Source of the DNA: Glaciozyma antarctica PI12
Taxonomy: Eukaryota; Basidiomycota; Microbotryomycetes; Kriegeriales; Camptobasidiaceae
Assembly: GCA_002917775.1 (NCBI GenBank)
Contig: KZ627148.1
Span: forward strand, 1 to 64,000
Direction: 5' to 3'
Length of the DNA stretch: 64,000 bases
Shown: piece after piece, positions 1 through 64,000 of the stretch
Layout of the letters: every line of letters begins with the position of its first letter
Position numbering within the stretch: position 1 is the first letter of the stretch
Notes under the pieces: generated by a model
Told to the model about the DNA's origin: nothing
What the model saw: only the letters and a program-made list of their open reading frames with translations
The model's database searches: none
Translations under genes and position numbers: made by a program

Positions 1-114
1 CCTAACCCTAACCCTAACCCTAACCCTAACCCTAACCCTAACCCTAACCCTAACCCTAACCCTAACCCTAACCCTAACCCTAACCCTAACCCTAACCCTA
101 ACCCTAACCCTAAC
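1..114. repeat. Telomere, (CCTAAC)x19
   Basis: Nineteen uninterrupted copies of the hexamer CCTAAC form the left end of the window. This is the C-rich strand of the TTAGGG telomere found in most filamentous fungi and basidiomycetes. It shows that base 1 lies at or close to a chromosome end and that the chromosome runs rightward. The array stops abruptly at GAGATC and no degenerate telomere-like copies follow. Confidence 0.98.
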
Positions 115-795
115 GAGATCTGGTGGAGGATTCCCGTCCAACTGAGATCCATCGGTCCGCGCACTCGAAGGACGCTCCAAGGTCCGCTGACCACGGGGAA
201 TGCTGGATCGGTGGAGTCTGGCGAGGGAGGGGCGAGAGGGAGGACGAGGGAGGTTGGGAGGATCAAGGACAGCTCGTATAGGGTGCGAGTGAAGGAGATG
301 AGTGAGGTGGAAGGGGGGAGGTCGTGGAGGGAAGGCGGGAGAGGGGTGGACGCCGGCAGCCGGTGGATGTTGTACGCCTCTTCAAGGAATGAGAGCTGAA
401 GAGCTGGGAGCGAGTAGTCGAGACTCATTCCTCCTGGTGACCGAGTGAGCCGAGAGAGAGAGCGGAGCGACGAGACTCACTCACACGGCGACCTCGCTGT
501 TCCTCCTCTGAGTAGTTGGGCAACGACACTTCCCTCGACTTCTGCTGTCTGCTTGAGACTCTCGAGGCGTCTGAGTGGCTTCCCGCGAGGTGGCCGTTCG
601 ACGTTCGAGCGGAAACAAGGTTAGGGAGAATTGGCTGAGTGAATTTGGCCTCTCCGGGGAGTCGGCGTGCTCTTGCTCTCGTCCACCCCCCTCCGCCTCC
701 CGCACCTCGCCAACACCAGCAGCGCCCCGCCGTTCCCCTCGTCCCCTTGCGCGACCCGCGCCCGCTCTTTCCCCCCCCCCCCCGCTCGACCCAGG
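115..795. other. Short subtelomere and SKN7 upstream region
   Basis: No gene is supported between the telomere and the SKN7 start. Open frames here are short and lack recognisable motifs. The right part becomes strongly pyrimidine-rich, with a C run at about 770-783 just before the SKN7 ATG, as is common in promoters and 5' leaders of GC-rich basidiomycetes. I see no subtelomeric repeat, helicase gene or transposon. Confidence 0.6.
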
Positions 796-2948
796 ATGGA
801 TTACCGGACTTACGAAACCAACCCCATCGCCTCCTCCTCCAACACGAGCGGGCACCCAAACAACGAGGGAGGATCCAACAAGAAGCGGAGAATGAGCGAC
901 GAGGAGGAGGAGGACGTCAAGCCAGCCACGAAGGAGAAGGAGGGAAAAGGTGGCGCCAGCGAGTTTGTCAAGAAGCTCTACAGGTGAGAGGACTGGTCGA
1001 ATGGCAGCTGGGAACGACTCTGGGCTACGGCAGTGGTATACAAAGGAGACAGGAGGGAACGGCTCGGAGCAGGGAGCTGATAGAGCAGCCGACTGAACTA
1101 GCGTGAGGAGGCTTGGAAGGGATGGGAGGCTCAGCCGGGGAGCAGCGTTACGCGCGCTGGTACTCGACCGAGTCTTTCTACAGACGTACAGGAGGATGCA
1201 GGATGGCCGGGAGTGGTGCCTTGCACTGTGTCCCTCCGCCGACGCGCTCCTGGGCTGTCTTCTCTCTGCAGCCTGGCCACGCGGGAGGTGGAGGACACCA
1301 GGCGCACCGTAGCGGCTTGCCCGACGTCGCGTCTTATTCAGTAGGTCGGTGCGCCTGCCGTCAGTTTGCGCGTGAGCGTTCGCGGGGACTCTGCCGTAGC
1401 TCCCGATGGCGGCAAGCTTGGTAGTCGAGCATCACGCCGAGCTGCGCAGGCGAACATCTGTCGAGTTGGATCGTACGAGGGAGGACAGATTGGCCTCTAC
1501 GAAGCGGGGAGGGTCTCTGGTGCTTGAGAGCCAGGGGTGACTGGAGGCGAGACTGGAAAGGGTGCGGACAGTCCGCTGGTGACCAGTGCGAAGCGGCAGA
1601 GCTCGTGCGCCAGGCTACGTCGTTTGGATCAACGCGCCCGACTTCCTTTCCAAGGAGAGGGACCACACATACCTCTCGGCTGTTCCGGAGGCGTCCTCGA
1701 GCTGTCCATCCCGCTGTCGCTTCTCGCCACTCTCGTTCAGGAACCTCCCGTGGAGCTAGGGACGGGCGCTAACCTGTATTCCTACCCTGCGCAGAATGCT
1801 CGAGGACCCCAACTTTGCAGAAATCGTTAGCTGGGGCTACACCGGAGATTCCTTCGTCGTCAAGGTGCGCCTTCCCGAGCTCTTTCTCGTGCTACGAACT
1901 CACGCCATCTCGCAGGACATGAACTCCTTCACCCGATCCATCCTCCCTCTCCATTTTAAGCACAGCAATTTCGCCTCGTTCGTGCGCCAGCTCAACAAGT
2001 ACGACTTTCACAAGGTCAAGAACGCCGAGGAGGGCGGAGGACCTTACGGCGAGCACGTACGTTTCTTTCAAACTCTCTCCCGCGAGCGACATGCTGACCG
2101 CGCCGACGCAGACCTGGGAGTTCAAGCACCCCAACTTTCGGGCGGATATGAAGGACTCTCTCGAGCATATCAAGGTGCGCCCCTCCCGCCCCCTCTCCGC
2201 ATCTCGAACTAACCCGCTCGTGATCCAGCGGAAAGCTCCCGCGCCTCGCAAATCGACCCCCGTCGCCGCCGCGCGTCCTCGAGCTGGCGGCTCCAACGCA
2301 CCATCCAACGCCGATTCTCCCAGCCAAGCCGACTTTGCTGCTCTCCAGGCGCAGATCGACGGGTTACACCGGAGTCAACAGGGCATGGGACAGCACATGC
2401 AGAACCTCAGCCAGGACTACCAGGCGGTCATCGGCGAGATGATGAGCTTTCAGCGCAACATGGTCGCGCAAGATCAACTCATGCAGAACCTCATTCAGTA
2501 CCTCGTCAACCTCGAAGCCGGTACGTTCCTTTCCCTCGCGTGCAACTCCTTCTCGCGAGCCAAGCTTACACGCCTCGAACGCAGAACAAAAGGCCGCCTC
2601 GAACCCCTCCCAAGACGCCTCCACCCCCTTCGTCCCCTCCACTCAAGCCCAAAAGCTCATCTCCTCCTACACCGAAGTCGCCCGCGCATCCTACGACCAG
2701 ATGGCCGACCTCTCCCGCCGCGCCTCCCTCTCCGGCGGCTCGCTTCCCCCGATCCCTCTCCCCCCGCCCGGCTTTGGACACCTCGACGTTGGGAGAGGAA
2801 GGGACGGCGGACCGAATGGCGAGCACCGAGGGTACGAGCAAGCGTATCGAGGAGGTCCTCCGCCAGGCCAGCATTCGCCTCACGCCCAGTCGCCGATCGC
2901 CCCTTCGCCTCAACAGCACGCGCAACAGCAGCAGGCGCAGCAGCAGGC

Positions 2949-3015
<67 letters not shown>

Positions 3016-4063
3016 ATGCAGCAGCACCAGCTTCAGCAACACCAGCAGCAGCAACAACAACAGCAGCAGCACCACATCCAGCACCCCAACGCCCCTCCTT
3101 CCGCCGACCCCGCCGACACGAATCGTCGACCGACGTACGTTCCTGGATGGGCCGTTCCTCCGCGCGTACTGCTCGTCGAGGACGACGCCGTCTGCCGCAA
3201 GTTGTCGAGCAAGTTCCTCCAGGTCTTTGGCTGCTCGATCGACGTCGCGTGCGATGGCGTGAGCGCAGTCTCAAAGATGAACGTCGAGAAGTACGATCTC
3301 GTGTTGATGGTGCGTTCCTCTCGGGCTCGAGGGTCGGAATCGGGAGCTAACGTTTTCGTGTGAGCGCAGGATATCGTGATGCCGAACCTGGATGGTGCGT
3401 TCGCGAGCAGAGGAGCGAGGGAGGACACGAGCTAACGCGTGCGCGCAGGTGTCTCGGCGACGTCTCTCATTCGCCAATTCGACCCTACGACGCCCATCAT
3501 CTCCATGACGAGCAACTCTGGGCCTAACGACATCATGACCTACTTCTCGCACGGTGCGTCGTCGGTTTGCAGTATAGGGGGACGAAAGCTGACCTTTGTT
3601 CTCGCGCAGGCATGAACGACATCCTCCCCAAGCCGTTTACGAAGGAAGGGCTCCTCGGAATGCTCGAGGTACGTCCTCGCTCGTCGCTCATTCGTCGACG
3701 GAACGCTGACCGTGCGCCACGATCGCAGAAACACCTCGTTCACCTTAAGGTCATGCAGCAAATGGCCGAGATCCCTCGCGCGCTCGGCTTCACCGACAAC
3801 CAGATCCAGGAGGCGCTCGCCGTGTCAACGCAGACTGAGGAAGGCAACGTGATGAACCCGTTCTCGTCAATGGGAATCAGCGACGCCGATTACCTCAACA
3901 GTGCGTACCTCTCTCGTCTCCGTCGTCCTTCCTCGCTGACTATCCTTTTCGCGCAGTGCTGCAAGGAATCGCGCTGGAGAAGGAGGGCAAGAAGGGACTC
4001 GAGGTCGTGCAGGGGAACGGCGAGGGCAAGAGAGCGCGCTTCCAGGAGGTCGGGGAGGTGTGA
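796..4063 (+). CDS. SKN7: Skn7/Prr1-type transcription factor (HSF domain + receiver domain)
   Basis: Nuclear response regulator of the fungal HOG/oxidative-stress phosphorelay. Eleven exons give about 648 residues: 796-983, 1795-1864, 1916-2056, 2112-2174, 2229-2520, 2585-3309, 3370-3394, 3449-3553, 3610-3668, 3729-3900, 3957-4063. An HSF-type DNA-binding domain spans about residues 53-155 (FVKKLYRMLEDPNF across the first junction, then HSNFASFVRQLNKYDFHKV). A coiled coil follows, then a long Gln tract and a receiver domain from about residue 450 (PRVLLVEDDAVCRKL, DIVMPNLDG, ISMTSN, LPKPF). The phospho-acceptor is Asp494, the first codon of a 25-nt exon. The first intron is 811 bp, far longer than the rest. 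The start ATG is the first in frame and the domain order matches the family. Confidence 0.95.
2920..3081 (+). repeat. CAG/CAA repeat encoding the Skn7 polyglutamine tract
   Basis: A tract of mixed CAG and CAA codons with a core of perfect CAACAG hexamers (about 2955-3013). It encodes more than forty Gln with a few Ala, His, Met and Leu between the coiled coil and the receiver domain of SKN7. It lies wholly within exon 6 and keeps the frame. Such hexamer arrays change length easily, so the number of Gln may vary between strains. Confidence 0.9.
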
Positions 4064-4424
4064 GCGCGTCGTCCGAGGGAGGACGTGTCGAGGGAGGAGA
4101 TGAGGCGTCTGTATCGGCTTGTTTTATGCGGTCCGCTCGAGACTTTGTTATGCATCAGTCAGATGTAACAGTGATCGGTGTGCCCCTTGTTGATTTGGTG
4201 CGCGCGAGCGAGTCGGAAGCGGGACAGAGAAGAGAGCAGTCGCCGGCAGCGCGCGCGTCTTCCGTTCCCTCCCTCCCACGCCTGTCTTGCAGCTGTGCTC
4301 GGTTCCGGAGAGGCGAAGAAAGCGTAGCGCAGTCGGTTATTCCAGCCTTCGCTAGGCAGCTCCCCGCATCGCCACATCGCAACAACCAGCGTCCGAGTTA
4401 CAAATGTCCGTCGTCCCCCACGGT
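4064..4424. other. Convergent intergenic region
   Basis: Space between the 3' ends of SKN7 (+) and the phosphodiesterase gene (-). It probably carries both 3' UTRs. No gene, RNA or repeat is evident. Confidence 0.5.
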
Positions 4425-7017
4425 CTACTCCAAATACCTCTCCCAGAACCCCTCCGTTCCATTATTCGGCGCCGGCGCCTCGATCGCCAGCAAGCGCGCG
4501 ACGAGGTTGTAGATCTCGAGGTTTGCGAATCCAGGAATGACGGTGATCTCGTCCGCTCGTTCCTTGACGTTCGCACGCTTCCTCAGTCCAGCTTTGAGAG
4601 AGGAAGCGAACGGGCCATGGGCGACGAAGATGGCGTGCATGCTCGGGTCTGCGGGGTCGTAGCCATGGTTACCCTGCGAGGGGGCGTCAGCGAGGCTTCG
4701 AGGAGCGAGAGAGGGGCTCACCTTGGGCGTGTAGTCGCCGTTCATCGTGATGTGGAAGTCGTGATGGCTCGAGATAGCCCAGCCGACGTGCGGGACGACG
4801 TAGATAGGCGCGATTCGCTGCGGTACCTCGTTAGCGAGGAGCTCGAGGACGAGAAACGGCGGCGACGCACCTCGTTCCCAGTAAAGTGGAATCGCTCCGG
4901 CATCGTCTCGGACGTGTAGACCGCGAACCTGCCCTTCGAAGACTCAGACGCAGCGACGAGCTTGCGGTGCATCTCGTCGACGTCGATGTGCGGTGCAAAG
5001 CGAAGTCCCGCCGAAGGCCAGCCTGGGTCCGAATGCGTTAATGACTGAGCGAGGGTGTAGACCGAAAGGACGCACCTTCATTCCGCTCGATCCCGTTCCA
5101 TCCCTCCTCGCCGAGGATGTCGTCCAAAAAAACGAGTCGCTCGTTGTGCGTCCTACGGCAGATCAGCTCCCTCCTCCTCCAACACAGAAGAAAACTCACT
5201 CAGTCATCCCATGATCGCTCACGAAAATCACATCCACCACGTCCGTCAAATTCCGTCTCTCGAGCTGCGTTAACAAGCCAGCTGCGAACGCGTCCATCTC
5301 GAGGAGGGTCTCGTTGATAGCCGCCGAATGAGGTCCGGTACGATGTCCTTCTTGATCGACTTCGGGCGCGTAGGCCGTGATGAGGTGCGGGCGGGATTTG
5401 AGCGGGAGGTCTGCGCGCGTTGTCAGCGAGGACGGAGGGAGAGGCGAAGAGGACGACCGACCTAGCCATTCGGCGATCTTGTCAACTTTGAGAGAGTGGT
5501 GGACTTGGTTGTGGAAGGGGTACCTGCGAGGACGGGTGAGCAGCGAAAGCGAGGGCGAGCGAAGGAGCGCACCAGAGCGAAGGCTTTGCGCCATCCTTCA
5601 TGATCGGTGGACCAGGCCACATGAGCACCGCACTTCGTAGACCATTCTTGAGCGCCGTAGACCAGAGCTGTGCGCGCGTCAGCTTCATCTCGCGCGAAAA
5701 GCAGGCGAAAGGACGTACCGGTTCTCCTCCCCACCATTCAGGACCCCAGCTCTTCGCAGAATCCGTGTAGACGAATTCCTTCTCAAGAGCTGGATCCCAG
5801 AAGTCGTTGGCGACGATGCCGTGCGAGGAGGGGTAGAGACCGGTCCTGCGAGATCTTGTCAGCTTGCGAGCGAGGAAGGCGGGTCAGAGGAGCGGACATG
5901 AGAGACCAGTGATTCGGAACTGCACGATTAACGTACGTGAGCTTCTACGGCAGAGTCGAGAGAGAAAGGAACGCACAGGTCAAGCTCGGAAAGACGGGCT
6001 GCAAGAACTCCGACCTCTGCATCGCTCATCAGCTCCCCTCTTCCTCGCACTTACGACGCCGACGCACCAAGCCCTTTTTCGAGATCCCCGACAACTGCGG
6101 CGTCAACCCCCTCTCCAAATAATCCGCCCTGACCCCATCAAGCGAAACGAGGATCACCGTCCTCTCGAACCAGTGCGTCCCGTTCCACCTCCTTCCCTCC
6201 TTCCACCCATTCGACTCGAGCGCTTCTTCCGCTTTCGCTCCTCCGTCTCCACCTGCCCATGCAGGAAGTGCCGTTCCAGCCGCTTTTGAAGCTCCGACGG
6301 ACGCGAAGGGTGCGTCTCCGAATTTAGCTACGCTCCGCCATCAGCACCTGCCTCTGACCGTGCTGAAAGACCACGTACCTCCCTCTGGCAGTGGGTTAGG
6401 CGCCAGGACTCCATCGGAGCTGTAAGTCCCCGGTTCGAGAGCAGCGCCAGAGTAGTAGGAATCGGAGGAGGAGGAGGTAGAGTAGGGGGAGGAAGGGTGG
6501 AAGAGGAATCCGAGAGCGAGGATGACAAGAATGGCGAGGAGGGAGAGGAGGGTCGTTCGGAGTGTTGGCATCTGTTGCGAGAGCGTGGTTAGCTCGTCGT
6601 CGTCGTGGCGTTTCGAGGGGTGCAGCTGCTCCGTCGATGGTGCTCTCCTCCTCAGCAGGGTCTCCCCTCTTCTAGAGCACCGCGTGAGCTACCCAACCTT
6701 TCGCACTTCTCCTCTACCGCGCTGCACCAGACCCTGCTGAACCTACGCACCTTGACCCTTCCCAACCACTCCTTGTCCTTCCCCAGGACGACCCTCTCCT
6801 CCTCCCTCCTAACCCCACTGAGCAATCCCTCCCTCCCATCCTCCTCCTTGTCCTCATCCTCCTCGTCCCTGTCCTCCTCTTCCCGCCGTCGTTCCTCGCG
6901 CCGTCGCCCGCGCTCCTCGGTCTCCAGCTCCTCTGAATCGCTCGAGGGTTGCGCGGCGTGTGTTCGGTGGGCGGAGGTGGTAGGGAGGGAGATGTAGGGC
7001 GGTTTAGAGGGTGACAT
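4425..7017 (-). CDS. Type II membrane nucleotide pyrophosphatase/phosphodiesterase (NPP family)
   Basis: Ectoenzyme of the alkaline-phosphatase superfamily that hydrolyses nucleotide phosphodiester and pyrophosphate bonds, like yeast Npp1/Npp2. About 13 exons. Residues 1-89 (exon 6751-7017) are a charged cytosolic tail rich in Glu, Asp and Arg. The next exon opens with a membrane anchor (TLLSLLAILVILALGFLF), giving a type II topology. The lumenal catalytic domain shows ILVSLDGVRADY (first metal Asp), PSLTFPNHW (Thr nucleophile), HGIVANDFWDP, VDQEGHRTGP, FVSDHGMTE and GNHGYDPADPSMHA, so all metal-binding motifs are present. A 22-nt exon (5898-5919) encodes the residues right after the catalytic Thr. 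I chose the ATG at 7017 because it is the first true ATG in the open frame. It ends at TAG 4425-4427. Confidence 0.88.
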
Positions 7018-7288
7018 GCGAGGAAGGGAGTGGGAGGAGGACAAGGGGCGCGCGGAGGGAAGGCGCGAGATGAGCTTCGCGCGAGCCGGCGCGGGGTGGT
7101 CTCGACGACTGGACGCTGGCGACTCTCTCAAAGGCAGACGACAAGCGCAGGCACTGGTAATAGGGTATATGTGTAATGCAATGTAGGCGCGAACGCTCTC
7201 CTCCCTCGCTCCTCACCAAGAGACTCCCCTCCCTTCTCCGACTGATCCGCTCCCACTCCTCCCCATCTACGCTCCACCTTCCCGCGAT
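7018..7288. promoter_or_regulatory. Probable promoter of the phosphodiesterase gene
   Basis: The 271 bp between the phosphodiesterase start (-) and the stop of the next minus-strand gene. It must hold the promoter and 5' leader of the former and the 3' UTR of the latter. No specific element is recognised. Confidence 0.35.
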
Positions 7289-7793
7289 CTACGCCTCCAC
7301 GTCGGTAACCTTCTCCGGCTTGGGCGTCCTCACAATCGCCTTGTAATCCGACTCCTTGACACCAGCGACCTTGAACGCATTGATGAGCCCCTCGAGCTGT
7401 CCCTCGATCGTCGAGAGTTGGTTGTTGTGGTGCTTGATGTGGTCTGCTAGTTGTTGTTGGCTTGTCTTCCGGAGGCTGTGGAGAGGGGAGGAGTCAGCTT
7501 GGGCGCGGAGGAGGTGCGGGGCGCGGGGTCCAAGGCGGCGTGCAAGGTCGAACGCGGTGTGGAGGCGAGGGGTAGAGAGCGAGGGTAAGAGGGCGCGTAG
7601 GACAGGACAGCTTACTCTGTGAACGCAGCGCTGAGAACCGAGTGCCATGGGTTGAGGACTCCGAGCTGAACAGAGGACGCGTTAGCCCTGAACGCGCGCG
7701 CGGTAAGAACGAGAGAGAGCGTACCTGGAAGGTGAGACTGGCCGTAGCGAGGAAGAAGTTGACGTAGGGAAGAAATTTAGGTACGCGGTACAT
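7289..7793 (-). CDS. Small uncharacterised membrane protein
   Basis: Three exons give about 101 residues. Exon 1 (7725-7793) starts MYRVPKFLPYVNFFLATASL and looks like a short N-terminal tail plus a hydrophobic segment. Exon 2 adds LGVLNPWHSVLSAAFTD. Exon 3 encodes a Gln- and His-rich amphipathic helix (SQQQLADHIKHHNNQLSTI) and a charged tail ending VTDVEA. Splice sites are canonical and frame-consistent (GTACGC and GTAAGC donors). Size, one membrane segment and a coiled-coil-like helix would suit a small mitochondrial membrane protein, but I do not recognise the family and no function is claimed. Confidence 0.65.
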
Positions 7794-8462
7794 CGTGGGG
7801 GTGGAGTAGCGAGTAGGGAGGAGGAGGTGTGAGGCTGGCTGTGCTGTGGGTGGTGGTGGTAGCGCTGCTGCTGGTGGTGGTGAGCTTGAGCTGTGCGGCT
7901 ATAAAGAGGATGAAGCAGTTGTTGTGGACTGAGGAGAGAGAGAGCTGAGAGATTCAAGTTCAGCCAAAAATTGGCCGAAGAGGCGCGAAGTCGCGAATCT
8001 CGCCCTCGACCAACTCGTCATCAAACAACAAACTCTCGCCTTTGCGCGTTCAAACAATGTCAGCAGAACGAAGGGCGAGGCTATCAAAAGAACAGCGTCC
8101 AAGGACCAACACGACGAAGCGAGTTCGTATTGCGAATCAAAAGAGAAGCGAGCGAGATCGACCGAGCGCAACCAGATTCAAGTCCGCGGATTCAGGCGTC
8201 CTTCTCCTGCTGCTCATGGCAAGCTTGCGGGCTAAACACCTTTGCACGCACGAGAAGAGACGCAAATTCTCTTTCTTGCCCGCACCGCCTGCTCCTACGA
8301 TTTCGAATCAGCTCCAGCCACACCTCGAGCAGCAAACGAGACTCACCGCCTCAACTTTCAAGATGGTGACGAACGCCTCATCCGCTCGTTCGACCATCAA
8401 TCACTGCCTTCGAGCTGCAGGAAATCGTCAGCTCCAACACAACAGGCGCAGCAACTGGCGAC
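7794..8462. other. Intergenic region, no supported gene
   Basis: About 670 bp between two minus-strand genes. Open frames on both strands are low-complexity and lack motifs. It should contain the promoter of the small membrane-protein gene and the 3' UTR of the TMEM69-like gene. Confidence 0.5.
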
Positions 8463-9721
8463 TCACCCCTCAGCCCCCTCGACTTTCGACTTCCACCTCC
8501 CACCATTCTTCGCCACCCTCTCCGCCCCCGGTCCAAAGTAATTCCCTCCCACTAACGACACGAAGATCGTAGTCATGACCACCGTACTCAAATACGTCCT
8601 ATACTGCCTCCTCACCTCATCAGCTCGTACTTCGCAAGCGAAAGGAGACGCGAACGTACAGTCGAATACCAACTCGGCGTCCACCCCGTCTTCGTCGCTC
8701 GCTTATCCGCCAGCCACATCGACAGGAACGACGCCCATTGTAGGACGAGCGCGAGTTGAGGAGCGAGGAGGAGCGAAGTCCATCCTGCCATGACGGGGGC
8801 GATACCGAGAAGGTACCGCGCCGTACCTTTCTCTCCTCCGAACGAGGCAAACTGCGGCACGATTAGCGCACTCAGAGACGGGGAGAGAGCGGACGAACCT
8901 CGAGACCCCAGTGAATCGCCCCGAGGAACGAAAGGATGATAGCTCCGTACTGGATCTGCAGCAGCTCAACATAATACAAGCCCGCCACCGCCGTCTCGGC
9001 CTCCAACAGTCCTCCTGNCGCACGCATCAGATCGTCAAAGACTATAGGCACACTATAAGCTCCTCCCCCGCCCCACACCGGAACGACTCACCCGTTCCCT
9101 CAATCGCGGCACTCGCCTCCCTCGCCAACCAAACCGTCCCTACCGCCGTCCCAGCATACGGCAACAGTCCCGCCGCTCCATACACCACCGCTCCCTGCGG
9201 TATTCCCCCTCCAATCTCTTTCAAGCCCTGCTACGACCCATCAGCCCCCGCGCGAGAGGACGCAGAAGAGGACGCACGGGCGTCTGTTTGAGCTCTTGCG
9301 CGCTACTGGAGAGGGATTGCCCGACCTGAGTTGTGTGGGCGTTGGCTCCCGTGACAGTAGAGCCGGCGTCGTTCGCTACGTCACGAGCAGTGGACGCGGG
9401 GGCGCGAGAAGCTGAGGTCGTTCCGAGCTGACGGCGAGAAGTGCCGAGCTGGGCAGCGGCCACACGAGCGGCAGGAGACCGGGCAGCAGGGCTCTGAGTG
9501 CTGGCGTGGCGGAGGAGGAGAGAGGGAGCTGCGAGGTGCTGTGGGAGGTGTGTGAGAGATGCGATCGCTGGAGGCGGCTGGGGGGACTTACGGATCGTGG
9601 GAGAGGGAGAGCGAGGAGGCGGCGTGGGAGGAGGGCGGTTGACATGCTGGGTGTGTTGAGAGAGCTTGCGGAGAGAGTGGACGGAGGGAGAGAGTCGAGG
9701 GCGCAGGCGGGACTTGCTCAT
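8463..9721 (-). CDS. DUF3429/TMEM69-like mitochondrial membrane protein
   Basis: Predicted multi-span inner-membrane protein of unknown function. The N-terminal 140 or so residues are rich in Arg, Ser, Ala and Gln (MSKSRLRPRLSPSVHSLRKL, then LLLRHASTQSPAARS), typical of a mitochondrial presequence and linker. The DUF3429 core follows over several exons: YGAAGLLPYAGTAVGTVWLA, IQYGAIILSFLGAIHWGLE, LLGIAPVMAGWTSLLLAPQL, then WYST spliced to YRTYLSTVVMTTIFVSLVGG and NYFGP. The SFLGAIHWG motif is diagnostic. An ambiguous base (N, 9018) lies one base before the CAG of an intron 3' splice site. A further 60-odd-bp intron in the presequence region (donor GTAAGT near 9590) is possible and would keep the frame. 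Confidence 0.82.
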
Positions 9722-9885
9722 GCGCTTCGGACGTTTGCTCTACCGCGTTCTTCGACTGTGACAAGTCAACGAGGATAGAACGAACGGCCCAGGCGAAAGA
9801 GCAGACGAAGATGCAGCGCAAACCAGAGAAGCAGGCAGCTCGAACGAACGAGCAAACCTCTCTCTTGCGAGCTTGCGATGGTATC

Positions 9886-11360
9886 TCATTCACCCCCTCT
9901 AACTCCAAGGACCCACGCATTGTTCCTCCAAACCCCATCCTCCTCCCACCCATCAATCCTAGGCCACCCCCCACTCCACCTATTCCTCTCCATCCCCCAC
10001 TCCGTCGCTCCCCAAACCCCGACCTCATCCCTCGCCTCCTCCTCCGTCCGTCCCGTCAAAAGCACGGGGACGCCACTCTTCCTAACATACCGAATGAGCG
10101 CACTCGAGTCGTCCATCGCTAATCCGAGGTTGTAGCCCACGACGAGATCCGGTTTCGGGATCGTCCCTGCGACGAGAGGGTATTCCCCCGTCACCCAGGT
10201 TGCTGCTCGTGTTCTTGAAGCGGCACGACAAGGTGGGCAAGTCGGCATTGAAGTCTCGTTGTGATCCGACAGGGAGGTAGGGACGTCCGGTCCCACGAGG
10301 AAGATGCGTAGGGAGGTGAGAGCTGGAAGTTGGTGGAGAAGTTCTTCGAAGAGGGGTAGGAAGGAGCCTTCGTACGAGGGTGTGGGGTTGATGATATGGA
10401 GGACGAGGGAGGGTCGGTAGGGGATCTTGAACCGGGTGAGGGCGGCGAGGATGGTGAGGACTGGCGAGAGGGTTTCGGCAAAGATGCCGTAGACTTCTGC
10501 GGAGGAGGGAATCGGGGTGGGCAGGTTCGAAGAGAGGAAGTAGGATTCCCAGGTCGATGGGAGAGGTGCTGGGGAGGAGAGAATCCGCGCAGGCGTCCAC
10601 AACTCGAGAAGTAGCTCCGTCCGAGGCCGCTGCATGACGGAGCTGGAACTCGTCTATCTCGTTCGAGAGGACGAAAGTCTGGCACTGGCGTCGTCGTCCT
10701 AGATGGTCAGCACGCTCCCTCCGTATACGCAGAACGTCAACACACCTGCGTCCTTCCATCCTCCCCCTTGACCTCCCTGTGCCCTCTCCCCTCCCTCTCG
10801 TGCTCCTCCCCGCAATACGCCATGACCCTACACCCTCCACAAACTCTCCACCCCTCCTCCCCACGTTCCTCCACATCCGCCTCCCGATCCCAACACACTC
10901 CACACCTCGGTTCGCGATACAGCAGCTTCCCCTCGAGCGCCGTAGCCTGTCGTCCGAGCGCCGTCGTAAGCAGCTCATCCTCCAGCATCCACTGTGCGCG
11001 GTGCGTCTCTCGTCGTGCGCGGAGATCACCCTCGTACGGCGGAGGAAGAGTCGCGCGAGGGCGGGCTCGGAGGGCGGAGAAGGCGCGGCAGAAGGACTTG
11101 TGGTCGGGCCACTCCTTCGTGGAGCATTCGGTGGAGCAGAACCTACGTGTGCGTTAGCTAGAGCTCCCGGGTGAGGGGAGGAGCGCACTTGACGCGTTTG
11201 CAGCCTGTGCAGCGTTTGAGAGGAGGAGTTTGGGGAGGAGAGCGGTAGCAGGCGAAGCAGGCCTGGGAGGAGAAGGCGACGTTTGGGACTGGGGAGAGTC
11301 TGCGTGTACACCGTGTCAGCTGAGCCTGTGAGCTGTAGCGGAGGTGTCTACTTACTCCAT
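9886..11360 (-). CDS. MSS51-like MYND zinc-finger protein
   Basis: Starts ATG GA at 11360, is interrupted at once by an intron, then continues LSPVPNVAFSSQACFACYRS. The first MYND finger is CFACYRSPPQTPPLKRCTGC, then RVKFCSTECSTKEWPDHKSFC. A second Cys/His cluster follows (CGVCWDREAD, VCGGCRVMAYCGEEHEREGRG). After another intron comes a C-terminal domain (from SSSSVMQRPRTELLLELW) with ILAALTRFKIPYRPSLVLHI and PKPDLVVGYNLGLAMDDSS, like the C-terminal domain of Mss51 proteins. Yeast Mss51 activates COX1 translation in mitochondria; this role is inferred from domain order and from the neighbour PET100. It could instead be another fungal MYND protein with the same C-terminal fold. Stop at 9886. 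Confidence 0.72.
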
Positions 11361-11464
11361 CGCGTCGGCTGAGGAGCGAAGTAGCGGGAAGGAGAAAGAG
11401 AGAGGCGCGTTCGCTGCCGCCGAGGCTCTTGAACTTGAACCACCACCTCCAGCTCAGCTCAAAG
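11361..11464. promoter_or_regulatory. 104-bp head-to-head intergenic region (MSS51-like / PET100)
   Basis: Only 104 bp separate the two divergent start codons, so both 5' leaders and any promoter elements must share this space or extend into first introns. No TATA box is evident. See findings. Confidence 0.6.
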
Positions 11465-11844
11465 ATGGCACCAGCTCAGCTAGAACTCTTCAAGTTCACC
11501 CTCTGTACGCTCCCACTCAGGCGGCACTCCTGCACTCAGCTAACCCGCCCCGCAGACGTCTTCTTCCCCATCGCCACCATGCTCCACTTTGGCGATCCCG
11601 ACTGGTACGACAAGTACGTCGGACCTCTCCGGGCGCACTACACGCAAGTGGACAAGATCCAGGTACGTTATCCTCTGCAGAGCGATCGGGAGGCGGAGGA
11701 GCTAACGGAGAGACGCAGGTCGAGCAACCACAAACGACTTCGGAGCTCAAGGCCGAGCTGGCCAAGATGCGGGACGAGCGGCTGGCGAAGAGGGCGCACA
11801 GGTTGGAAGGAGAACGTGGACAGACGGGCGAGAAGGCCGTGTGA
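11465..11844 (+). CDS. PET100: Cytochrome c oxidase assembly protein PET100
   Basis: Small inner-membrane chaperone that helps assemble cytochrome c oxidase. Three exons (11465-11504, 11556-11662, 11719-11844) give about 90 residues. The N-terminus MAPAQLELFKFTLYVFFPIA forms the single membrane segment typical of Pet100 (LE-F-K-x-x-LYV-x-FP). It is followed by HFGDPDWYDKYVGPL and a basic, helical tail (ELKAELAKMRDERLAKRAHR). Length, the one membrane span near the N-terminus and the charged tail fit the family. Both introns have canonical donors (GTACG) and CAG acceptors. It is transcribed divergently from the MSS51-like gene. Confidence 0.88.
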
Positions 11845-12246
11845 GCTGCGCTGGAAGCCGGAGGGAGGGAGGAGGAGGAGCAGGTCGTTTGTAACAACAG
11901 CGCATGAATCGCCAGTCGCGCAAGGGCAGCAGGAGGGTCTCTCTATTTGGATGCTGAGGCAGAGACAGCGGGTGGTGGTACAGCTTGTTTTGCAGGAGCA
12001 CGGCAACCTTCCACACAATCGCCACCAGCACTCTCCTCCCGACCTCTCCGAATCGCCTCGATCCTGCTCGATGCCGCCGTTTAGTGAGTCTGCATGGGGG
12101 GGTGGCGGGAGGGAGCGAAGGAAGGTGGGGAGAGCTCGGCGTGGCGTGAGAGGGAAGTGGAGGGGAGGGCGAGGGCGAGGGAGGAGTAGGGAGGAGCGGG
12201 AGGAGAGAGGGTGAGGATCGTCAGTGCTGCTCGCCTCTCGCGACTG
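11845..12246. other. Convergent intergenic region
   Basis: About 400 bp between the stops of PET100 (+) and Mago (-). Purine-rich GGGAGG/GAGGAG stretches lie at 12100-12210. No gene is supported. Confidence 0.5.
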
Positions 12247-13412
12247 CTAAGTGGAACGCACCGGCTTGATCTTGAAGTGTAGCGAGATGAGCGAGAACAC
12301 AAGAATCTGTAGGCGCAGGGACGTTAGCTGTCGTCCCGTCTCATCGTGCTGCTTCCTCCTCCTCTCTCCTCCCTCCTCCCGCTTCCCAGCATCTTCCTGC
12401 TCGTCCGTCCACTGTTCCTGACAACCGCAAATCCCTCCCCCAGCACCTCCCCTAACCAAAGAACCAAGCGAAGAGCCAACACACCTTGAGGTCCTGCACC
12501 AGGTAGTAAAACACCCGCATCCCCTCGGGGTCGTCCGAGCCTTGCACATCCACCAGCGAACCAATCTTAGCAGTCTGCATTCACCGCTTCGTCAGCTCGG
12601 CTCATCCCCCACAGCTCGCCTTCTCGCGTAGAGAGAGGAGGAGGAGAAGGCGCACCTCAAACGAGATGTGGTAGTCTCCGATCTTGACCTCGAGCTCCTG
12701 CTTGCCCACGATGTTCTTCTTCGGCCAAAGCTTGTCGTCCTCTCTGTGTGCCAGTGCAGAGTCAGCTTCCGTTCCCTGGCGTGCAGCTTGCACGACTCCT
12801 CCTCGCGTGTTCCTCCACCGCGCCGTGACAGCCAACGCTCGCCCTCTCTGTCCATCTCTCCACGCGCAAATGCCCTACCGTACCCACTCAGCTCTTTCTA
12901 CAACCCTCCAGCCGTCGCCCCTCGCCTCCTAGTAGCCCCATCCAAGCGCGCCACGAAACCAGCCACTTACTTGACAATCTCGCTACTCGAGACGATGTTC
13001 TTCAACTCCGAGATCGTCAACGGCGAGAGGTACACTGTACAAACGCGAGATCGTCAACGGCGAGAGGTACACTGCGCGTGCGCCCCCCATCAGCTCCCAC
13101 CCTCCGCTGGCCCAGCGCACGCCCACTCACTCTCTTTCCGGATCAACGAATCGTTACGGTAACTGCTCCAGCGGCATCAGCTCTCACCCACGCGCCTCCT
13201 CCACGACTCAGAGCAAAAAGCGAACGCACTTTGAGTTGTTAGCATACCGCAGCCGTCCGTTCGAGTACTCAAACTCGAGGAACTCGTGCCCATGCTGTCC
13301 CTGGTGACCGGTGCTGCAATCCTTCGTCAGCGCGCGTCGGGCCAGGGATGAGAGCGAGGACGTACTAGTAACGGACGTAGAAGGGGTCGGCGGCAGGTGC
13401 TTCGGCGGCCAT
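12247..13412 (-). CDS. Mago nashi, exon junction complex subunit
   Basis: Core exon junction complex protein that pairs with Y14 and is deposited on spliced mRNA. The ATG at 13412 opens [20 protein letters not shown], continuing [20 protein letters not shown], then [48 protein letters not shown] and [20 protein letters not shown]. It ends [16 protein letters not shown]. This matches Mago end to end apart from a short extended N-terminus. Six or more exons are joined by short introns. The exon encoding [11 protein letters not shown] begins inside a tandem duplication that supplies two identical 3' splice sites 37 bp apart; only the distal copy keeps the frame. An EJC subunit fits the intron-dense style of the window. 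Confidence 0.95.
13009..13074. repeat. 29-bp direct repeat across a Mago splice acceptor
   Basis: The same 29 bases occur at 13009-13037 and 13046-13074, separated by 8 bp (period 37). On the coding (minus) strand each copy runs from the last base of a CAG acceptor into the exon start, so the unit duplicates a splice site plus about 28 bases of exon. Confidence 0.92.
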
Positions 13413-13792
13413 GGCTGTGTTGGGGAGGGGGAGGGAGGAGGAGAGAGGGGAGGGGAGGAGGTGAGGAGGTTGGCCTCGCGAGCAGTGCTGAGGTAGATCA
13501 CCCGAATTGCATTCCCCTTCTTCTCTCCTTCGTTCGGGAGGAGAAAGCTGGCAGGAGATGGGCTTTAGTGTAGAAAGTGTGAAGCAGAATGAGCCTTGCT
13601 GCTCCGTCGAGATGAGAGGGAAAATCACATGTGGACCTCGCTACCGAGCTTGCGAGCGCTGGTACTCTGCCACAGCTTCTTTCGCGACGTTCCTCGGTGA
13701 ACGAAGAGAGCAGCATGGAACCCAGTCGGAGCCAGTCCAACAATCCCTCGCATTCGCACCCCAAAACAAAACGAAACCCCGCGCAACGCCGC
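13413..13792. other. Mago upstream / SRP40 downstream region
   Basis: 380 bp between the Mago start and the SRP40 stop, both minus strand. A polypurine stretch (13425-13465, mirrored as polypyrimidine on the coding strand) sits just upstream of the Mago ATG and is a plausible promoter/leader element. No gene is seen. Confidence 0.45.
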
Positions 13793-15810
13793 TCAGAACT
13801 TGATAGAGTGCGACTCCATCGTGATCTCTCCTCCGCGATAGCTGCCCCTGCGCATTGAGATACTCCATCAGCAAACGTCGAGCGAAGAAAGCGAACCGAG
13901 CCAAGCAAGCGCACCTCTTCTTCTTGTTCTTCTCCTTCGTGAATCCCTTGCCACGCGTGACGATCAAATCCGCCGACGCCCTCGCTCCGTAATCTCCCGC
14001 TCCAGCCGGCTGCCCGACAAAACGCAACATCAGCATGTAAGCCCAGACTACAGCGGACCGACGCGACTCACCCTCGCCTGGAACGAGTTGTCCCTCAACC
14101 GGTCGTCCGCAAACGTCACGTTCTCAGCCTTGATCCTCCTAAACGGCTCGTTCGCGACCCTTCTCTTGCGCTCCGGGTTCATCGAATCGTACCCACTTCC
14201 CGCCGGCGAGTCGTAGCCATTCGGGGTAGGGGGTGCGCTCTGCTCGATGGCGACGACGACGGGGGCAGCGATGACGGTGGCGAGCTTTTGCTTTTTGGGA
14301 GGGGCGGAATCGGAGTCGGAGGACGAGTCGGAGGAAGAGCTGGAGGAGGCGGCTTTGCGCTTCGTGGTAGGGGCTGCGACGGGGGCGGGCTTCTCGGCTT
14401 CGGATTCGGAGGAGGACGACGAGGAAGAGGAGGAGGACGCGGCTTTCTTGGCGACGGGTACGGCGGCCTTCTTGGAGGGAGTGGGGGCGGCGACGGGAGC
14501 GTCGGAGTCGGAGTCGCTGGAGGAGCTGGCGGAGGAGGAAGCGGGGGCAGGGACAGCGGCGGCGGCCTTGGTCTTCTTCGCGACGACGGCTGCGGGAGAT
14601 TTGGTGAGCTTGAAAGCGCGTAGGAGGATGCAGAAGCGACTCACCAGCGGGGGTCTCCTCCTCAGAAGAGCTCTCCTCGGATGAGCTGGAAGCAGCGGGC
14701 TTGGCAGCAGCCTTGGGAGCAGCCTCTGCAGATCAAAGGTGAATGAATGTCTACGAAAAGCGCAAACGGGAACGTACTGGGAGCGGGAGCCCCAGCCCCA
14801 GACTCGGAGCTCGGAGGATCTGGAAGAGCTGGATGCCGCCTTGACGACCTTCTTGGGTGCGGGAGCTGTATCCAGGCGTTAGCTCTGCCTTTCTTCACCT
14901 CAAACACGGCAACGCACCAGCTGCCTCCTCCTCAGACGACGACGACTCGGAAGAGGAGCTCGCGACGGGTGCGGGAGCAGCGACCTTGGCAGCCTTCTTC
15001 GCCTCTGCAAAAGGTCATTAGCTCCACCCTCTCCCATGTGATGCAATGACCGCAACGCACTGACGACGACCTTGGGGGCTTCCTCCTCGGAGGACGACGA
15101 ATCGGAGGAAGAGTCGATGGAGATGGTTTCGGTGAGGGAGGCGGATTCTGCGCGTTGGGTTAGCTGCGTTTGGTCCCAGAATGATGGGCTAGAGGTTACT
15201 GGGGGCAGCCTTGCTAGACGAGGCCTTCTTGAGCTCTCTGCGAAGGGAAAGAGGTGGTTAGCTCGAGCTCATGAGATCCTGAGCTGCCGGCAGCTTCGCA
15301 GCTCGACTCCTGCTGCACCAGTCCGCCTTCTGAGCATATCTCAGCTCGTCTCCTGCCCTCCCATCCTTCAGCACCCACACCTACGTCCTCACAAGAGGAG
15401 AGAGGCGCTCCTCATCCTCCCAATCTCCCTCCTAGCGTGCACTCTCCTCCACCCAAGCTTGCCCGCCGTCCTTCCCACTTCCAGAACCTTTCCAATACCC
15501 CCCACTGAGCTCCCCAGCAGCGAAACGGCGACTCACTGGTCCTTTGCGAAATCAATCTTGGCCCTCACGAGCCTAACGAGCTCGGTGCCAGCATGCTTGG
15601 CACTCTCCTCCTCCACCTCGTTACCCAAGTTGGCCGTCTTCTTTCCGAGCTCCTTGGTGAGGGCTGCAGCTGCCTTGGGGAGCTGTTGAGCCGTGAGGAA
15701 GGCGTGTATGAGGATGAGAGTTTCTGCGTTCGCTGCTGGGTTAGCTCTTGCGCCTTTCGAGGAGTAAACTGAGTGAGATTACGGCGGACAGCTTCAGTCT
15801 GAGGATCCAT
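13793..15810 (-). CDS. Srp40/Nopp140-type nucleolar phosphoprotein
   Basis: Nucleolar chaperone of snoRNP assembly and rRNA transcription. The N-terminus (MDPQTEAV, then ETLILIHAFLTAQQLPKAAA) forms a LisH-like helical motif. The middle alternates Ser/Asp/Glu acidic blocks with Lys/Ala/Pro basic blocks (SSSSSSSSSSESEAEKPAP; KKAAVPVAKKAA), the casein-kinase-2-type repeats of Nopp140. The C-terminal SRP40 domain is clear: NEPFRRIKAENVTFADDRL, DYGARASADLIVTRGKGFTK, EKNKKKRGSYRGGEI, ending SHSIKF. Several short introns separate the acidic blocks. The start at 15810 gives the first ATG before the LisH-like exon. It is divergent from BolA. Confidence 0.9.
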
Positions 15811-15937
15811 CCTTGTGAATAAGTGCGGATACAAGTCCAGCCGGCGCTCTCACCAAATCGCCCCCAAGCCGACGCGAGGGCGAGACTCGAAGGTGCGAGA
15901 GCGCGTGGGCCAACTCTTGACTCTTTATCGTCCTCCA
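15811..15937. promoter_or_regulatory. 127-bp head-to-head intergenic region (SRP40 / BolA)
   Basis: The divergent start codons of the Srp40-like gene (-) and the BolA gene (+) are 127 bp apart, so this segment must hold both promoters and leaders. No specific motif was identified. Confidence 0.5.
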
Positions 15938-16708
15938 ATGCTCCCCGTCCGCTCGAGGGCGTTCCGTCCCGTTCACGTCACTCTCCAACGCACGTCAACT
16001 ACGCTCAGAACCTTCAGCGCCAGCGCTCACGCTCGAGGAACGATGGAAGCTGCGATTCGGGACAAGGTGATTCGTCGGATCGGGCGTCCTGCTTCGTGTC
16101 GTGAATCCTCCTGCTCTTGCTGTGTCTTGGAGATGTCGAGGAGATCCTAGGGAAGGCCTGGGAAAGCCTGGGACGCTCGACGAGGCTCTGGAGGGAGGAC
16201 CAGCTTCGAATCGCCTGCGGGAGCTTCGTACCCCTCTCCAAGACAAACTCCCTCCTCCGAGCCATCCCTGCGACCTCTGAAACACCTCACGAAACACCCG
16301 AGGAACCGCGCTGACGACCCGCCTCCTCCACGCAGCTCACCGCTTCCCTCACCCCCACCCACCTCGCCATCTCCAACGACTCTGCGGCCCATCGCCACCA
16401 TGCGCCTATGCGTGAATCGGGCGGAGGGAACGGGGAGACGCACTTTACTGTCCAAGTAGTGAGCGCTGAATTCGAGGGGAAGGTGCGTCTTTCTCTCCTC
16501 CCCACTCGCGCTCGCCTCTCCTTCCTCGCGTTCGACGCCTGCAAGTCCCCGAAGCAGTACTGACTTAAGCGCCTCTCCACAGCGCGCCATCGCGCGCCAC
16601 CGCCTCGTCAACGACGCTCTGAAAGACGAGTTCGCAGCGGGCCTCCACGCGCTCGTGATCAAAGCGAAGAGTCCGAGCGAGTACGCGTCGGCGGGAGCAG
16701 CAAAGTAA
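15938..16708 (+). CDS. BolA-family protein, mitochondrial form
   Basis: BolA proteins partner monothiol glutaredoxins in Fe-S cluster handling. Exons 15938-16066, 16336-16482 and 16583-16708. The N-terminal exon (MLPVRSRAFRPVHVTLQRTS, then TTLRTFSASAHARG) is a typical mitochondrial presequence with an RTFSASA-like cleavage region. The BolA domain follows: MEAAIRDK, then LTASLTPTHLAISNDSAAHR, HHAPMRESGGG, THFTVQVVSAEFEGKRAIAR and HRLVNDALKDEF. The conserved His of the ligand loop is within HRHHAP, and the R-x-R/H-L-V-N signature is present. The presequence suggests the mitochondrial BOL1-like branch. The first intron (269 bp) is longer than usual here. Confidence 0.9.
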
Positions 16709-16744
16709 TAACAATTGCGCTTGATGTTACACGTTCCTACTGGT

Positions 16745-18262
16745 TTATTCTACCGGGGAGGGGATCACAGCTTCGCCTTTTCCCTCCGGAACGATCGGGC
16801 GCGCGGGTTTGTCGTCCAGGAAGTCGTTGAGGAGGTTGGACCAGAACTTGATCCCAAAGTACTCGTACCACCTGTTGCATGTATCAGTTCCGCTCGAGAG
16901 AGAGAAGGGACGAGGACGTACATGTGGCCGATATCGTCTCGAGGGAGTTTGGCGATTTGGAGGTGCGGGATTCCAGCGAGGATGTGCTTGCGCTCGGAGG
17001 GGTAGACGGAACCTGCGTTTGCGCTCGCTTAGCCAGTAGTCTGGAAAAGCGAGAGAGGAAGCTCACGATCTAGGTCTCCGTGGATGCTGAGGACTGGGAG
17101 AGTGGAAGGAATTGCGGCACGAAGTTTATCGCGCACGTTGTAGCCTTGAATCTAAATGAGCGAAATGAGCGACTGTTTTTAGAGAGATGGAAGTGGACGA
17201 ACGACTGCGAGTTGTTGAGCTGCGAAGAGGCGTCAGCAAAGGCTCGCTCGTCGAGAGCGAAAGTGAACGCACCCATCACGGAAGCTGGTCGGCGGTTCAT
17301 AACTGATTCCGTTACTCGCTGCTCAAGGATGGCAGCATTCTGTAGGAGCAGCATCAGCTGCTACGAAGAAGGGGGGAGTGAGGAGAAACGTACCCTTGGG
17401 TCCTTGACGAAAGAGGGATCGTAACCGATCTATTCGGCGAGAGCTCGTTAGTCAATCGTGCTACATTGAAGCCAGAGGTACGCACGTAAACGAAGGGCCG
17501 GACGAGGTCCTTCTTCTCCTCGAGCGACATGTTGGGCTTCGCAGGCTTCGGAATCGCGCCTATCAAATCCGAGCGTCCCGCTTTTCTGTTTCTCCTGTCA
17601 GCGACGTCCAGTAGAGAATTGTAATGTACGTACGCTGAAGTGGCAGCGAGGATAGCATGCTTGACCTTGAACGGGAGCTGAGGAGTAACGAGGAGCGTCT
17701 GCGCAATCATCCCACCCTGCCTCACCGAATCAGCGCCCATCGCCCGCCTCCCCAGCTCGCGACTCACCATGGAGAACCCCAGCATATCCACCTCCTTCCA
17801 TCCCACATGCTGTAGGCCAGATCAGCTCCCTCGATCTCCCTCTCTCCGTCAACAACGACGCACTTTCACCAACTCGACCACATCGTCCGCCATCTCCTGC
17901 ATCCCATACTTGTCCCCCTCCCTCCCCTTGCCCAACGTCGAGTGCCCAATCCCCCTATTATCAAACACGAGGACTAACTCCCATCAGCTCTTCTGTCCCG
18001 CCGGCGCAAGGTGCGCGTACCCGGTCTCTTCTTCGCCAATTCCTCCGCCAACGGACTCCAATCCACCAATCCCACCGCGCTCAGTCTACTTACATCAGCT
18101 CTCTACGCGAAAGAGAGAGAGAGCAGCGTACCCGTGGATGAGGACGAGCGGGGTACCTTCCTCGCGCTTACCGAGGACCTTGTATGCGAACGTCCCTGCG
18201 CCGTCTGGGCGGTCCCAGAGGCTGAATGCGAAGGCTGGGTACGTTTCGTCGGAGGAGAGCAT
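16745..18262 (-). CDS. Alpha/beta hydrolase-fold protein
   Basis: Predicted soluble hydrolase of about 350 residues in roughly nine short exons. Landmarks in order: TPLVLIHGLSAVGLVDWSP (oxyanion region), VFDNRGIGHSTLGKGREGD, MLGFSMGGMIAQTLLVTPQL (nucleophile elbow G-F-S-M-G-G), LPVLSIHGDLDR (acid Asp) and LPRDDIGHMWYEYFG (catalytic His). The triad is complete. The fold is certain but the substrate is not; the D-N-R-G-x-G-x-S motif resembles general esterase/epoxide-hydrolase-like enzymes. I use the ATG at 18262 (MLSSDETYPAFAF); upstream in-frame sequence has no ATG. Its 3' end lies only 36 bp from the BolA stop on the other strand. Confidence 0.85.
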
Positions 18263-18542
18263 CGGCGGGGAGTTGTGGAGGGAGAGCAAGGGAGTTCGAC
18301 CAAGCTTGAGTCGGCTGCTTGTGCTCGGTCCGACGGACGCGGACTCCGCCCGTTTCGCTGGCTCAGCCTTTTTTCGTACGCTGTCGAGCTGGAGCAAGAT
18401 CAAGTTCGACACACGCGGTCGTTTTGGTTGCACACGTAATAATCAAAGAAGGTACCCAAGGAAAGAAGAAGGAGAAGGTAGGAATCGACGAGGGAGGAAT
18501 AGATATGACATGCGATGGGGTAGTAAGAGAGGGAACGAGAGT

Positions 18543-21310
18543 CTAACCTCGGTCGGCAGCGGTGATGGGCTTCAACGAAGGGTGAAGGAGGACCTCGTCC
18601 AACGCCTTTCCAGCGGCGACCTGCGAAAAAATTCATCAGCTCCCCGCTCAGCCACACGAACGAGATCGGAACGCACCATGGGGTAAACGTGCTCAGTCTT
18701 GACGACCCTGGCGTCCATGAGGATAGGAAGGTTGTTGTCGTACTCCATGAACTCCTTCATCTTGGCGGGAAGGTCGTCGAGCGAAGTACAGCGGATGGCG
18801 TGAACGTGCATCGCCTTGGCGAGCGCGACGAAATCGGGGTTGACCATCTCCGTGTGCGAGTAACGCTTCTCGTAGAAGAGATCTGTCGTACGCGCGGGTC
18901 GGTCAGCTCCATCTCAGTACGAAAGCGAAAGCGACGGACCTTGCCATTGAAGAACCATGCCCTGGAACTCGTTGTTGAGGATGAGGACCTTGACTCCGAT
19001 CTTGTACTGCGAGGCGGTAGCGAGCTCCATGGCGGTCATCGAGAACGAAGCGTCTCCGTCGATATCGACGACAATCTTCTCAGGCGCTGCGACCTTGGCT
19101 CCGATCGAGGCAGGGAGTCCGAAACCCATCGTCTGCGCGCACGAAACCACATCAGTTCCCGTCCTCCACCATATCAAAAGCGCGATGGACTCACCCCAAG
19201 TCCTCCCGACGAGACCCACGAGCGAGGGTGCCTCCAGCGGTAGTGCTGCGCTGCCCACATCTGGTGCTGCCCGACTCCCGTCCCAATAATGACATTCTCC
19301 TTGCCATGCTCCTCGCACCACTTGTCGAGCGCCTCGACGACCTCCTGCGGCTTCATGAGCTCTCCCTTCGTGGGGTCGCTCGGGGCGAACGTGAACGGGT
19401 ACGCCTTCTTCCACTTGTTGATCTTGGCGAACCACTCTGCGCGCTCGGGAGCGACTTCGGGGAGGAGAGGGAGGAGGGCGGCGAGAGAGTCGTTGACGTC
19501 TCCGGTGATGGCGACGTTGGCGTTGATGACCTTGTTGATGTTCTTGGGCTGGATCTCAAAGTGGATGATACCTCCTCGTCCCTCGGCGGCGGCCTTGCGA
19601 GCGGCAGGAGCGAAGGCTGCGAACGAACACGTTAGCGATCGAAGCTTAGGAACGAAGCGAAACGGACGGACTGTCGACCTTGCCCGTAACGCGATCGTCG
19701 AAACGAGCTCCGAGAGCAATGATAACGTCGGCGCTCTGCATGGCGAGGTTGGCGTAGGCGGATCCGTGCATTCCGAGCATGTGGAGACTGCGCTCATCGA
19801 GCTCGTCGAACGCTCCGAGTCCCTGAAGCGTCGTCGTGACGGGAATGTTGCCCTCCTGACTGAGGCGCTTGAGGAGAGCGGGTCCCTCGGGCGTCGAGAG
19901 CATGCCCTGTCCGGCGTAGATGACGGGCTGCTTGGCGTTGGCGATGAGGTGGGCGGCCTTTTGGAGCGCGGCGTCGGAGATGGGAGCGGCGTGGGCGCCG
20001 GTGGAGGAGGTGGAGGAGTGGGCGCGGTTGCGGGAGGGGAGGGAGCGCTCGGTGAGCTCAGGGTGGAGGTACTTGGCGGGGATGGCCTGGCGAAGGATAC
20101 CGGCGGTGACATCCTTGGGGAGGTCGACGAGGACGGGCCCAGGGCGGCCAGAGGTAGCGATCTTGAACGCCTCGTTGATCCGGCGAGGGAGCTCAGCGAT
20201 GTCCTTGACCATGACGTTCCACTTGGTGCAACTGCGCGAGATGCCGACGATATCGGCCTCCTGGAACGCGTCGGATCCAATCGCGCTCGTCGCGACCTGT
20301 CCGCAGAAGACGACGAGAGGAGTTCCGTCCGAGAGGGCGTCCTGCATGGGCGTGATCACGTTCGTCGCTCCGGGTCCCGAGGTAACGAGGACGACTCCAG
20401 GCTTTCCAGTAACGCGAGCGTATCCCTCGGCCATGTGTCCAGCGCCTTGCTCGTGGCGGGGGAGAACAAAGTCGAAGTGGGTCGAGTTGTAGATGGCGTC
20501 AAAGACGGGGAGGATCGCTCCTCCGGGGTAGCCAAAGACCTTGTCGACCTTGTGGCGGAGCATCATCTCGTGGAAGATCTGTCCGCCCGAGAGGCCGATG
20601 AAGGAGGTGTCGAGCTCTTCGCCGGACGAGTGGCGACTGAGGGGAGAGGGGGCGGAAGTGGCGGCAGGAGGGGGAGTTTGGAAGGATGGGGAAGGAGTAG
20701 CACGGCTGTGGAGTGGTTCTTGCTGTCAGTATGCTGTTCATCTGGCAGTGCAAGGCCCTCTGAACAACGAGAGCTGAGGACGAGGACGGAGCAGCTTCTC
20801 GGTCGATCCCCGCTCTTCAGCGCTCGTCTGTCACAGCCACGAGACTGTTGCCTCTGGGAGTAGATTCATCCACCCCTCCCATCCACACAAGCCGGCGCCT
20901 CATCGTCTCTCTGAGAGGCTTAAGCAAGAGCACGAAGCCGCGGTCGTTGCATCGAGTCAAGCCAGCCCAGCACCCCATTGCGTACTGCAATCCTCCGACT
21001 CCATACCACTCCCATACCACTCCACCAGAGCTCTCCCCAGCCGCCCCCCATCCTCCGATCTCCACCTCCCACCGAGCGCTCGCTCCTCGACCCTCTCCCT
21101 CCTCCCGAAAGAAAAAAAAACTCGTGTGACTCACACAGCAGCCTGCGCCTCGCTCTTCGCGCCCGTTCCAAGGTTCCTTTGTTGCTGAGAGTTGTTGGCA
21201 AGAGTGTTGGGTGCGGCGGAGACGGAGGAGAGGAGTCGGGAGGAGGAAGCGATGCGGGAGATGGGAGTGCGGAGGGCGAGAGCTCGGCGGGAGAGGGCGA
21301 CGTGGCTCAT
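18543..21310 (-). CDS. ILV2: Acetolactate synthase, catalytic subunit
   Basis: Thiamine-diphosphate enzyme of branched-chain amino-acid synthesis; condenses pyruvate to acetolactate (or with 2-ketobutyrate) in mitochondria. Exon 1 (21135-21310, [20 protein letters not shown]) is an Arg/Ser-rich presequence. A 429-bp intron follows, then the enzyme body: [60 protein letters not shown] (catalytic Glu), [54 protein letters not shown] and the GDG ThDP motif [20 protein letters not shown] with [12 protein letters not shown]. It ends [13 protein letters not shown]. All key motifs are intact. The regulatory subunit is not in this window. Confidence 0.97.
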
Positions 21311-21645
21311 TGCTACGGTAGGCTGGAGGGGTGGCAGGTGATGAGACGCTGCCTTGAGCTGAGGACGGAGGTGGGAGGTGGAGGGGAGAGAGGGGAACGA
21401 GTCAACTAGGAGGAGACGACTTGGGCTGAATTGGTGGGGAGGCTCCTCCGTCCTCGATTCTCTCCTTCGCACACCGAACAAGTTTCTGCAAAAACGAAGA
21501 GGTATGCCATTATCGTATCCAAGATCCATCATAAACCAAGAGCCCATGCGTAAATCACATCAATAAAACTGTCCGTCCAAGTCCTGCGCAAAGAGCATCA
21601 GCCTCGCTCCCAAACCACTTCCCGTCCAGCGCGTACTCACCTCGC
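21311..21645. other. ILV2 promoter / KHA1 3' region
   Basis: 335 bp upstream of the ILV2 start and downstream of the antiporter stop, both genes on the minus strand. No element is identified with confidence. Confidence 0.4.
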
Positions 21646-24600
21646 TTAAACCCCCTTATCCTTGACCCTCCCCCCGCCTCCAGCCTTCTGCACCACCAGC
21701 ACCCCATTCCCCACCCCGCTGACCAAATACGCAACCCCAAGGTCTCCCAACGACCTCCTCACCTCGGTCGACGCCGCGATCCCACTCTGGACCGCCTCGA
21801 GGTTCTCCTTGAGGAACGCCGCCAGTTCCCTCGAATGCGAAATCGCGTCCCGCCTCCCCCGTCCCGCAACGACAATGAACGGGACCTGACTCGCCAACGC
21901 TGCTGCCCCCGCGCGCGCGATCGAGAGGTGCAAAGGCTGAGACGACGAGAGAGTCTGGTGCGAGATCCTCGCGAGGCCTTCCTCAATGACCTTGGGCCTT
22001 GGAGTGGAGGAGGGGTCGAACCAGTGCGAGAGAGCGAGGTTGTCGGCCGTCTCAGAGTCGAGCCCCGCGTGCGTGGGGTAGATCGTATCCGTCGCTCCTC
22101 CTCCTCCATGCACCGTAAGCTGGGAGAATAAGATCGGGGCCTCAGGCTCGGACGCCTCCGATGATCCCCCGCGCGTATTCTGCTTCGTCGCGAGATCGTC
22201 GGAAGGGGGTTCGGCGGAGGGGAGGATGCGAAGGACGGTGGCGGTGATGCCGGGGTTGCGAGAGGCGAGTTGGACGACGAGGTCGAGGCAGGCGCGGTCG
22301 TCGGTACCGGCGTGGAAGGTGAAGAAGAGGTGGGTACGGCCGGAGAGAATCGAGGGGGAAGACGAGTCGGGCTCAATACCGCGATCGACGAAGAGAGCGA
22401 CGTCGCAGGTGGCTGTACGCACCAGCCGTCAGCTCTCAGTCCACACTCGGGCGAGGAAGAACGCACCCTCAGCAAAGACCTTGCGAACAAACGTAGCGTA
22501 CTGCGGCGACCCTTCCCTCGAGGACGATCCCCTATTGAAGATGGACTCGAACGGGTTGGGTAAGAAGCTCGCCGCAACGCCCTCCTCGACCTTAGTCGTC
22601 TGCAGCGCCCAAGGAAGGAGCACCATATCCGCTCCATGCTCCTCCGCATGCGCCGCCACGAGCGTCGAGAACGAGTCCTGCCCGACGATCGAAACCGCCG
22701 TCGTCGTGCGGATCCCCTGTCCGAGCGCGAACGTGCGGAAGATCTGACTGAGCGAGTCGGCGGCGCAAAGCACCTCTTGCGATTCGGCGGCTTGAATGAG
22801 CGCCGACGTTCGTTCCGAGAGCTCGATAAGGCGGATCGCGTCGATCGTGACCTCCTTCTGCTCGAGCTCGTCGACCTCGGGAGCCTTCTCGTTGAGCGCG
22901 GTGGTGGAGTGAGATGGGGAAGGAGGGGCGAGGGAGAACTGAATGGGAGCTTTAACGAGCTTAGTGAAGGTGAAGACGGCAGAGAGGTGGTCGAACCGCT
23001 CGAGGACGACGGCGAAGCGCGTGGTCTGAGCGTGATCGCTCGAGGGACGGTTGCCGGTCTTGCGAAGGGCTTCGCGGGTGCTGGCTTCCTTCTTGAGGCG
23101 GTACGAGGCGGGGTAGAAGGCGATAGTGAGGGGAGTCGTGAGGAAGGTCGTGACGCTGTTCCGCTCTCGTCAGCCCGCGAGCGCAACAGGAAGGCGAGAA
23201 CAAACTCACAGAGCCATCGTGACGAACATCGCAAAGACTTCCGGGTTAAGGATGTTGGCTTGCAAGCCGATGTTGAGGACGATGAGCTGCGAAAGACTAA
23301 TCAGCACACTCCTTGACTACTTCATCACGCCTAGCTCACCTCGACCAATCCCTTGCACGCCATCAGACTCCCGACAGCGCCACTCTCCCTCCAGTCCATT
23401 CCGCCGACCTTGGCAGCCACCCCACAGCTACAATTCCCTTCAGCAAGCGCTCACGAGAAACCGCAGAGCTCACGGCGGCTCACCTGATGAACTTGGAGAA
23501 GAAGGCGACGACGATAACGCAGATGGTCCAGCCCCAGATGCTCCCGTTGGCAACGAGACCGAGATCAGTCTTGAGTCCGCTGCGAGGATGGGTCAGTGAC
23601 GGCTTGTGCAAAGAACGGGGAGGGACGAACGAAAGAGCAAAGTACTGCGAAGCGAGAATTAGCTTCGATTCCACGGAAGTGAGGAAGCTTGTACGCACGA
23701 GAGGAAGGAACAGAACCGAAACGAGATCCTCAATCTTCTCCGTCAACGGGCTCCTGATCTTGTTCGGAATGATGAGGCCAACGAGGAATCCTCCCTATCG
23801 AAGCGACGGCATCAGCTCCACCTCCCAGCGTTCGAGATCGAGGACTCACAAAGATCGCATGCACGCCAATCCTATCCGTGATCCACGCACTCGTCAGAAC
23901 GAGGAAGACGATAGCACACACAACGCCCTGCGTCGGGCCCCTTTCGCCGAACGAGCCCGTCTTCCTGCACGTCCAAACCAGCAGCGGCCGGAAGACGAAC
24001 CAGAGGGCGAGAACCCAGCCGACCGAGGTGAGAAGGACGTAGAGGACGATGATCCCTGACGAGGCGTTGACGAGCGCGATGGCGAGAGCGAGGAGGATCC
24101 AGCCGCTGTGGAGAGCGACGTTAGCGGGCGAGGGAGGGAGACCGAGGAAGGACGCACAAGACGTCGTTTCCGACTCCAGCGCTGAGAACAATGACTCCGA
24201 CGTGGTTCTGGAGAAGCTCGAGCTCGGTGAGGATGCGCGCGAGGACGGGGAAGGCGGTGATGGCGCTGTCGATCTCGTCAGCTGCGTTCCTGGTTTCACC
24301 GCCTGGGACGAGGACTCACTTGGCGGTACCGATGAACAGCAGGAACGTCCCGAACTTGACCTGACTCTCGTCGACGAAGCGATCGTAGATTCCCTTGCTC
24401 ACCGCCGCTCCGAGAGCGAAAGGAACGATCATCCCAAACGCCGAGATGGAAGTCGACGCGCGAACGTTGCGGCGGAATAGAGAGAAGTCGACTTCCAGGC
24501 CGACGAGGAAGAGGAACAAAATGAGGCCGATGGTCGCGACGAGATTGAGGAAGGGGATCGAGGGGGGCTGGGAAGATGGACGAGGTAAAGCCAGGGATGC

Positions 24601-25259
24601 GGCCTGCGGGCTCCGTCAGCTGTCGTCCTTTTTCGAGGGTAACGAAGGGACGCACCAAAGGCTGATGGCCCGATCAGAATGCCAGCAACGACCTCGGAGA
24701 TGACTCGAGGCTGCCTGACCTTGACGAGGAAGAAGTGGAGGAAGCGCGAGAACGCGACGATGAGCGCCGCCTGGATGATAAACAACGCGAGTGGGCTGTT
24801 CCAGCAGGTGGTTAGCTTAGCTTAGGATCGGAGACGCAGAGGGTGAAAGCACTCTGCGGGGTTGAACGCGACTGGATTGGGTCGAGAGGGGTCGAAGATG
24901 GAAGCGGCGGCAGCTCTGGTCGAGGTTGGTGCGGCGGCAAAGGAGGTGGTAAAGAGTCCTCCATACGTTGCAGTGATGGCTGGAGGAAGGACGAGTCAGC
25001 TGTCGTGTCTCGACGCCTTCACGCGCGCTGGTCGCATTCCTCCCAAACGAACAAACTGAACACACTCGAGCACAGCTGACAGCGTGTACGCCTGCAATCC
25101 GTTACACTCCAACAGCATAAGGCTGTTTTCCCGCCCTCCCTCGATCTCCCTGCCCTCTCCCCGCAAACGACCCCTCTTCACGAGCAACTTGTTGACTTGG
25201 CGGGAAGAGGACTCACTTGCTGTCACCTGGGCGATGGACGTGGCGGATGCAGCGGACAT
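21646..25259 (-). CDS. CPA2 K+/H+ antiporter, KHA1-like
   Basis: Membrane cation/proton exchanger of the CPA2 family, likely endomembrane by analogy with yeast Kha1. More than ten exons. It starts [14 protein letters not shown] and the first membrane segments appear at [20 protein letters not shown]. Family motifs follow: [67 protein letters not shown] (the acidic pair of the transport site is GNDV), [24 protein letters not shown] with [11 protein letters not shown], and [10 protein letters not shown] long cytosolic C-terminus contains two USP-like alpha/beta stretches ([28 protein letters not shown] with [18 protein letters not shown]). Neither end is truncated. The regulatory role of the tail is inferred. 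Confidence 0.9.
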
Positions 25260-25976
25260 GGTTCAATCAGTAGCTCTGTCGAGGCGGTAGGCGGACTGCG
25301 AAGGGCGGGGGTTCTTGGGAAGGATCGATGGACGAAGCTCCTGAGCGTGCCTTGGTGGCTCGGGACGGTCGCTGGCGGTTCGAGGAGGGGGGCCGACTGG
25401 AGTGGCGAGTGCTGGGATCCTTCGGGAGCACCTGGCGAGGGCGGCACCTGCTGCTGAGAGTTGAGAGGTGAGTGGGAGGAGGCATTCCTGTCGCGAGGTC
25501 GCCTGGGCGAACTTGGCCCTGTACTCAGCAAGGACGCGTCGCTCCTGAGTTCTTCTCCCCACCACGATACCAACACTCAGCTGGCATCCTGCCGCCTTCA
25601 AGAAGCTCGCCTGACTCGCTTTCGGGGCTTCCGCGAAACATGCTCTCCTCGATCCGCCTCCAGAACGCTGCTTCACTTCCTCGCGTTGTGTGCGCTCGGT
25701 TAGGGCCCACACGCCTACCTGCTCGCTATTCCGTTCGTGTCTAAACTCAGACACAGCGTTTCCAGCCAAACTGCTCGCCGAAGCTTCGACTCTCTCCGCC
25801 GGACCCTCTCCGCACAACTTGTTCCTTTTCGTTCTGAGACTTCTTCCCAACCTTCGCTTGGCCCCCATCGCTCAACTCGTCGTCAAGGGGAAGGGCCTCC
25901 CTCTTCTGCAGAACGCTTCTCTCCGTCTGCCCATCACCCCGCGTCAGAAGCTCTCTTGCCTTCTCCCACGGGCGCC
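25260..25976. promoter_or_regulatory. Divergent intergenic region (antiporter / membrane protein)
   Basis: About 717 bp between the antiporter start (-) and the first membrane-protein paralog (+). No motif-bearing frame is found on either strand. The right half is pyrimidine-rich up to the + strand ATG at 25977, consistent with a promoter and leader. Confidence 0.45.
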
Positions 25977-26988
25977 ATGTCAAACGGCACCAACCCCTTC
26001 CTCCTCAAGCAAGCAGTTCTGCGCGCAAAATTCTATATCGACCCTGGGCCGTCGTTCAGCATCCAGCTCACCGTCATCTCGAGGGTCTACGCTTTCAGCC
26101 TCGTTTGCTGCGTGGTGGCGGCGGTTGCTAGATGGAGGAGCGGCAACCTGTGGCTCGTGCACATCGCGAGGACGTCGGTGGGGTCTTATATCGCCCCACA
26201 CCAAGTGAGTGGCGCCCACCGTTTCGTTGCGATGGTTGCTGACTGACAGTGGCCGTATCGACTCTCCTCATTGTGAGCTCTTCCTTCACTCTCCTCGCTG
26301 GAAGCTGATCTGGCTCCCTTCGCAGGTCTACACCCTCGCCGCTTACGCTCAGTTCCGCTCCCTCCTTCGCGCGATGCGAAATCTCCAACTCCAGAGTGAT
26401 CCTGCCAGACTCCCCGCCTCCCAATTGCGGTCGCTGATCTGGTCCTTTCGAGTTCTAGTCTTCGTGACGACCATGACGCTCGCTCTCGCTACCAGTTTCC
26501 TGGCACTCGAAGGTACTTCTCCTCGTCTCTGACTGCGTCGAGAACATCACTGACGAGACGAGCCTGTAGCGATCCTCCTGGCGCGGACGGAGGAGATTGC
26601 AGGAGGAAGTACCTCTCTCGGGACCTGTGTCGCTCTCTCCACATTCTGTAAGTCCTCGCTCCCCACTCCACACACCCGCTAATCATCTCTTACAGACATC
26701 GACGCCTTCTGGGGCACCCTCACGAACGTCGTTCTCTGCGCTCGCTCCTTCACCCCCGGCTCCGCCCCCAAATCCCTCTCGATCCCTCCGCCTCCTTCGG
26801 CAAAACCACCTCCGAGGTCGCACAGCACCAAACCCGCGTTTAATTCGATTCGTTTCTCCGGTGTTGGCGTATGGGCCGGAGAGGTGGAGAGCTGGAGGGA
26901 CGGCGTTAGCACGTTTGAGCTGGATGTGGTGGAGAAGAAGAGCAGCTTGGAGGAGATTCCTGCGGCAGTTGTAGGAGAACATGTTTAG
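25977..26988 (+). CDS. Multi-span membrane protein, shortened paralog
   Basis: Exons 25977-26204, 26326-26512, 26570-26647 and 26696-26988 give about 261 residues. It starts MSNGTNPFLLKQAVLRAKFY with a hydrophobic segment (VYAFSLVCCVVAAVARW), then VYTLAAYAQFRSLLRAMRNL, SLIWSFRVLVFVTTMTLALA and FWGTLTNVVLCARSFTPG. It matches the larger protein at 31752-33408 in its first about 75 residues and in its last three segments. The middle, about 200 residues with several membrane spans in the other copy, is absent. The join falls exactly at an intron (26205-26325) and keeps the frame. The family is unknown to me. It may be a functional short form or a decayed copy. Confidence 0.7.
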
Positions 26989-27012
26989 CCGGGTTTGCTT
27001 CGAGGGAGACAA

Positions 27013-27062
27013 CGAATAAGACCCGTTGGTGGGAGGAGAGCGAGTCTAACGGGTCTTATTCG
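27013..27062. repeat. Perfect 15-bp inverted repeat (hairpin)
   Basis: Arms 27013-27027 (CGAATAAGACCCGTT) and 27048-27062 are exact reverse complements around a 20-base loop. It starts 24 bp after the stop of the shortened membrane-protein gene, so it would lie in its 3' UTR or just beyond. It may act in 3'-end formation or RNA stability, or mark a small inserted element. Confidence 0.85.
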
Positions 27063-27310
27063 CGATCTTGCTCTGCGAAGCCAGGCAAAGCGAGGCGCTT
27101 AGCCTCAGCGCGCAGCTGGGTGCTTGCAAGCACCTAAGTACCCCTGTGCGTGCTCTAGATACGCGCTGTGAAGCTCGCAAAGCTCGATCAGAAAAGAGAG
27201 GAGCGACGATCAAACGCGTCGAAAAGTCAAAGTGCAGCATTCCTCGCGGGACCAGCCACTTTTCCCGCGTTCTCTCGTCTTTCTCCCCTCCACCACTCTC
27301 GTCGTTCTCA

Positions 27311-29117
27311 ATGGCATCCTTCTATCTGTTCCCAGCAATAGGCTCAACTTGGCCCGCGCGGGACTCGAACGCGCTCGAGTTCAAGCTCACTGTCACTCGC
27401 GCAGCGTGTAAGCCCCACCTCCCCTTTTTTACGCGACCGTGCGCTTATCCCATCTCCAGATGCTCACGGATTCACCCTTTCTCACGCCATAAACCAGTCC
27501 GGCAACACCTCCCGCTGCGCCTTTGTCGATCCCCTCTCGTCGACGCGTTGTGACTTCTTCGTCCGCCTCGAGTGCGGCGGGGACTCCGACGACGTCGTTG
27601 CCGAAGCGGTCTACTCGCACAACCACAAGATTTGTTTTCAGCTAGACGAGGCGGCGCGTATCAAGGCCTGCAAGGTGGTCAGCGAGCTGGAGCGGAAGTT
27701 CGAAAAGGCGAAGGAGGCATGGGCGAAGGAGGACGAGACGAGGGAGCGGCGGGAGGGGGAGAAGCGAGAGAAGGAGTCGAAGCGGCTTCGAGGAGCGAGA
27801 TTTGTGCAGCAGACGTCGCTGGGAGGACAGCAAGGCGGTCAATCTTCAGACGTCGCGTCTCCATCTTCGAGTTCCGAGAAGGCGAAGCGCCTGCAGGTTG
27901 TCATTCTCACCGACCCAGTGCGTAAAATCTTCTACAACCTCTAGAGACCCGCTAACGCTGGCTCACAGACTCCCATCCCCCGACTCAACGACTCGTTCGC
28001 CTCGCTCCTCGACTTTCGCTCCGCCGTCAAATCGAGCGCCATCCAGCACGGCTTCAGTGCCGTAGTCTCGGGGAGTGGTACGAAGACGACGTACAAGCTC
28101 GTCTGCTCGAAGCAGGGGTCGGAAGCCGGCGCGTACCAGAAGAAGCCGTCGTGCAGGTGGTTCGTGATTGCGAAGGAGGACGCCGATGGACGCTGGGTCG
28201 TCGAGGCGGGGGATTGGGTGCACACGACGCACCTTCCAACGGGGTACAAGGAGCAGAAGGAGCTGCGCGAGAGGTCTTTCGCGCCAACTCCGAGTCCCAG
28301 CCGGCGTCAACTCGTCGTCGTCGCTGCGAAGGCCGAAGAGCGCGTTGGTTCGACTCCGTCTCTCGCCAAAGCAAGTCTCTCACCTCCTCGGGTATTGGTC
28401 CCCGCTAACCTCGCTCACTAATCACAGCCTCCCATCTCTCGCCACTCCTTCCTCGCGACCTTTGAAGCCCCCAACTTGGAGCTGTTCACAGCCCACGCAA
28501 CCTCCCTCGCCCACCAGCACAGCTTCTCCCTCGCCATCCTCCGACCCAGCAGCTTCGGCAACTACCGCGGCGAGCTCCATTGCTCCGTCGCCAGCTGCAC
28601 TTGACTAGTCGTAGTAGAGCGCCAGAACGGCGCCTGGATCGCGACGGGCGGGGAGGACTCGCATTCCTCGCACCCCTTCAAGCGCCTCACGAGCTCGGCC
28701 ACCTCCTCCTCGAGCAAGCAAGCCCGCACTACCTCAGCCCTCGCGCGCGGTCCCTCCTCCACCCCCTCCGTCGCCCCCTCCTGCGACTCGGATTCCGACG
28801 TCGAGATCCTCGAGCCCAAGCCCTGCCTCCCCTCCTCGACGACACTGTTCAACCTCCGCGCGCTCGAAAGGAACCTCGGCGAGCCTGCCCTGAACCTTTA
28901 CGCGCAGTTTCTTCTCGACGTAGGTCTTCACTCGGCTGTGGCGTTCGAAGCGATCATCGGCGGTTGGTTCGAGGGGTCGTTGGAGAATTTGGCGCAAGTG
29001 GATGGGCAGGGGAGGGAATGGATGCCGCTGGGGTTGAGGATGGTGTTGAATAAGGTCTTGTTGAAGAAAGCAGCGGAGCAGGGGTGGGAGGTGGAGCGAG
29101 CTGGCGAGGGAGCGTAG
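27311..29117 (+). CDS. FAR1-like triple zinc-finger/SAM-like protein, interrupted by an in-frame TGA (copy A1)
   Basis: Probable DNA-binding protein of a lineage-specific family. Exons: 27311-27407, 27460-27917, 27969-28370 and 28428 onward. Each of three repeats has the spacing C-x4-15-C-x21-23-H-x1-2-H: RCAFVDPLSSTRC with HNH; a second with SCRWFVIA and HTTH; a third with HCSVASCT and HSSH. This resembles the FAR1/WRKY-GCM1/FLYWCH zinc-finger superfamily. The third finger is cut by TGA at 28602-28604, where the paralog has Trp; the next codon is CTA. The same frame stays open to TAG 29115-29117 and encodes the rest of the finger, an acidic motif (DSDVEILEPKP) and a SAM-like helical domain. 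Intron 3 is GC-AG (GCAAGT donor at 28371). Exon 1 is 97 nt, as in copy A2. Confidence 0.75.
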
Positions 29118-29206
29118 TTAGTGGAGCGAGGTTGGAAGCAATGCCGTTCGTTCGTTCCCAGTCCCGGTCTCAAGTCCTCGCCGAATCGAGGACGTCGTCT
29201 ATTCCA

Positions 29207-30968
29207 CTAATCTGAATCGCTCATATCCCCGAGCTTGGTCTCCTCCTCCTCGTCCTCCGAAAGTCCCTCCACCCGCTCGTACAGCGACACATCGACCGCC
29301 TCGGCCCCGTCCTCGTCGAACGCTGCATCGGAGGCAAAGAGCGCCGAATCCTTCTCAAACAGTTGTCGTCCTGCACGTAGTCGTTTGTAAGCTTCAGAAG
29401 CCGCGACGAAGAAGCGAAGAAGTTCGCACCTGAGAGCTTGGCGAGGTATCGCTTCGTCTCTTCTCGCTCTTTGGGCGGCAGTGCCTTGAGACGATCCTGC
29501 TCCTCCTGCTTTTTCTTCATCACCAGTTCGGCCTCGAACCCGACCTTCCACTCCTCAAACGACTCGAGCGTGACCTTTGTGCCAGCCGTCTGGATCGCCA
29601 CCGCCTGCGTTGCGAGTCAGTCGTCGCTTGCGCGGGGAGGAGAGAGCGGCGTACCTCTTCCTCAATTCGCGCCTTCTCATCAGCAGCCTTCTGTAACCGT
29701 GCGTAACGATCCTCGATCATGGCGGCTAACGATTCGCGAAGGTAGAGGGAGAGAGTGTACACCATTGCCTGCGCGCGGGGGTTAGCTCAGGTCCACGCTG
29801 AACAAGAACAGCGCCATACCATTCCGATCGAGTCATTCGCCTGCGACGAGGGAACACGCAAGAGTCAGCTCGCGTTCTCGCTGTGCGTGCAGCTGCCGGT
29901 TCGAAGGTGGTCCTCCCAGGCTTGAGCCTCCACGATCCTCCCGTGCGCCAACCCCCTCCTCTTCCAATCATCACTCCCTTCCTATCGCGCGACGGAAGCA
30001 CTCACAGCTCCAATGAGCCCCATCACGAGCCCCACCTCACAACCCCTCGCTCATCGTTCCTTCGAGGCATTCGATCGAGATTTCCGGTAGCTCGTCAGGG
30101 TAGGTTGGTGAATATTGAATGATGAGGGATAGGGCATCTGTTCCGCAACGCGTCAGCAAGCCCTGCGGACTGGGGAGAACGCGGGGGAGAGGCGTACGGG
30201 GGGTCGTTGGGGTGAACAATCTCGGGATGGCGAGCTTGTCTTCTGAAAAAACTGCAAGGGGGGGGGGGGGGGGGGGGTCAGGTTAGCACAAGTACAGCGA
30301 GAACTGAGGCTACGAAGCGCCAGCAGACGACCGTCTCCGGAGCTGTTGGAGGGGGACAGCAGGCTTCACCTCGTCAACGAAAACGAGAGGGAACGCCGCT
30401 CCACCTAGACCGTAGCTCCCTCCATCTCCTTCCGCACCTTCTCCAGCACTCCTGCACTCTTCCTTCCCCTCGCAGAGCTCGTGACGCCTCAGCACTCCCA
30501 TATCCACCCTGAGCTCAGCACGGCTTCCTCCACCACCCTCTACCCCCACCACGAGCTTAAACTGGTGCAATGGAAGCTTAGCGGACAGTCTACGAGCGTC
30601 GCAGGCACGACAGCTGCTGGCTCGCCGGAGCAGAAGCAGCAGCACGTCTCCTCGCCAGCCAGCTCTCCACAACCTCCTCCGGTCACCCCTCCATCTGCCT
30701 CTACTCGTGCCGGCCAAATTGCTCCCTCCAAAGCTCTCCGCCACGCCGAGCGTGCCCTGCTGCTGTCCAATCCGCCCCTGCAGCTCCTCCCTCCCACCTT
30801 GCCTCCTCGACCCCGCCAAAGATCACTAGCCGCGCGCCTCACCTGTCAGCTCATCTGGAAAGATACTCTCGAGCACCTCGAGCTCTGAACGGCGCTCCTC
30901 GGCGTAATCTATGATGAGCTGGTGAGCTCGCGAGCTCAAAACGCGGCGAGAAGCGACGCACCGGTCAT
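29207..30968 (-). CDS. RWD-domain protein, RWDD1/GIR2 type
   Basis: Homolog of RWDD1/yeast Gir2, which bind DRG-family GTPases and Gcn1 and act in translation control. The start is reconstructed as a 7-nt coding exon (30962-30968, ATG ACC G) joined to 30843-30908, giving MTDYAEERRSELEVLESIFP DELT, the exact RWD opening. After a 590-bp intron holding a 20-base homopolymer come VFSEDKLAIPRL, then ALSLIIQYSPTYPDELPEIS (the YPDE-P core). Next are ANDSIGM, AMVYTLSLYLRESLAAMIED, a Lys/Glu helix (ELVMKKKQEEQDRLKALPPK) and an acidic tail (EGLSEDEEEETKLGDMSDSD). One junction near 30000-30060 does not resolve cleanly. The family assignment is firm; that exon edge is not. Confidence 0.85.
30258..30277. 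repeat. G20 homopolymer (C20 on the coding strand) at an intron 3' end
   Basis: Twenty consecutive G on the + strand. On the minus strand this is C20 followed by TTGCAG, which is the acceptor of the long RWDD1/GIR2 intron. The tract therefore forms its polypyrimidine stretch. Length may be inaccurate because of sequencing slippage. Confidence 0.9.
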
Positions 30969-31751
30969 TCGGGCTTGTAGCGAGCTTGGGGAGGTGCCGA
31001 GGGTCTGGCGAGGTGCTGGAGGTCCGGCGAGAGTCGTAGGTGGCTGCTGGGAGAGTCGTCGCTGCTGCTGGGAGGTTGGCGGGAGGGAGAACAGCCGACC
31101 CATCTCTCCGTCAGCTCTTGTCCTCTCGCCATCACCTTCAACAGCTCCGATCTCATTCGACGCGCTCTACACCAGCTATGGCTTCTCAAGGATCACTCGC
31201 TTAACGGCTCCCACGCGCTCCACAAAGCTTCCTTTTGTCACGAACGCGGGGACCTCTCCTTCGACTCGAAGAGGAAGGAGCAGGGTCCCCCACGCACTAA
31301 GCCACGCTGCGCTACGCCAAGGAAGGAGTGGAACTGGCAGAGACTTTGTCTCGACGGAGGGGGCTGAGCAGACTGCTGGCGAGTGCGAGCGCTGCCTGAG
31401 GCTGCTCCCTATGATCTATCGGCTCTCGTCTGAACCTTTGAAGGCTCGAGGGAGTCAGTCGGCTCGTCCGGCCGAGTCTAAACTCTGTCGAGCCCCCTCC
31501 TCTGCAGGGACCTCCTCCTCAAGGCCGGCGCACGCGTGCTGGAACACGCCGGATAGGTCCCCGTCCCGCTTCCCCGTTCTCTCCTGTCTCCCCCCTCGCC
31601 CCTCGACGAGCTCTCCTGGTCGAAACAACTTGGCGTGCCTCAGCCTGGCCAGCGCATCCTCTTTTCGCGCGACCTTACGACTCGACGCCTTCGTTGCCGT
31701 CCTCCCCGCCTTCCGCAGCGACACCTCCAAAAAAGCCTCCTCGACGACACA
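30969..31751. promoter_or_regulatory. Divergent intergenic region (RWDD1 / membrane protein)
   Basis: About 780 bp between two divergent starts. Open frames are compositional and lack motifs. No repeat or RNA gene is evident. Confidence 0.45.
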
Positions 31752-33408
31752 ATGAACAGCACCAACAACCCCTTCCCGGCGCTCCGACTCCAGCTGCAAA
31801 GCGAGTTCTACCTCACGCCCGGCTCGAGCTTCAAGCGCCAACTTCTCGCCCTCACGATCCTTTTCGGCGTGTCGACCGCGTGTCTCGTGCTCTCTCTCGC
31901 ACTGAGATGGTCCTACGGATCGTTCTGGACGGTGCGGCTGCAGCATACGGCGGCGGGGACGTGGATCGCGGTACATCCTATGATCGGGTGGATCTTCTTC
32001 TCGACGATATTCTTGGGCTGTGAGTTCGTCTTTTGTCATGGCACATCGATGGGACAGGGTGCAGCTGATACGCACACGCAGTGGCACAGGTGTACCTCTG
32101 GCAAACAAAGCTGTACGGCGAAGCAGGCTCAGATCTGCGCAACTCAATCTTGTGGCGCAGCACCGTTTGGTGAGTTCCCCGACTCTCCTTCCAGCCTCGT
32201 GCTAACCCTTCCGTACAGGCTAGCTCTATGGTTAGCCGCCTGGATGACCGTATGCTCCTCTCTCCACCTCCCGAGCTCCCACTAAAACTCTCTCGCAGGC
32301 CTGGGCGACTGCACTCGCTCCCATCCTCTCTCACCAACCCTCCCCCACTAACCGCCTCGACATAGCCCACTACCCCTGGGCCGCCAACACCTTCTTCCTG
32401 CTCATCCCCTGCATCGTCTTCGGAATCATCATCTGGCTCTCCCTCGCGGCGAGCGATCACTACAATACGGCATTCGCTCTGTACCGGACGGTGGACGCGA
32501 CGCTCGTCCAGGCGAGTGCTGCTTGGGATGCAGGAATCGTAGTAGATACGAGCGAGATGCCTGCGGTTCAGCTTGAGCTGGAGAGGAACGCGGCGTTGAT
32601 CATCGAGAGCTGGAGATGGGTGTGGGTGGCGTGGAGCGCGTTCGTCGCGTTGGAGCTGGGGGTGCGTTCTTTCTCTCGCTTCAAGGGACAATATATAACT
32701 GACGAGCGCTAGCAGGTCTTCTTCTTCGCTTGCGTCGCACACTTTCGCTCTCTCAGCATATCGATGCAGACCCTCCGCGCGAGGACATCAACAGGATCCT
32801 CCTACCAACGCCAGATGCGTTCGCTCATCTGGGGATACCGCTCCCTAGTCTTCACAATCGTCATCATCTTCGTACGCTCTCCTCCCCTCCTCTCACCTCA
32901 AAACCTAACCCCGCCACCAGGTCATCGCAGCCGCCTACCTCGCCACCACCAGTCCGTCCTTCCTCCTGCCTTCTTTTTCTCTAATAACCCCCCGTGCAGT
33001 AACCCTCGCCATCAAAACCGCCGAGATCGCTCATCCGGGTCTCCTCGCCGAAATCGCCGCCATCGGCGCTCTGTACGTCCCTTTCTCCCTCCCTCCTCTC
33101 TCCCGCTAACCTCGAATTCGCACCACAGATACGTCTATGCCCTCTTCGGTGGCTTAAGCAACTTTGTCGTCCTCCTCCGCTCGTTCGTCCGCCCCCCAAA
33201 AGCGAGTGCGAGCAGTATCCCCCTCTCGAACGTCGGGCTGTCGAAGCCGCCGGAGTTTGGAACGGGGAGTAGGACGCAGCTGACGGTGATGAGGAGTGTG
33301 GAAGTGAGGAGTGAGCATTCGCAGTTTGAGATTGATTTGGAGCACGAGGGCGAGGGACGGGGAGAGGGGAATGGGAAGGCGGAGGGACCGTGGGTGTATG
33401 CGCGGTGA
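31752..33408 (+). CDS. Multi-span membrane protein of unknown family (full-length paralog)
   Basis: About eight exons (31752-32019, 32082-32169, 32219-32249, 32299-32661, 32716-32871, 32921 onward) give roughly 470 residues. It starts MNSTNNPFPALRLQLQSEFY. Hydrophobic segments follow: LLALTILFGVSTACLVLSLA, MIGWIFFSTIFLGLAQVYLW, LALWLAAWMTAWATALAPIL, NTFFLLIPCIVFGIIIWLSL, WVWVAWSAFVALELGVFFFA, SLVFTIVIIFVIAAAYLA and YVYALFGGLSNFVVLLRSFV. That is about seven spans, followed by a hydrophilic tail (SEHSQFEIDLEHEGEG) ending WVYAR. Seven spans with a cytosolic tail recall a receptor-like topology, but no GPCR signature is visible and I claim none. The gene at 25977 is a shortened relative. Confidence 0.75.
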
Positions 33409-33733
33409 GGGGGTTGTGGAATGTTTGCTGTACTGTGAAATGTTCTATTAGGGGGGCTAAGGGATGGTCGAGAGCGAGCGAGCTATCGGGCTTCTGCAAG
33501 GTCGCGAAGTCGGTTTGTTCAAGCGATCCTTGCTCCGCCTGGACTCCTCTTTCGCTCCCGTCCTACTCTTCAGCGAAACAGGAGCGACGCTCTAGGTTCT
33601 GCAGATAAGAGCTACGAAAATGGCCTTCAAACGCCGTCGACTACGCTCAAAAACAACGGCCTCGCAAACGAAGCTCGGTAGCGAGAACCCCGCACTCGAA
33701 CAATAACCGTCTTCACTAGCAGTGTCTATGAGC
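33409..33733. other. Convergent intergenic region
   Basis: 325 bp between the ends of the membrane-protein gene (+) and the hydrolase-like gene (-). Nothing recognisable. Confidence 0.45.
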
Positions 33734-35316
33734 TCAACATACTACTCCCCTCTCTCTACCACTCCCCTCTAGATCCTCAACGCCACCACCCCCAGCAAGC
33801 CCACCAGCAACGCCCACCCCACCCCTGACCTCCCCCGCCCCCGAAAGCCCCGTATACCCCTCCTCAAACGCCGTCAAATTCCCCGCCGCTCCTCTGAACC
33901 ACGCCTCGACCGTCTGGTTCCCACCCGTCGCTCGAAAGTCGACGAGAACGTTCGTTTCTCCGCCGGTTTTAAAGTAGTTGAACTGTGCGGGCTGTCAGTG
34001 AGCATTTAGAGGAGAGCGAGGGAGGGACGCACCCAGGTGATAGCTTTGAGAGCAGGGAACCTCGCCGCCGTTTCGTTTGAGGTAAGCTGAACGAACCACG
34101 TCGCCTTGATATAAAGCTCGTCCGTGTCGTTCGCTCCCGCGTTAGGCGCATGCGCGGGTTCCAACGTCGTCAAATTCGGGTACGGCAACGGCACCGTCAC
34201 GTCCCTCCCCAGTTCGGCAAATCGAATAGAAGGGGGTACGTCGTAGTAGAACGGCGCGGAAGTCTCGGTGATGACGAGGGGTTTTGGGGCGGTGAGGTCC
34301 AGGGGAGAAGAGGCATTGAGGGTGAGGAGGTCGTAGAAGGATTGGAAGAGGGTGCGGAAGAGGTTGGGGGCTGGGGGACGGTTGGTGAGTTTGTTGAGGC
34401 CGAAGGAGTAGAGGGAGAGTCCTGCGATGTCGACGACTGCGCGCGTTTCGTTTCGTGAGCTGGGAAGAGGGGAAGAGGAGGGAGGACGGACAGTCTTCGC
34501 CGGGCCAGTAGGGGACGTAGCCTTGTGACGGATCGTCGACTGGTCCGGTCCAGACGTTCGGAGCCCAGAGCATGTAGGTCTGCGCGCGTCGTTAGCTCGC
34601 TCCGTTTCGGGGGGAGGAAGGGGGGCGCACGTCGTTTGTTTGCGCGCGAACGGCGAGCGTTACGTCCTTCCAGATCTGCAGGAAGCGTTCGGGCTGCAAG
34701 CCATACGGCATCCATCCTCCATTCTGCTCGCCGTCAGCTTCCTCCTCGCCCAAGATCAGCGGCGAAACAAACTCACCATTTCGAAGAGCAACCGAACCCA
34801 GACGACGATTCCTCGCCTATTGACGTCCCTCGCCATCGTCGCCACCGCCTGGGTCATCTCGTCCGTCCACAGATCCAGATTATCGGAAAAGAGGATCGCA
34901 GGCGAGTACACCGCTTGCACGTCCCCTCTATCGACCCTCACCACCTCAGGCAGATGATACCCCACTTGCGCAAACGAGTAATCCTGCGGCGAGACGTTCA
35001 CATAATCTCCAATGACGCTGATCGCTTTGCCGAACGCGGAGTTGACTTCCGTTAAAGCGTTTTGACGGTTCCAGTTGGGGAGGAGGCCGATCGCGATGCC
35101 GTTGGATTGGAGGCCGTTGGTGGGGATGCCGAGGGAGGGGTCGAGGGCGGTGGAGAGGGGGAGGAGGAGGGAGAGGACTGCGATGGTGGTGAGCTCGATC
35201 CAGCGGTGGTGCGAGCTGGGACTCACGCGCTGCTGCTCTTGTTGCTGTTCGCATCGGTACGAGACTTGGTAAAGAGCAGAAGATGGAGCAGTCAGAGTCG
35301 CAGAGGACTGAGCCAA
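33734..35316 (-). CDS. Secreted/anchored glycoside hydrolase, GH26-like
   Basis: Predicted extracellular hydrolase. A hydrophobic segment (TTIAVLSLLLPLSTALD) serves as signal peptide or anchor. The catalytic region reads GIAIGLLPNWNRQNALTEVN, RGIVVWVRLLFEM joined across an intron to NGGWMPYG, then YMLWAPNVWTGPVDDPSQGY, GLSLYSFGLNKLTNRPP and PKPLVITETSAPFYYDVP. The E in FEMNGGW (acid/base) and the E in ITETSAP (nucleophile) sit where GH26 enzymes (beta-mannanase and relatives) have theirs. Asn-x-Ser/Thr sites (NLT, NDT, NET, NQT) support secretion. The C-terminus is Gly-rich and could be a GPI signal. The 5' end is unresolved: the open frame has no ATG before the signal segment, so a spliced upstream exon is needed. 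Confidence 0.65.
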
Positions 35317-35742
35317 GCTTGACCTTGGCTGAGCGAGATCGGCGGAGGAAGACCGTGGGAACTTTCAGCCTTGGGCCACATTCGTTTTTTTTCGTTCCCA
35401 GTCCACTCTTTCCCCAGTCGAACTCCCCTTCATCACTCAATCTCACGTACGTCCACTCAGTCAGCGTACAGTCCAGCTGGGAGTCAGTCAGGGTAGAATC
35501 ATGGACGGGGAGGAGCAGGAGCGGGAGCAGGGAAGGAGGGGAACATCGCACCGTTGAACGACGACGACGACGACGACGACGAGGCGATGCTGTTCAGACG
35601 ATAGAGGGTGGAGGAGAGTGCGTGGGAGGAGCGGAGGACAGGAGGGGCTCAACGGGGAAACGAGTAACGACGTGGCAGCAGCAACCCCCCGTCCGACCCC
35701 AGCACGTTCCCGCTAACCCTTTGCGCTCCCTCTGCAGTCAAC
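35317..35742. promoter_or_regulatory. NDK promoter region with an ACG microsatellite
   Basis: Region upstream of the nucleoside diphosphate kinase gene (+) and of the GH26-like gene (-), whose missing first exon probably lies here. It contains a run of seven to eight ACG triplets at about 35557-35581. Confidence 0.5.
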
Positions 35743-36652
35743 ATGTCCTCCGAGCAGACCTACATCATGATCAAGTGCGTTCCTATCTCCTCTCCACCGA
35801 AAGCCCGAGCTAAACACCTCACCACAGGCCCGACGGTGTCCAGCGCGGTTCGCCTCTCCCCTCTTCCTCCTCCCCAACCCTCTCCAACCCTCTCTAACTC
35901 CTCCAATCTCAGGACTCACCGGCGAGATCATCGCTCGCTTTGAGAAGCGCGGATACAAGCTCGTCGCCCTCAAGATGGTCCACGCGACTGTTGAGCACCT
36001 CGAGCTCCACTACGCCGACCTCAAGGCCAAGAGCTTCTTCCCCGGACTTGTCAAGTACATGGCCAGCGGTGCGTTCGGTTAGTTAACATTTTATGGGCGA
36101 GGAGCTGATATACTTGGGATCACAGGCCCCGTTGTCGCCATGGTCTGGGAGGGCAAGGACGCCGTCAAGACCGGCCGCACCATCCTCGGTGCGTTCTTCC
36201 CCAGTCGTTCTCCAGGAGCTTGCTGACGACAACTCCTGCCTTGTCCTTCCTCTACGCTTTTCTGCCCATCCCAATCTCGTGACACCTCTTCAGCCACATC
36301 ACCTCCTGCCATCCTCCTACCACGCCCTCCTTCCTCTCCTCCCCCTACTCGCAACCTCCAGGCGCCACCAACCCCCTTGCCTCCGCCCCCGGAACCAGTA
36401 CGCCCGCTCTCCCTCCCCCGCAGACCCCTCGCTAACGACTCCTCCAGTCCGCGGTGACTACGCCATCGATGTCGGACGCAACGTCTGCCACGGATCCGAC
36501 GCCGTTGAGTCGGCCCAGCACGAGATCGGTCTCTGGTTCCCTGAGGTACGTCCGTTTCTCACGAGCGAGTGAGAGAGGGAGCTGATGTTGAGCGTGCGCA
36601 GGGAGTCACCCAGTACAAGCTCGCTTCTGAGGCTTGGGTCTACGAGTCGTAA
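35743..36652 (+). CDS. NDK1: Nucleoside diphosphate kinase
   Basis: Transfers the gamma phosphate between nucleoside triphosphates and diphosphates. Seven exons: 35743-35774, 35828-35847, 35913-36068, 36126-36188, 36362-36397, 36448-36545, 36602-36652. The product has about 151 residues: [80 protein letters not shown], then [20 protein letters not shown]. The active-site His is in NVCHGSD, and the KPDGVQRG motif, including the phosphate-binding Lys, is intact. Exon 2 is a 20-nt microexon carrying KPDGVQRG residues. Length and sequence are ordinary for the family. Confidence 0.97.
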
Positions 36653-37156
36653 TGCGTTTTCGTGTTGCGATGAGAAGATGGGATACTGGAATTAGATTGA
36701 AGGTGCCCTGGAGTACTGGAGTACGTGCGTGCGAGGTGGAGAGATGTTGAGAAGGAGCTTGCCAGAGGCTGTCGCTTCGTCGTTCGCTGGTTCCTTGCGC
36801 AACAGCGTACCAGCCTCAACGAAATCGACGACGAGAGCACAACGAGTGTCCTGCACCGTCCAAGTCGTCAAAGTCGTCGCTCGAGCAGAGTGAGCCCGGC
36901 CTGACCGGATCCAAGCCGAAGGTCGCGCGCTGGCCCTTCCGCCAGACAACCTTCGTCCTCGTCTATCTCCCCTCCAACGTCGACCGACCTCACCGCCTCT
37001 CACCCAGCTCATCGCCCCGCCCATTCAACGACGATCCCGCCCTCCTCACCGTCCAAAAGCGTCTAGCCGACCAGCGGCTTCAACCACCTCCCTCGTCCCC
37101 TCGTCCTCGCGTTCTCCTCGTCGTCCTCCACAGAACGATCGCGGCTCGCATAACGC
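36653..37156. other. Intergenic region, no supported gene
   Basis: About 500 bp between NDK1 and the zinc-finger gene A3, both on the + strand. It holds the NDK1 3' UTR and the promoter of A3. No convincing coding frame was found on either strand. Confidence 0.5.
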
Positions 37157-38957
37157 ATGCAATCCCCTTCCCTCGTGCCTCCGACGACGCTCTCAGCCCC
37201 TACGCCCGTCCCCGTCCTCTCGCGACCCGTCTCGCGTCCCCCTACTCTCCCTCCCATCATCCCGACTACTCGCGCCTCGACGTTCTCCGTCGACATCCCC
37301 GTCTCCTCGTCCACCCGTATACCCAAGATGGACACGTTCGTCCCTGCTTCGCCTACGGGATCGAGTATCAGCGATGGAGATCCGCCGGGGTACGTCCCGC
37401 CGAGCGGAGGCGTCAAGAAGAGTGGTAGCGTCGAGTCGTCGAGCCGGAAGAGGGCGTTTGAGGAGCTCGAGGAGATTACGTTTAGCAACCCGAAGAGCTT
37501 TACGAGTATGGCGTTTGCGATCGCCGAGTGCGTCCTCCCTTTCTCTCTCTCGCTCGCGCGCGTACTGATGATTGAGGAACGCAGGTCTCGAGGAATACAG
37601 CTCATTGTCATCGACGACCGCACGCACAAAGTTACTTCAGCCTGTTCGTCCCCTCCCCATCCTCACTCGTTCGCACTAACCCTCTCTGCGCGCGACAGAC
37701 ATGCACGTCTCCTGCGCCTTCCGCCGCTCGGGCTGCCCTCTCATCCTCAAGCTCACGAAAGCGAAAGAAGGTGGCTGGGTCATGAAATCCTCGAAAGCGA
37801 CCGACGTCGATCCGAAACAACGTTCCTTCTACCGCTGTCGCCACCCCGCCGGATCCATCGCCGATTCTCCCTCCGTCGGCACGACCTCTCACCCCGGCGC
37901 ATCGGGGTCGAAGCCCAAGGCAGCAAAGAAAGCGCCAGGGGGGAAGAAGGACAAGATTGCGCCAAAGGACGTCGTAGAGAAGCTCGTACCGAGTCGCGAG
38001 AGTCGACCTTCGGCGAAAGCGAGGGATAACGAGGAGCTTTCTCTCCTCTACCTCGGCGGCGGCGGGGCCGAACGAGCTCTCGCGCCGCCTTTCGAGCGGA
38101 GTCTGAGTTTGGCGAACCAGATCGCTCCGGTGCTGCAGGGCGAGGGACCGGGGTGGATGCCGAGGGGGTACGTCAAGCCCGTCGTCGAGGTGCCGAAGGA
38201 GCCTAAGGAGGGTGCATTGAGGGAGTGGACGACGTTCCTATCGCTCTTGGATCCCGATTTGATCCCTCTGGCGTCGGTGCTGTCGGGCGCAAAGTACGAC
38301 GTGAGCTTGGAGAGCTTCTTCAAGGAGGATGATGATATGCGCGCGGCGTTTATTGAGGCGCTGGAGGAGGTGGGGGGGTGGCCGAGGTTGAAATTGGGGA
38401 GGAAGGTGAGGAGTAGGGGGGTGGAGGTGTGGAGGGGGATGGTGGGGGAGGGATTGGCGCGAGGGACGACGACGATCGCGACGAGCGAGGGGATGAGGGA
38501 GGCTGCGAAGCCGGTTCCAGTCTCGCACCAGCCGACGGTCTCTCACCCTCCCACCGCCACTCCAACGACCTTCACCCACTCTCACCTCTCCAACTCATTC
38601 GTCCCCACCTCTCTTCACCACCCTCTCATCACCCCCAGCCTCCCCGCCAGTCCCTCCCTCCCCTCCTCCGGCCCCTCCCACTCCCCTCCCCTCCTCAAGC
38701 CCGAACCCATCGACGAACCCATGCCCTCCTCCCACCCTCCTTCCTCAATGGACGAATCCAGCGACAACTCCTCCGACGACACGGGCGCCGCCGACGCAGG
38801 ACTCGTCGTAACGCGCGTGGTGGAATCGATCATGGCGCCTGTGCCGGCGCAGGGGTTTTGGGGACAGGAAAAGGGGAGCTTGTGGGGTGGTGGCCCGGGA
38901 GGCAACTCGGGGAAGATGAGGAGGAGGGAGAGGAGCGTTGAGGAGGAGGAGGAGTAG
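37157..38957 (+). CDS. FAR1-like single zinc-finger/SAM-like protein (copy A3)
   Basis: Three exons (37157-37527, 37585-37643, 37699-38957) give about 562 residues. A Pro/Ser/Thr-rich N-terminus (residues 1-100) leads into one finger: FSNPKSFTSMAFAIAE, then VSCAFRRSGCPLILKLTKAK, EGGWVMKSS and YRCRH. Its first Cys pair (C-x6-C) and Trp match the family, but the last pair is C-x-H rather than H-x-H. A basic linker (KPKAAKKAPGGKKDK) follows, then a helical domain (WTTFLSLLDPDLIPLASVLS; MRAAFIEALEEVGGWPRLKL) that aligns with the C-termini of the other copies. The end is a long Ser/Pro- and acid-rich tail. It is probably nuclear. No stop interrupts it, so this is the best intact member. Function unknown. 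Confidence 0.72.
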
Positions 38958-39268
38958 CGAGCGTGCGATGGGGCGAGGATGGTAGCGAGGATGTGTAAAA
39001 TGGTCGCGTTTTCGACGACGATTTGGCGGACGTTTTGGAGAGGTCCTTCTGCGCTCTTTCTATCACTCTAGACTGGTCCTCAGAGAGAGAAGAAGGAAGG
39101 GAGAAAAGGAGGGGAGAAGCGACGAATGAGCCAATCAGAACTCGGCTGGATTTGGCTGAGCGTGTCCGATCTTCCCCTCTGCCAAACTACCACCACCAAC
39201 ACACGCTCAAGTAGGCCCAGCTGCCCACCCCTACAGCACAGCAGCGCTAACACAGCCCCCTCAGTACC
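38958..39268. promoter_or_regulatory. QCR7 upstream region
   Basis: 311 bp before QCR7. The segment just before the ATG (CTAACACAGCCCCCTCAG at about 39247-39264) looks like a branch site and 3' splice site, so QCR7 may have an intron in its 5' leader. Confidence 0.4.
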
Positions 39269-40191
39269 ATGTCTGTCCTCGGTCCCTCCATCGCCAAGCA
39301 GGTCAAGGCCTCTCGCGGCCTCTACAAGTTCCTCAAGCCCGTCGCCGATGCGTACGCCTCCCTCGCGGGATACAGGCAGCACGGCCTCAAGTACGATGAT
39401 CTGTTGATTGAGGAGAACGCTGTTGTGCAGAAGGTGAGTCGGCGGAGGTGGTGAGAGGGGAGGGAGGATTCGGGCTGGAGGTGTGCAGGAGGTGGGAGGG
39501 GCGCAGGAGGCGTGTGCTGGCAGGTTGGATGGGCTGGGGATGCTTTACAAACGTCTTGGACGACGCAGGCGCGGGAGAAGGAGCACAGGATGAACGCAGG
39601 AGAGCGCAAGCTGACCACCTTGACCCTCCTTCCCCTCACAGGCCCTCGGACGCCTCACCGAGCGCGAGACGTACGACCGCGCCTTCCGCCACCGTCAGGC
39701 TCACATGGCCGCCGTCGCCCACGCTCCTCTTACCGCCGACAAGCACCTTCCCAAGGACCAGGTACGTTGAGCTTCCCCGTTCTTCTTTCCTGGGTCTATG
39801 GGGTTCCTTTGAGGGTGGGAGACGCCTTGCGACTACCTGCCGGCAGCACTGGCGACCTCTCTCGACTCTCCTATCGTCGTACCACTCGCCAATTCCCTCC
39901 TTCGCATCGCCACGACCTCCCCTCCCTCCCCCTCCGACTACCGACCTTCCCCCAACCCTCCTCGATCTACTCTCTACCTCCCACCCCCTCCGACCTCCCG
40001 CCTACACCCACCACCCCCACCCCGCCCACCTCACCCGCACAACCCCACCCCCTCAACGCCCAAGCTAACCCCCTTCTTTCACGGCACAGGACGTCCGTTA
40101 CCTCAAGCCCATCGTGTCAGAGATCGAGGCAGAGCTCGCTGAGCGCGCGATCTGGGATACCGTCAAGGTTGATCGGAGTGCCAAGCACTGA
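39269..40191 (+). CDS. QCR7: Ubiquinol-cytochrome c reductase subunit 7 (14 kDa)
   Basis: Matrix-side subunit of respiratory complex III. Three exons (39269-39433, 39642-39761, 40090-40191) give 128 residues: MSVLGPSIAKQVKASRGLYK, YASLAGYRQHGLKYDDLLIE, ENAVVQKALGRLTERETYDR, AFRHRQAHMAAVAHAPLTAD, then DVRYLKPIVSEIEAELAERA. The GLKYDDL and R-L-x-x-R-E-x-YDR-x-FR-x-RQA motifs are diagnostic, and the length is normal for the family. Introns of 208 and 328 bp are long for this window. The start is the only ATG giving the standard N-terminus. Confidence 0.95.
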
Positions 40192-40591
40192 GCGGTGATA
40201 GGAGTGAGGAGGGGGGACGTAGATGGGAATGCAGGGTTTCGCAAGTACTGAGCGGAGAGGGCGGAGCTGCGGCTTTCTGCGTAGGGTGGGATGTGTTGCG
40301 CTCGCTTTGCTGCTCTTTTGCTCCTGCTTGTCGCCGGTAGACGAGTCGTGTACTATCCGAGCTCAGTCTGCGTGAGGAGGCTGGGGAGTCCGGGTTGACA
40401 TTGCTAAGGGGAGGGAGCAGCAGTCGTTGACCTCGCAGGCGAGGGTCGACGCCGACGGAGGCTTCTGTGCTGTAACAGATCAAGTAAACCGCCCAGTGCG
40501 GCGCCATCCTCTGTTGGAGAGCGAAACGGGAGCCTCGACGACCTCGGAAACGAGTCGGAGCCGACGACTTTCTCTCCTTCATCCACGACGC
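40192..40591. other. Intergenic region between QCR7 and copy A2
   Basis: 400 bp with no supported gene; expected to carry the QCR7 3' UTR and the A2 promoter. Confidence 0.45.
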
Positions 40592-42379
40592 ATGGTCGCC
40601 CTCAATCCCGTCCCTGCTCTCGGTTCCTCCTGGCCAGAGTGGGACGGCAGCTGGCTAACCTTCAAGCTCGCCGTCTGCCGCGCCGCCCGTGCGTTATCTC
40701 CCCCTTCCCCGCGGACGCCGCTGACATCCACCCTCTCCCCACAGGCGACCGCTCCTTCGCTCCCCACTTCGAGACGCTCGTCCAACAGTATTCTATCGCA
40801 GCGCGCTGCGGCGCCGACTCGTTCTGCCCTTGGAAGATCACGCTGGAGTACGCTCATGAACGAAAGGCCGACCTCGTTACCTCCGCCACTTTCTCGCACT
40901 CGCACCCCCTCAAACTCGACAGTGCCGCACAGCAGAAACTCGACCGCCAGATTGCAATTCTTGAGACGAACCTTGCGGGGTTGCAGGAGCGTTTGCAGGT
41001 CAAGCTGAAGCAGGCGGTTGAGGCGCAGCAAGTCGGCGGTCGTCCAGCTCGAGCGGTTCGCGCACCTCCCGCTCCCGCTGCTGCGCCCAAGGCAAAAGAA
41101 GTTAGCTTTGGACCTATCGAGATTCCCCTCCTGGACAAGCCGGTACGTACCTCTCTCCCATCAAGCTTCGCCACCGAGCTGACTCCCTCCGTCGCAGACG
41201 CTGATCCCCCAGCCCGGCGACACCTTCCCCTCGCTCCTCTCCTTCAGTTCGGCTCTCCGCACGAGCGCCGTCCAGCGAAATTTCAGCGCCTGGAGCTCCG
41301 GCGGCGCCATCACCGCCTCTACGACTTCGCACAAGGTTATTTGCAGCAGGAACGTCGCGGGCGTTGCGCCGAGGTGCGGGCGGTACGTTCAGGCGAGGAA
41401 GAGGGGGCGAGGGAAATGGGAGGTCGAGCAGGGGCAGTGGGAGCATGAGCATGAGGTACTTTCGGAGGAGGAGTGGGAGAAGAGCCTGCGGACTCCGGGG
41501 GAGAAGGGGACGCCGTCTTCTGGGAGGAGACGCGAGGCGGCCGTTTCGCCTGAGCAGCGAGTTTGGGCTCCTCCGCCGGCGCCGAAGGCCGAGGAGGACG
41601 GCGACGGGGGTTTGACCGGTACTTCGAAGGAGAGATCGCAAGAGCAGGCGAGCTCTGCGTCGAGGCATCCTCAGGTTCAGGTGAGTTCCTCGCTCGTTCT
41701 CCAAGTGCGGAATACACTCTAAAGCGACTTTCACCAGGCTTCCGACCTCTCCACCTTCCTCTCCACCTCGTTCACCCAGACTTTCCAGTCCTTCGAAGCC
41801 CACGTCGCCACCTTCGCCCGCCCACTCGGTTTCTCCATCCGCTCCCTCCCCACGAACTGCGGCGACTTCAAACAACTCCGCTGCGTTGTTTCAGGCTGCA
41901 ACTGGACCATCGACGTTTCGAAGCAGAACGGTCTTTGGCGCGCGACGGACGTCTCCCCCTCCCACGTGCACGCCCTCAAACGCCTTACCGACGAACCTTC
42001 TTCCCCACCCAAGCGCGTCCGATTCGGCACTACGCCTTTGCCGGAATCTTCGCCCGACGCGCTCGACGCACCGGATTCCGACATCCAGATCCTCGAGTCC
42101 CCTCCGAAAGACGAGGACAAGCCGTTCTCAGCTTCGACGCTCCGGTGATATCTCGAGCAGCTAGTCGGGACGAACGTTCTCGCTCCTTACGCGCCGGACT
42201 TGCTCGAAGCGGGGTTCACGTCGCCCGAGGCAGTGAGGACGATCGCGGAGGTGTGCTTGGAGGATTTCGTGAAGGAGTTGGCGGGGCTTAAGGATGGGGA
42301 GGAGAGGGATAAGATTCCGGTGGGGATGAGACTGGTGTTGAAGGCGAGGTTGGGGCAGAAGTTGGGTGCGAAGGAGTGA
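40592..42379 (+). CDS. FAR1-like triple zinc-finger/SAM-like protein, with an in-frame TGA before the SAM-like part (copy A2)
   Basis: Closest relative of A1, with exons 40592-40688, 40745-41142, 41198-41680 and 41738 onward. Exon 1 is 97 nt in both copies and the three introns share phases 1, 0 and 0. It starts MVALNPVPALGSSWPEWDGS. The three fingers are RCGADSFCPWKITLEY with HSH, ICSRNVAGVAPRCGRYVQA with HEH, and RCVVSGCNWTIDVSKQNG with HVH. A helical segment (KLDRQIAILETNLAGLQERL) separates the first two. The frame stops at TGA 42146-42148 (462 residues) but reopens at once as YLEQLVGTNVLAPYAPDLLE, then GFTSPEAVRTIAEVCLED, and ends at TGA 42377-42379. That stretch aligns with the A1 SAM-like domain. 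Either the domain is lost, or the TGA is bypassed. Confidence 0.75.
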
Positions 42380-42569
42380 GGAGTGAGGTAGCGAGGTCCT
42401 TCGCCGAGCTCGCAATGTGATACGATTGATCTCTCAGACGGAAGAACGTTCGGAACAGCACAAACGTATTCCTTTTGCGGCACCTCGCTGCCCACTCCCC
42501 ACTCTCCGCACCTCCTCAAAAGTGAACAAACCCCGTCGACAAAAACAACAAACATCCTCCTGCCCCGTT

Positions 42570-44097
42570 TCAAGCTTCCACCTCCCACGCACTCTCCCCA
42601 AGCTTCTCCAACGCCCTCAGCAACAGCTTCTTCTGCAGTTCCGGCAGCTCCTCCCTCTCCGGCTCCTCCAGCGCCGCCGCCATCCTCGCCTCGCCCAGCG
42701 AGAAGAAGGCGACCACGCTTCCGCGTCCAACGAGACCGTTCCTGTGGAAGAGCGGAGCGTACCGCTCTAGAGAAGGGCTGAGAGCGGCGAGGATGTGGCC
42801 GAGCTGAAGGACGGAGAGATCGCCGAAGGAGCGAGGGGTCGATAGGGTGGACGTTGCGCGAATGCGAGAAGTGGAGGGTCCCGCGTGGAGAGCGGTGGAA
42901 GTGGTGTAGCTTGTAGGAGGTCGTGTTGAGGATAGGCGAGAGTGATTTGGAGGTGGAGGGAGACTGGATGAGGGTGAGGTGCGATCTTGCGAAGCTTCGT
43001 TGCTTGATTCGCGCTGGCGCTTCTCGGGGACGGCAGGAGACTCTTGTGCTTCTTGTGCTTCTTGCGCGACGAAAGCTTCGAGGGAGATCCGGCGGGTTCA
43101 ACCTTCGCCTGCGCACCTGCAGACCTCAAATCAGCTCTCGCCCGCAATCCGGAGTCCGTCGCGCCTTGCATACCTTTCGCGAACTTCCTCTTCTTCCTCC
43201 CTCCCTTCCACACCAGATCCCACTTCCTCCTCTCCTTCAAAAACCTCCTCAACGCGCAGTACCTCCCCAGCTCCTCGCCTACTCGTTCACATCCCGGCCT
43301 CCCCCTCCAAACCTCCTCCGTCACTCTCCTCGCCACATTCAACGCCGAAACCGTGGTATCGTACACGCGCTCCGATCCAGAGATGAGTTGGTGAACGTAG
43401 ATGGCGACGATGGGGCCGATGATGGGGAAGGGAGGGACGGAGTTTGAGGCGCAGAACGTCTCGTAGCCACGCAGGCGGTTGCGAGCGATCTTATGAGACC
43501 CTTCGCTCAACGCACCGTGATACGCCGTGATGATCGCTTCAGAAGCTTCTTGCAACGAATCTGCGGAAGCCTCATCAGAAACTGCGTCCAGCGACGGCCG
43601 TTTGAGAACGAAAGACTTACGAGTTCCTCGGAGGCGTTGCGCCGCGAAGGCTTCCTCCTTGCGACTGATGAGCTTCTTCATCGCCCTTGACGCAGTTAGG
43701 GGCGAGGAGGAAGAGCTGAGAAAGGGAGGAGGGACCGAGACGTCGACCGCCGAGTCCTCGTCGCTGGAGTCCGAACAGGCGGGGAGAGCTTCGTCGGCTG
43801 AGCTGTCCGATTCCTCTTCTGGAGCTGCGTCGCTGAGGTCGGAAGAATCGTTCGAGCAGTTCTGGTTGCTGGGAGGGAGACGGGGGATCCCGTCCCGCAA
43901 GGAGTCCGACTCCTCGGTCCCTCGCTCCTTCGAATGGCTCTGGTTCCCCGCCAATCGAATCAGGATCACGCCTGCCAGATACCTTCACACCAACTCACCT
44001 CGTCGAAATCCACCCTACGCCAGCTTCCCGCACGACCCTCCCCGATTCTCTCCCCCAGCAGCTGCTCCTTCGCAGTCACTCGCCCCACGTCGTCCAT
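42570..44097 (-). CDS. Core-binding-like/SAM-like protein without zinc finger (copy B1)
   Basis: Four exons by splice reading. The ATG at 44097 gives MDDVGRVTAKEQLLGERIGE, then SHSKERGTEESDSLRDG, acidic Ser-rich blocks and SRAMKKLISRKEEAF. A helical domain follows (SLQEASEAIITAYHGALSEG; RLRGYETFCASNSVPPFPII; GPIVAIYVHQLISGSERVYD; TTVSALNVARRVTEEVWRG). Its pattern recalls the SAM-like core-binding domain of tyrosine recombinases, though no catalytic domain is present. A basic stretch (KGGRKKRKFAK) and, after another intron, a C-terminal helical domain (LSVLQLGHILAALSPSLERY; ARMAAALEEPEREELPELQK) complete it. It matches copy B2 along its length but has no N-terminal zinc finger. Function unknown; a nuclear DNA-binding role is inferred. 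Confidence 0.65.
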
Positions 44098-44724
44098 GGG
44101 CTCAACGCTGCACTCCACTCCGACTGAGCGCTCTTAGCGCTCATTTGAATCTCCTTCGTCCCGCGCTAGCACCGCCGGGGGTTCCATCGCTTGGCGAGCT
44201 GTTGTCCGAGAGCTGGTAGAGATTGAGCGCTACTGGCGCGGAGGGTCAGCGCCGTAGTATAGGACAGTGTGATGGAATTAATCACAAGCTATGGCAAGCT
44301 GAATGGCCGAGGATCGAGCTGAGAAGGTGGCGGAGGAAGAGGAAACTGAGGGCGAGGACCCCGCGCTGGAGTGCCCCCTTGGCTCCCGCTTCTCTACCTT
44401 CGCACAACGCGAGAAATCAAGAACGGTGCTGATTTTGGGTCGCACGCTAGGATAGAGCAGGAGAATACGCTCTGCGCCCCCTCCCCCCCCCCCCCCCCAC
44501 GGGTCTCTCGCAGCTCGCTTCCATTTCCTCCGCTCCCTCCAACCCCGCAAAACCGTTCGCAAGCAGCTTCCTCTGAGAATAAAGGCTCGAGACTGAATGG
44601 AAACGAAGCAGGAGAACAAACGACCAGGAACGACCGGGTTGCGCGTCAAACCTCTCCCCCGAGTCTCGAGATGAACCGCCAACTTCCTTCTACGTTCCAG
44701 TCGATCAGCACTTGACCAACATGT
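44098..44724. other. Intergenic region with a C16 tract
   Basis: About 630 bp between two minus-strand genes, containing the B1 promoter. It holds a run of 16 C at 44483-44498. No gene supported. Confidence 0.45.
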
Positions 44725-46271
44725 CTACTTCAGCTTCCCCTCCTTTCTCTCCGCCTCCAGTACCCTCCAGCGACTCCATACTTCATCCCCATCGCAATAC
44801 GCCCCCTTCAACCACCTCCCCTTCTCCGCTCCCTCCGCTCCCTCCGCAAACTCGAACGCCGTGCGCGCATGTAGCACGCGTCGATTATCGAAGACGACAC
44901 AGTCCCCCGCTTGAAGCTGCACCTCGTACCGGTACTTCGGGTCGGCGCACATCTCTGCAAACAGCCCCAGGGCATGATGTAGAGCCGCGAGCTGCTGTTC
45001 GGCGTCCTTGGTCGATCCCGCGGGAAAGAGGAGCGGTCCCTGGAAAGGCGGAGAGTAGTTGACGGCCCAGATCTCGCCTGCTGCGTCCAGCTCGATGGAG
45101 GGTCGGGACCAGCGCGTGTGTTGCCTGCCGTTGTGGTATTCGAAGAGGACAGGGACGGTGGAGAGGGTGTGGAAGACGGCGGGATGCGAGTGACGGAGGA
45201 GGGTGGCGAGGTGGAACGAGTCGACAAAGTAGGAGGCGCCGCCGGTGATCGAGGCGTTGAGGAGGCAGTGTAGGAACTGGTATCGCGGTGGGGATTCAAA
45301 GTGCCTGTCGCTCACGTCGTTAGCTCTGCATGTTGTGAAAAAGAGGAAGAACGCACGTCAGGTCCATGTGCAACCCGAGGTCGAGGTTGGTGTAGGCAAT
45401 GTTGGCGCTCCCTTCCTCAGCCTTGACGTCCCAAAGGTAGCCGTACCAGGTCCTCCGCAAGCTGCCTATCCGCTCTCCAAGCTTCTTGAGCTCCGTCTCG
45501 TCCCCCTCCTTGGCCACCGACGGAACTCCAAAGAGGAATGCGATCCCACTCTCAAGAAGCCCGTCCAGCGTCGAGAGGAGCGCCTTGTCCGACGCTGCGT
45601 ACTCGGCGTACGGCGTCTTCCGCAGAACAGGGAGCAGCTCCTCGCGATCCCACGTCTTGCCAGTCGAGATTCCCACCCCTCTCCCCGCCGGGGCTCCCCT
45701 CTCCGCCTCCGCCATCCGCACGAGGAACCGCACCGGGTGCACGCTCAACTTCTCCCCTCCCTTTCCAACTCCTGGGATCTCTTTGCTCCACTCCATAACG
45801 AGGCAATCCTCCCCCCCGACCTCGTGCACGCCGTACCCGACCACCTCCGCGTCGAGCGGGATATCCGTCGTTCGGAAGAGTTTCTGCTGGCTGGCGGGGT
45901 GGAGATGGGCTGGGTGGTGGGAAGAGTCGCGGAGAAAGAGGTTGGGGAGGGTGAGGGTAAGGGAGGAGGGACCGGAGAGGGAGATGGTCGTGCTGGCGCT
46001 GCCGGAGGACGACTTGGCGAGGGAGGAGACTTGGTGCTTCCGGGAGAGCGGCTGGGGGATGAATGGCTGGGGGCGGAGGAGAGGTTCGGCGGCTGGCTTG
46101 GGAGGACTAGTGGGGAGGATCGTGGCGTGCCGGGATGCTGAGGAGGTCGAGTACGTCGCGCGAAGCTGTTGGAATGAGATGAGCGGGAGAGGCAGCGATT
46201 CGAGCTGAGTGGCTCACCTGAGATCCTAGCCTGGCGCTCCCGCGCAGTGCTGTAGCTGCACTACGGTGCAT
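44725..46271 (-). CDS. Gamma-butyrobetaine dioxygenase-like Fe(II)/2-oxoglutarate oxygenase
   Basis: Enzyme family of carnitine synthesis (BBOX/trimethyllysine dioxygenase, TauD fold). Exon 1 MHRSAATALRGSARLGSQ plus the start of exon 2 (LRATYSTSSASRHATIL) form a mitochondrial presequence. The N-terminal DUF971-like domain reads PNLFLRDSSHHPAHLHPASQ, then QKLFRTTDIPLDAEVVG. The catalytic domain shows ALLSTLDGLLESGIAFLFGV, YLWDVKAEEGSANIAYTNLD, LGLHMDLT (iron ligands H-x-D), SYFVDSFHLATLLRHSHPAV, YSPPFQGPL, and CVVFDNRRVLHARTAFEF (distal His and 2-oxoglutarate Arg). The catalytic residues are complete. The usual Cys of the N-terminal zinc site are replaced by Ser and His. The choice between butyrobetaine and trimethyllysine as substrate is not settled. 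Confidence 0.85.
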
Positions 46272-47208
46272 GGCGCTGTTCGATGGACGAGGCGTGGTGG
46301 AGGAGGGAGAGCCGTCTTAGAAGGAAAGAGCTCGGAGTTCGGAGTAGTCGCCGGTTGACCTCCTGCTCCCATCTCCTCTGAATTTGCTCGCGGTGGTGCT
46401 GGTACGGCTCCTGGGAGCACGGCTCTAAAGCCTCAGGCCAGTCCACGCCAACATAAGAGCCTCTGCTGGCGCTTCTGGAGAATTCGAAGCGGTCGTTCCT
46501 CCGACCTTCTCCTCCAGCGTCAAAGCGACTATGCGCCCTCCCTTCCGAGCGCTCGCTCACCACCTTAAGCACTTTTACTCTTCTCCTCCTGCTCGAGCTT
46601 TTCCTGCCCGAACAAGGCACGTTGGCACGCTCCTGCGACCTTGAGTCGGCTCTGCTGCCAACCGAGTGCAACCCTTCGCCGAAGATCTGCTCTAGGAAGC
46701 TGCCGATACAGTCGAAGGAAGCACCTTTTGAGGCTGAAGAGGAAGGGAGGGGAGGAATCGTCTCCGCGTCTGCCAGTAGAGCTTAGATCAGGAGGCTATG
46801 AGCGAGGTTCTCGAGCGGCCTCGCTTGCACTCAGCCCTGGCCTGGAGCTGTGCGCGAACTCACATAAGTGAACGTTGACGAGTTCTCAGCTCTGTATACG
46901 GCTGAGAGCAGGCAGCAATCTCTGCTCGTCGGGACGGCCTCATCAGTCTTAGCAGCGTTCCTCGCTCGGCGTGCTCTGCTCGATTTTTCTGTGCAAACCG
47001 GTCCCAGTGCAGCCCACTTGCTGCTTTTTACTCAATGGAAGTATCACGCCCGACCGAGTCTCAGTCTGAGAATTCTGCACAATACTCGGAGTCCGGTGGC
47101 GAAAGTAACGAAAGAACGATCCATTCGAATGCAAGGGAATCGAGTCTAGTTTCAAGGGAATAAACGGCTACAAGGTTATTAAATAAAGTCGTGCAAAGGT
47201 GTATCAAT
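46272..47208. other. Intergenic region, no supported gene
   Basis: About 940 bp between the dioxygenase start and the stop of the GPI glycoprotein gene (both minus). Frames on both strands are short and motif-free. No tRNA cloverleaf or repeat was recognised by eye. Confidence 0.45.
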
Positions 47209-50200
47209 CTAATAGCTCAATATCACGGCAGCTCCCACCACGAACGCGCCGACGAACCCAAAGCTCATCGCCCTCAGTGCTCCCCCAGTCGCAAGCGTCG
47301 CGATCGGGGCTGAAGCATCACGAGGCACTGCTCCGAGGGTGGCGGAAGCGGGCTGACGAAGCATGGTTGAGAACTTGGCCTGCTCGAGAGAGAATGAGCG
47401 AGCGTCGCGGGATGGAGGGAAGAAGAACGTACGTCTGGGAGCTGAGCTTCGGCGGTCGCTCGAGGAAGGGAGCCGGCGGTGACGGTGACGGTGACGGTGA
47501 TACCAGCGCCGCAAGTCTGTAACGAAACGAAGTCAGCTTTGAGACTACACAATGAAGGAGGTAGACAAACGGGATCCTCGGGGGCTGAACCAGGGTTCGA
47601 TCCAGTCGGCTGCGCGGGGAAACCGCCGTTGCTACTGGTGGAGGACTGTGACAGAAGACATGGTCAGCTTGCGCGGGCGAGTGAGAGGCGAGGAACGCAC
47701 CGAAGAGCTGGAATGTATGAGTGTCTGATCCTCCAGGCGGCGTTGCTCGAACTTCCAGGAGAGTTGCTGGAGGAGCTTCCAGCCGCGTTGCTGGAGGAAC
47801 TCCCAGGAGCGTTGCTGGAGGAAGTAGACTGCGAGACCAAAAAAAAAAAAAGTCAGCTCCGCACTCGGTTCTCGCGAGCGAGAAATCTCACCGAAGACGT
47901 CGAGGGCAAAGTAGCAGTGCCGGTAGGAGGCGCCGAGCTGTTAGAAGTGGAGGAGGTCTACAAAAGCGAGCTGTTAGCTTCGCACGGGAGAAGTCCAAGG
48001 ACCGAGCTCACTATCGTGGACGAAGTCGGAGGACCGACGGTCGGGGGCGAACTCGTGTCCGTGGGAGAAGTGGCGGAGTTCGTGCCAGTAGGTGAGTCGG
48101 TGGCAGTAGGTGAGTTGGTGGCAGTAGGTGAGTCGGTTCCTGTAGGTGAGTCGGTTCCTGTAGGGGCGCTGGTGCCAGTAGGGGAGCTCGTGGCAGTGGG
48201 AGAGTTCGTGCCGGTGGAGGAAGTCGTGTCGCTGGGTATATCGGTAGAGGACTACAATGGCAAGGGGGATCAGCTGTGGACGTGCACGCAGAATCATTGA
48301 AGAAGCTTACCGTGGAGCTCGTAGTAATAGGGGGCAAGGCAGTCGAAGTTGAAGGCCCGTCAGTGCTGGTCGTGACAGTAGAAACCGTCTACAAGCTTGT
48401 TAACAACGCTCAATGACTTCGGCAAAGGAGGCAGCTTACCGAAATGGTCGCGGTCGGCGCCGGAGGGAACGAATCGGTGATGAGCGTGGGCGCAGTCGTC
48501 GAAGAGGAGGTGGTGTCGGTGGGAGCAGTCTGTGAAAGTGGGAGTGTTAGTCTTGAACGCAGCATTCGACGAAGGATGGCACTTACAGAGGTTGCTGCTG
48601 AAGTCGAGGAGATCGTGTTCGTGTTTGTGGGCGCGTTAGTCGTCGAAGCGGTTGTCGTAAGGGTGTTCGTAGGGTTCTGATAGGGAGGAAGGTCAGCAGC
48701 GCACCAGAAATCGTCAGGAAGCCAGCTCACCGAGGTTGTCGTCGGCAAGGAAGTCGAAGTCGGAGGCCCGACGCAGATACCATCGGCTCCGCGCGTGAAT
48801 CCAGTCTCACACTCGCACCCACACCCGTCTTGGCCGCCGCAAATTGTGACCTCGTTGAAGGGGGCACTAAATGAAGCAGTGTCGTCAGCTAGAAAATCTC
48901 GAGCGAGAGCGAAAGGGCGTACAGTCGGGCAGGCTCGCGGGTCCTGAGTGCCGTCGGGGAGGACGTTGACACAGAGGCAAACTCTGAGGAGGCCAGGGAC
49001 GAGGATAGCAGCTTGAACGCCGATAACAGCTCCGGGACCGCAGCCTGCGAAGGGAAAGCGAGGGTCAGCGGGCGTACTGCGATTGCTGTTTGAACTTGAC
49101 GTACCGGCAGGGCCTAAAAAGGGGAATAATGAGTAATCTGCGCGATTTAGAAACAGGAAACAGACGTACCCAGGAGAGTGGATCCGAGATCGACGGTGAT
49201 GAGATCAGGCCCGCCGACGGTGATGCCTCCAATGGCGTCCAAGATGGGAGCCAAAGGTGCGACAATGGGAATGATAGTTCCGTTCAGCAGAGGTAGAACG
49301 ATGGCGTCGGTGATGGGGTTGACGACCGTCTCGAGGATGGGCGAGACGACCTCGTCAAGGATGGGAGAGACGACGCCGTCCAGGATGGGGTTGAGGATTC
49401 CGCCGAGGATGGGGATTTCGGTGATGATGGTAGATTGGCCGGGTGTAGCAGTCGAGCTAGGGGTCGGAAGGAGGCCGCCGAGGGAGGGAAGGCCGAGCTG
49501 AGGTTGCAGAGAGGAATGTCAGTTGCGCCTACAACGTTCGCGCGGAAGTGGAGCTCACCGAAGGGGTTGCAGACGGCGTGCAAACGCCATCAGCGCCGCG
49601 AGCGAAGCCAGCCTTGCAGTCACAGCCGCAGCCATCTTGTCCGCCGCAGGTTGCGACCTCGTTGACGGGGCACTGATTGCGACGAAGCGGTCAGACCTGA
49701 ATCTCGAGCTCGAAAGCGAGAGCGAGAGCGCGTACCTGAGGGCAGGCTCGGGGGTCTTGTGAACCGTCGGTAAGAACGTCGACGCAGAGGCAGACCTTGA
49801 GGAGGCCAGGAACGAGAACACCAGCCTGTACTCCGATAACAGCTCCATTTCCGCAGCCTGCGAAGGGGAGTTAGCTGCGAAAGCGACGAGACGAAACGAT
49901 CGAGGGCTCACCTTCGGGACCTGAGGAGGGAGCGAAAGCGAGTCAGTTGCTGCCGAGGATGGAGAAGGAAGAATGAACGCACCGAGGATTGTGGAAGTGA
50001 GGTCGACGGTGATGAGGTCAGGACCGCCAATCTCGACTCCGGCGACGGCGTCCAAGATGGGAGCCAGAGGCGCGACGATAGGGATAACAGTTCCGTTCAA
50101 GATCGGTCGCACGATGGCGTCCGTTACGGGAACGACGACGGTTTCGAGGACAGGAGAGCCGACTTCATCGACGAGGGGCGAGACGACCTCGTCCAAGATA

Positions 50201-51262
50201 GGGTTGAGAAGGTCGCCGAGGAGAGGAATGTCGGTGATGATGGAGGATCCACCGTGGGCGGGGGTGGAGCTGGGTTTCGGGAGGAGGTTTTCGAGGAGGG
50301 GAAGACCGAGCTGCGAGGTGCGGAACCGTAAGCGGGTGCCAGTCGAAACCTTCGCAGAGAAGTGAACTCACCGAAGGGCTTGCGGGCGATGATGCCGAAG
50401 GAGTTGCAGTTGACGAGGACGAAGGGCTTGCGAGCGATGAGGAGGAAGTGGCAGACGCCGCGCAGACGCCGTTAGATCCACGAACGAAGCCGGTCTTGCA
50501 GTCGCAGCCACAGCCGTCCTGACCGCCGCAGATCGCAATCTCGTTGACGGGGCACTGAGCAAGACGAAGCTGTTAGACATGAATCTGGAGCTCAAAAGCG
50601 AGACGGCGTACCTGAGGACAAGCTCGCGGGTCTTGCGAACCGTCGGAAAGAACGTCGACGCAAAGGCAGACCTTGAGAAGGCCAGGAACGAGAATACCAG
50701 CCTGTACTCCGATAACAGCGCCGTTTCCGCAGCCTGCATAGGATAAGCACGAGTTAGCTGCGGAAGCGACAAAAAGAAAAGAACGAGGGCACACCTTCAG
50801 GACCTGAGGAGGGAGCGAAAATGATTCAGTATGCTGCCAGAATGGAGAAGGAGAAATGAACGCACCGAGGATGGTGGAAGTGAGGTCGACGGTGATGAGG
50901 TCAGGACCGCCAATCTCGACTCCGGCGACGGCGTCCAAGATGGGAGCCAAAGGCGCGACGATAGGAATGTCGACGCCGCTCAGGATCGGTCGCACGATGG
51001 CATCGGTGACGGGAACGACGACGGTCTCAAGGACAGGAGAGACGACTTCGTCGACTAGGGGCGAGACGACGTCGGCCAAGATGGGGTTGAGGAGTCCTCC
51101 GAGGAGGGGAATGTCGGTGATGATGGAGGTTTGACTGTGGACGGAAGTTGAGCTGGGCCTCGGGACGAGGTTGTCGAGGAGGGGAAGGCCAAGTTGAGCG
51201 GTCGCCGAGCTCGACATGAGGACTGCGAGGGCGACGAAGGTGGGGAGACTGAACCGAGTCAT
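47209..51262 (-). CDS. GPI-anchored cell-surface glycoprotein with three tandem Cys-rich modules
   Basis: Secreted wall protein. Signal peptide MTRFSLPTFVALAVLMSSSA at 51262. Three tandem copies of a module of about 230 residues follow (about 51200-50460, 50311-49590, 49499-48780). Each has LGLPLL, a run of short hydrophobic repeats (ILDEVVSPLVDEVGSPVLET; APILDAVAGVEIGGPDLITV), a segment GCGNGAVIGVQAGILVPGLL, a Cys cluster (KVCLCVDVLSDGSQDPRACP) and an EGF-like end (CGGQDGCGCDCKTGFVRG). Intron positions recur with the module. A long Ser/Thr/Pro-rich stalk (47600-48720), likely heavily O-glycosylated, precedes a C-terminal hydrophobic tail (AMSFGFVGAFVVGAAVILSY) typical of a GPI signal. The family resembles proteins often loosely named proteophosphoglycans in red yeasts. 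Ligand unknown. Confidence 0.85.
48082..48225. repeat. 18-bp minisatellite coding a six-residue Ser/Thr/Pro repeat
   Basis: About eight imperfect 18-bp units in the stalk of the GPI glycoprotein encode variants of DSPTGT/NSPTAT on the minus strand. The unit length keeps the frame, so copy number can change without breaking the protein. Confidence 0.85.
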
Positions 51263-53335
51263 GGCGTGTGGTGTCGAAGGCTGTCGAGGGCAAGATGGGT
51301 GGTCGAGGCTGAGGCGAAGCCGAATGAGAGTGAGGAGAGAAGAGAAGAGCACAACGAAAGCGAATCGTTGCCGGAGCAGAGCGCGCAGCAGTCCCGCATT
51401 CAGGCACACTCGCCTACCAAGACGGGACAGGCAGCAGCTCATGCCAGGAGTTACTGCCGCGGTAAACAGGCGTAATGCATCCCAAGCGAGCGAATCGCCG
51501 AACGCCGTGAGAGTGATCAGCTAGGATCAGCTGCGAGCGTGCGCACGCAAACCCGAGGATGATCCCATCGGCGACCTTATTTCTCCCGCAGGGAGGATTC
51601 GACCAGCGAGAGAGGGAGCGGAAGGCGATGTCGCCCCGTTCGATCGTTAATTGCGTGCGCGAAGCGTCAGGGCGGAACGGATCTGCCTGGACCCAAGACG
51701 GACGCCACACTACGCCACCGTGGCGAGCGTGGGCGTAATCAACCTCGAGATGGACGAGCGAAAGAAGGGAGCGCCCGCGCCACGAAAACGAAGTCAGTTC
51801 GGGCTCGATCGTCCAGATCCGGAGGATCTTCCTCCCCTCTTTAATAACGTTGATGATTGAAACATTCAATTGAGCAAGGCCAATCCCGATGCAGGAATCT
51901 CGCTTCCTCGTCGCTTGCTGGCGAGGGCCCGAAGGGCGGCGTACTGCAGCCGCCGAGCAAAGAGGCGGGAAGCACGGAGCAGCCGTGAAGCTGAGCGCGC
52001 GAAGGCGACGCTGGGCGCCGAAGACGCCGCTTCGACGTCGAAGTCGATGCCCGAGTTGATCTGAGCGGGGGGGTGGCTTCTTAATGTCCTTCTCTCAGAT
52101 CCTCAGGAGGAGCCGGACGAGACTAGCGAAATGGCGATGTCGCGTTCGATGTGGATCATCAGAAGTTGTGCGTAGCTCCGCAGAAGAATACGCTGTTCGT
52201 GAATGGCGAGACGGCGACAGGGTAACCCGCAAGGAGCAGAGCGGGTAGAGCGGAGTGAAGCTGCTCCCCGAGGCCTGAGGCCCAACGACGGAAGAATCAG
52301 CTATCCCCTCTGCACAATTGCACGGCAAGCGAAGGCGCACCTCTTTAATGTAAACGCTCTAGCTCTGACATCCCTGCCACGGGGAGAGCGACACAGGCGC
52401 TGCTCCCAGAGGTGAGGTACCTCCTCCCCTCCACCTGCTCTTCCCGCTTCCCTCCACAGCTCCACTCGACGCAGTTGTTCTCCCCAGCAACCCCAGCACA
52501 CCCGATCCACCTCGAAAGCCCTCCCCGCTAGCCCTCGCGCGTGCGCTCCGACCACAGCCGCTCGCCCCCGCCCACTCTCCCTCAGCACAAGCCGTCTCCC
52601 TCCGCCCAGTCCTGCTCCAGCGGGTGCGAGTACCGCTGTACGCTTTTGCATAATAGCCAAAGTTCGGTCTCACGCGAGGTCCTAGCTAGCGTCCGGCGGG
52701 GAGGAAGTCGGGAGATGTCGAAGGCGCCGTGTCGCGGAGAAGAGGAGGAGGAGAAGCGGATTCGCTGGGGGAGCTGGAGGCGGGGTGGCTGGAGGAAGGA
52801 AGCTGTACAGAGCGCCGTATCAGCTTGGTCGCGTGCTGGTTGCTGTGCTGTCGCGGAAGGAGGAAGAGCAGAGCTCGTCGAGCTCGCTGCTTGGACCGTC
52901 GCCTCCCTTCCTCCAATCCACCACCTCGACTACTCTCCGCGCCAGCTCGAACAGCTTCTACTAAGCGCCGGAGTCTGCGTCGGTCTTCCCGAGCTCAGCT
53001 GCCTGCTCGCGAGGTAGGCGAATCGCCTCCTGGCCCGCTCTCGTCCAGCTCCATCGCTCCCTTCAGCTTCGCGCGACCTCAAGCTAGCGAACGCAGGACA
53101 CCGTGTACGAAGATACTCAGGACGAAAAGGTGCTTATTCCTGAACGTCCTGCGCGGAGAGGAGAGCTAACAGCGTGCTCCCTAGCCTGCACTCGGCTCGC
53201 CTCCGGTCCACTCTTCCCCCGACGCCCCTCCGCCTCACAACAGGAAGTCGTCGAGCGGTACTCCAGCTGCTTCTGTGCGCTTTCTGGCTCTCCTTCTTCG
53301 CCTAGCTTTGAGCCTGACCTGAACCCTTCCTGCAG
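51263..53335. other. 2.1-kb gene-sparse divergent region
   Basis: Longest stretch in the window without a supported gene. The left part carries the promoter of the GPI glycoprotein (-). The right part must carry the promoter and the missing first exon of copy B2 (+), since that frame has a stop at 53315 and needs an upstream exon ending at the acceptor TGCAG 53331-53335. The motif GATCAGCT occurs twice in close tandem near 51516-51533. No transposon or RNA gene recognised. Confidence 0.5.
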
Positions 53336-55041
53336 CAGGCCACCTTCCGCACGCGTCTCTTCAAATACAACCACTCCTTCCCCACCGCTCCCGACTTCTT
53401 TAACGCTTGCCGCGAATCCCTCATCGAGACCTACGGATTCACGATGTGGACGCAGATGAACACCAAAACGAAGATCTCCTCGACCTGTTCGCAGCGCCTC
53501 TGCAAAGGGTCGCCATGCAAGTTCCGCGTCGATGCGGTGTATGTGAGCGGGAAGTGGAAGGTGGCGGGGTGGGAAAGCTGCTGGGAGCACAACCATGCGG
53601 GATTGGAGGGGAAGTTGGGCGATGCGGAGGGTGCGGAGGAGGAGGAGGAGGGGAGCGAGAGCGAGAGTGATTCGGAGTCGGGTAAGCTGGCTGGGTCCAC
53701 TCCGGTCGCTGCTGCTCTCGCTAACAAACTCTTAATCTCGCAGAGCTCAGCTCCGCCGAAAGCAGTTCTGATTCCGACGTCGAGGGCGCACCGGAAGCCG
53801 ACCTTTCGGACGAAGCGACCGATTCAGAAGCCTCCGTCGATATCTCAACCCCACCTCCTCGCCTCAGCAGTTATTCCACGCCCACGACCTCCTCCAAAGC
53901 GATGAAGAAGCTCGTCGCACAGAGCGAGAGCCCCTTGGCGATCAGCGAGCGCGCGGAGATCGTTCGTCCATTCGCTGCTCTTCGTCTACTACGCTGAACA
54001 AATCTCGCAGCCTCTCTCCAAGCCGAGTGCGAACGCCTAATCAAGATCCAGCAAGCAGCCATGATCACCGCTTCGCGTTACAGCGCTATCTCGCGCATGC
54101 TCAACTACGAGGCCTTCTGCTCCTCGCACCGCATCCCCATGTTCCCCATCGTCGGATCGATCGTCGCGCTTTGGACGTACCACCAGGCGTCCCAGTCGGA
54201 GCGCTTTTACAACAGCGAGGTGTCTAAGCTCAACATGGCGCGTAAGACGACCGAGGGAGTCTGGAGGGGCAAGAGGGATTACGGTGAGGCGGCGATGGAG
54301 GTCGTAAGCTGCAGGGCTTTATGGGAGTTTTTGACGGAGAGGAGGGAGTGGAATAAGACGGTTTGGAAGAGGGAGAAGTCTTTCAGCAAGAAGGACAAGG
54401 GGAAGGGGAAGGCGGAGGCGAAGGAGGTTGCTCAGCGAAAGAACGAAGGTTAGTCGGCGGTATCGGAGTCTCCTCACGTTCGTCGACTGACATGCGATTC
54501 TACAGCACCTTCCCACTCTACGAACGCGAAAACCTCTCGGCCGAGCCACGCCTCCTACTCGAAGGTCAACCACAGGCTCTTCGACTCCCCAGGCCCGTCG
54601 AAGCGAGCTCGCGAGCCGAGTCCCCAAGGTCGCCTTCCCCCGCCTCAGCGCCCTCCCAAGCTATCCCGCCATTCTACCATCGCCGAATCCTTCCTGCCAC
54701 CACACCAATCGGCCACTCCCAGCTCTCGTCCGCGCGTTCTCCCTCCCTCCGCCAGGCCCGCCCCTCGTCCCAACCCTCCCTCCTCCGGCCCTCTCACCGT
54801 CCTCCAACTCGGCCATCTCCTAGCCGCTCTCAGCCCCTCCCTCAAGCGCTTCGCTCCTTTTTTCCACCGGAGCGGCCTCGCGCAACGCGAGAGCGTGATC
54901 GCCTTCCTCTTGCTCAGCGAAGCGAGGATGGCGGCGGTGCTCGAGGAGCCGGTGATGGCGGAGCTGCCGGTGTTGCAGAGGAAGCTGTCTCTCAAGGCTA
55001 TGGCGAGGCTTAGGGCGAATGGGTGGGCGGAGAGGTCGTGA
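53336..55041 (+). CDS. FAR1-like zinc-finger/core-binding-like/SAM-like protein (copy B2)
   Basis: The 5' exon is unresolved; the coding part starts after the acceptor at 53335. Exon 53336-53681 holds one finger: APDFFNACRESLIETYGFTM, then TCSQRLCKGSPCKFRVDAVY, GKWKVAGW and HNH (C-x9-C-x23-H-x-H, the FAR1 pattern). The next exon (from 53744) is acidic and Ser-rich with SSKAMKKLVAQSES, shared with B1. Then come SLQAECERLIKIQQAAMITA, MLNYEAFCSSHRIPMFPIVG, SIVALWTYHQASQSERFY and SKLNMARKTTEGVWRGK, the core-binding-like domain. After one more intron the C-terminus reads LTVLQLGHLLAALSPSLKRF, then GLAQRESVIAFLLLSEARMA, and ends ANGWAERS. It combines the finger of the A copies with the core of B1. 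No catalytic residues of a recombinase are visible. Confidence 0.7.
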
Positions 55042-55466
55042 GGAGGGTGCGAAGGAGATTGCGGGGAGGAGTCGTTGTTGTTTCGTTTTTCTCGCTTTTT
55101 CAATGTTGCTCGCGATGGGAGCGGAACGCTGCAGCTGTAACATCGCTCTTTTCTGTTCTGCGTTCTGCGTCCGCTTTCGCCACTTCGAGACCGAAGAGAA
55201 GAGCTCCAGGCGGTCGCGTCGACGCCAACGCGACGGGAGCCAAACTTCTCCCCTTGTTCTCCTCCTCCCTCTCGCTCTCCGACAGAGAGGTGGCCTCCTA
55301 CACGCCGCCGGAACCTTAAGGACTTACACACGCCAGCTCCCCCTGCCCCCCCCCCCTTCCCCCCATCTCACGGACTCCCTCCAACAGCCGCGTTCTCGAC
55401 TTTTTTGCATCACTCCTTCGTCCGATCCATCTCTCCCCCGCCAACACACGCGTCGAATCACTTCGT
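55042..55466. other. Intergenic region between copies B2 and B3
   Basis: About 425 bp with no supported gene. It contains a C-rich run at about 55346-55366. Confidence 0.4.
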
Positions 55467-57067
55467 ATGGTCGGGCACTGCAAGCTGGAGGACGGAGCGT
55501 CGGCGGCGCCGGGGATTTGGGTGCAGCAGGCGGTGCGGGGAGCTGAACCCGCGCGAGGTGGACAGCTGGAGCAGAGGGCGTACGAGTTTCCGGGGCACGC
55601 AGGGGGGAATGGGATCTTGCAGCTGTTGCAGCCTGAGGAAGAGGTGAGCAGGATTTCAGTCCAGAGCTGGAGCGGAGAGTGAGGTGAGCTGACGAAGACG
55701 GGGAGCAGGCGAAGATGAAGCTCTCGATTGCGGGCGCTGTCAAGCAGGAAGAACAGGAGCTGTCTGCAGGCTTTACCTCTTATCATTCAAGGCGAGAAGG
55801 CTCTTCAACTGGAGACGGCGGCAGGGGAGCTTCTCTCGTGCGTCCACACCTCGTCTCGCTCTTCCAGAGCCAACTCGGCGCATTCAAAGTCCTACCTATG
55901 CCTCCCTAAACCCAACGACACCTTCCGCACCCCGCTCGACTTCTTCTGCGCCTGCCGTCTCGGCCTCCTGTCGACGTTGGGACTTCCGACCTCGAAGAAT
56001 GCCGAGACGCCCAATCGCCCCCGAGCTACGTGCTCCTCGCAGCGCACTCCCACCAGACCTTCTTGCTCGTTCAGGATAGTCGCGAGCTCTTCTTCAGGCG
56101 AACTACAAGCCCCGTCCCAGTGGCTCCTCGACACTATGCGTTCCGGCCTCAACCCTTCGACCTCAGGCGTCCTCCGCAGGCGACTCGCTCAATTCGCCTC
56201 GTACTGCGCCTCCGTTGAACTCCCTCCCCGTCTTCCCTATCACCGACTCCATCGTCGCGCTTTACCTCTACACCGTCACCGCGACAAAGGATCGAAACTA
56301 CGACAGCGACATCTCGTCGCTTAATGAGCTTAGAAAAGCGTGTGAGGAGCTGTGGGAGGGCGAGGACGCGTTAGGGGAGCTTAGGGATAACGAGGCGATC
56401 AGGGAGTTTACGGTGGAGGCGCGAGTGAGGGCGGGGAAGATGGCGAGAGGGACTCGGGAGCAAGCGAAAGGTGAGTTTGTGATGGGTCGGGCTGAGAAGC
56501 GGAACCAACATTGATTTCGCCAGGCACGGCGCGGGGTATTGAGGATGCACCAAAGAAGCACAAGCACAAGCAGCGCGACCACATTCCCTCGCCAAAGAAG
56601 AAGCGCAAGCTCGACTCTTTCGCCCTCGCCGACCCTCTCCAAACCTGCCTTCTCCTTTCCACTTTCGACTCCGCAAGCCAGCCCCCCACCTCCACCCACT
56701 TCTCGCCCACTCTTTCCAGCCCTCCCCACTCCCCTCCCTTACCTCGCTACGCAGCTCCGCGCCCTCTCAACCCCCTCTGCAACTCCCGAGCCCTCTTAAA
56801 CACCTTCTCCTCCCTCCACCCTCTCCCTCTCCCTCTCCGACCTCTCCTCAGTCCTCGCCTCTCTTAGCCCCTCCCTCGTCTCTCTCGCGCCGATCTTGCA
56901 CCGGAACGCTCTGAACGATCACACGAGGCTTGCGGGGCTGTCCTCCTTCCTGAGGAGGAGCTGAGAGGGATCTTTGAGGAGCTCGAGTTGCCGAGTTTGT
57001 TGCGGAGGATACTGGCCAAGAAGATGGTGGAGATGCGGGGGAAGCTTGAGCAGGATGAAGAGATGTA
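55467..57067 (+). pseudogene. Degenerate or poorly resolved family member (copy B3)
   Basis: Homology to B1/B2 is clear in pieces: TFRTPLDFFCACRLGLLSTL with a CSSQRTPTRPSCSFRI Cys pair (no following H-x-H), RRRLAQFASYC, then LNSLPVFPITDSIVALYLYT, DISSLNELRKACEELWEGED, KKHKHKQRDHIPSPKKKRKL and a C-terminal LASLSPSLVSLAPILHRNAL. These pieces lie in more than one frame and I found no splice pattern joining all of them, so the copy looks broken. An exon at 55467 (MVGHCKLEDGASAAPGIWVQ) spliced to AKMKLSIAGAVKQEEQEL could be its 5' end or part of a separate small gene. The zinc finger lacks its His pair. Confidence 0.5.
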
Positions 57068-57156
57068 GAGCTGTCGGTTGCGAAGCGAGTTCGTCTAAAG
57101 AGACGCGCGCGGATTCGGGTGGGAAAGTGTTGCGAGTGCGTCGTTCATTGCGAGCT

Positions 57157-60100
57157 CTAGAATAAGGATCGACAGAGAGGACAGCTCGAACCGTGACTTG
57201 TCGAGAACCACTGCGAACCGAAGAGACGTCAGCGCGACACGCGGAGAGAGTATCGAAATAGCGCACCTTGTAGAGGCAGCCGGCGTGGAAGCGGTTGTGG
57301 CAAGTCCTGCAGCCCTTTGTGGGGAGCGAGCGATCGATGATCTGCGGGAGGGAGGGGGTTAGGCGGCGGAAGATGCACACGAGGGAGGAGACAAACGTTG
57401 ATGATAGAGTAGCAGATGGCGCAAGCTTCGACTCCTTCAAAATGCAGAGAGACGTTCCGCTTGAAGAGGCCGAGAGCGTCGGCGATCAAGCCGTTCTGCG
57501 AGTGAGAGCGAGATGAGCCACAATCACGAAGACGGAGACGACGACAACGCACCTGCGCCGAGACGACCTGCTGGACTGCCAGCAACCACGCACGCCACTG
57601 CGCATCCGTCACGCCGACCTTCCTCACATCCTTGACCTCGACTCCGACCAGCGGGAACTCTGGCGGGAGCCTAATCCCAATCTCCATGTTCTGCTCGTCG
57701 ACGACAAAGATCGCCTTGACCTCGTTCGCACCAGCAGCGACCTTGACGGTAAAGTCCTCGTTGTCGCGCAGCGCCTTCCCGGCGGGGTCGTCGGGATCGC
57801 GGAGATGAGCGAGCTCGTGCGCGATGAGGACGGGCGAGAAGTGTCGAGAGGTGAAAGTCGAGACGGCCATCGAGAGCTGACGGTTTCGGCAGGCTTCCCA
57901 CCAGGAACGAACGAGGGAGGGGAGGGCTTGAAGGGATCGATAGTAGACGAAGGTGGCGAAGACGGGGAGGGAGACTGCGCTAATCTCGTCGATAACTTAG
58001 GGCAGCGAGTCAGCAGCTGTTCCTGAAGAAGGGAGGAGACGCTCACGCTCGATGTAGAACTTGTCGACTGCCCAAGGAGTGACGTCGAAGGCCTTGCTCC
58101 GGTCGCCAAGTCCGAGGAGAGCGAAGATGGAGGGGAGGAACGACGTGGCGACGAGATCCAATCTCCGAAGCTGATCAATGTACGCCGCCTTGATTCGAGG
58201 AGACTGTGTGCAGAGGTTCAGCAAGAGTGTGGCTAGAAAGGCGAGTAGACGCACAGCGTTGTCGAAGAAGCGGAAGAGGGTGAGCCAGGCGAGGAGGTAG
58301 GTTGAAGCCTGGAGATCGAGCGTCAGGATATAGTGCCTGGAGAAGGAAGCACAGAACGCACCTTGGAGTACTCTTCGGGCGTGTCCAAAACGTCGGCCGG
58401 GAGTTTTGCGGAGAGTAAAGCGATGAGCTCGTGCGGTAGCTCGATGACGCCGACCGACTCAGTGTCCAGCTCGGCCTCGACGACGAGATCCTTGACGTGC
58501 TTCTCCGCGATCCGAGAGACGAGATCGTATGAGGACTGCTGGACGGCGAGGGAAGGGTCTTGAAGCAAGCGGAGCAGCTGCGCGAAACTGAGTTAGCGAC
58601 CTTCAAGAAGGTAGCCGCGACGGAGACTTGCCTGGTCGAACGAGTCACCCATGATGAGCAGCTTCGCAGGGATATCGCGCACGAGGCGTGCCATGATCTC
58701 GAGGATGGTGAATCGAGGGCGGTTGCGCTCGCGAGAATCTGCGTGGGGTTAGCGACGTACAAGAGCGGGAGCAGAGGGAACGGCTCACCTGGTCGGGTCA
58801 CAAACAAGTCACGAACGAGCTCCAGAGACTTGTCGATGCGACCCTTTGCGGTGAGCCGGAGCTCGGGGTTCGATGTTGCAAGGTCCTTGATCTCCTCGAG
58901 CAGCCGGCAGGACTGGTACATCGCAGGGAGGGAGGCTTGCTCGTCCCAGCTTGCGGTCTGTACAAATCGAGGTGATGTCAGCAGTAGAAACGATGCTGAG
59001 GTGGGGAGCACGCACCTCGAGGTTCGACTCGATGATATCGAAGATGAGATCCCAATGCGATCCGCTCAGCTCCTGTACGATCGGCGCCAGGTGGAGGAAG
59101 AGCTCAGCGACGAGCGAATGAATCTCCTCGTCGAGATCGTCGTCGCTGCCGATCCACGCCTGCATCCGCTGGATGAGGAACATCGACCGCTGCTGAGGAA
59201 GGAAGATGATGGGCGCGTCAAGCGGCGGTGCGGTCGCCAAGAGGCAGTGCGGTAGCGAATGGTGGAGGCCCTTGCCGCTTGCGGCCGAAGAGGGGACTCC
59301 TGCGAGGGTACTGGCGAGCTCGTTCTGGTATCGCTCGAAACGAGGGCTTTCGACGAGGACGCTCTTGATGGCGAGCACGACCGCGCGTGCGACATCGGAG
59401 CCTGTGACCAGGGAAGGACGTCACCACACGAAAGACGGGAAGCTAGAAGAAGCGACGCACCTTCCGAGAGTGCCTGCGCGTAAGCAAGCCACCGCTCGGC
59501 GTCCGCCATACTTGCCTCCGTGTACCGCAGAGTCGCCTGCAGGACCGTCGAGAACGCTCGAAGGGCGTAAACGTCCTTTTCTTCCTTCCCGCACCGAGCG
59601 AGCGACTCGAGGACCTGGAGGATATCGTTCGTCGCCGTCAGAGGCGTCTTTGACCGTAGTTGAGTGACCGCCGCTCCGTGCCAGGCGTCAGGCAGCTGGT
59701 TCGCGATTGACGAAAGCGTGTACGACGCCAGTCCATCTGCTGCCGCAACGATACGCTCGAGTACGTCCAGCCGGACCTCCTTTCCGAACATCCCGCTCGT
59801 CGATCCGGAAACGGCGAGCTCGTCCCTGGCGACATCGGCGACGAGGAGCAAGTGAGGGAGAACCCAAACGTTGTTGCGGATCCAGGATCGCTCGCGAGAC
59901 GACACCTCGAGGACAGCGAGGACGGTGCGGGCGAACGACCCGAGGCTGGCAGCGTCGGCGAGGATTTGTCGTTGAGGTGCGTCGTCCGAGTCGTCTGCGG
60001 ATTGGGATACGAGAGGGGCAAGGATGAAGATCGCTGGTGAGGCGCGGGCGAGTTGGAGTGCGTCGGAGAAGCGTTCGAAAGTGGTCGCGGTAGGAAGAAG

Positions 60101-63100
60101 AGACGTGAGGGAGACGTCGGTGGAGACGGGGAGAGTGGAGATAAGGGCCGCTGCGGCGTCGACGATTTCGATAGAGCTGCAAACCGGTGGTTAGCTAGAT
60201 ACCGCAGAAAGTGAGCCTGAAACTCACGATGCGTTAATCTCGGGATCGACGAGGTATTCCGTCAAGCGACCCATCGACTCCTCCACCAGCGATCGACCTC
60301 CAACTGCAACGAGTGCCGTCCATGCCTTCTTTGCTGCCTGGATCGTCTCGACAATGATCGCATTCTCCGGCAATCGGCTGTGAGGCAGGAGGTGAGCCAC
60401 CTCAAAGACGGCAACGGCGCCGATCCCAGTGTCGACGAGTTTCTGCGCGTTCGAGGGCGTGCGAGTGTACTCGGAGATGATGGTGACGGGAGGGGAGAGG
60501 AGGGCGAGATTGGGAGGCGTAGGAGAGAGGGATTGACGGGTGAGAGATTCGAGACGGCTCGTGACGAGGGCGAGGATTTCGGCTGGAGTCGAGGGGGAGA
60601 TGAAGGGTTCTGCGTCGACCCAAAGGTCAGCGATTTAGCAGGAAAGGAAGCGAGAACGAACTCACCAGGTCGAACGAGGAGACGACTGACGATCTCGAGC
60701 TGCGCAACGTGCACGCCAGCCGATTCGTCGCCCAAAACTCCCTGCGCGTATTCCAGCACAAGCGCGTCGAGCTCCGCACTTTGGATCCCCTCCGGTAGCG
60801 TCCCCTTTTCGATCGCCTGGATGAGCTGCAGAAGCGTCGAGGGTGGCGGAGGCGACACAAAGAGCGCCTTCCAGGTCGCCTGGCGGGCGTCGTTCGACGT
60901 TGCGGAGAGTTGATGAGTGAGGAAGTCGAGGATAGCAGGAGAAGTAGTCGAGCCGAGGAGGGAGGGGATTCGGTTCGTTGCGAGAGTGTCGAGAGCCTGC
61001 AGAGACAGGTTAGCTCGGTCCTTGACTGAAACGCTGCCGTGGCGCACTTGTGAGACCTGCTCGTCGTCTCCAACGACGCTGCGAAGCGACTCGACAAACA
61101 CCAACAACGCCGTGATCTCCTCTCCGTCCGCGCTCTCCTGAACGGCCTTGACGGCTACCTTGACGACTTCGCTTGAGAGCTGCTTCGCCTCGGCCTTCAT
61201 CAAATCCGACACAGGGACCTGGAACGCGGCGAGTGCGGCGGAGAGCGAAGGGAGCGAGGCAATCGACACGGCCAAAGACGTTGCCCGAACGACCTCCCAT
61301 GGTTGACGGAAGAGAGCTGTGCCAGTAAATCGTTAGCTCTCCTCGCCGCGCAACAGCAAGAGCGACTCACCTTCGTCCCGGCTTGCAAGCTTCGCGAACG
61401 TATTGGCCAGCTGTTCTGCCACCCTCTCCGTTCTTAGCGCCTTGAGAACCTTTGCTCCATCACCCTCTTCCCCGAGGTACGTCCTCCACATCCTCCCGAC
61501 CCACTCCCTCACCAGTCCCGCACCATCCTCCGCTCGCACCGCCTCAAAGACCACGCACTCCAACAGCGCCTTTGCCCATTCCTCCGTCGCCGTCACTCCC
61601 GCTCCCACACCAACGGCGAGAGCTCGACCGCCCCAAGCGGCCCAAAAGGATTCAAAGAGGAGGGAGAGGGATTCGGGGGTCGAAGGGAGGACCGAGGAGG
61701 GGAGGGTCGAGAGGAGGAGAAGAATGGTCGGGTAGGAGGTCGGGTGGGAGGTGCAGGAGAGGGTTAGATGGGTGAGGAGAAGAGATAGCGTTGGCGAGGG
61801 GGCGAAAGCGCACGAGGTGGAAGTGGGGAGGGGGGCGGGGGCCGATTCCGAATCGCTTTCGGAGGACGAGTCGTCCTGCGTCATGGCCGGGAGAGGTTCG
61901 TCGGCGAGGATCCATGCTTCGGGGTAGCCTGCGCGCAAAGGGGTCAGCTTCCGTCACTTCTCGTTAGCCAGACGAACTCACGCCTCAGGAAAGCAATCAC
62001 GCCAGCCCATCCCTCGTCCTCGCCCCAACAGCTCCTCATAACCCAGCCAGCAACAATCTTGACTCCTTCCTCGTCCAGCAGCTCCTCACTCCTCTCCACC
62101 ACGGCCCCAAGCAGCTCGTACATCGCTCGCCGCAAGCTGGCCGGTTCCTCGGGGCGTACAAGACACCAGAGCTCGGAAGTAGCGAGGAAAGAAAGGGCGT
62201 CTTCGAGGAGAGGGAGAGGGGTAGGGAGAGTGGAGAGAAGGTAGGATAGGGTGAGGAGAGCTTGTGTCTTGAGGAGAGTTGGGTCGTCCGAGTCGGTCGA
62301 ACGAGTCCTCGAACGTGAGTACCAACGCCGCTGCAAACTCGACAATCTGCCCAGCGTGCTCGACGAGTCCTACGCCCTCTGTTCCCTCCGCTGCACCTGG
62401 AAGAACGACCACACTCTCCCACCCTCGCCGCGCTACGTTCCGCACTGCCCGGTCGCCATCGAACGCGCTGCTGCACCATGCTCCGACGTAAGGCGTTTGG
62501 TCTAGCCATAGCGCGGCGAGGATAGCTTCGCGGGTGAGGGATAGGAGGGGCGATGGGCGGTGAGGAGGGGAGGTGAGAAGGGTATGGAGAGTGAGCGTTT
62601 GAAGGCGGAGACGGCGAGATGGGTGCAAGGAGAGTCGGGGGAAGTGGTGCGCCTGTTCTCTCGTGAGTTAGCAGAGGCCCCTCTCGTAGCTCGAAAACGA
62701 CAGAGGAGACTCACCCAGACGGCCATGCTGTTGACGACCTCGTCCCTCCTCCCCTCGAGCTTCCACTCGTCCCCCTCCTCCACTGGACTCTGCTCCTCCT
62801 TGATGACCTCCCTGATCCACGCCTCGAGCCCCTCCACCCCTTTGGCGATAGTCGCCTCGTCCCTCTTGCCGAGACGACGCAAAATGACCACCAACTCAGC
62901 ATCGACGTCTGCTCCTCCGTTCAAGTAGAGGTCGACAGGATCGGGCGCTCCCTTGGGCGCTGCTGGAGGTGGAATGTACGACTTGATCTTGGGCTCGAAG
63001 CGCGACTTTTTGACCTTCTTCTGGCCTCGTTGAGCGGGAGGAGCTGCCGAGGTCGATGCTCCGTCCCCGTCGTCTGCCTCGGCCGTGAGTGCCTTTTTGG

Positions 63101-63149
63101 CGTGCTTCTTCCGGGTCGCAGACGACGCCGAGGATTTGCTCTTTGCCAT
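57157..63149 (-). CDS. LTN1: E3 ubiquitin ligase Listerin
   Basis: Ribosome-quality-control ligase that ubiquitinates nascent chains stalled on 60S subunits. The ATG at 63149 opens MAKSKSSASSATRKKHAKKA. The conserved N-terminal region follows: SRFEPKIKSYIPPPA, then DAELVVILRRLGKRDEATIA and KGVEGLEAWIREVIKEE. Across many exons of helical HEAT-like repeats the C-terminal part contains a conserved region (VGVTDAQWRAWLLAVQQVVS; LADALGLFKRNVSLHFEGVE). The RING-CH-type finger is ACAICYSIIN, then KGCRTCHNRFHAGCLYKWF and SSCPLCRSLF at the very end, as in all Listerins. About 1.7 thousand residues, normal for the family. Introns of about 50-60 bp recur every few hundred bases. No break was noticed, though not every junction was checked. 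Confidence 0.93.
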
Positions 63150-63582
63150 CGTCGAGGTGGGCGGTGGAGGCGGTGTGGTGCTGTGTGGTGTGAGGTCAAG
63201 AGAGCGGAAGTCGGTGGACTCAGGTCGCTTCTCTCCCTTCGACCACTCCGACGAACTGGACAGCTCAACGACAGGACTCGCAGCGCGTAAAGCTACAGAG
63301 CTTCAGTATAGCTCTAGAGTGAGTACGAGCGGCTGGCGAGTTGAGCAGAGCTGACCTGTTCCTCCCCAGCTCCTCCCGATCCCCACTCGAAGTGTCCCCA
63401 TCTCCAACTCGACCGCTCTTCCCTCTTTGCCCTCCTTCAGCGCGTGCTCGCAGAACAATCTAAGTGACTCTGGTGAGTGCATCACTTGTCGGGAGAAGCG
63501 GGGGAGTGGGAGGCGACCCTCCTGCGTAAGGGAGGCTGGGCTGGGACTGAAGCTGACTCTCTGCGTACACAGCTCTACCGCG
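63150..63582. promoter_or_regulatory. Divergent intergenic region (LTN1 / F-box gene)
   Basis: 433 bp between the two divergent starts. A TCTCTGCGTACACAG just before the F-box ATG resembles a 3' splice site, so the F-box gene may have a leader intron. Nothing else recognised. Confidence 0.4.
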
Positions 63583-64000
63583 ATGGCGACCATCAACTCC
63601 CTTCCTGCCGAAATCTTCCACGACATCATCGAGCTCGCCTACGTTAGGTCGTTGAGCCTGGCTCTCGTCGCGAAGACCTGGCAGTGGCAGGCGCAGAGGC
63701 TGTTGTGGGAGGATATCAGTCTGTGGGGCGAAGACTGGCAAGCAGACTCCTTCTGCGCGAGTCCCGCGCGCGGGAGGCACGCCACGCGCCGCCTGTGCCT
63801 CTACGGAGAGCGGCCAATCGACGTCCTGGAGAGCTGCGTAGGAGTGCGACGACTCCATTTGGAGCTGCGCGAAGACCTTCCTGGAGTAGCGCTTTCTCTC
63901 CCGGCTTTGGAAGGTGAGCTACCCAGTCAAGAGCCTCTCCGTGCGCTCGCTGACATCGGGGCTGCAGAGCTCACGGAGCTGTCGATCTGGACTCAAGAAC
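63583..64000 (+). CDS. F-box protein, N-terminal part (runs off the window)
   Basis: Partial gene. Exon 1 (63583-63913) starts MATINSLPAEIFHDIIELAY and continues SLSLALVAKTWQWQAQRLLW, the L-P-x-E-I-F ... L-V-x-K-x-W ... LLWEDI pattern of an F-box, the Skp1-binding motif of SCF ubiquitin ligases. A canonical intron (GTGAGC ... CTGCAG, 63914-63967) joins to ELTELSIWTQE, which with RRLHLELREDLPGVALSLPA suggests Leu-rich repeats. Large F-box/LRR families are common in basidiomycetes. The 3' end lies outside the window, so target and length are unknown. Confidence 0.8.
   Translation, partial: MATINSLPAEIFHDIIELAYVRSLSLALVAKTWQWQAQRLLWEDISLWGEDWQADSFCASPARGRHATRRLCLYGERPIDVLESCVGVRRLHLELREDLPGVALSLPALEGELPSQEPLRALADIGAAELTELSIWTQE

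What the first reader, a model, noticed from the sequence alone, without database searches (positions are those of the whole stretch)
27311..57067. A clustered, apparently undescribed family joining FAR1-like zinc fingers to a SAM-like C-terminal domain
Six loci in 30 kb (27311, 37157, 40592, 42570, 53336, 55467) share modules. Finger repeats have spacing C-x4-15-C, x21-23, H-x1-2-H with a conserved Trp in several. Two copies plus a remnant carry a helical domain patterned like the core-binding domain of tyrosine recombinases. All intact copies end in a similar helical domain of about 70 residues. The mix of modules, tandem spread and decayed members suggest a rapidly evolving set of DNA-binding proteins, perhaps derived from a DNA transposon, between housekeeping genes.
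Basis: partly seen in the sequence, partly recalled or inferred. Interest (0 to 1): 0.75.

Follow-up and report, generated by a model that had tools for sequence, protein, structure and literature searches.

The report
Subtelomeric family of FAR1-finger proteins
Near one chromosome end of a fungus lies a fast-changing cluster of related genes that join FAR1/AFT-type zinc fingers to a helical tail, several of them broken by stop codons, which looks like a locally expanding and decaying set of DNA-binding proteins.

Summary
Five of the six loci hold up; gene C (37157) does not: left out of the profiles, it is not found again (tail E 4.0, finger E 23). Profiles from window sequences alone find 11 tail, 8 finger and 2 core open frames outside the window at E<=0.01, none in reversed or shuffled frames. 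The window begins with a telomere repeat; the cluster runs from 27 to 175 kb on contig C3 (17 loci by my grouping), with one on C4. Fingers belong with FAR1/AFT: 9 of 13 hit Pfam FAR1, best E 1e-4; the only PDB sequence hit is AFT2, whose fold match is tied with unrelated chains. The tail is shared by B1, B2 and outside copies; A1/A2 tails link only weakly. 'SAM-like' and 'recombinase-core-like' stay undecided. No MULE or phage-integrase match appeared in the genome, without a positive control. A1 and A2 each carry one in-frame TGA; A1's is TGACTAG, a readthrough context shown in Ustilago. Best reading: a subtelomeric birth-and-death family of DNA-binding proteins. My paper searches found no description of it.

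The parts
1..114 (.). telomere repeat, 19 copies of CCTAAC; places the cluster at a chromosome end
27311..29117 (+). A1 gene model: introns 27408-27459, 27918-27968, 28371-28427 (GC-AG); three fingers plus tail; one in-frame TGA
27390..27629 (+). A1 finger 1 (as matched; its start lies in exon 1)
   Evidence: weak in leave-out test
27969..28232 (+). A1 finger 2
28446..28688 (+). A1 finger 3, split by an in-frame TGA
28602..28604 (+). in-frame TGA of A1, context TGACTAG
28842..29084 (+). A1 tail domain (weak link to the other tails)
37157..38957 (+). gene C, candidate only: introns 37528-37584, 37644-37698; membership not confirmed
40592..42379 (+). A2 gene model: introns 40689-40744, 41143-41197, 41681-41737; three fingers plus tail; one in-frame TGA
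40729..40911 (+). A2 finger 1 (part)
   Evidence: weak
41201..41458 (+). A2 finger 2; the finger whose fold was predicted
41750..41977 (+). A2 finger 3
   Evidence: weak
42146..42148 (+). in-frame TGA of A2, context TGATATC
42149..42373 (+). A2 tail domain (weak link to the other tails)
42573..44100 (-). B2: core 43205-43558, tail 42585-42818; no finger found; 5' end and splicing unresolved
53318..55042 (+). B1: finger 53354-53599, core 54013-54369, tail 54793-55023; 5' end and one intron unresolved
55467..57067 (+). B3 remnant: finger 55899-56141, core about 56103-56427, tail pieces 56827-56946 and 56916-57050; several stops

Best explanation
This is a locally expanding and decaying (birth-and-death) family of DNA-binding proteins in the subtelomere of one chromosome. 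Members carry one to three FAR1/AFT-type zinc fingers that would bind DNA as AFT2 does, a Ser/acid-rich linker, and a 70-80-residue helical tail that probably mediates self- or partner-association; class B adds a helical domain between finger and tail. Copies arise by duplication and inversion within the chromosome end, diverge quickly, and some are broken by stops. Shown here: homology of canonical fingers, of class B cores and of most tails; clustering; in-frame stops; dN/dS below 1 between paralogue domains. Inferred: nuclear location, zinc and DNA binding, tail association, any role in gene control, and that the A1/A2 tails are the same domain.
For: Window-only profiles find outside copies, reversed and shuffled controls none. 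Leave-out recovery of B tails, finger 2 of A1/A2 and the B1 finger. Tail queries in the genome: 12 of 14 places on C3, one on C4, one weak (E 0.49) on C10; 5 of 6 on C3, 1 on C4. Finger queries: 4 of 5 on C3, 1 on C4; 4 of 6 on C3, 2 weak on C10. These counts include the query's own place. Finger identity. Telomere at position 1. Inverted near-copies: 99% over 319 bases (144.5 and 174.2 kb), 98% over 180 bases (89.4 and 107.0 kb). dN/dS worked out is 0.19-0.86 in 11 of 11 pairs. Tree: B1+B2 99/98, A1+A2 85/89.
Confidence: 0.55

Rival explanations
1. The cluster is the debris of a mobile element (MULE-type or Crypton-like) whose DNA-binding parts remain: fingers from a Mutator-like transposase, core from a tyrosine recombinase.
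For: FAR1 and MuDR fingers are known from MULE transposases (weak MuDR hit in A2). Recombinase DNA-binding domains have been recruited before: passages of the ALOG paper name the fungal Gcr1 family as Crypton-derived. Several copies are broken.
Against: No MULE and no phage-integrase match in the genome at E<=0.1, without positive control; core domain has no relevant Pfam, PHROGs, NCBIfam or PDB hit; hits lie almost only at one chromosome end; A1 and A2 share intron places in my models.
Confidence: 0.15
2. The family is functionally dead: the copies are decaying pseudogenes of a formerly useful gene.
For: One in-frame stop inside or just before an otherwise aligned domain in A1 (TGA), A2 (TGA), the 93-kb copy (TGA) and the C4 copy (TAA); B3 has several.
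Against: The copy at 174.2-175.3 kb has finger and tail in one open frame, B1 and B2 domains are open; dN/dS is below 1 in 11 of 11 pairs, also after the A1/A2 stops; third-position GC is 0.82 after the TGA in A1 and A2, against 0.53 in 228 bases after A2.
Confidence: 0.25
3. The in-frame TGA of A1 is a programmed readthrough signal making a short form (two whole fingers) and a long form (third finger plus tail). Not exclusive of the best reading.
For: The context is TGACTAG; UGA CUA sufficed for efficient readthrough in Ustilago maydis (passages). CTA is rare here: 5 of 1949 codons, one of them this one. The downstream frame stays coding-like.
Against: A2's TGA is followed by TATC. The stop falls inside finger 3. 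Other copies carry other in-frame stops. TGACTAG is not enriched: 1 in the window against 4.55 expected. No relatives to test conservation.
Confidence: 0.1

Closest known systems
AFT1/AFT2 iron regulators (Pfam AFT)
   Same: Second Cys, Trp and H-x-H align with AFT2; helix plus four strands predicted; fungal
   Different: One to three fingers per protein, a different tail, a local multigene cluster; no evidence for an iron role
FAR1 / FHY3 / FRS proteins and MULE transposases (Pfam FAR1 PF03101, MuDR PF03108)
   Same: Finger motif and weak profile hits
   Different: No MULE match in the genome; below the Pfam cut-off; tail not in Pfam
Domesticated recombinase DNA-binding domains (ALOG; fungal Gcr1 family)
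   Same: Idea of a helical domain without a catalytic part, as in class B
   Different: No relevant sequence match; model too weak to compare; relation unproven
SAM domains
   Same: Five predicted tail helices, the last longest
   Different: No Pfam SAM family listed for the tails scanned; no fold match

Membership tests
FAR1/AFT (WRKY-GCM1) zinc fingers | C...C...H-x-H zinc ligands with a conserved Trp | tested here: met
   19 of 25 finger pieces complete, 18 of 19 with Trp
FAR1/AFT (WRKY-GCM1) zinc fingers | Profile score over the curated Pfam FAR1 cut-off (28.1 bits) | tested here: not met
   A2 22.0 and A1 10.7 bits; 9 of 13 finger members hit at E<=1, best 1e-4, bits not shown; no genome match over cut-off
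FAR1/AFT (WRKY-GCM1) zinc fingers | Helix plus four-stranded sheet as in AFT2 | tested here: inconclusive
FAR1/AFT (WRKY-GCM1) zinc fingers | Zinc and sequence-specific DNA binding | not testable with these tools
   needs biochemistry
MULE transposon | MULE transposase domain in the genome | tested here: not met
   0 matches at E<=0.1; exon by exon, no positive control in this genome
Tyrosine recombinase core-binding domain | Sequence profile match to a recombinase N-terminal domain | tested here: inconclusive
   no relevant hit in PDB, Pfam, PHROGs, NCBIfam
Tyrosine recombinase core-binding domain | Same fold | tested here: inconclusive
   core blocks pLDDT 47-83, model pTM 0.26; only 7 chains compared
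SAM domain | Pfam SAM match | tested here: inconclusive
   no SAM family listed for 10 tails, the 174-kb tail and one C10 tail not counted as a member
SAM domain | Five-helix bundle with long last helix | tested here: inconclusive
   five helices at 268-340, pLDDT blocks 58-85; no fold match among 7 chains

The most novel reading that the evidence does not exclude
The cluster is a fungal counterpart of animal zinc-finger arrays that track selfish DNA: subtelomeric FAR1-finger genes duplicate, shuffle and diversify fingers under conflict with mobile or repeated sequences, the helical tail assembling silencing complexes, with stop-codon readthrough in A1 switching the tail on or off.
Probability: 0.1. 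Interest if true: 0.8.

Novelty: new variant of a known kind. Interest (0 to 1): 0.47.

Why it matters
Annotation by Pfam cut-off would miss the fingers: no match in this genome passes it. A published table gives 0 FAR1 domains for M. lychnidis-dioicae, S. roseus and R. glutinis, but 14 and 4 for two rusts (PMC4469406 Table 3); whether this genome belongs near those yeasts is not known. A multi-finger architecture with a new tail, expanding at a chromosome end, would be a tractable case of how fungi make new DNA-binding proteins, and A1 offers a directly testable stop-codon question.

Full report
What was checked. The window is the first 64 kb of contig C3 of an unnamed 20.0-Mb genome in 18 contigs, and it starts with nineteen telomere repeats. 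I modelled splicing by hand at GT-AG or GC-AG sites, without transcripts. A1 and A2 come out as 549- and 540-codon genes with three introns at matching places; gene C as 563 codons with two introns and no internal stop. B1, B2 and B3 could only be modelled in part.

Shared modules. An all-against-all comparison of the window's open frames pairs A1 with A2 in fingers and tail, and B1 with B2 and B3 in core, tail or finger; gene C pairs with none. Profiles made from window sequences alone found, outside the window and at E<=0.01, 11 tail, 8 finger and 2 core open frames, against none in reversed and none in shuffled frames. The frames searched come from the window, C3:64-159.5 kb, and four small stretches that were fetched because genome searches had hit there.

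Leave-out control. Because members help to build their own profile, I left loci out and searched again. B1 and B2 tails return strongly without each other (E 5e-13, 1.5e-14). Finger 2 of A1 and A2 returns without any A finger (7.8e-6, 4.3e-5), the B1 finger without B1 and B3 (1.8e-5). The A1 and A2 tails return weakly without each other (0.069, 0.013; A2 at 1.8e-4 when A1 is kept). A1 finger 1 and A2 fingers 1 and 3 are weak (0.54, 13, 0.46 without any A finger). Gene C is not found (tail 4.0, finger 23). So the family rests on canonical fingers, on B-type tails and on outside copies; gene C is only a candidate.

Extent. After iteration, the roughly 194 kb held give 26 finger rows (24 on C3, 2 on C4) and 22 tail rows (21 on C3, 1 on C4) at E<=0.01. 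Most of these rows helped to build the profile, one tail row overlaps another, some are halves of one domain, and one finger and one tail row are gene C. By my grouping that is 17 loci on C3 between 27 and 175 kb (five in the window, twelve beyond) and one on C4, gene C not counted. C3:159.5-171 kb and C3 beyond 178 kb were not read; the rest of the genome was covered only by six-frame searches with single proteins or families.

Tail and core. The tail has no Pfam or useful PDB hit. The B1 model shows five tail helices, the last longest, and five helices in and after the core, but mean pLDDT is 58.7 and pTM 0.26, and the comparison covered seven chains. SAM and recombinase readings stay open. 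The core domain occurs at three window loci and in one C10 gene.

Evolution. Paralogue domain pairs have dN/dS between 0.19 and 0.86 in 11 of 11 pairs (worked out; Nei-Gojobori, rough). A tree of 12 tails supports B1+B2 (99/98), a group of five around them (98/99) and, less firmly, A1+A2 (85/89); six of nine inner branches are open. Inverted near-copies lie inside the cluster: 144.5 with 174.2 kb at 99% over 319 bases, 89.4 with 107.0 kb at 98% over 180 bases. A single in-frame stop with no residue missing occurs in A1, the 93-kb copy and the C4 copy, and just before the tail in A2; B3 has several.

The in-frame TGAs. A1 is interrupted at codon 378 (TGA CTAGTC) and A2 at codon 463 (TGA TATCTC). 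After the stops the frame still looks coding: third-position GC 0.82 in both, against 0.53 in a 228-base control after A2, and dN/dS is like that before the stops. A1's context is the one shown to cause readthrough in Ustilago maydis (PMC4207609, passages). Only one of the two has it, and stops elsewhere in the family are common, so recent loss is the likelier reading.

Neighbours. Nucleoside diphosphate kinase (35.8-36.6 kb), a piece of a cytochrome bc1 14-kD subunit (39.7 kb), a TauD-type dioxygenase (44.7-46.2 kb) and an LTN1-related piece (57.2 kb) lie between or beside the copies.

Literature. Passages were seen of PMC3537659, PMC4350883, PMC2937223, PMC4207609, PMC6446971 and PMC4469406. 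None of these passages describes this family; other papers were seen only as search listings.

Verdict. It is a subtelomeric, fast-evolving and partly broken family of FAR1/AFT-type finger proteins with a tail domain of unknown fold; function is inferred, not shown.

Noticed in passing
window 48780-51520: Tandem duplicated blocks, up to 85% identical over 747 bases; the one minus-strand frame scanned (50576-51520) matches no Pfam family at E<=0.001.
   Followed up: partly
G000:C3 63309-63842 and 73062-73652: Inverted pair of related sequences, 75-77% identical, not hit by the finger, tail or core profiles.
   Followed up: no
L027, C3 173951-174358: A 207-base tandem duplication at 96%, ending within the open frame of the 174-kb finger gene.
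   Followed up: no
L028, C10 1084001-1092000: Two oppositely oriented genes with finger-like starts, about 145 kb from the contig end; possible distant members.
   Followed up: partly
L023 (3175 N) and L019 (285 N): N runs in the two pieces that hold the inverted near-copies at 144.5 and 107.0 kb.
   Followed up: no
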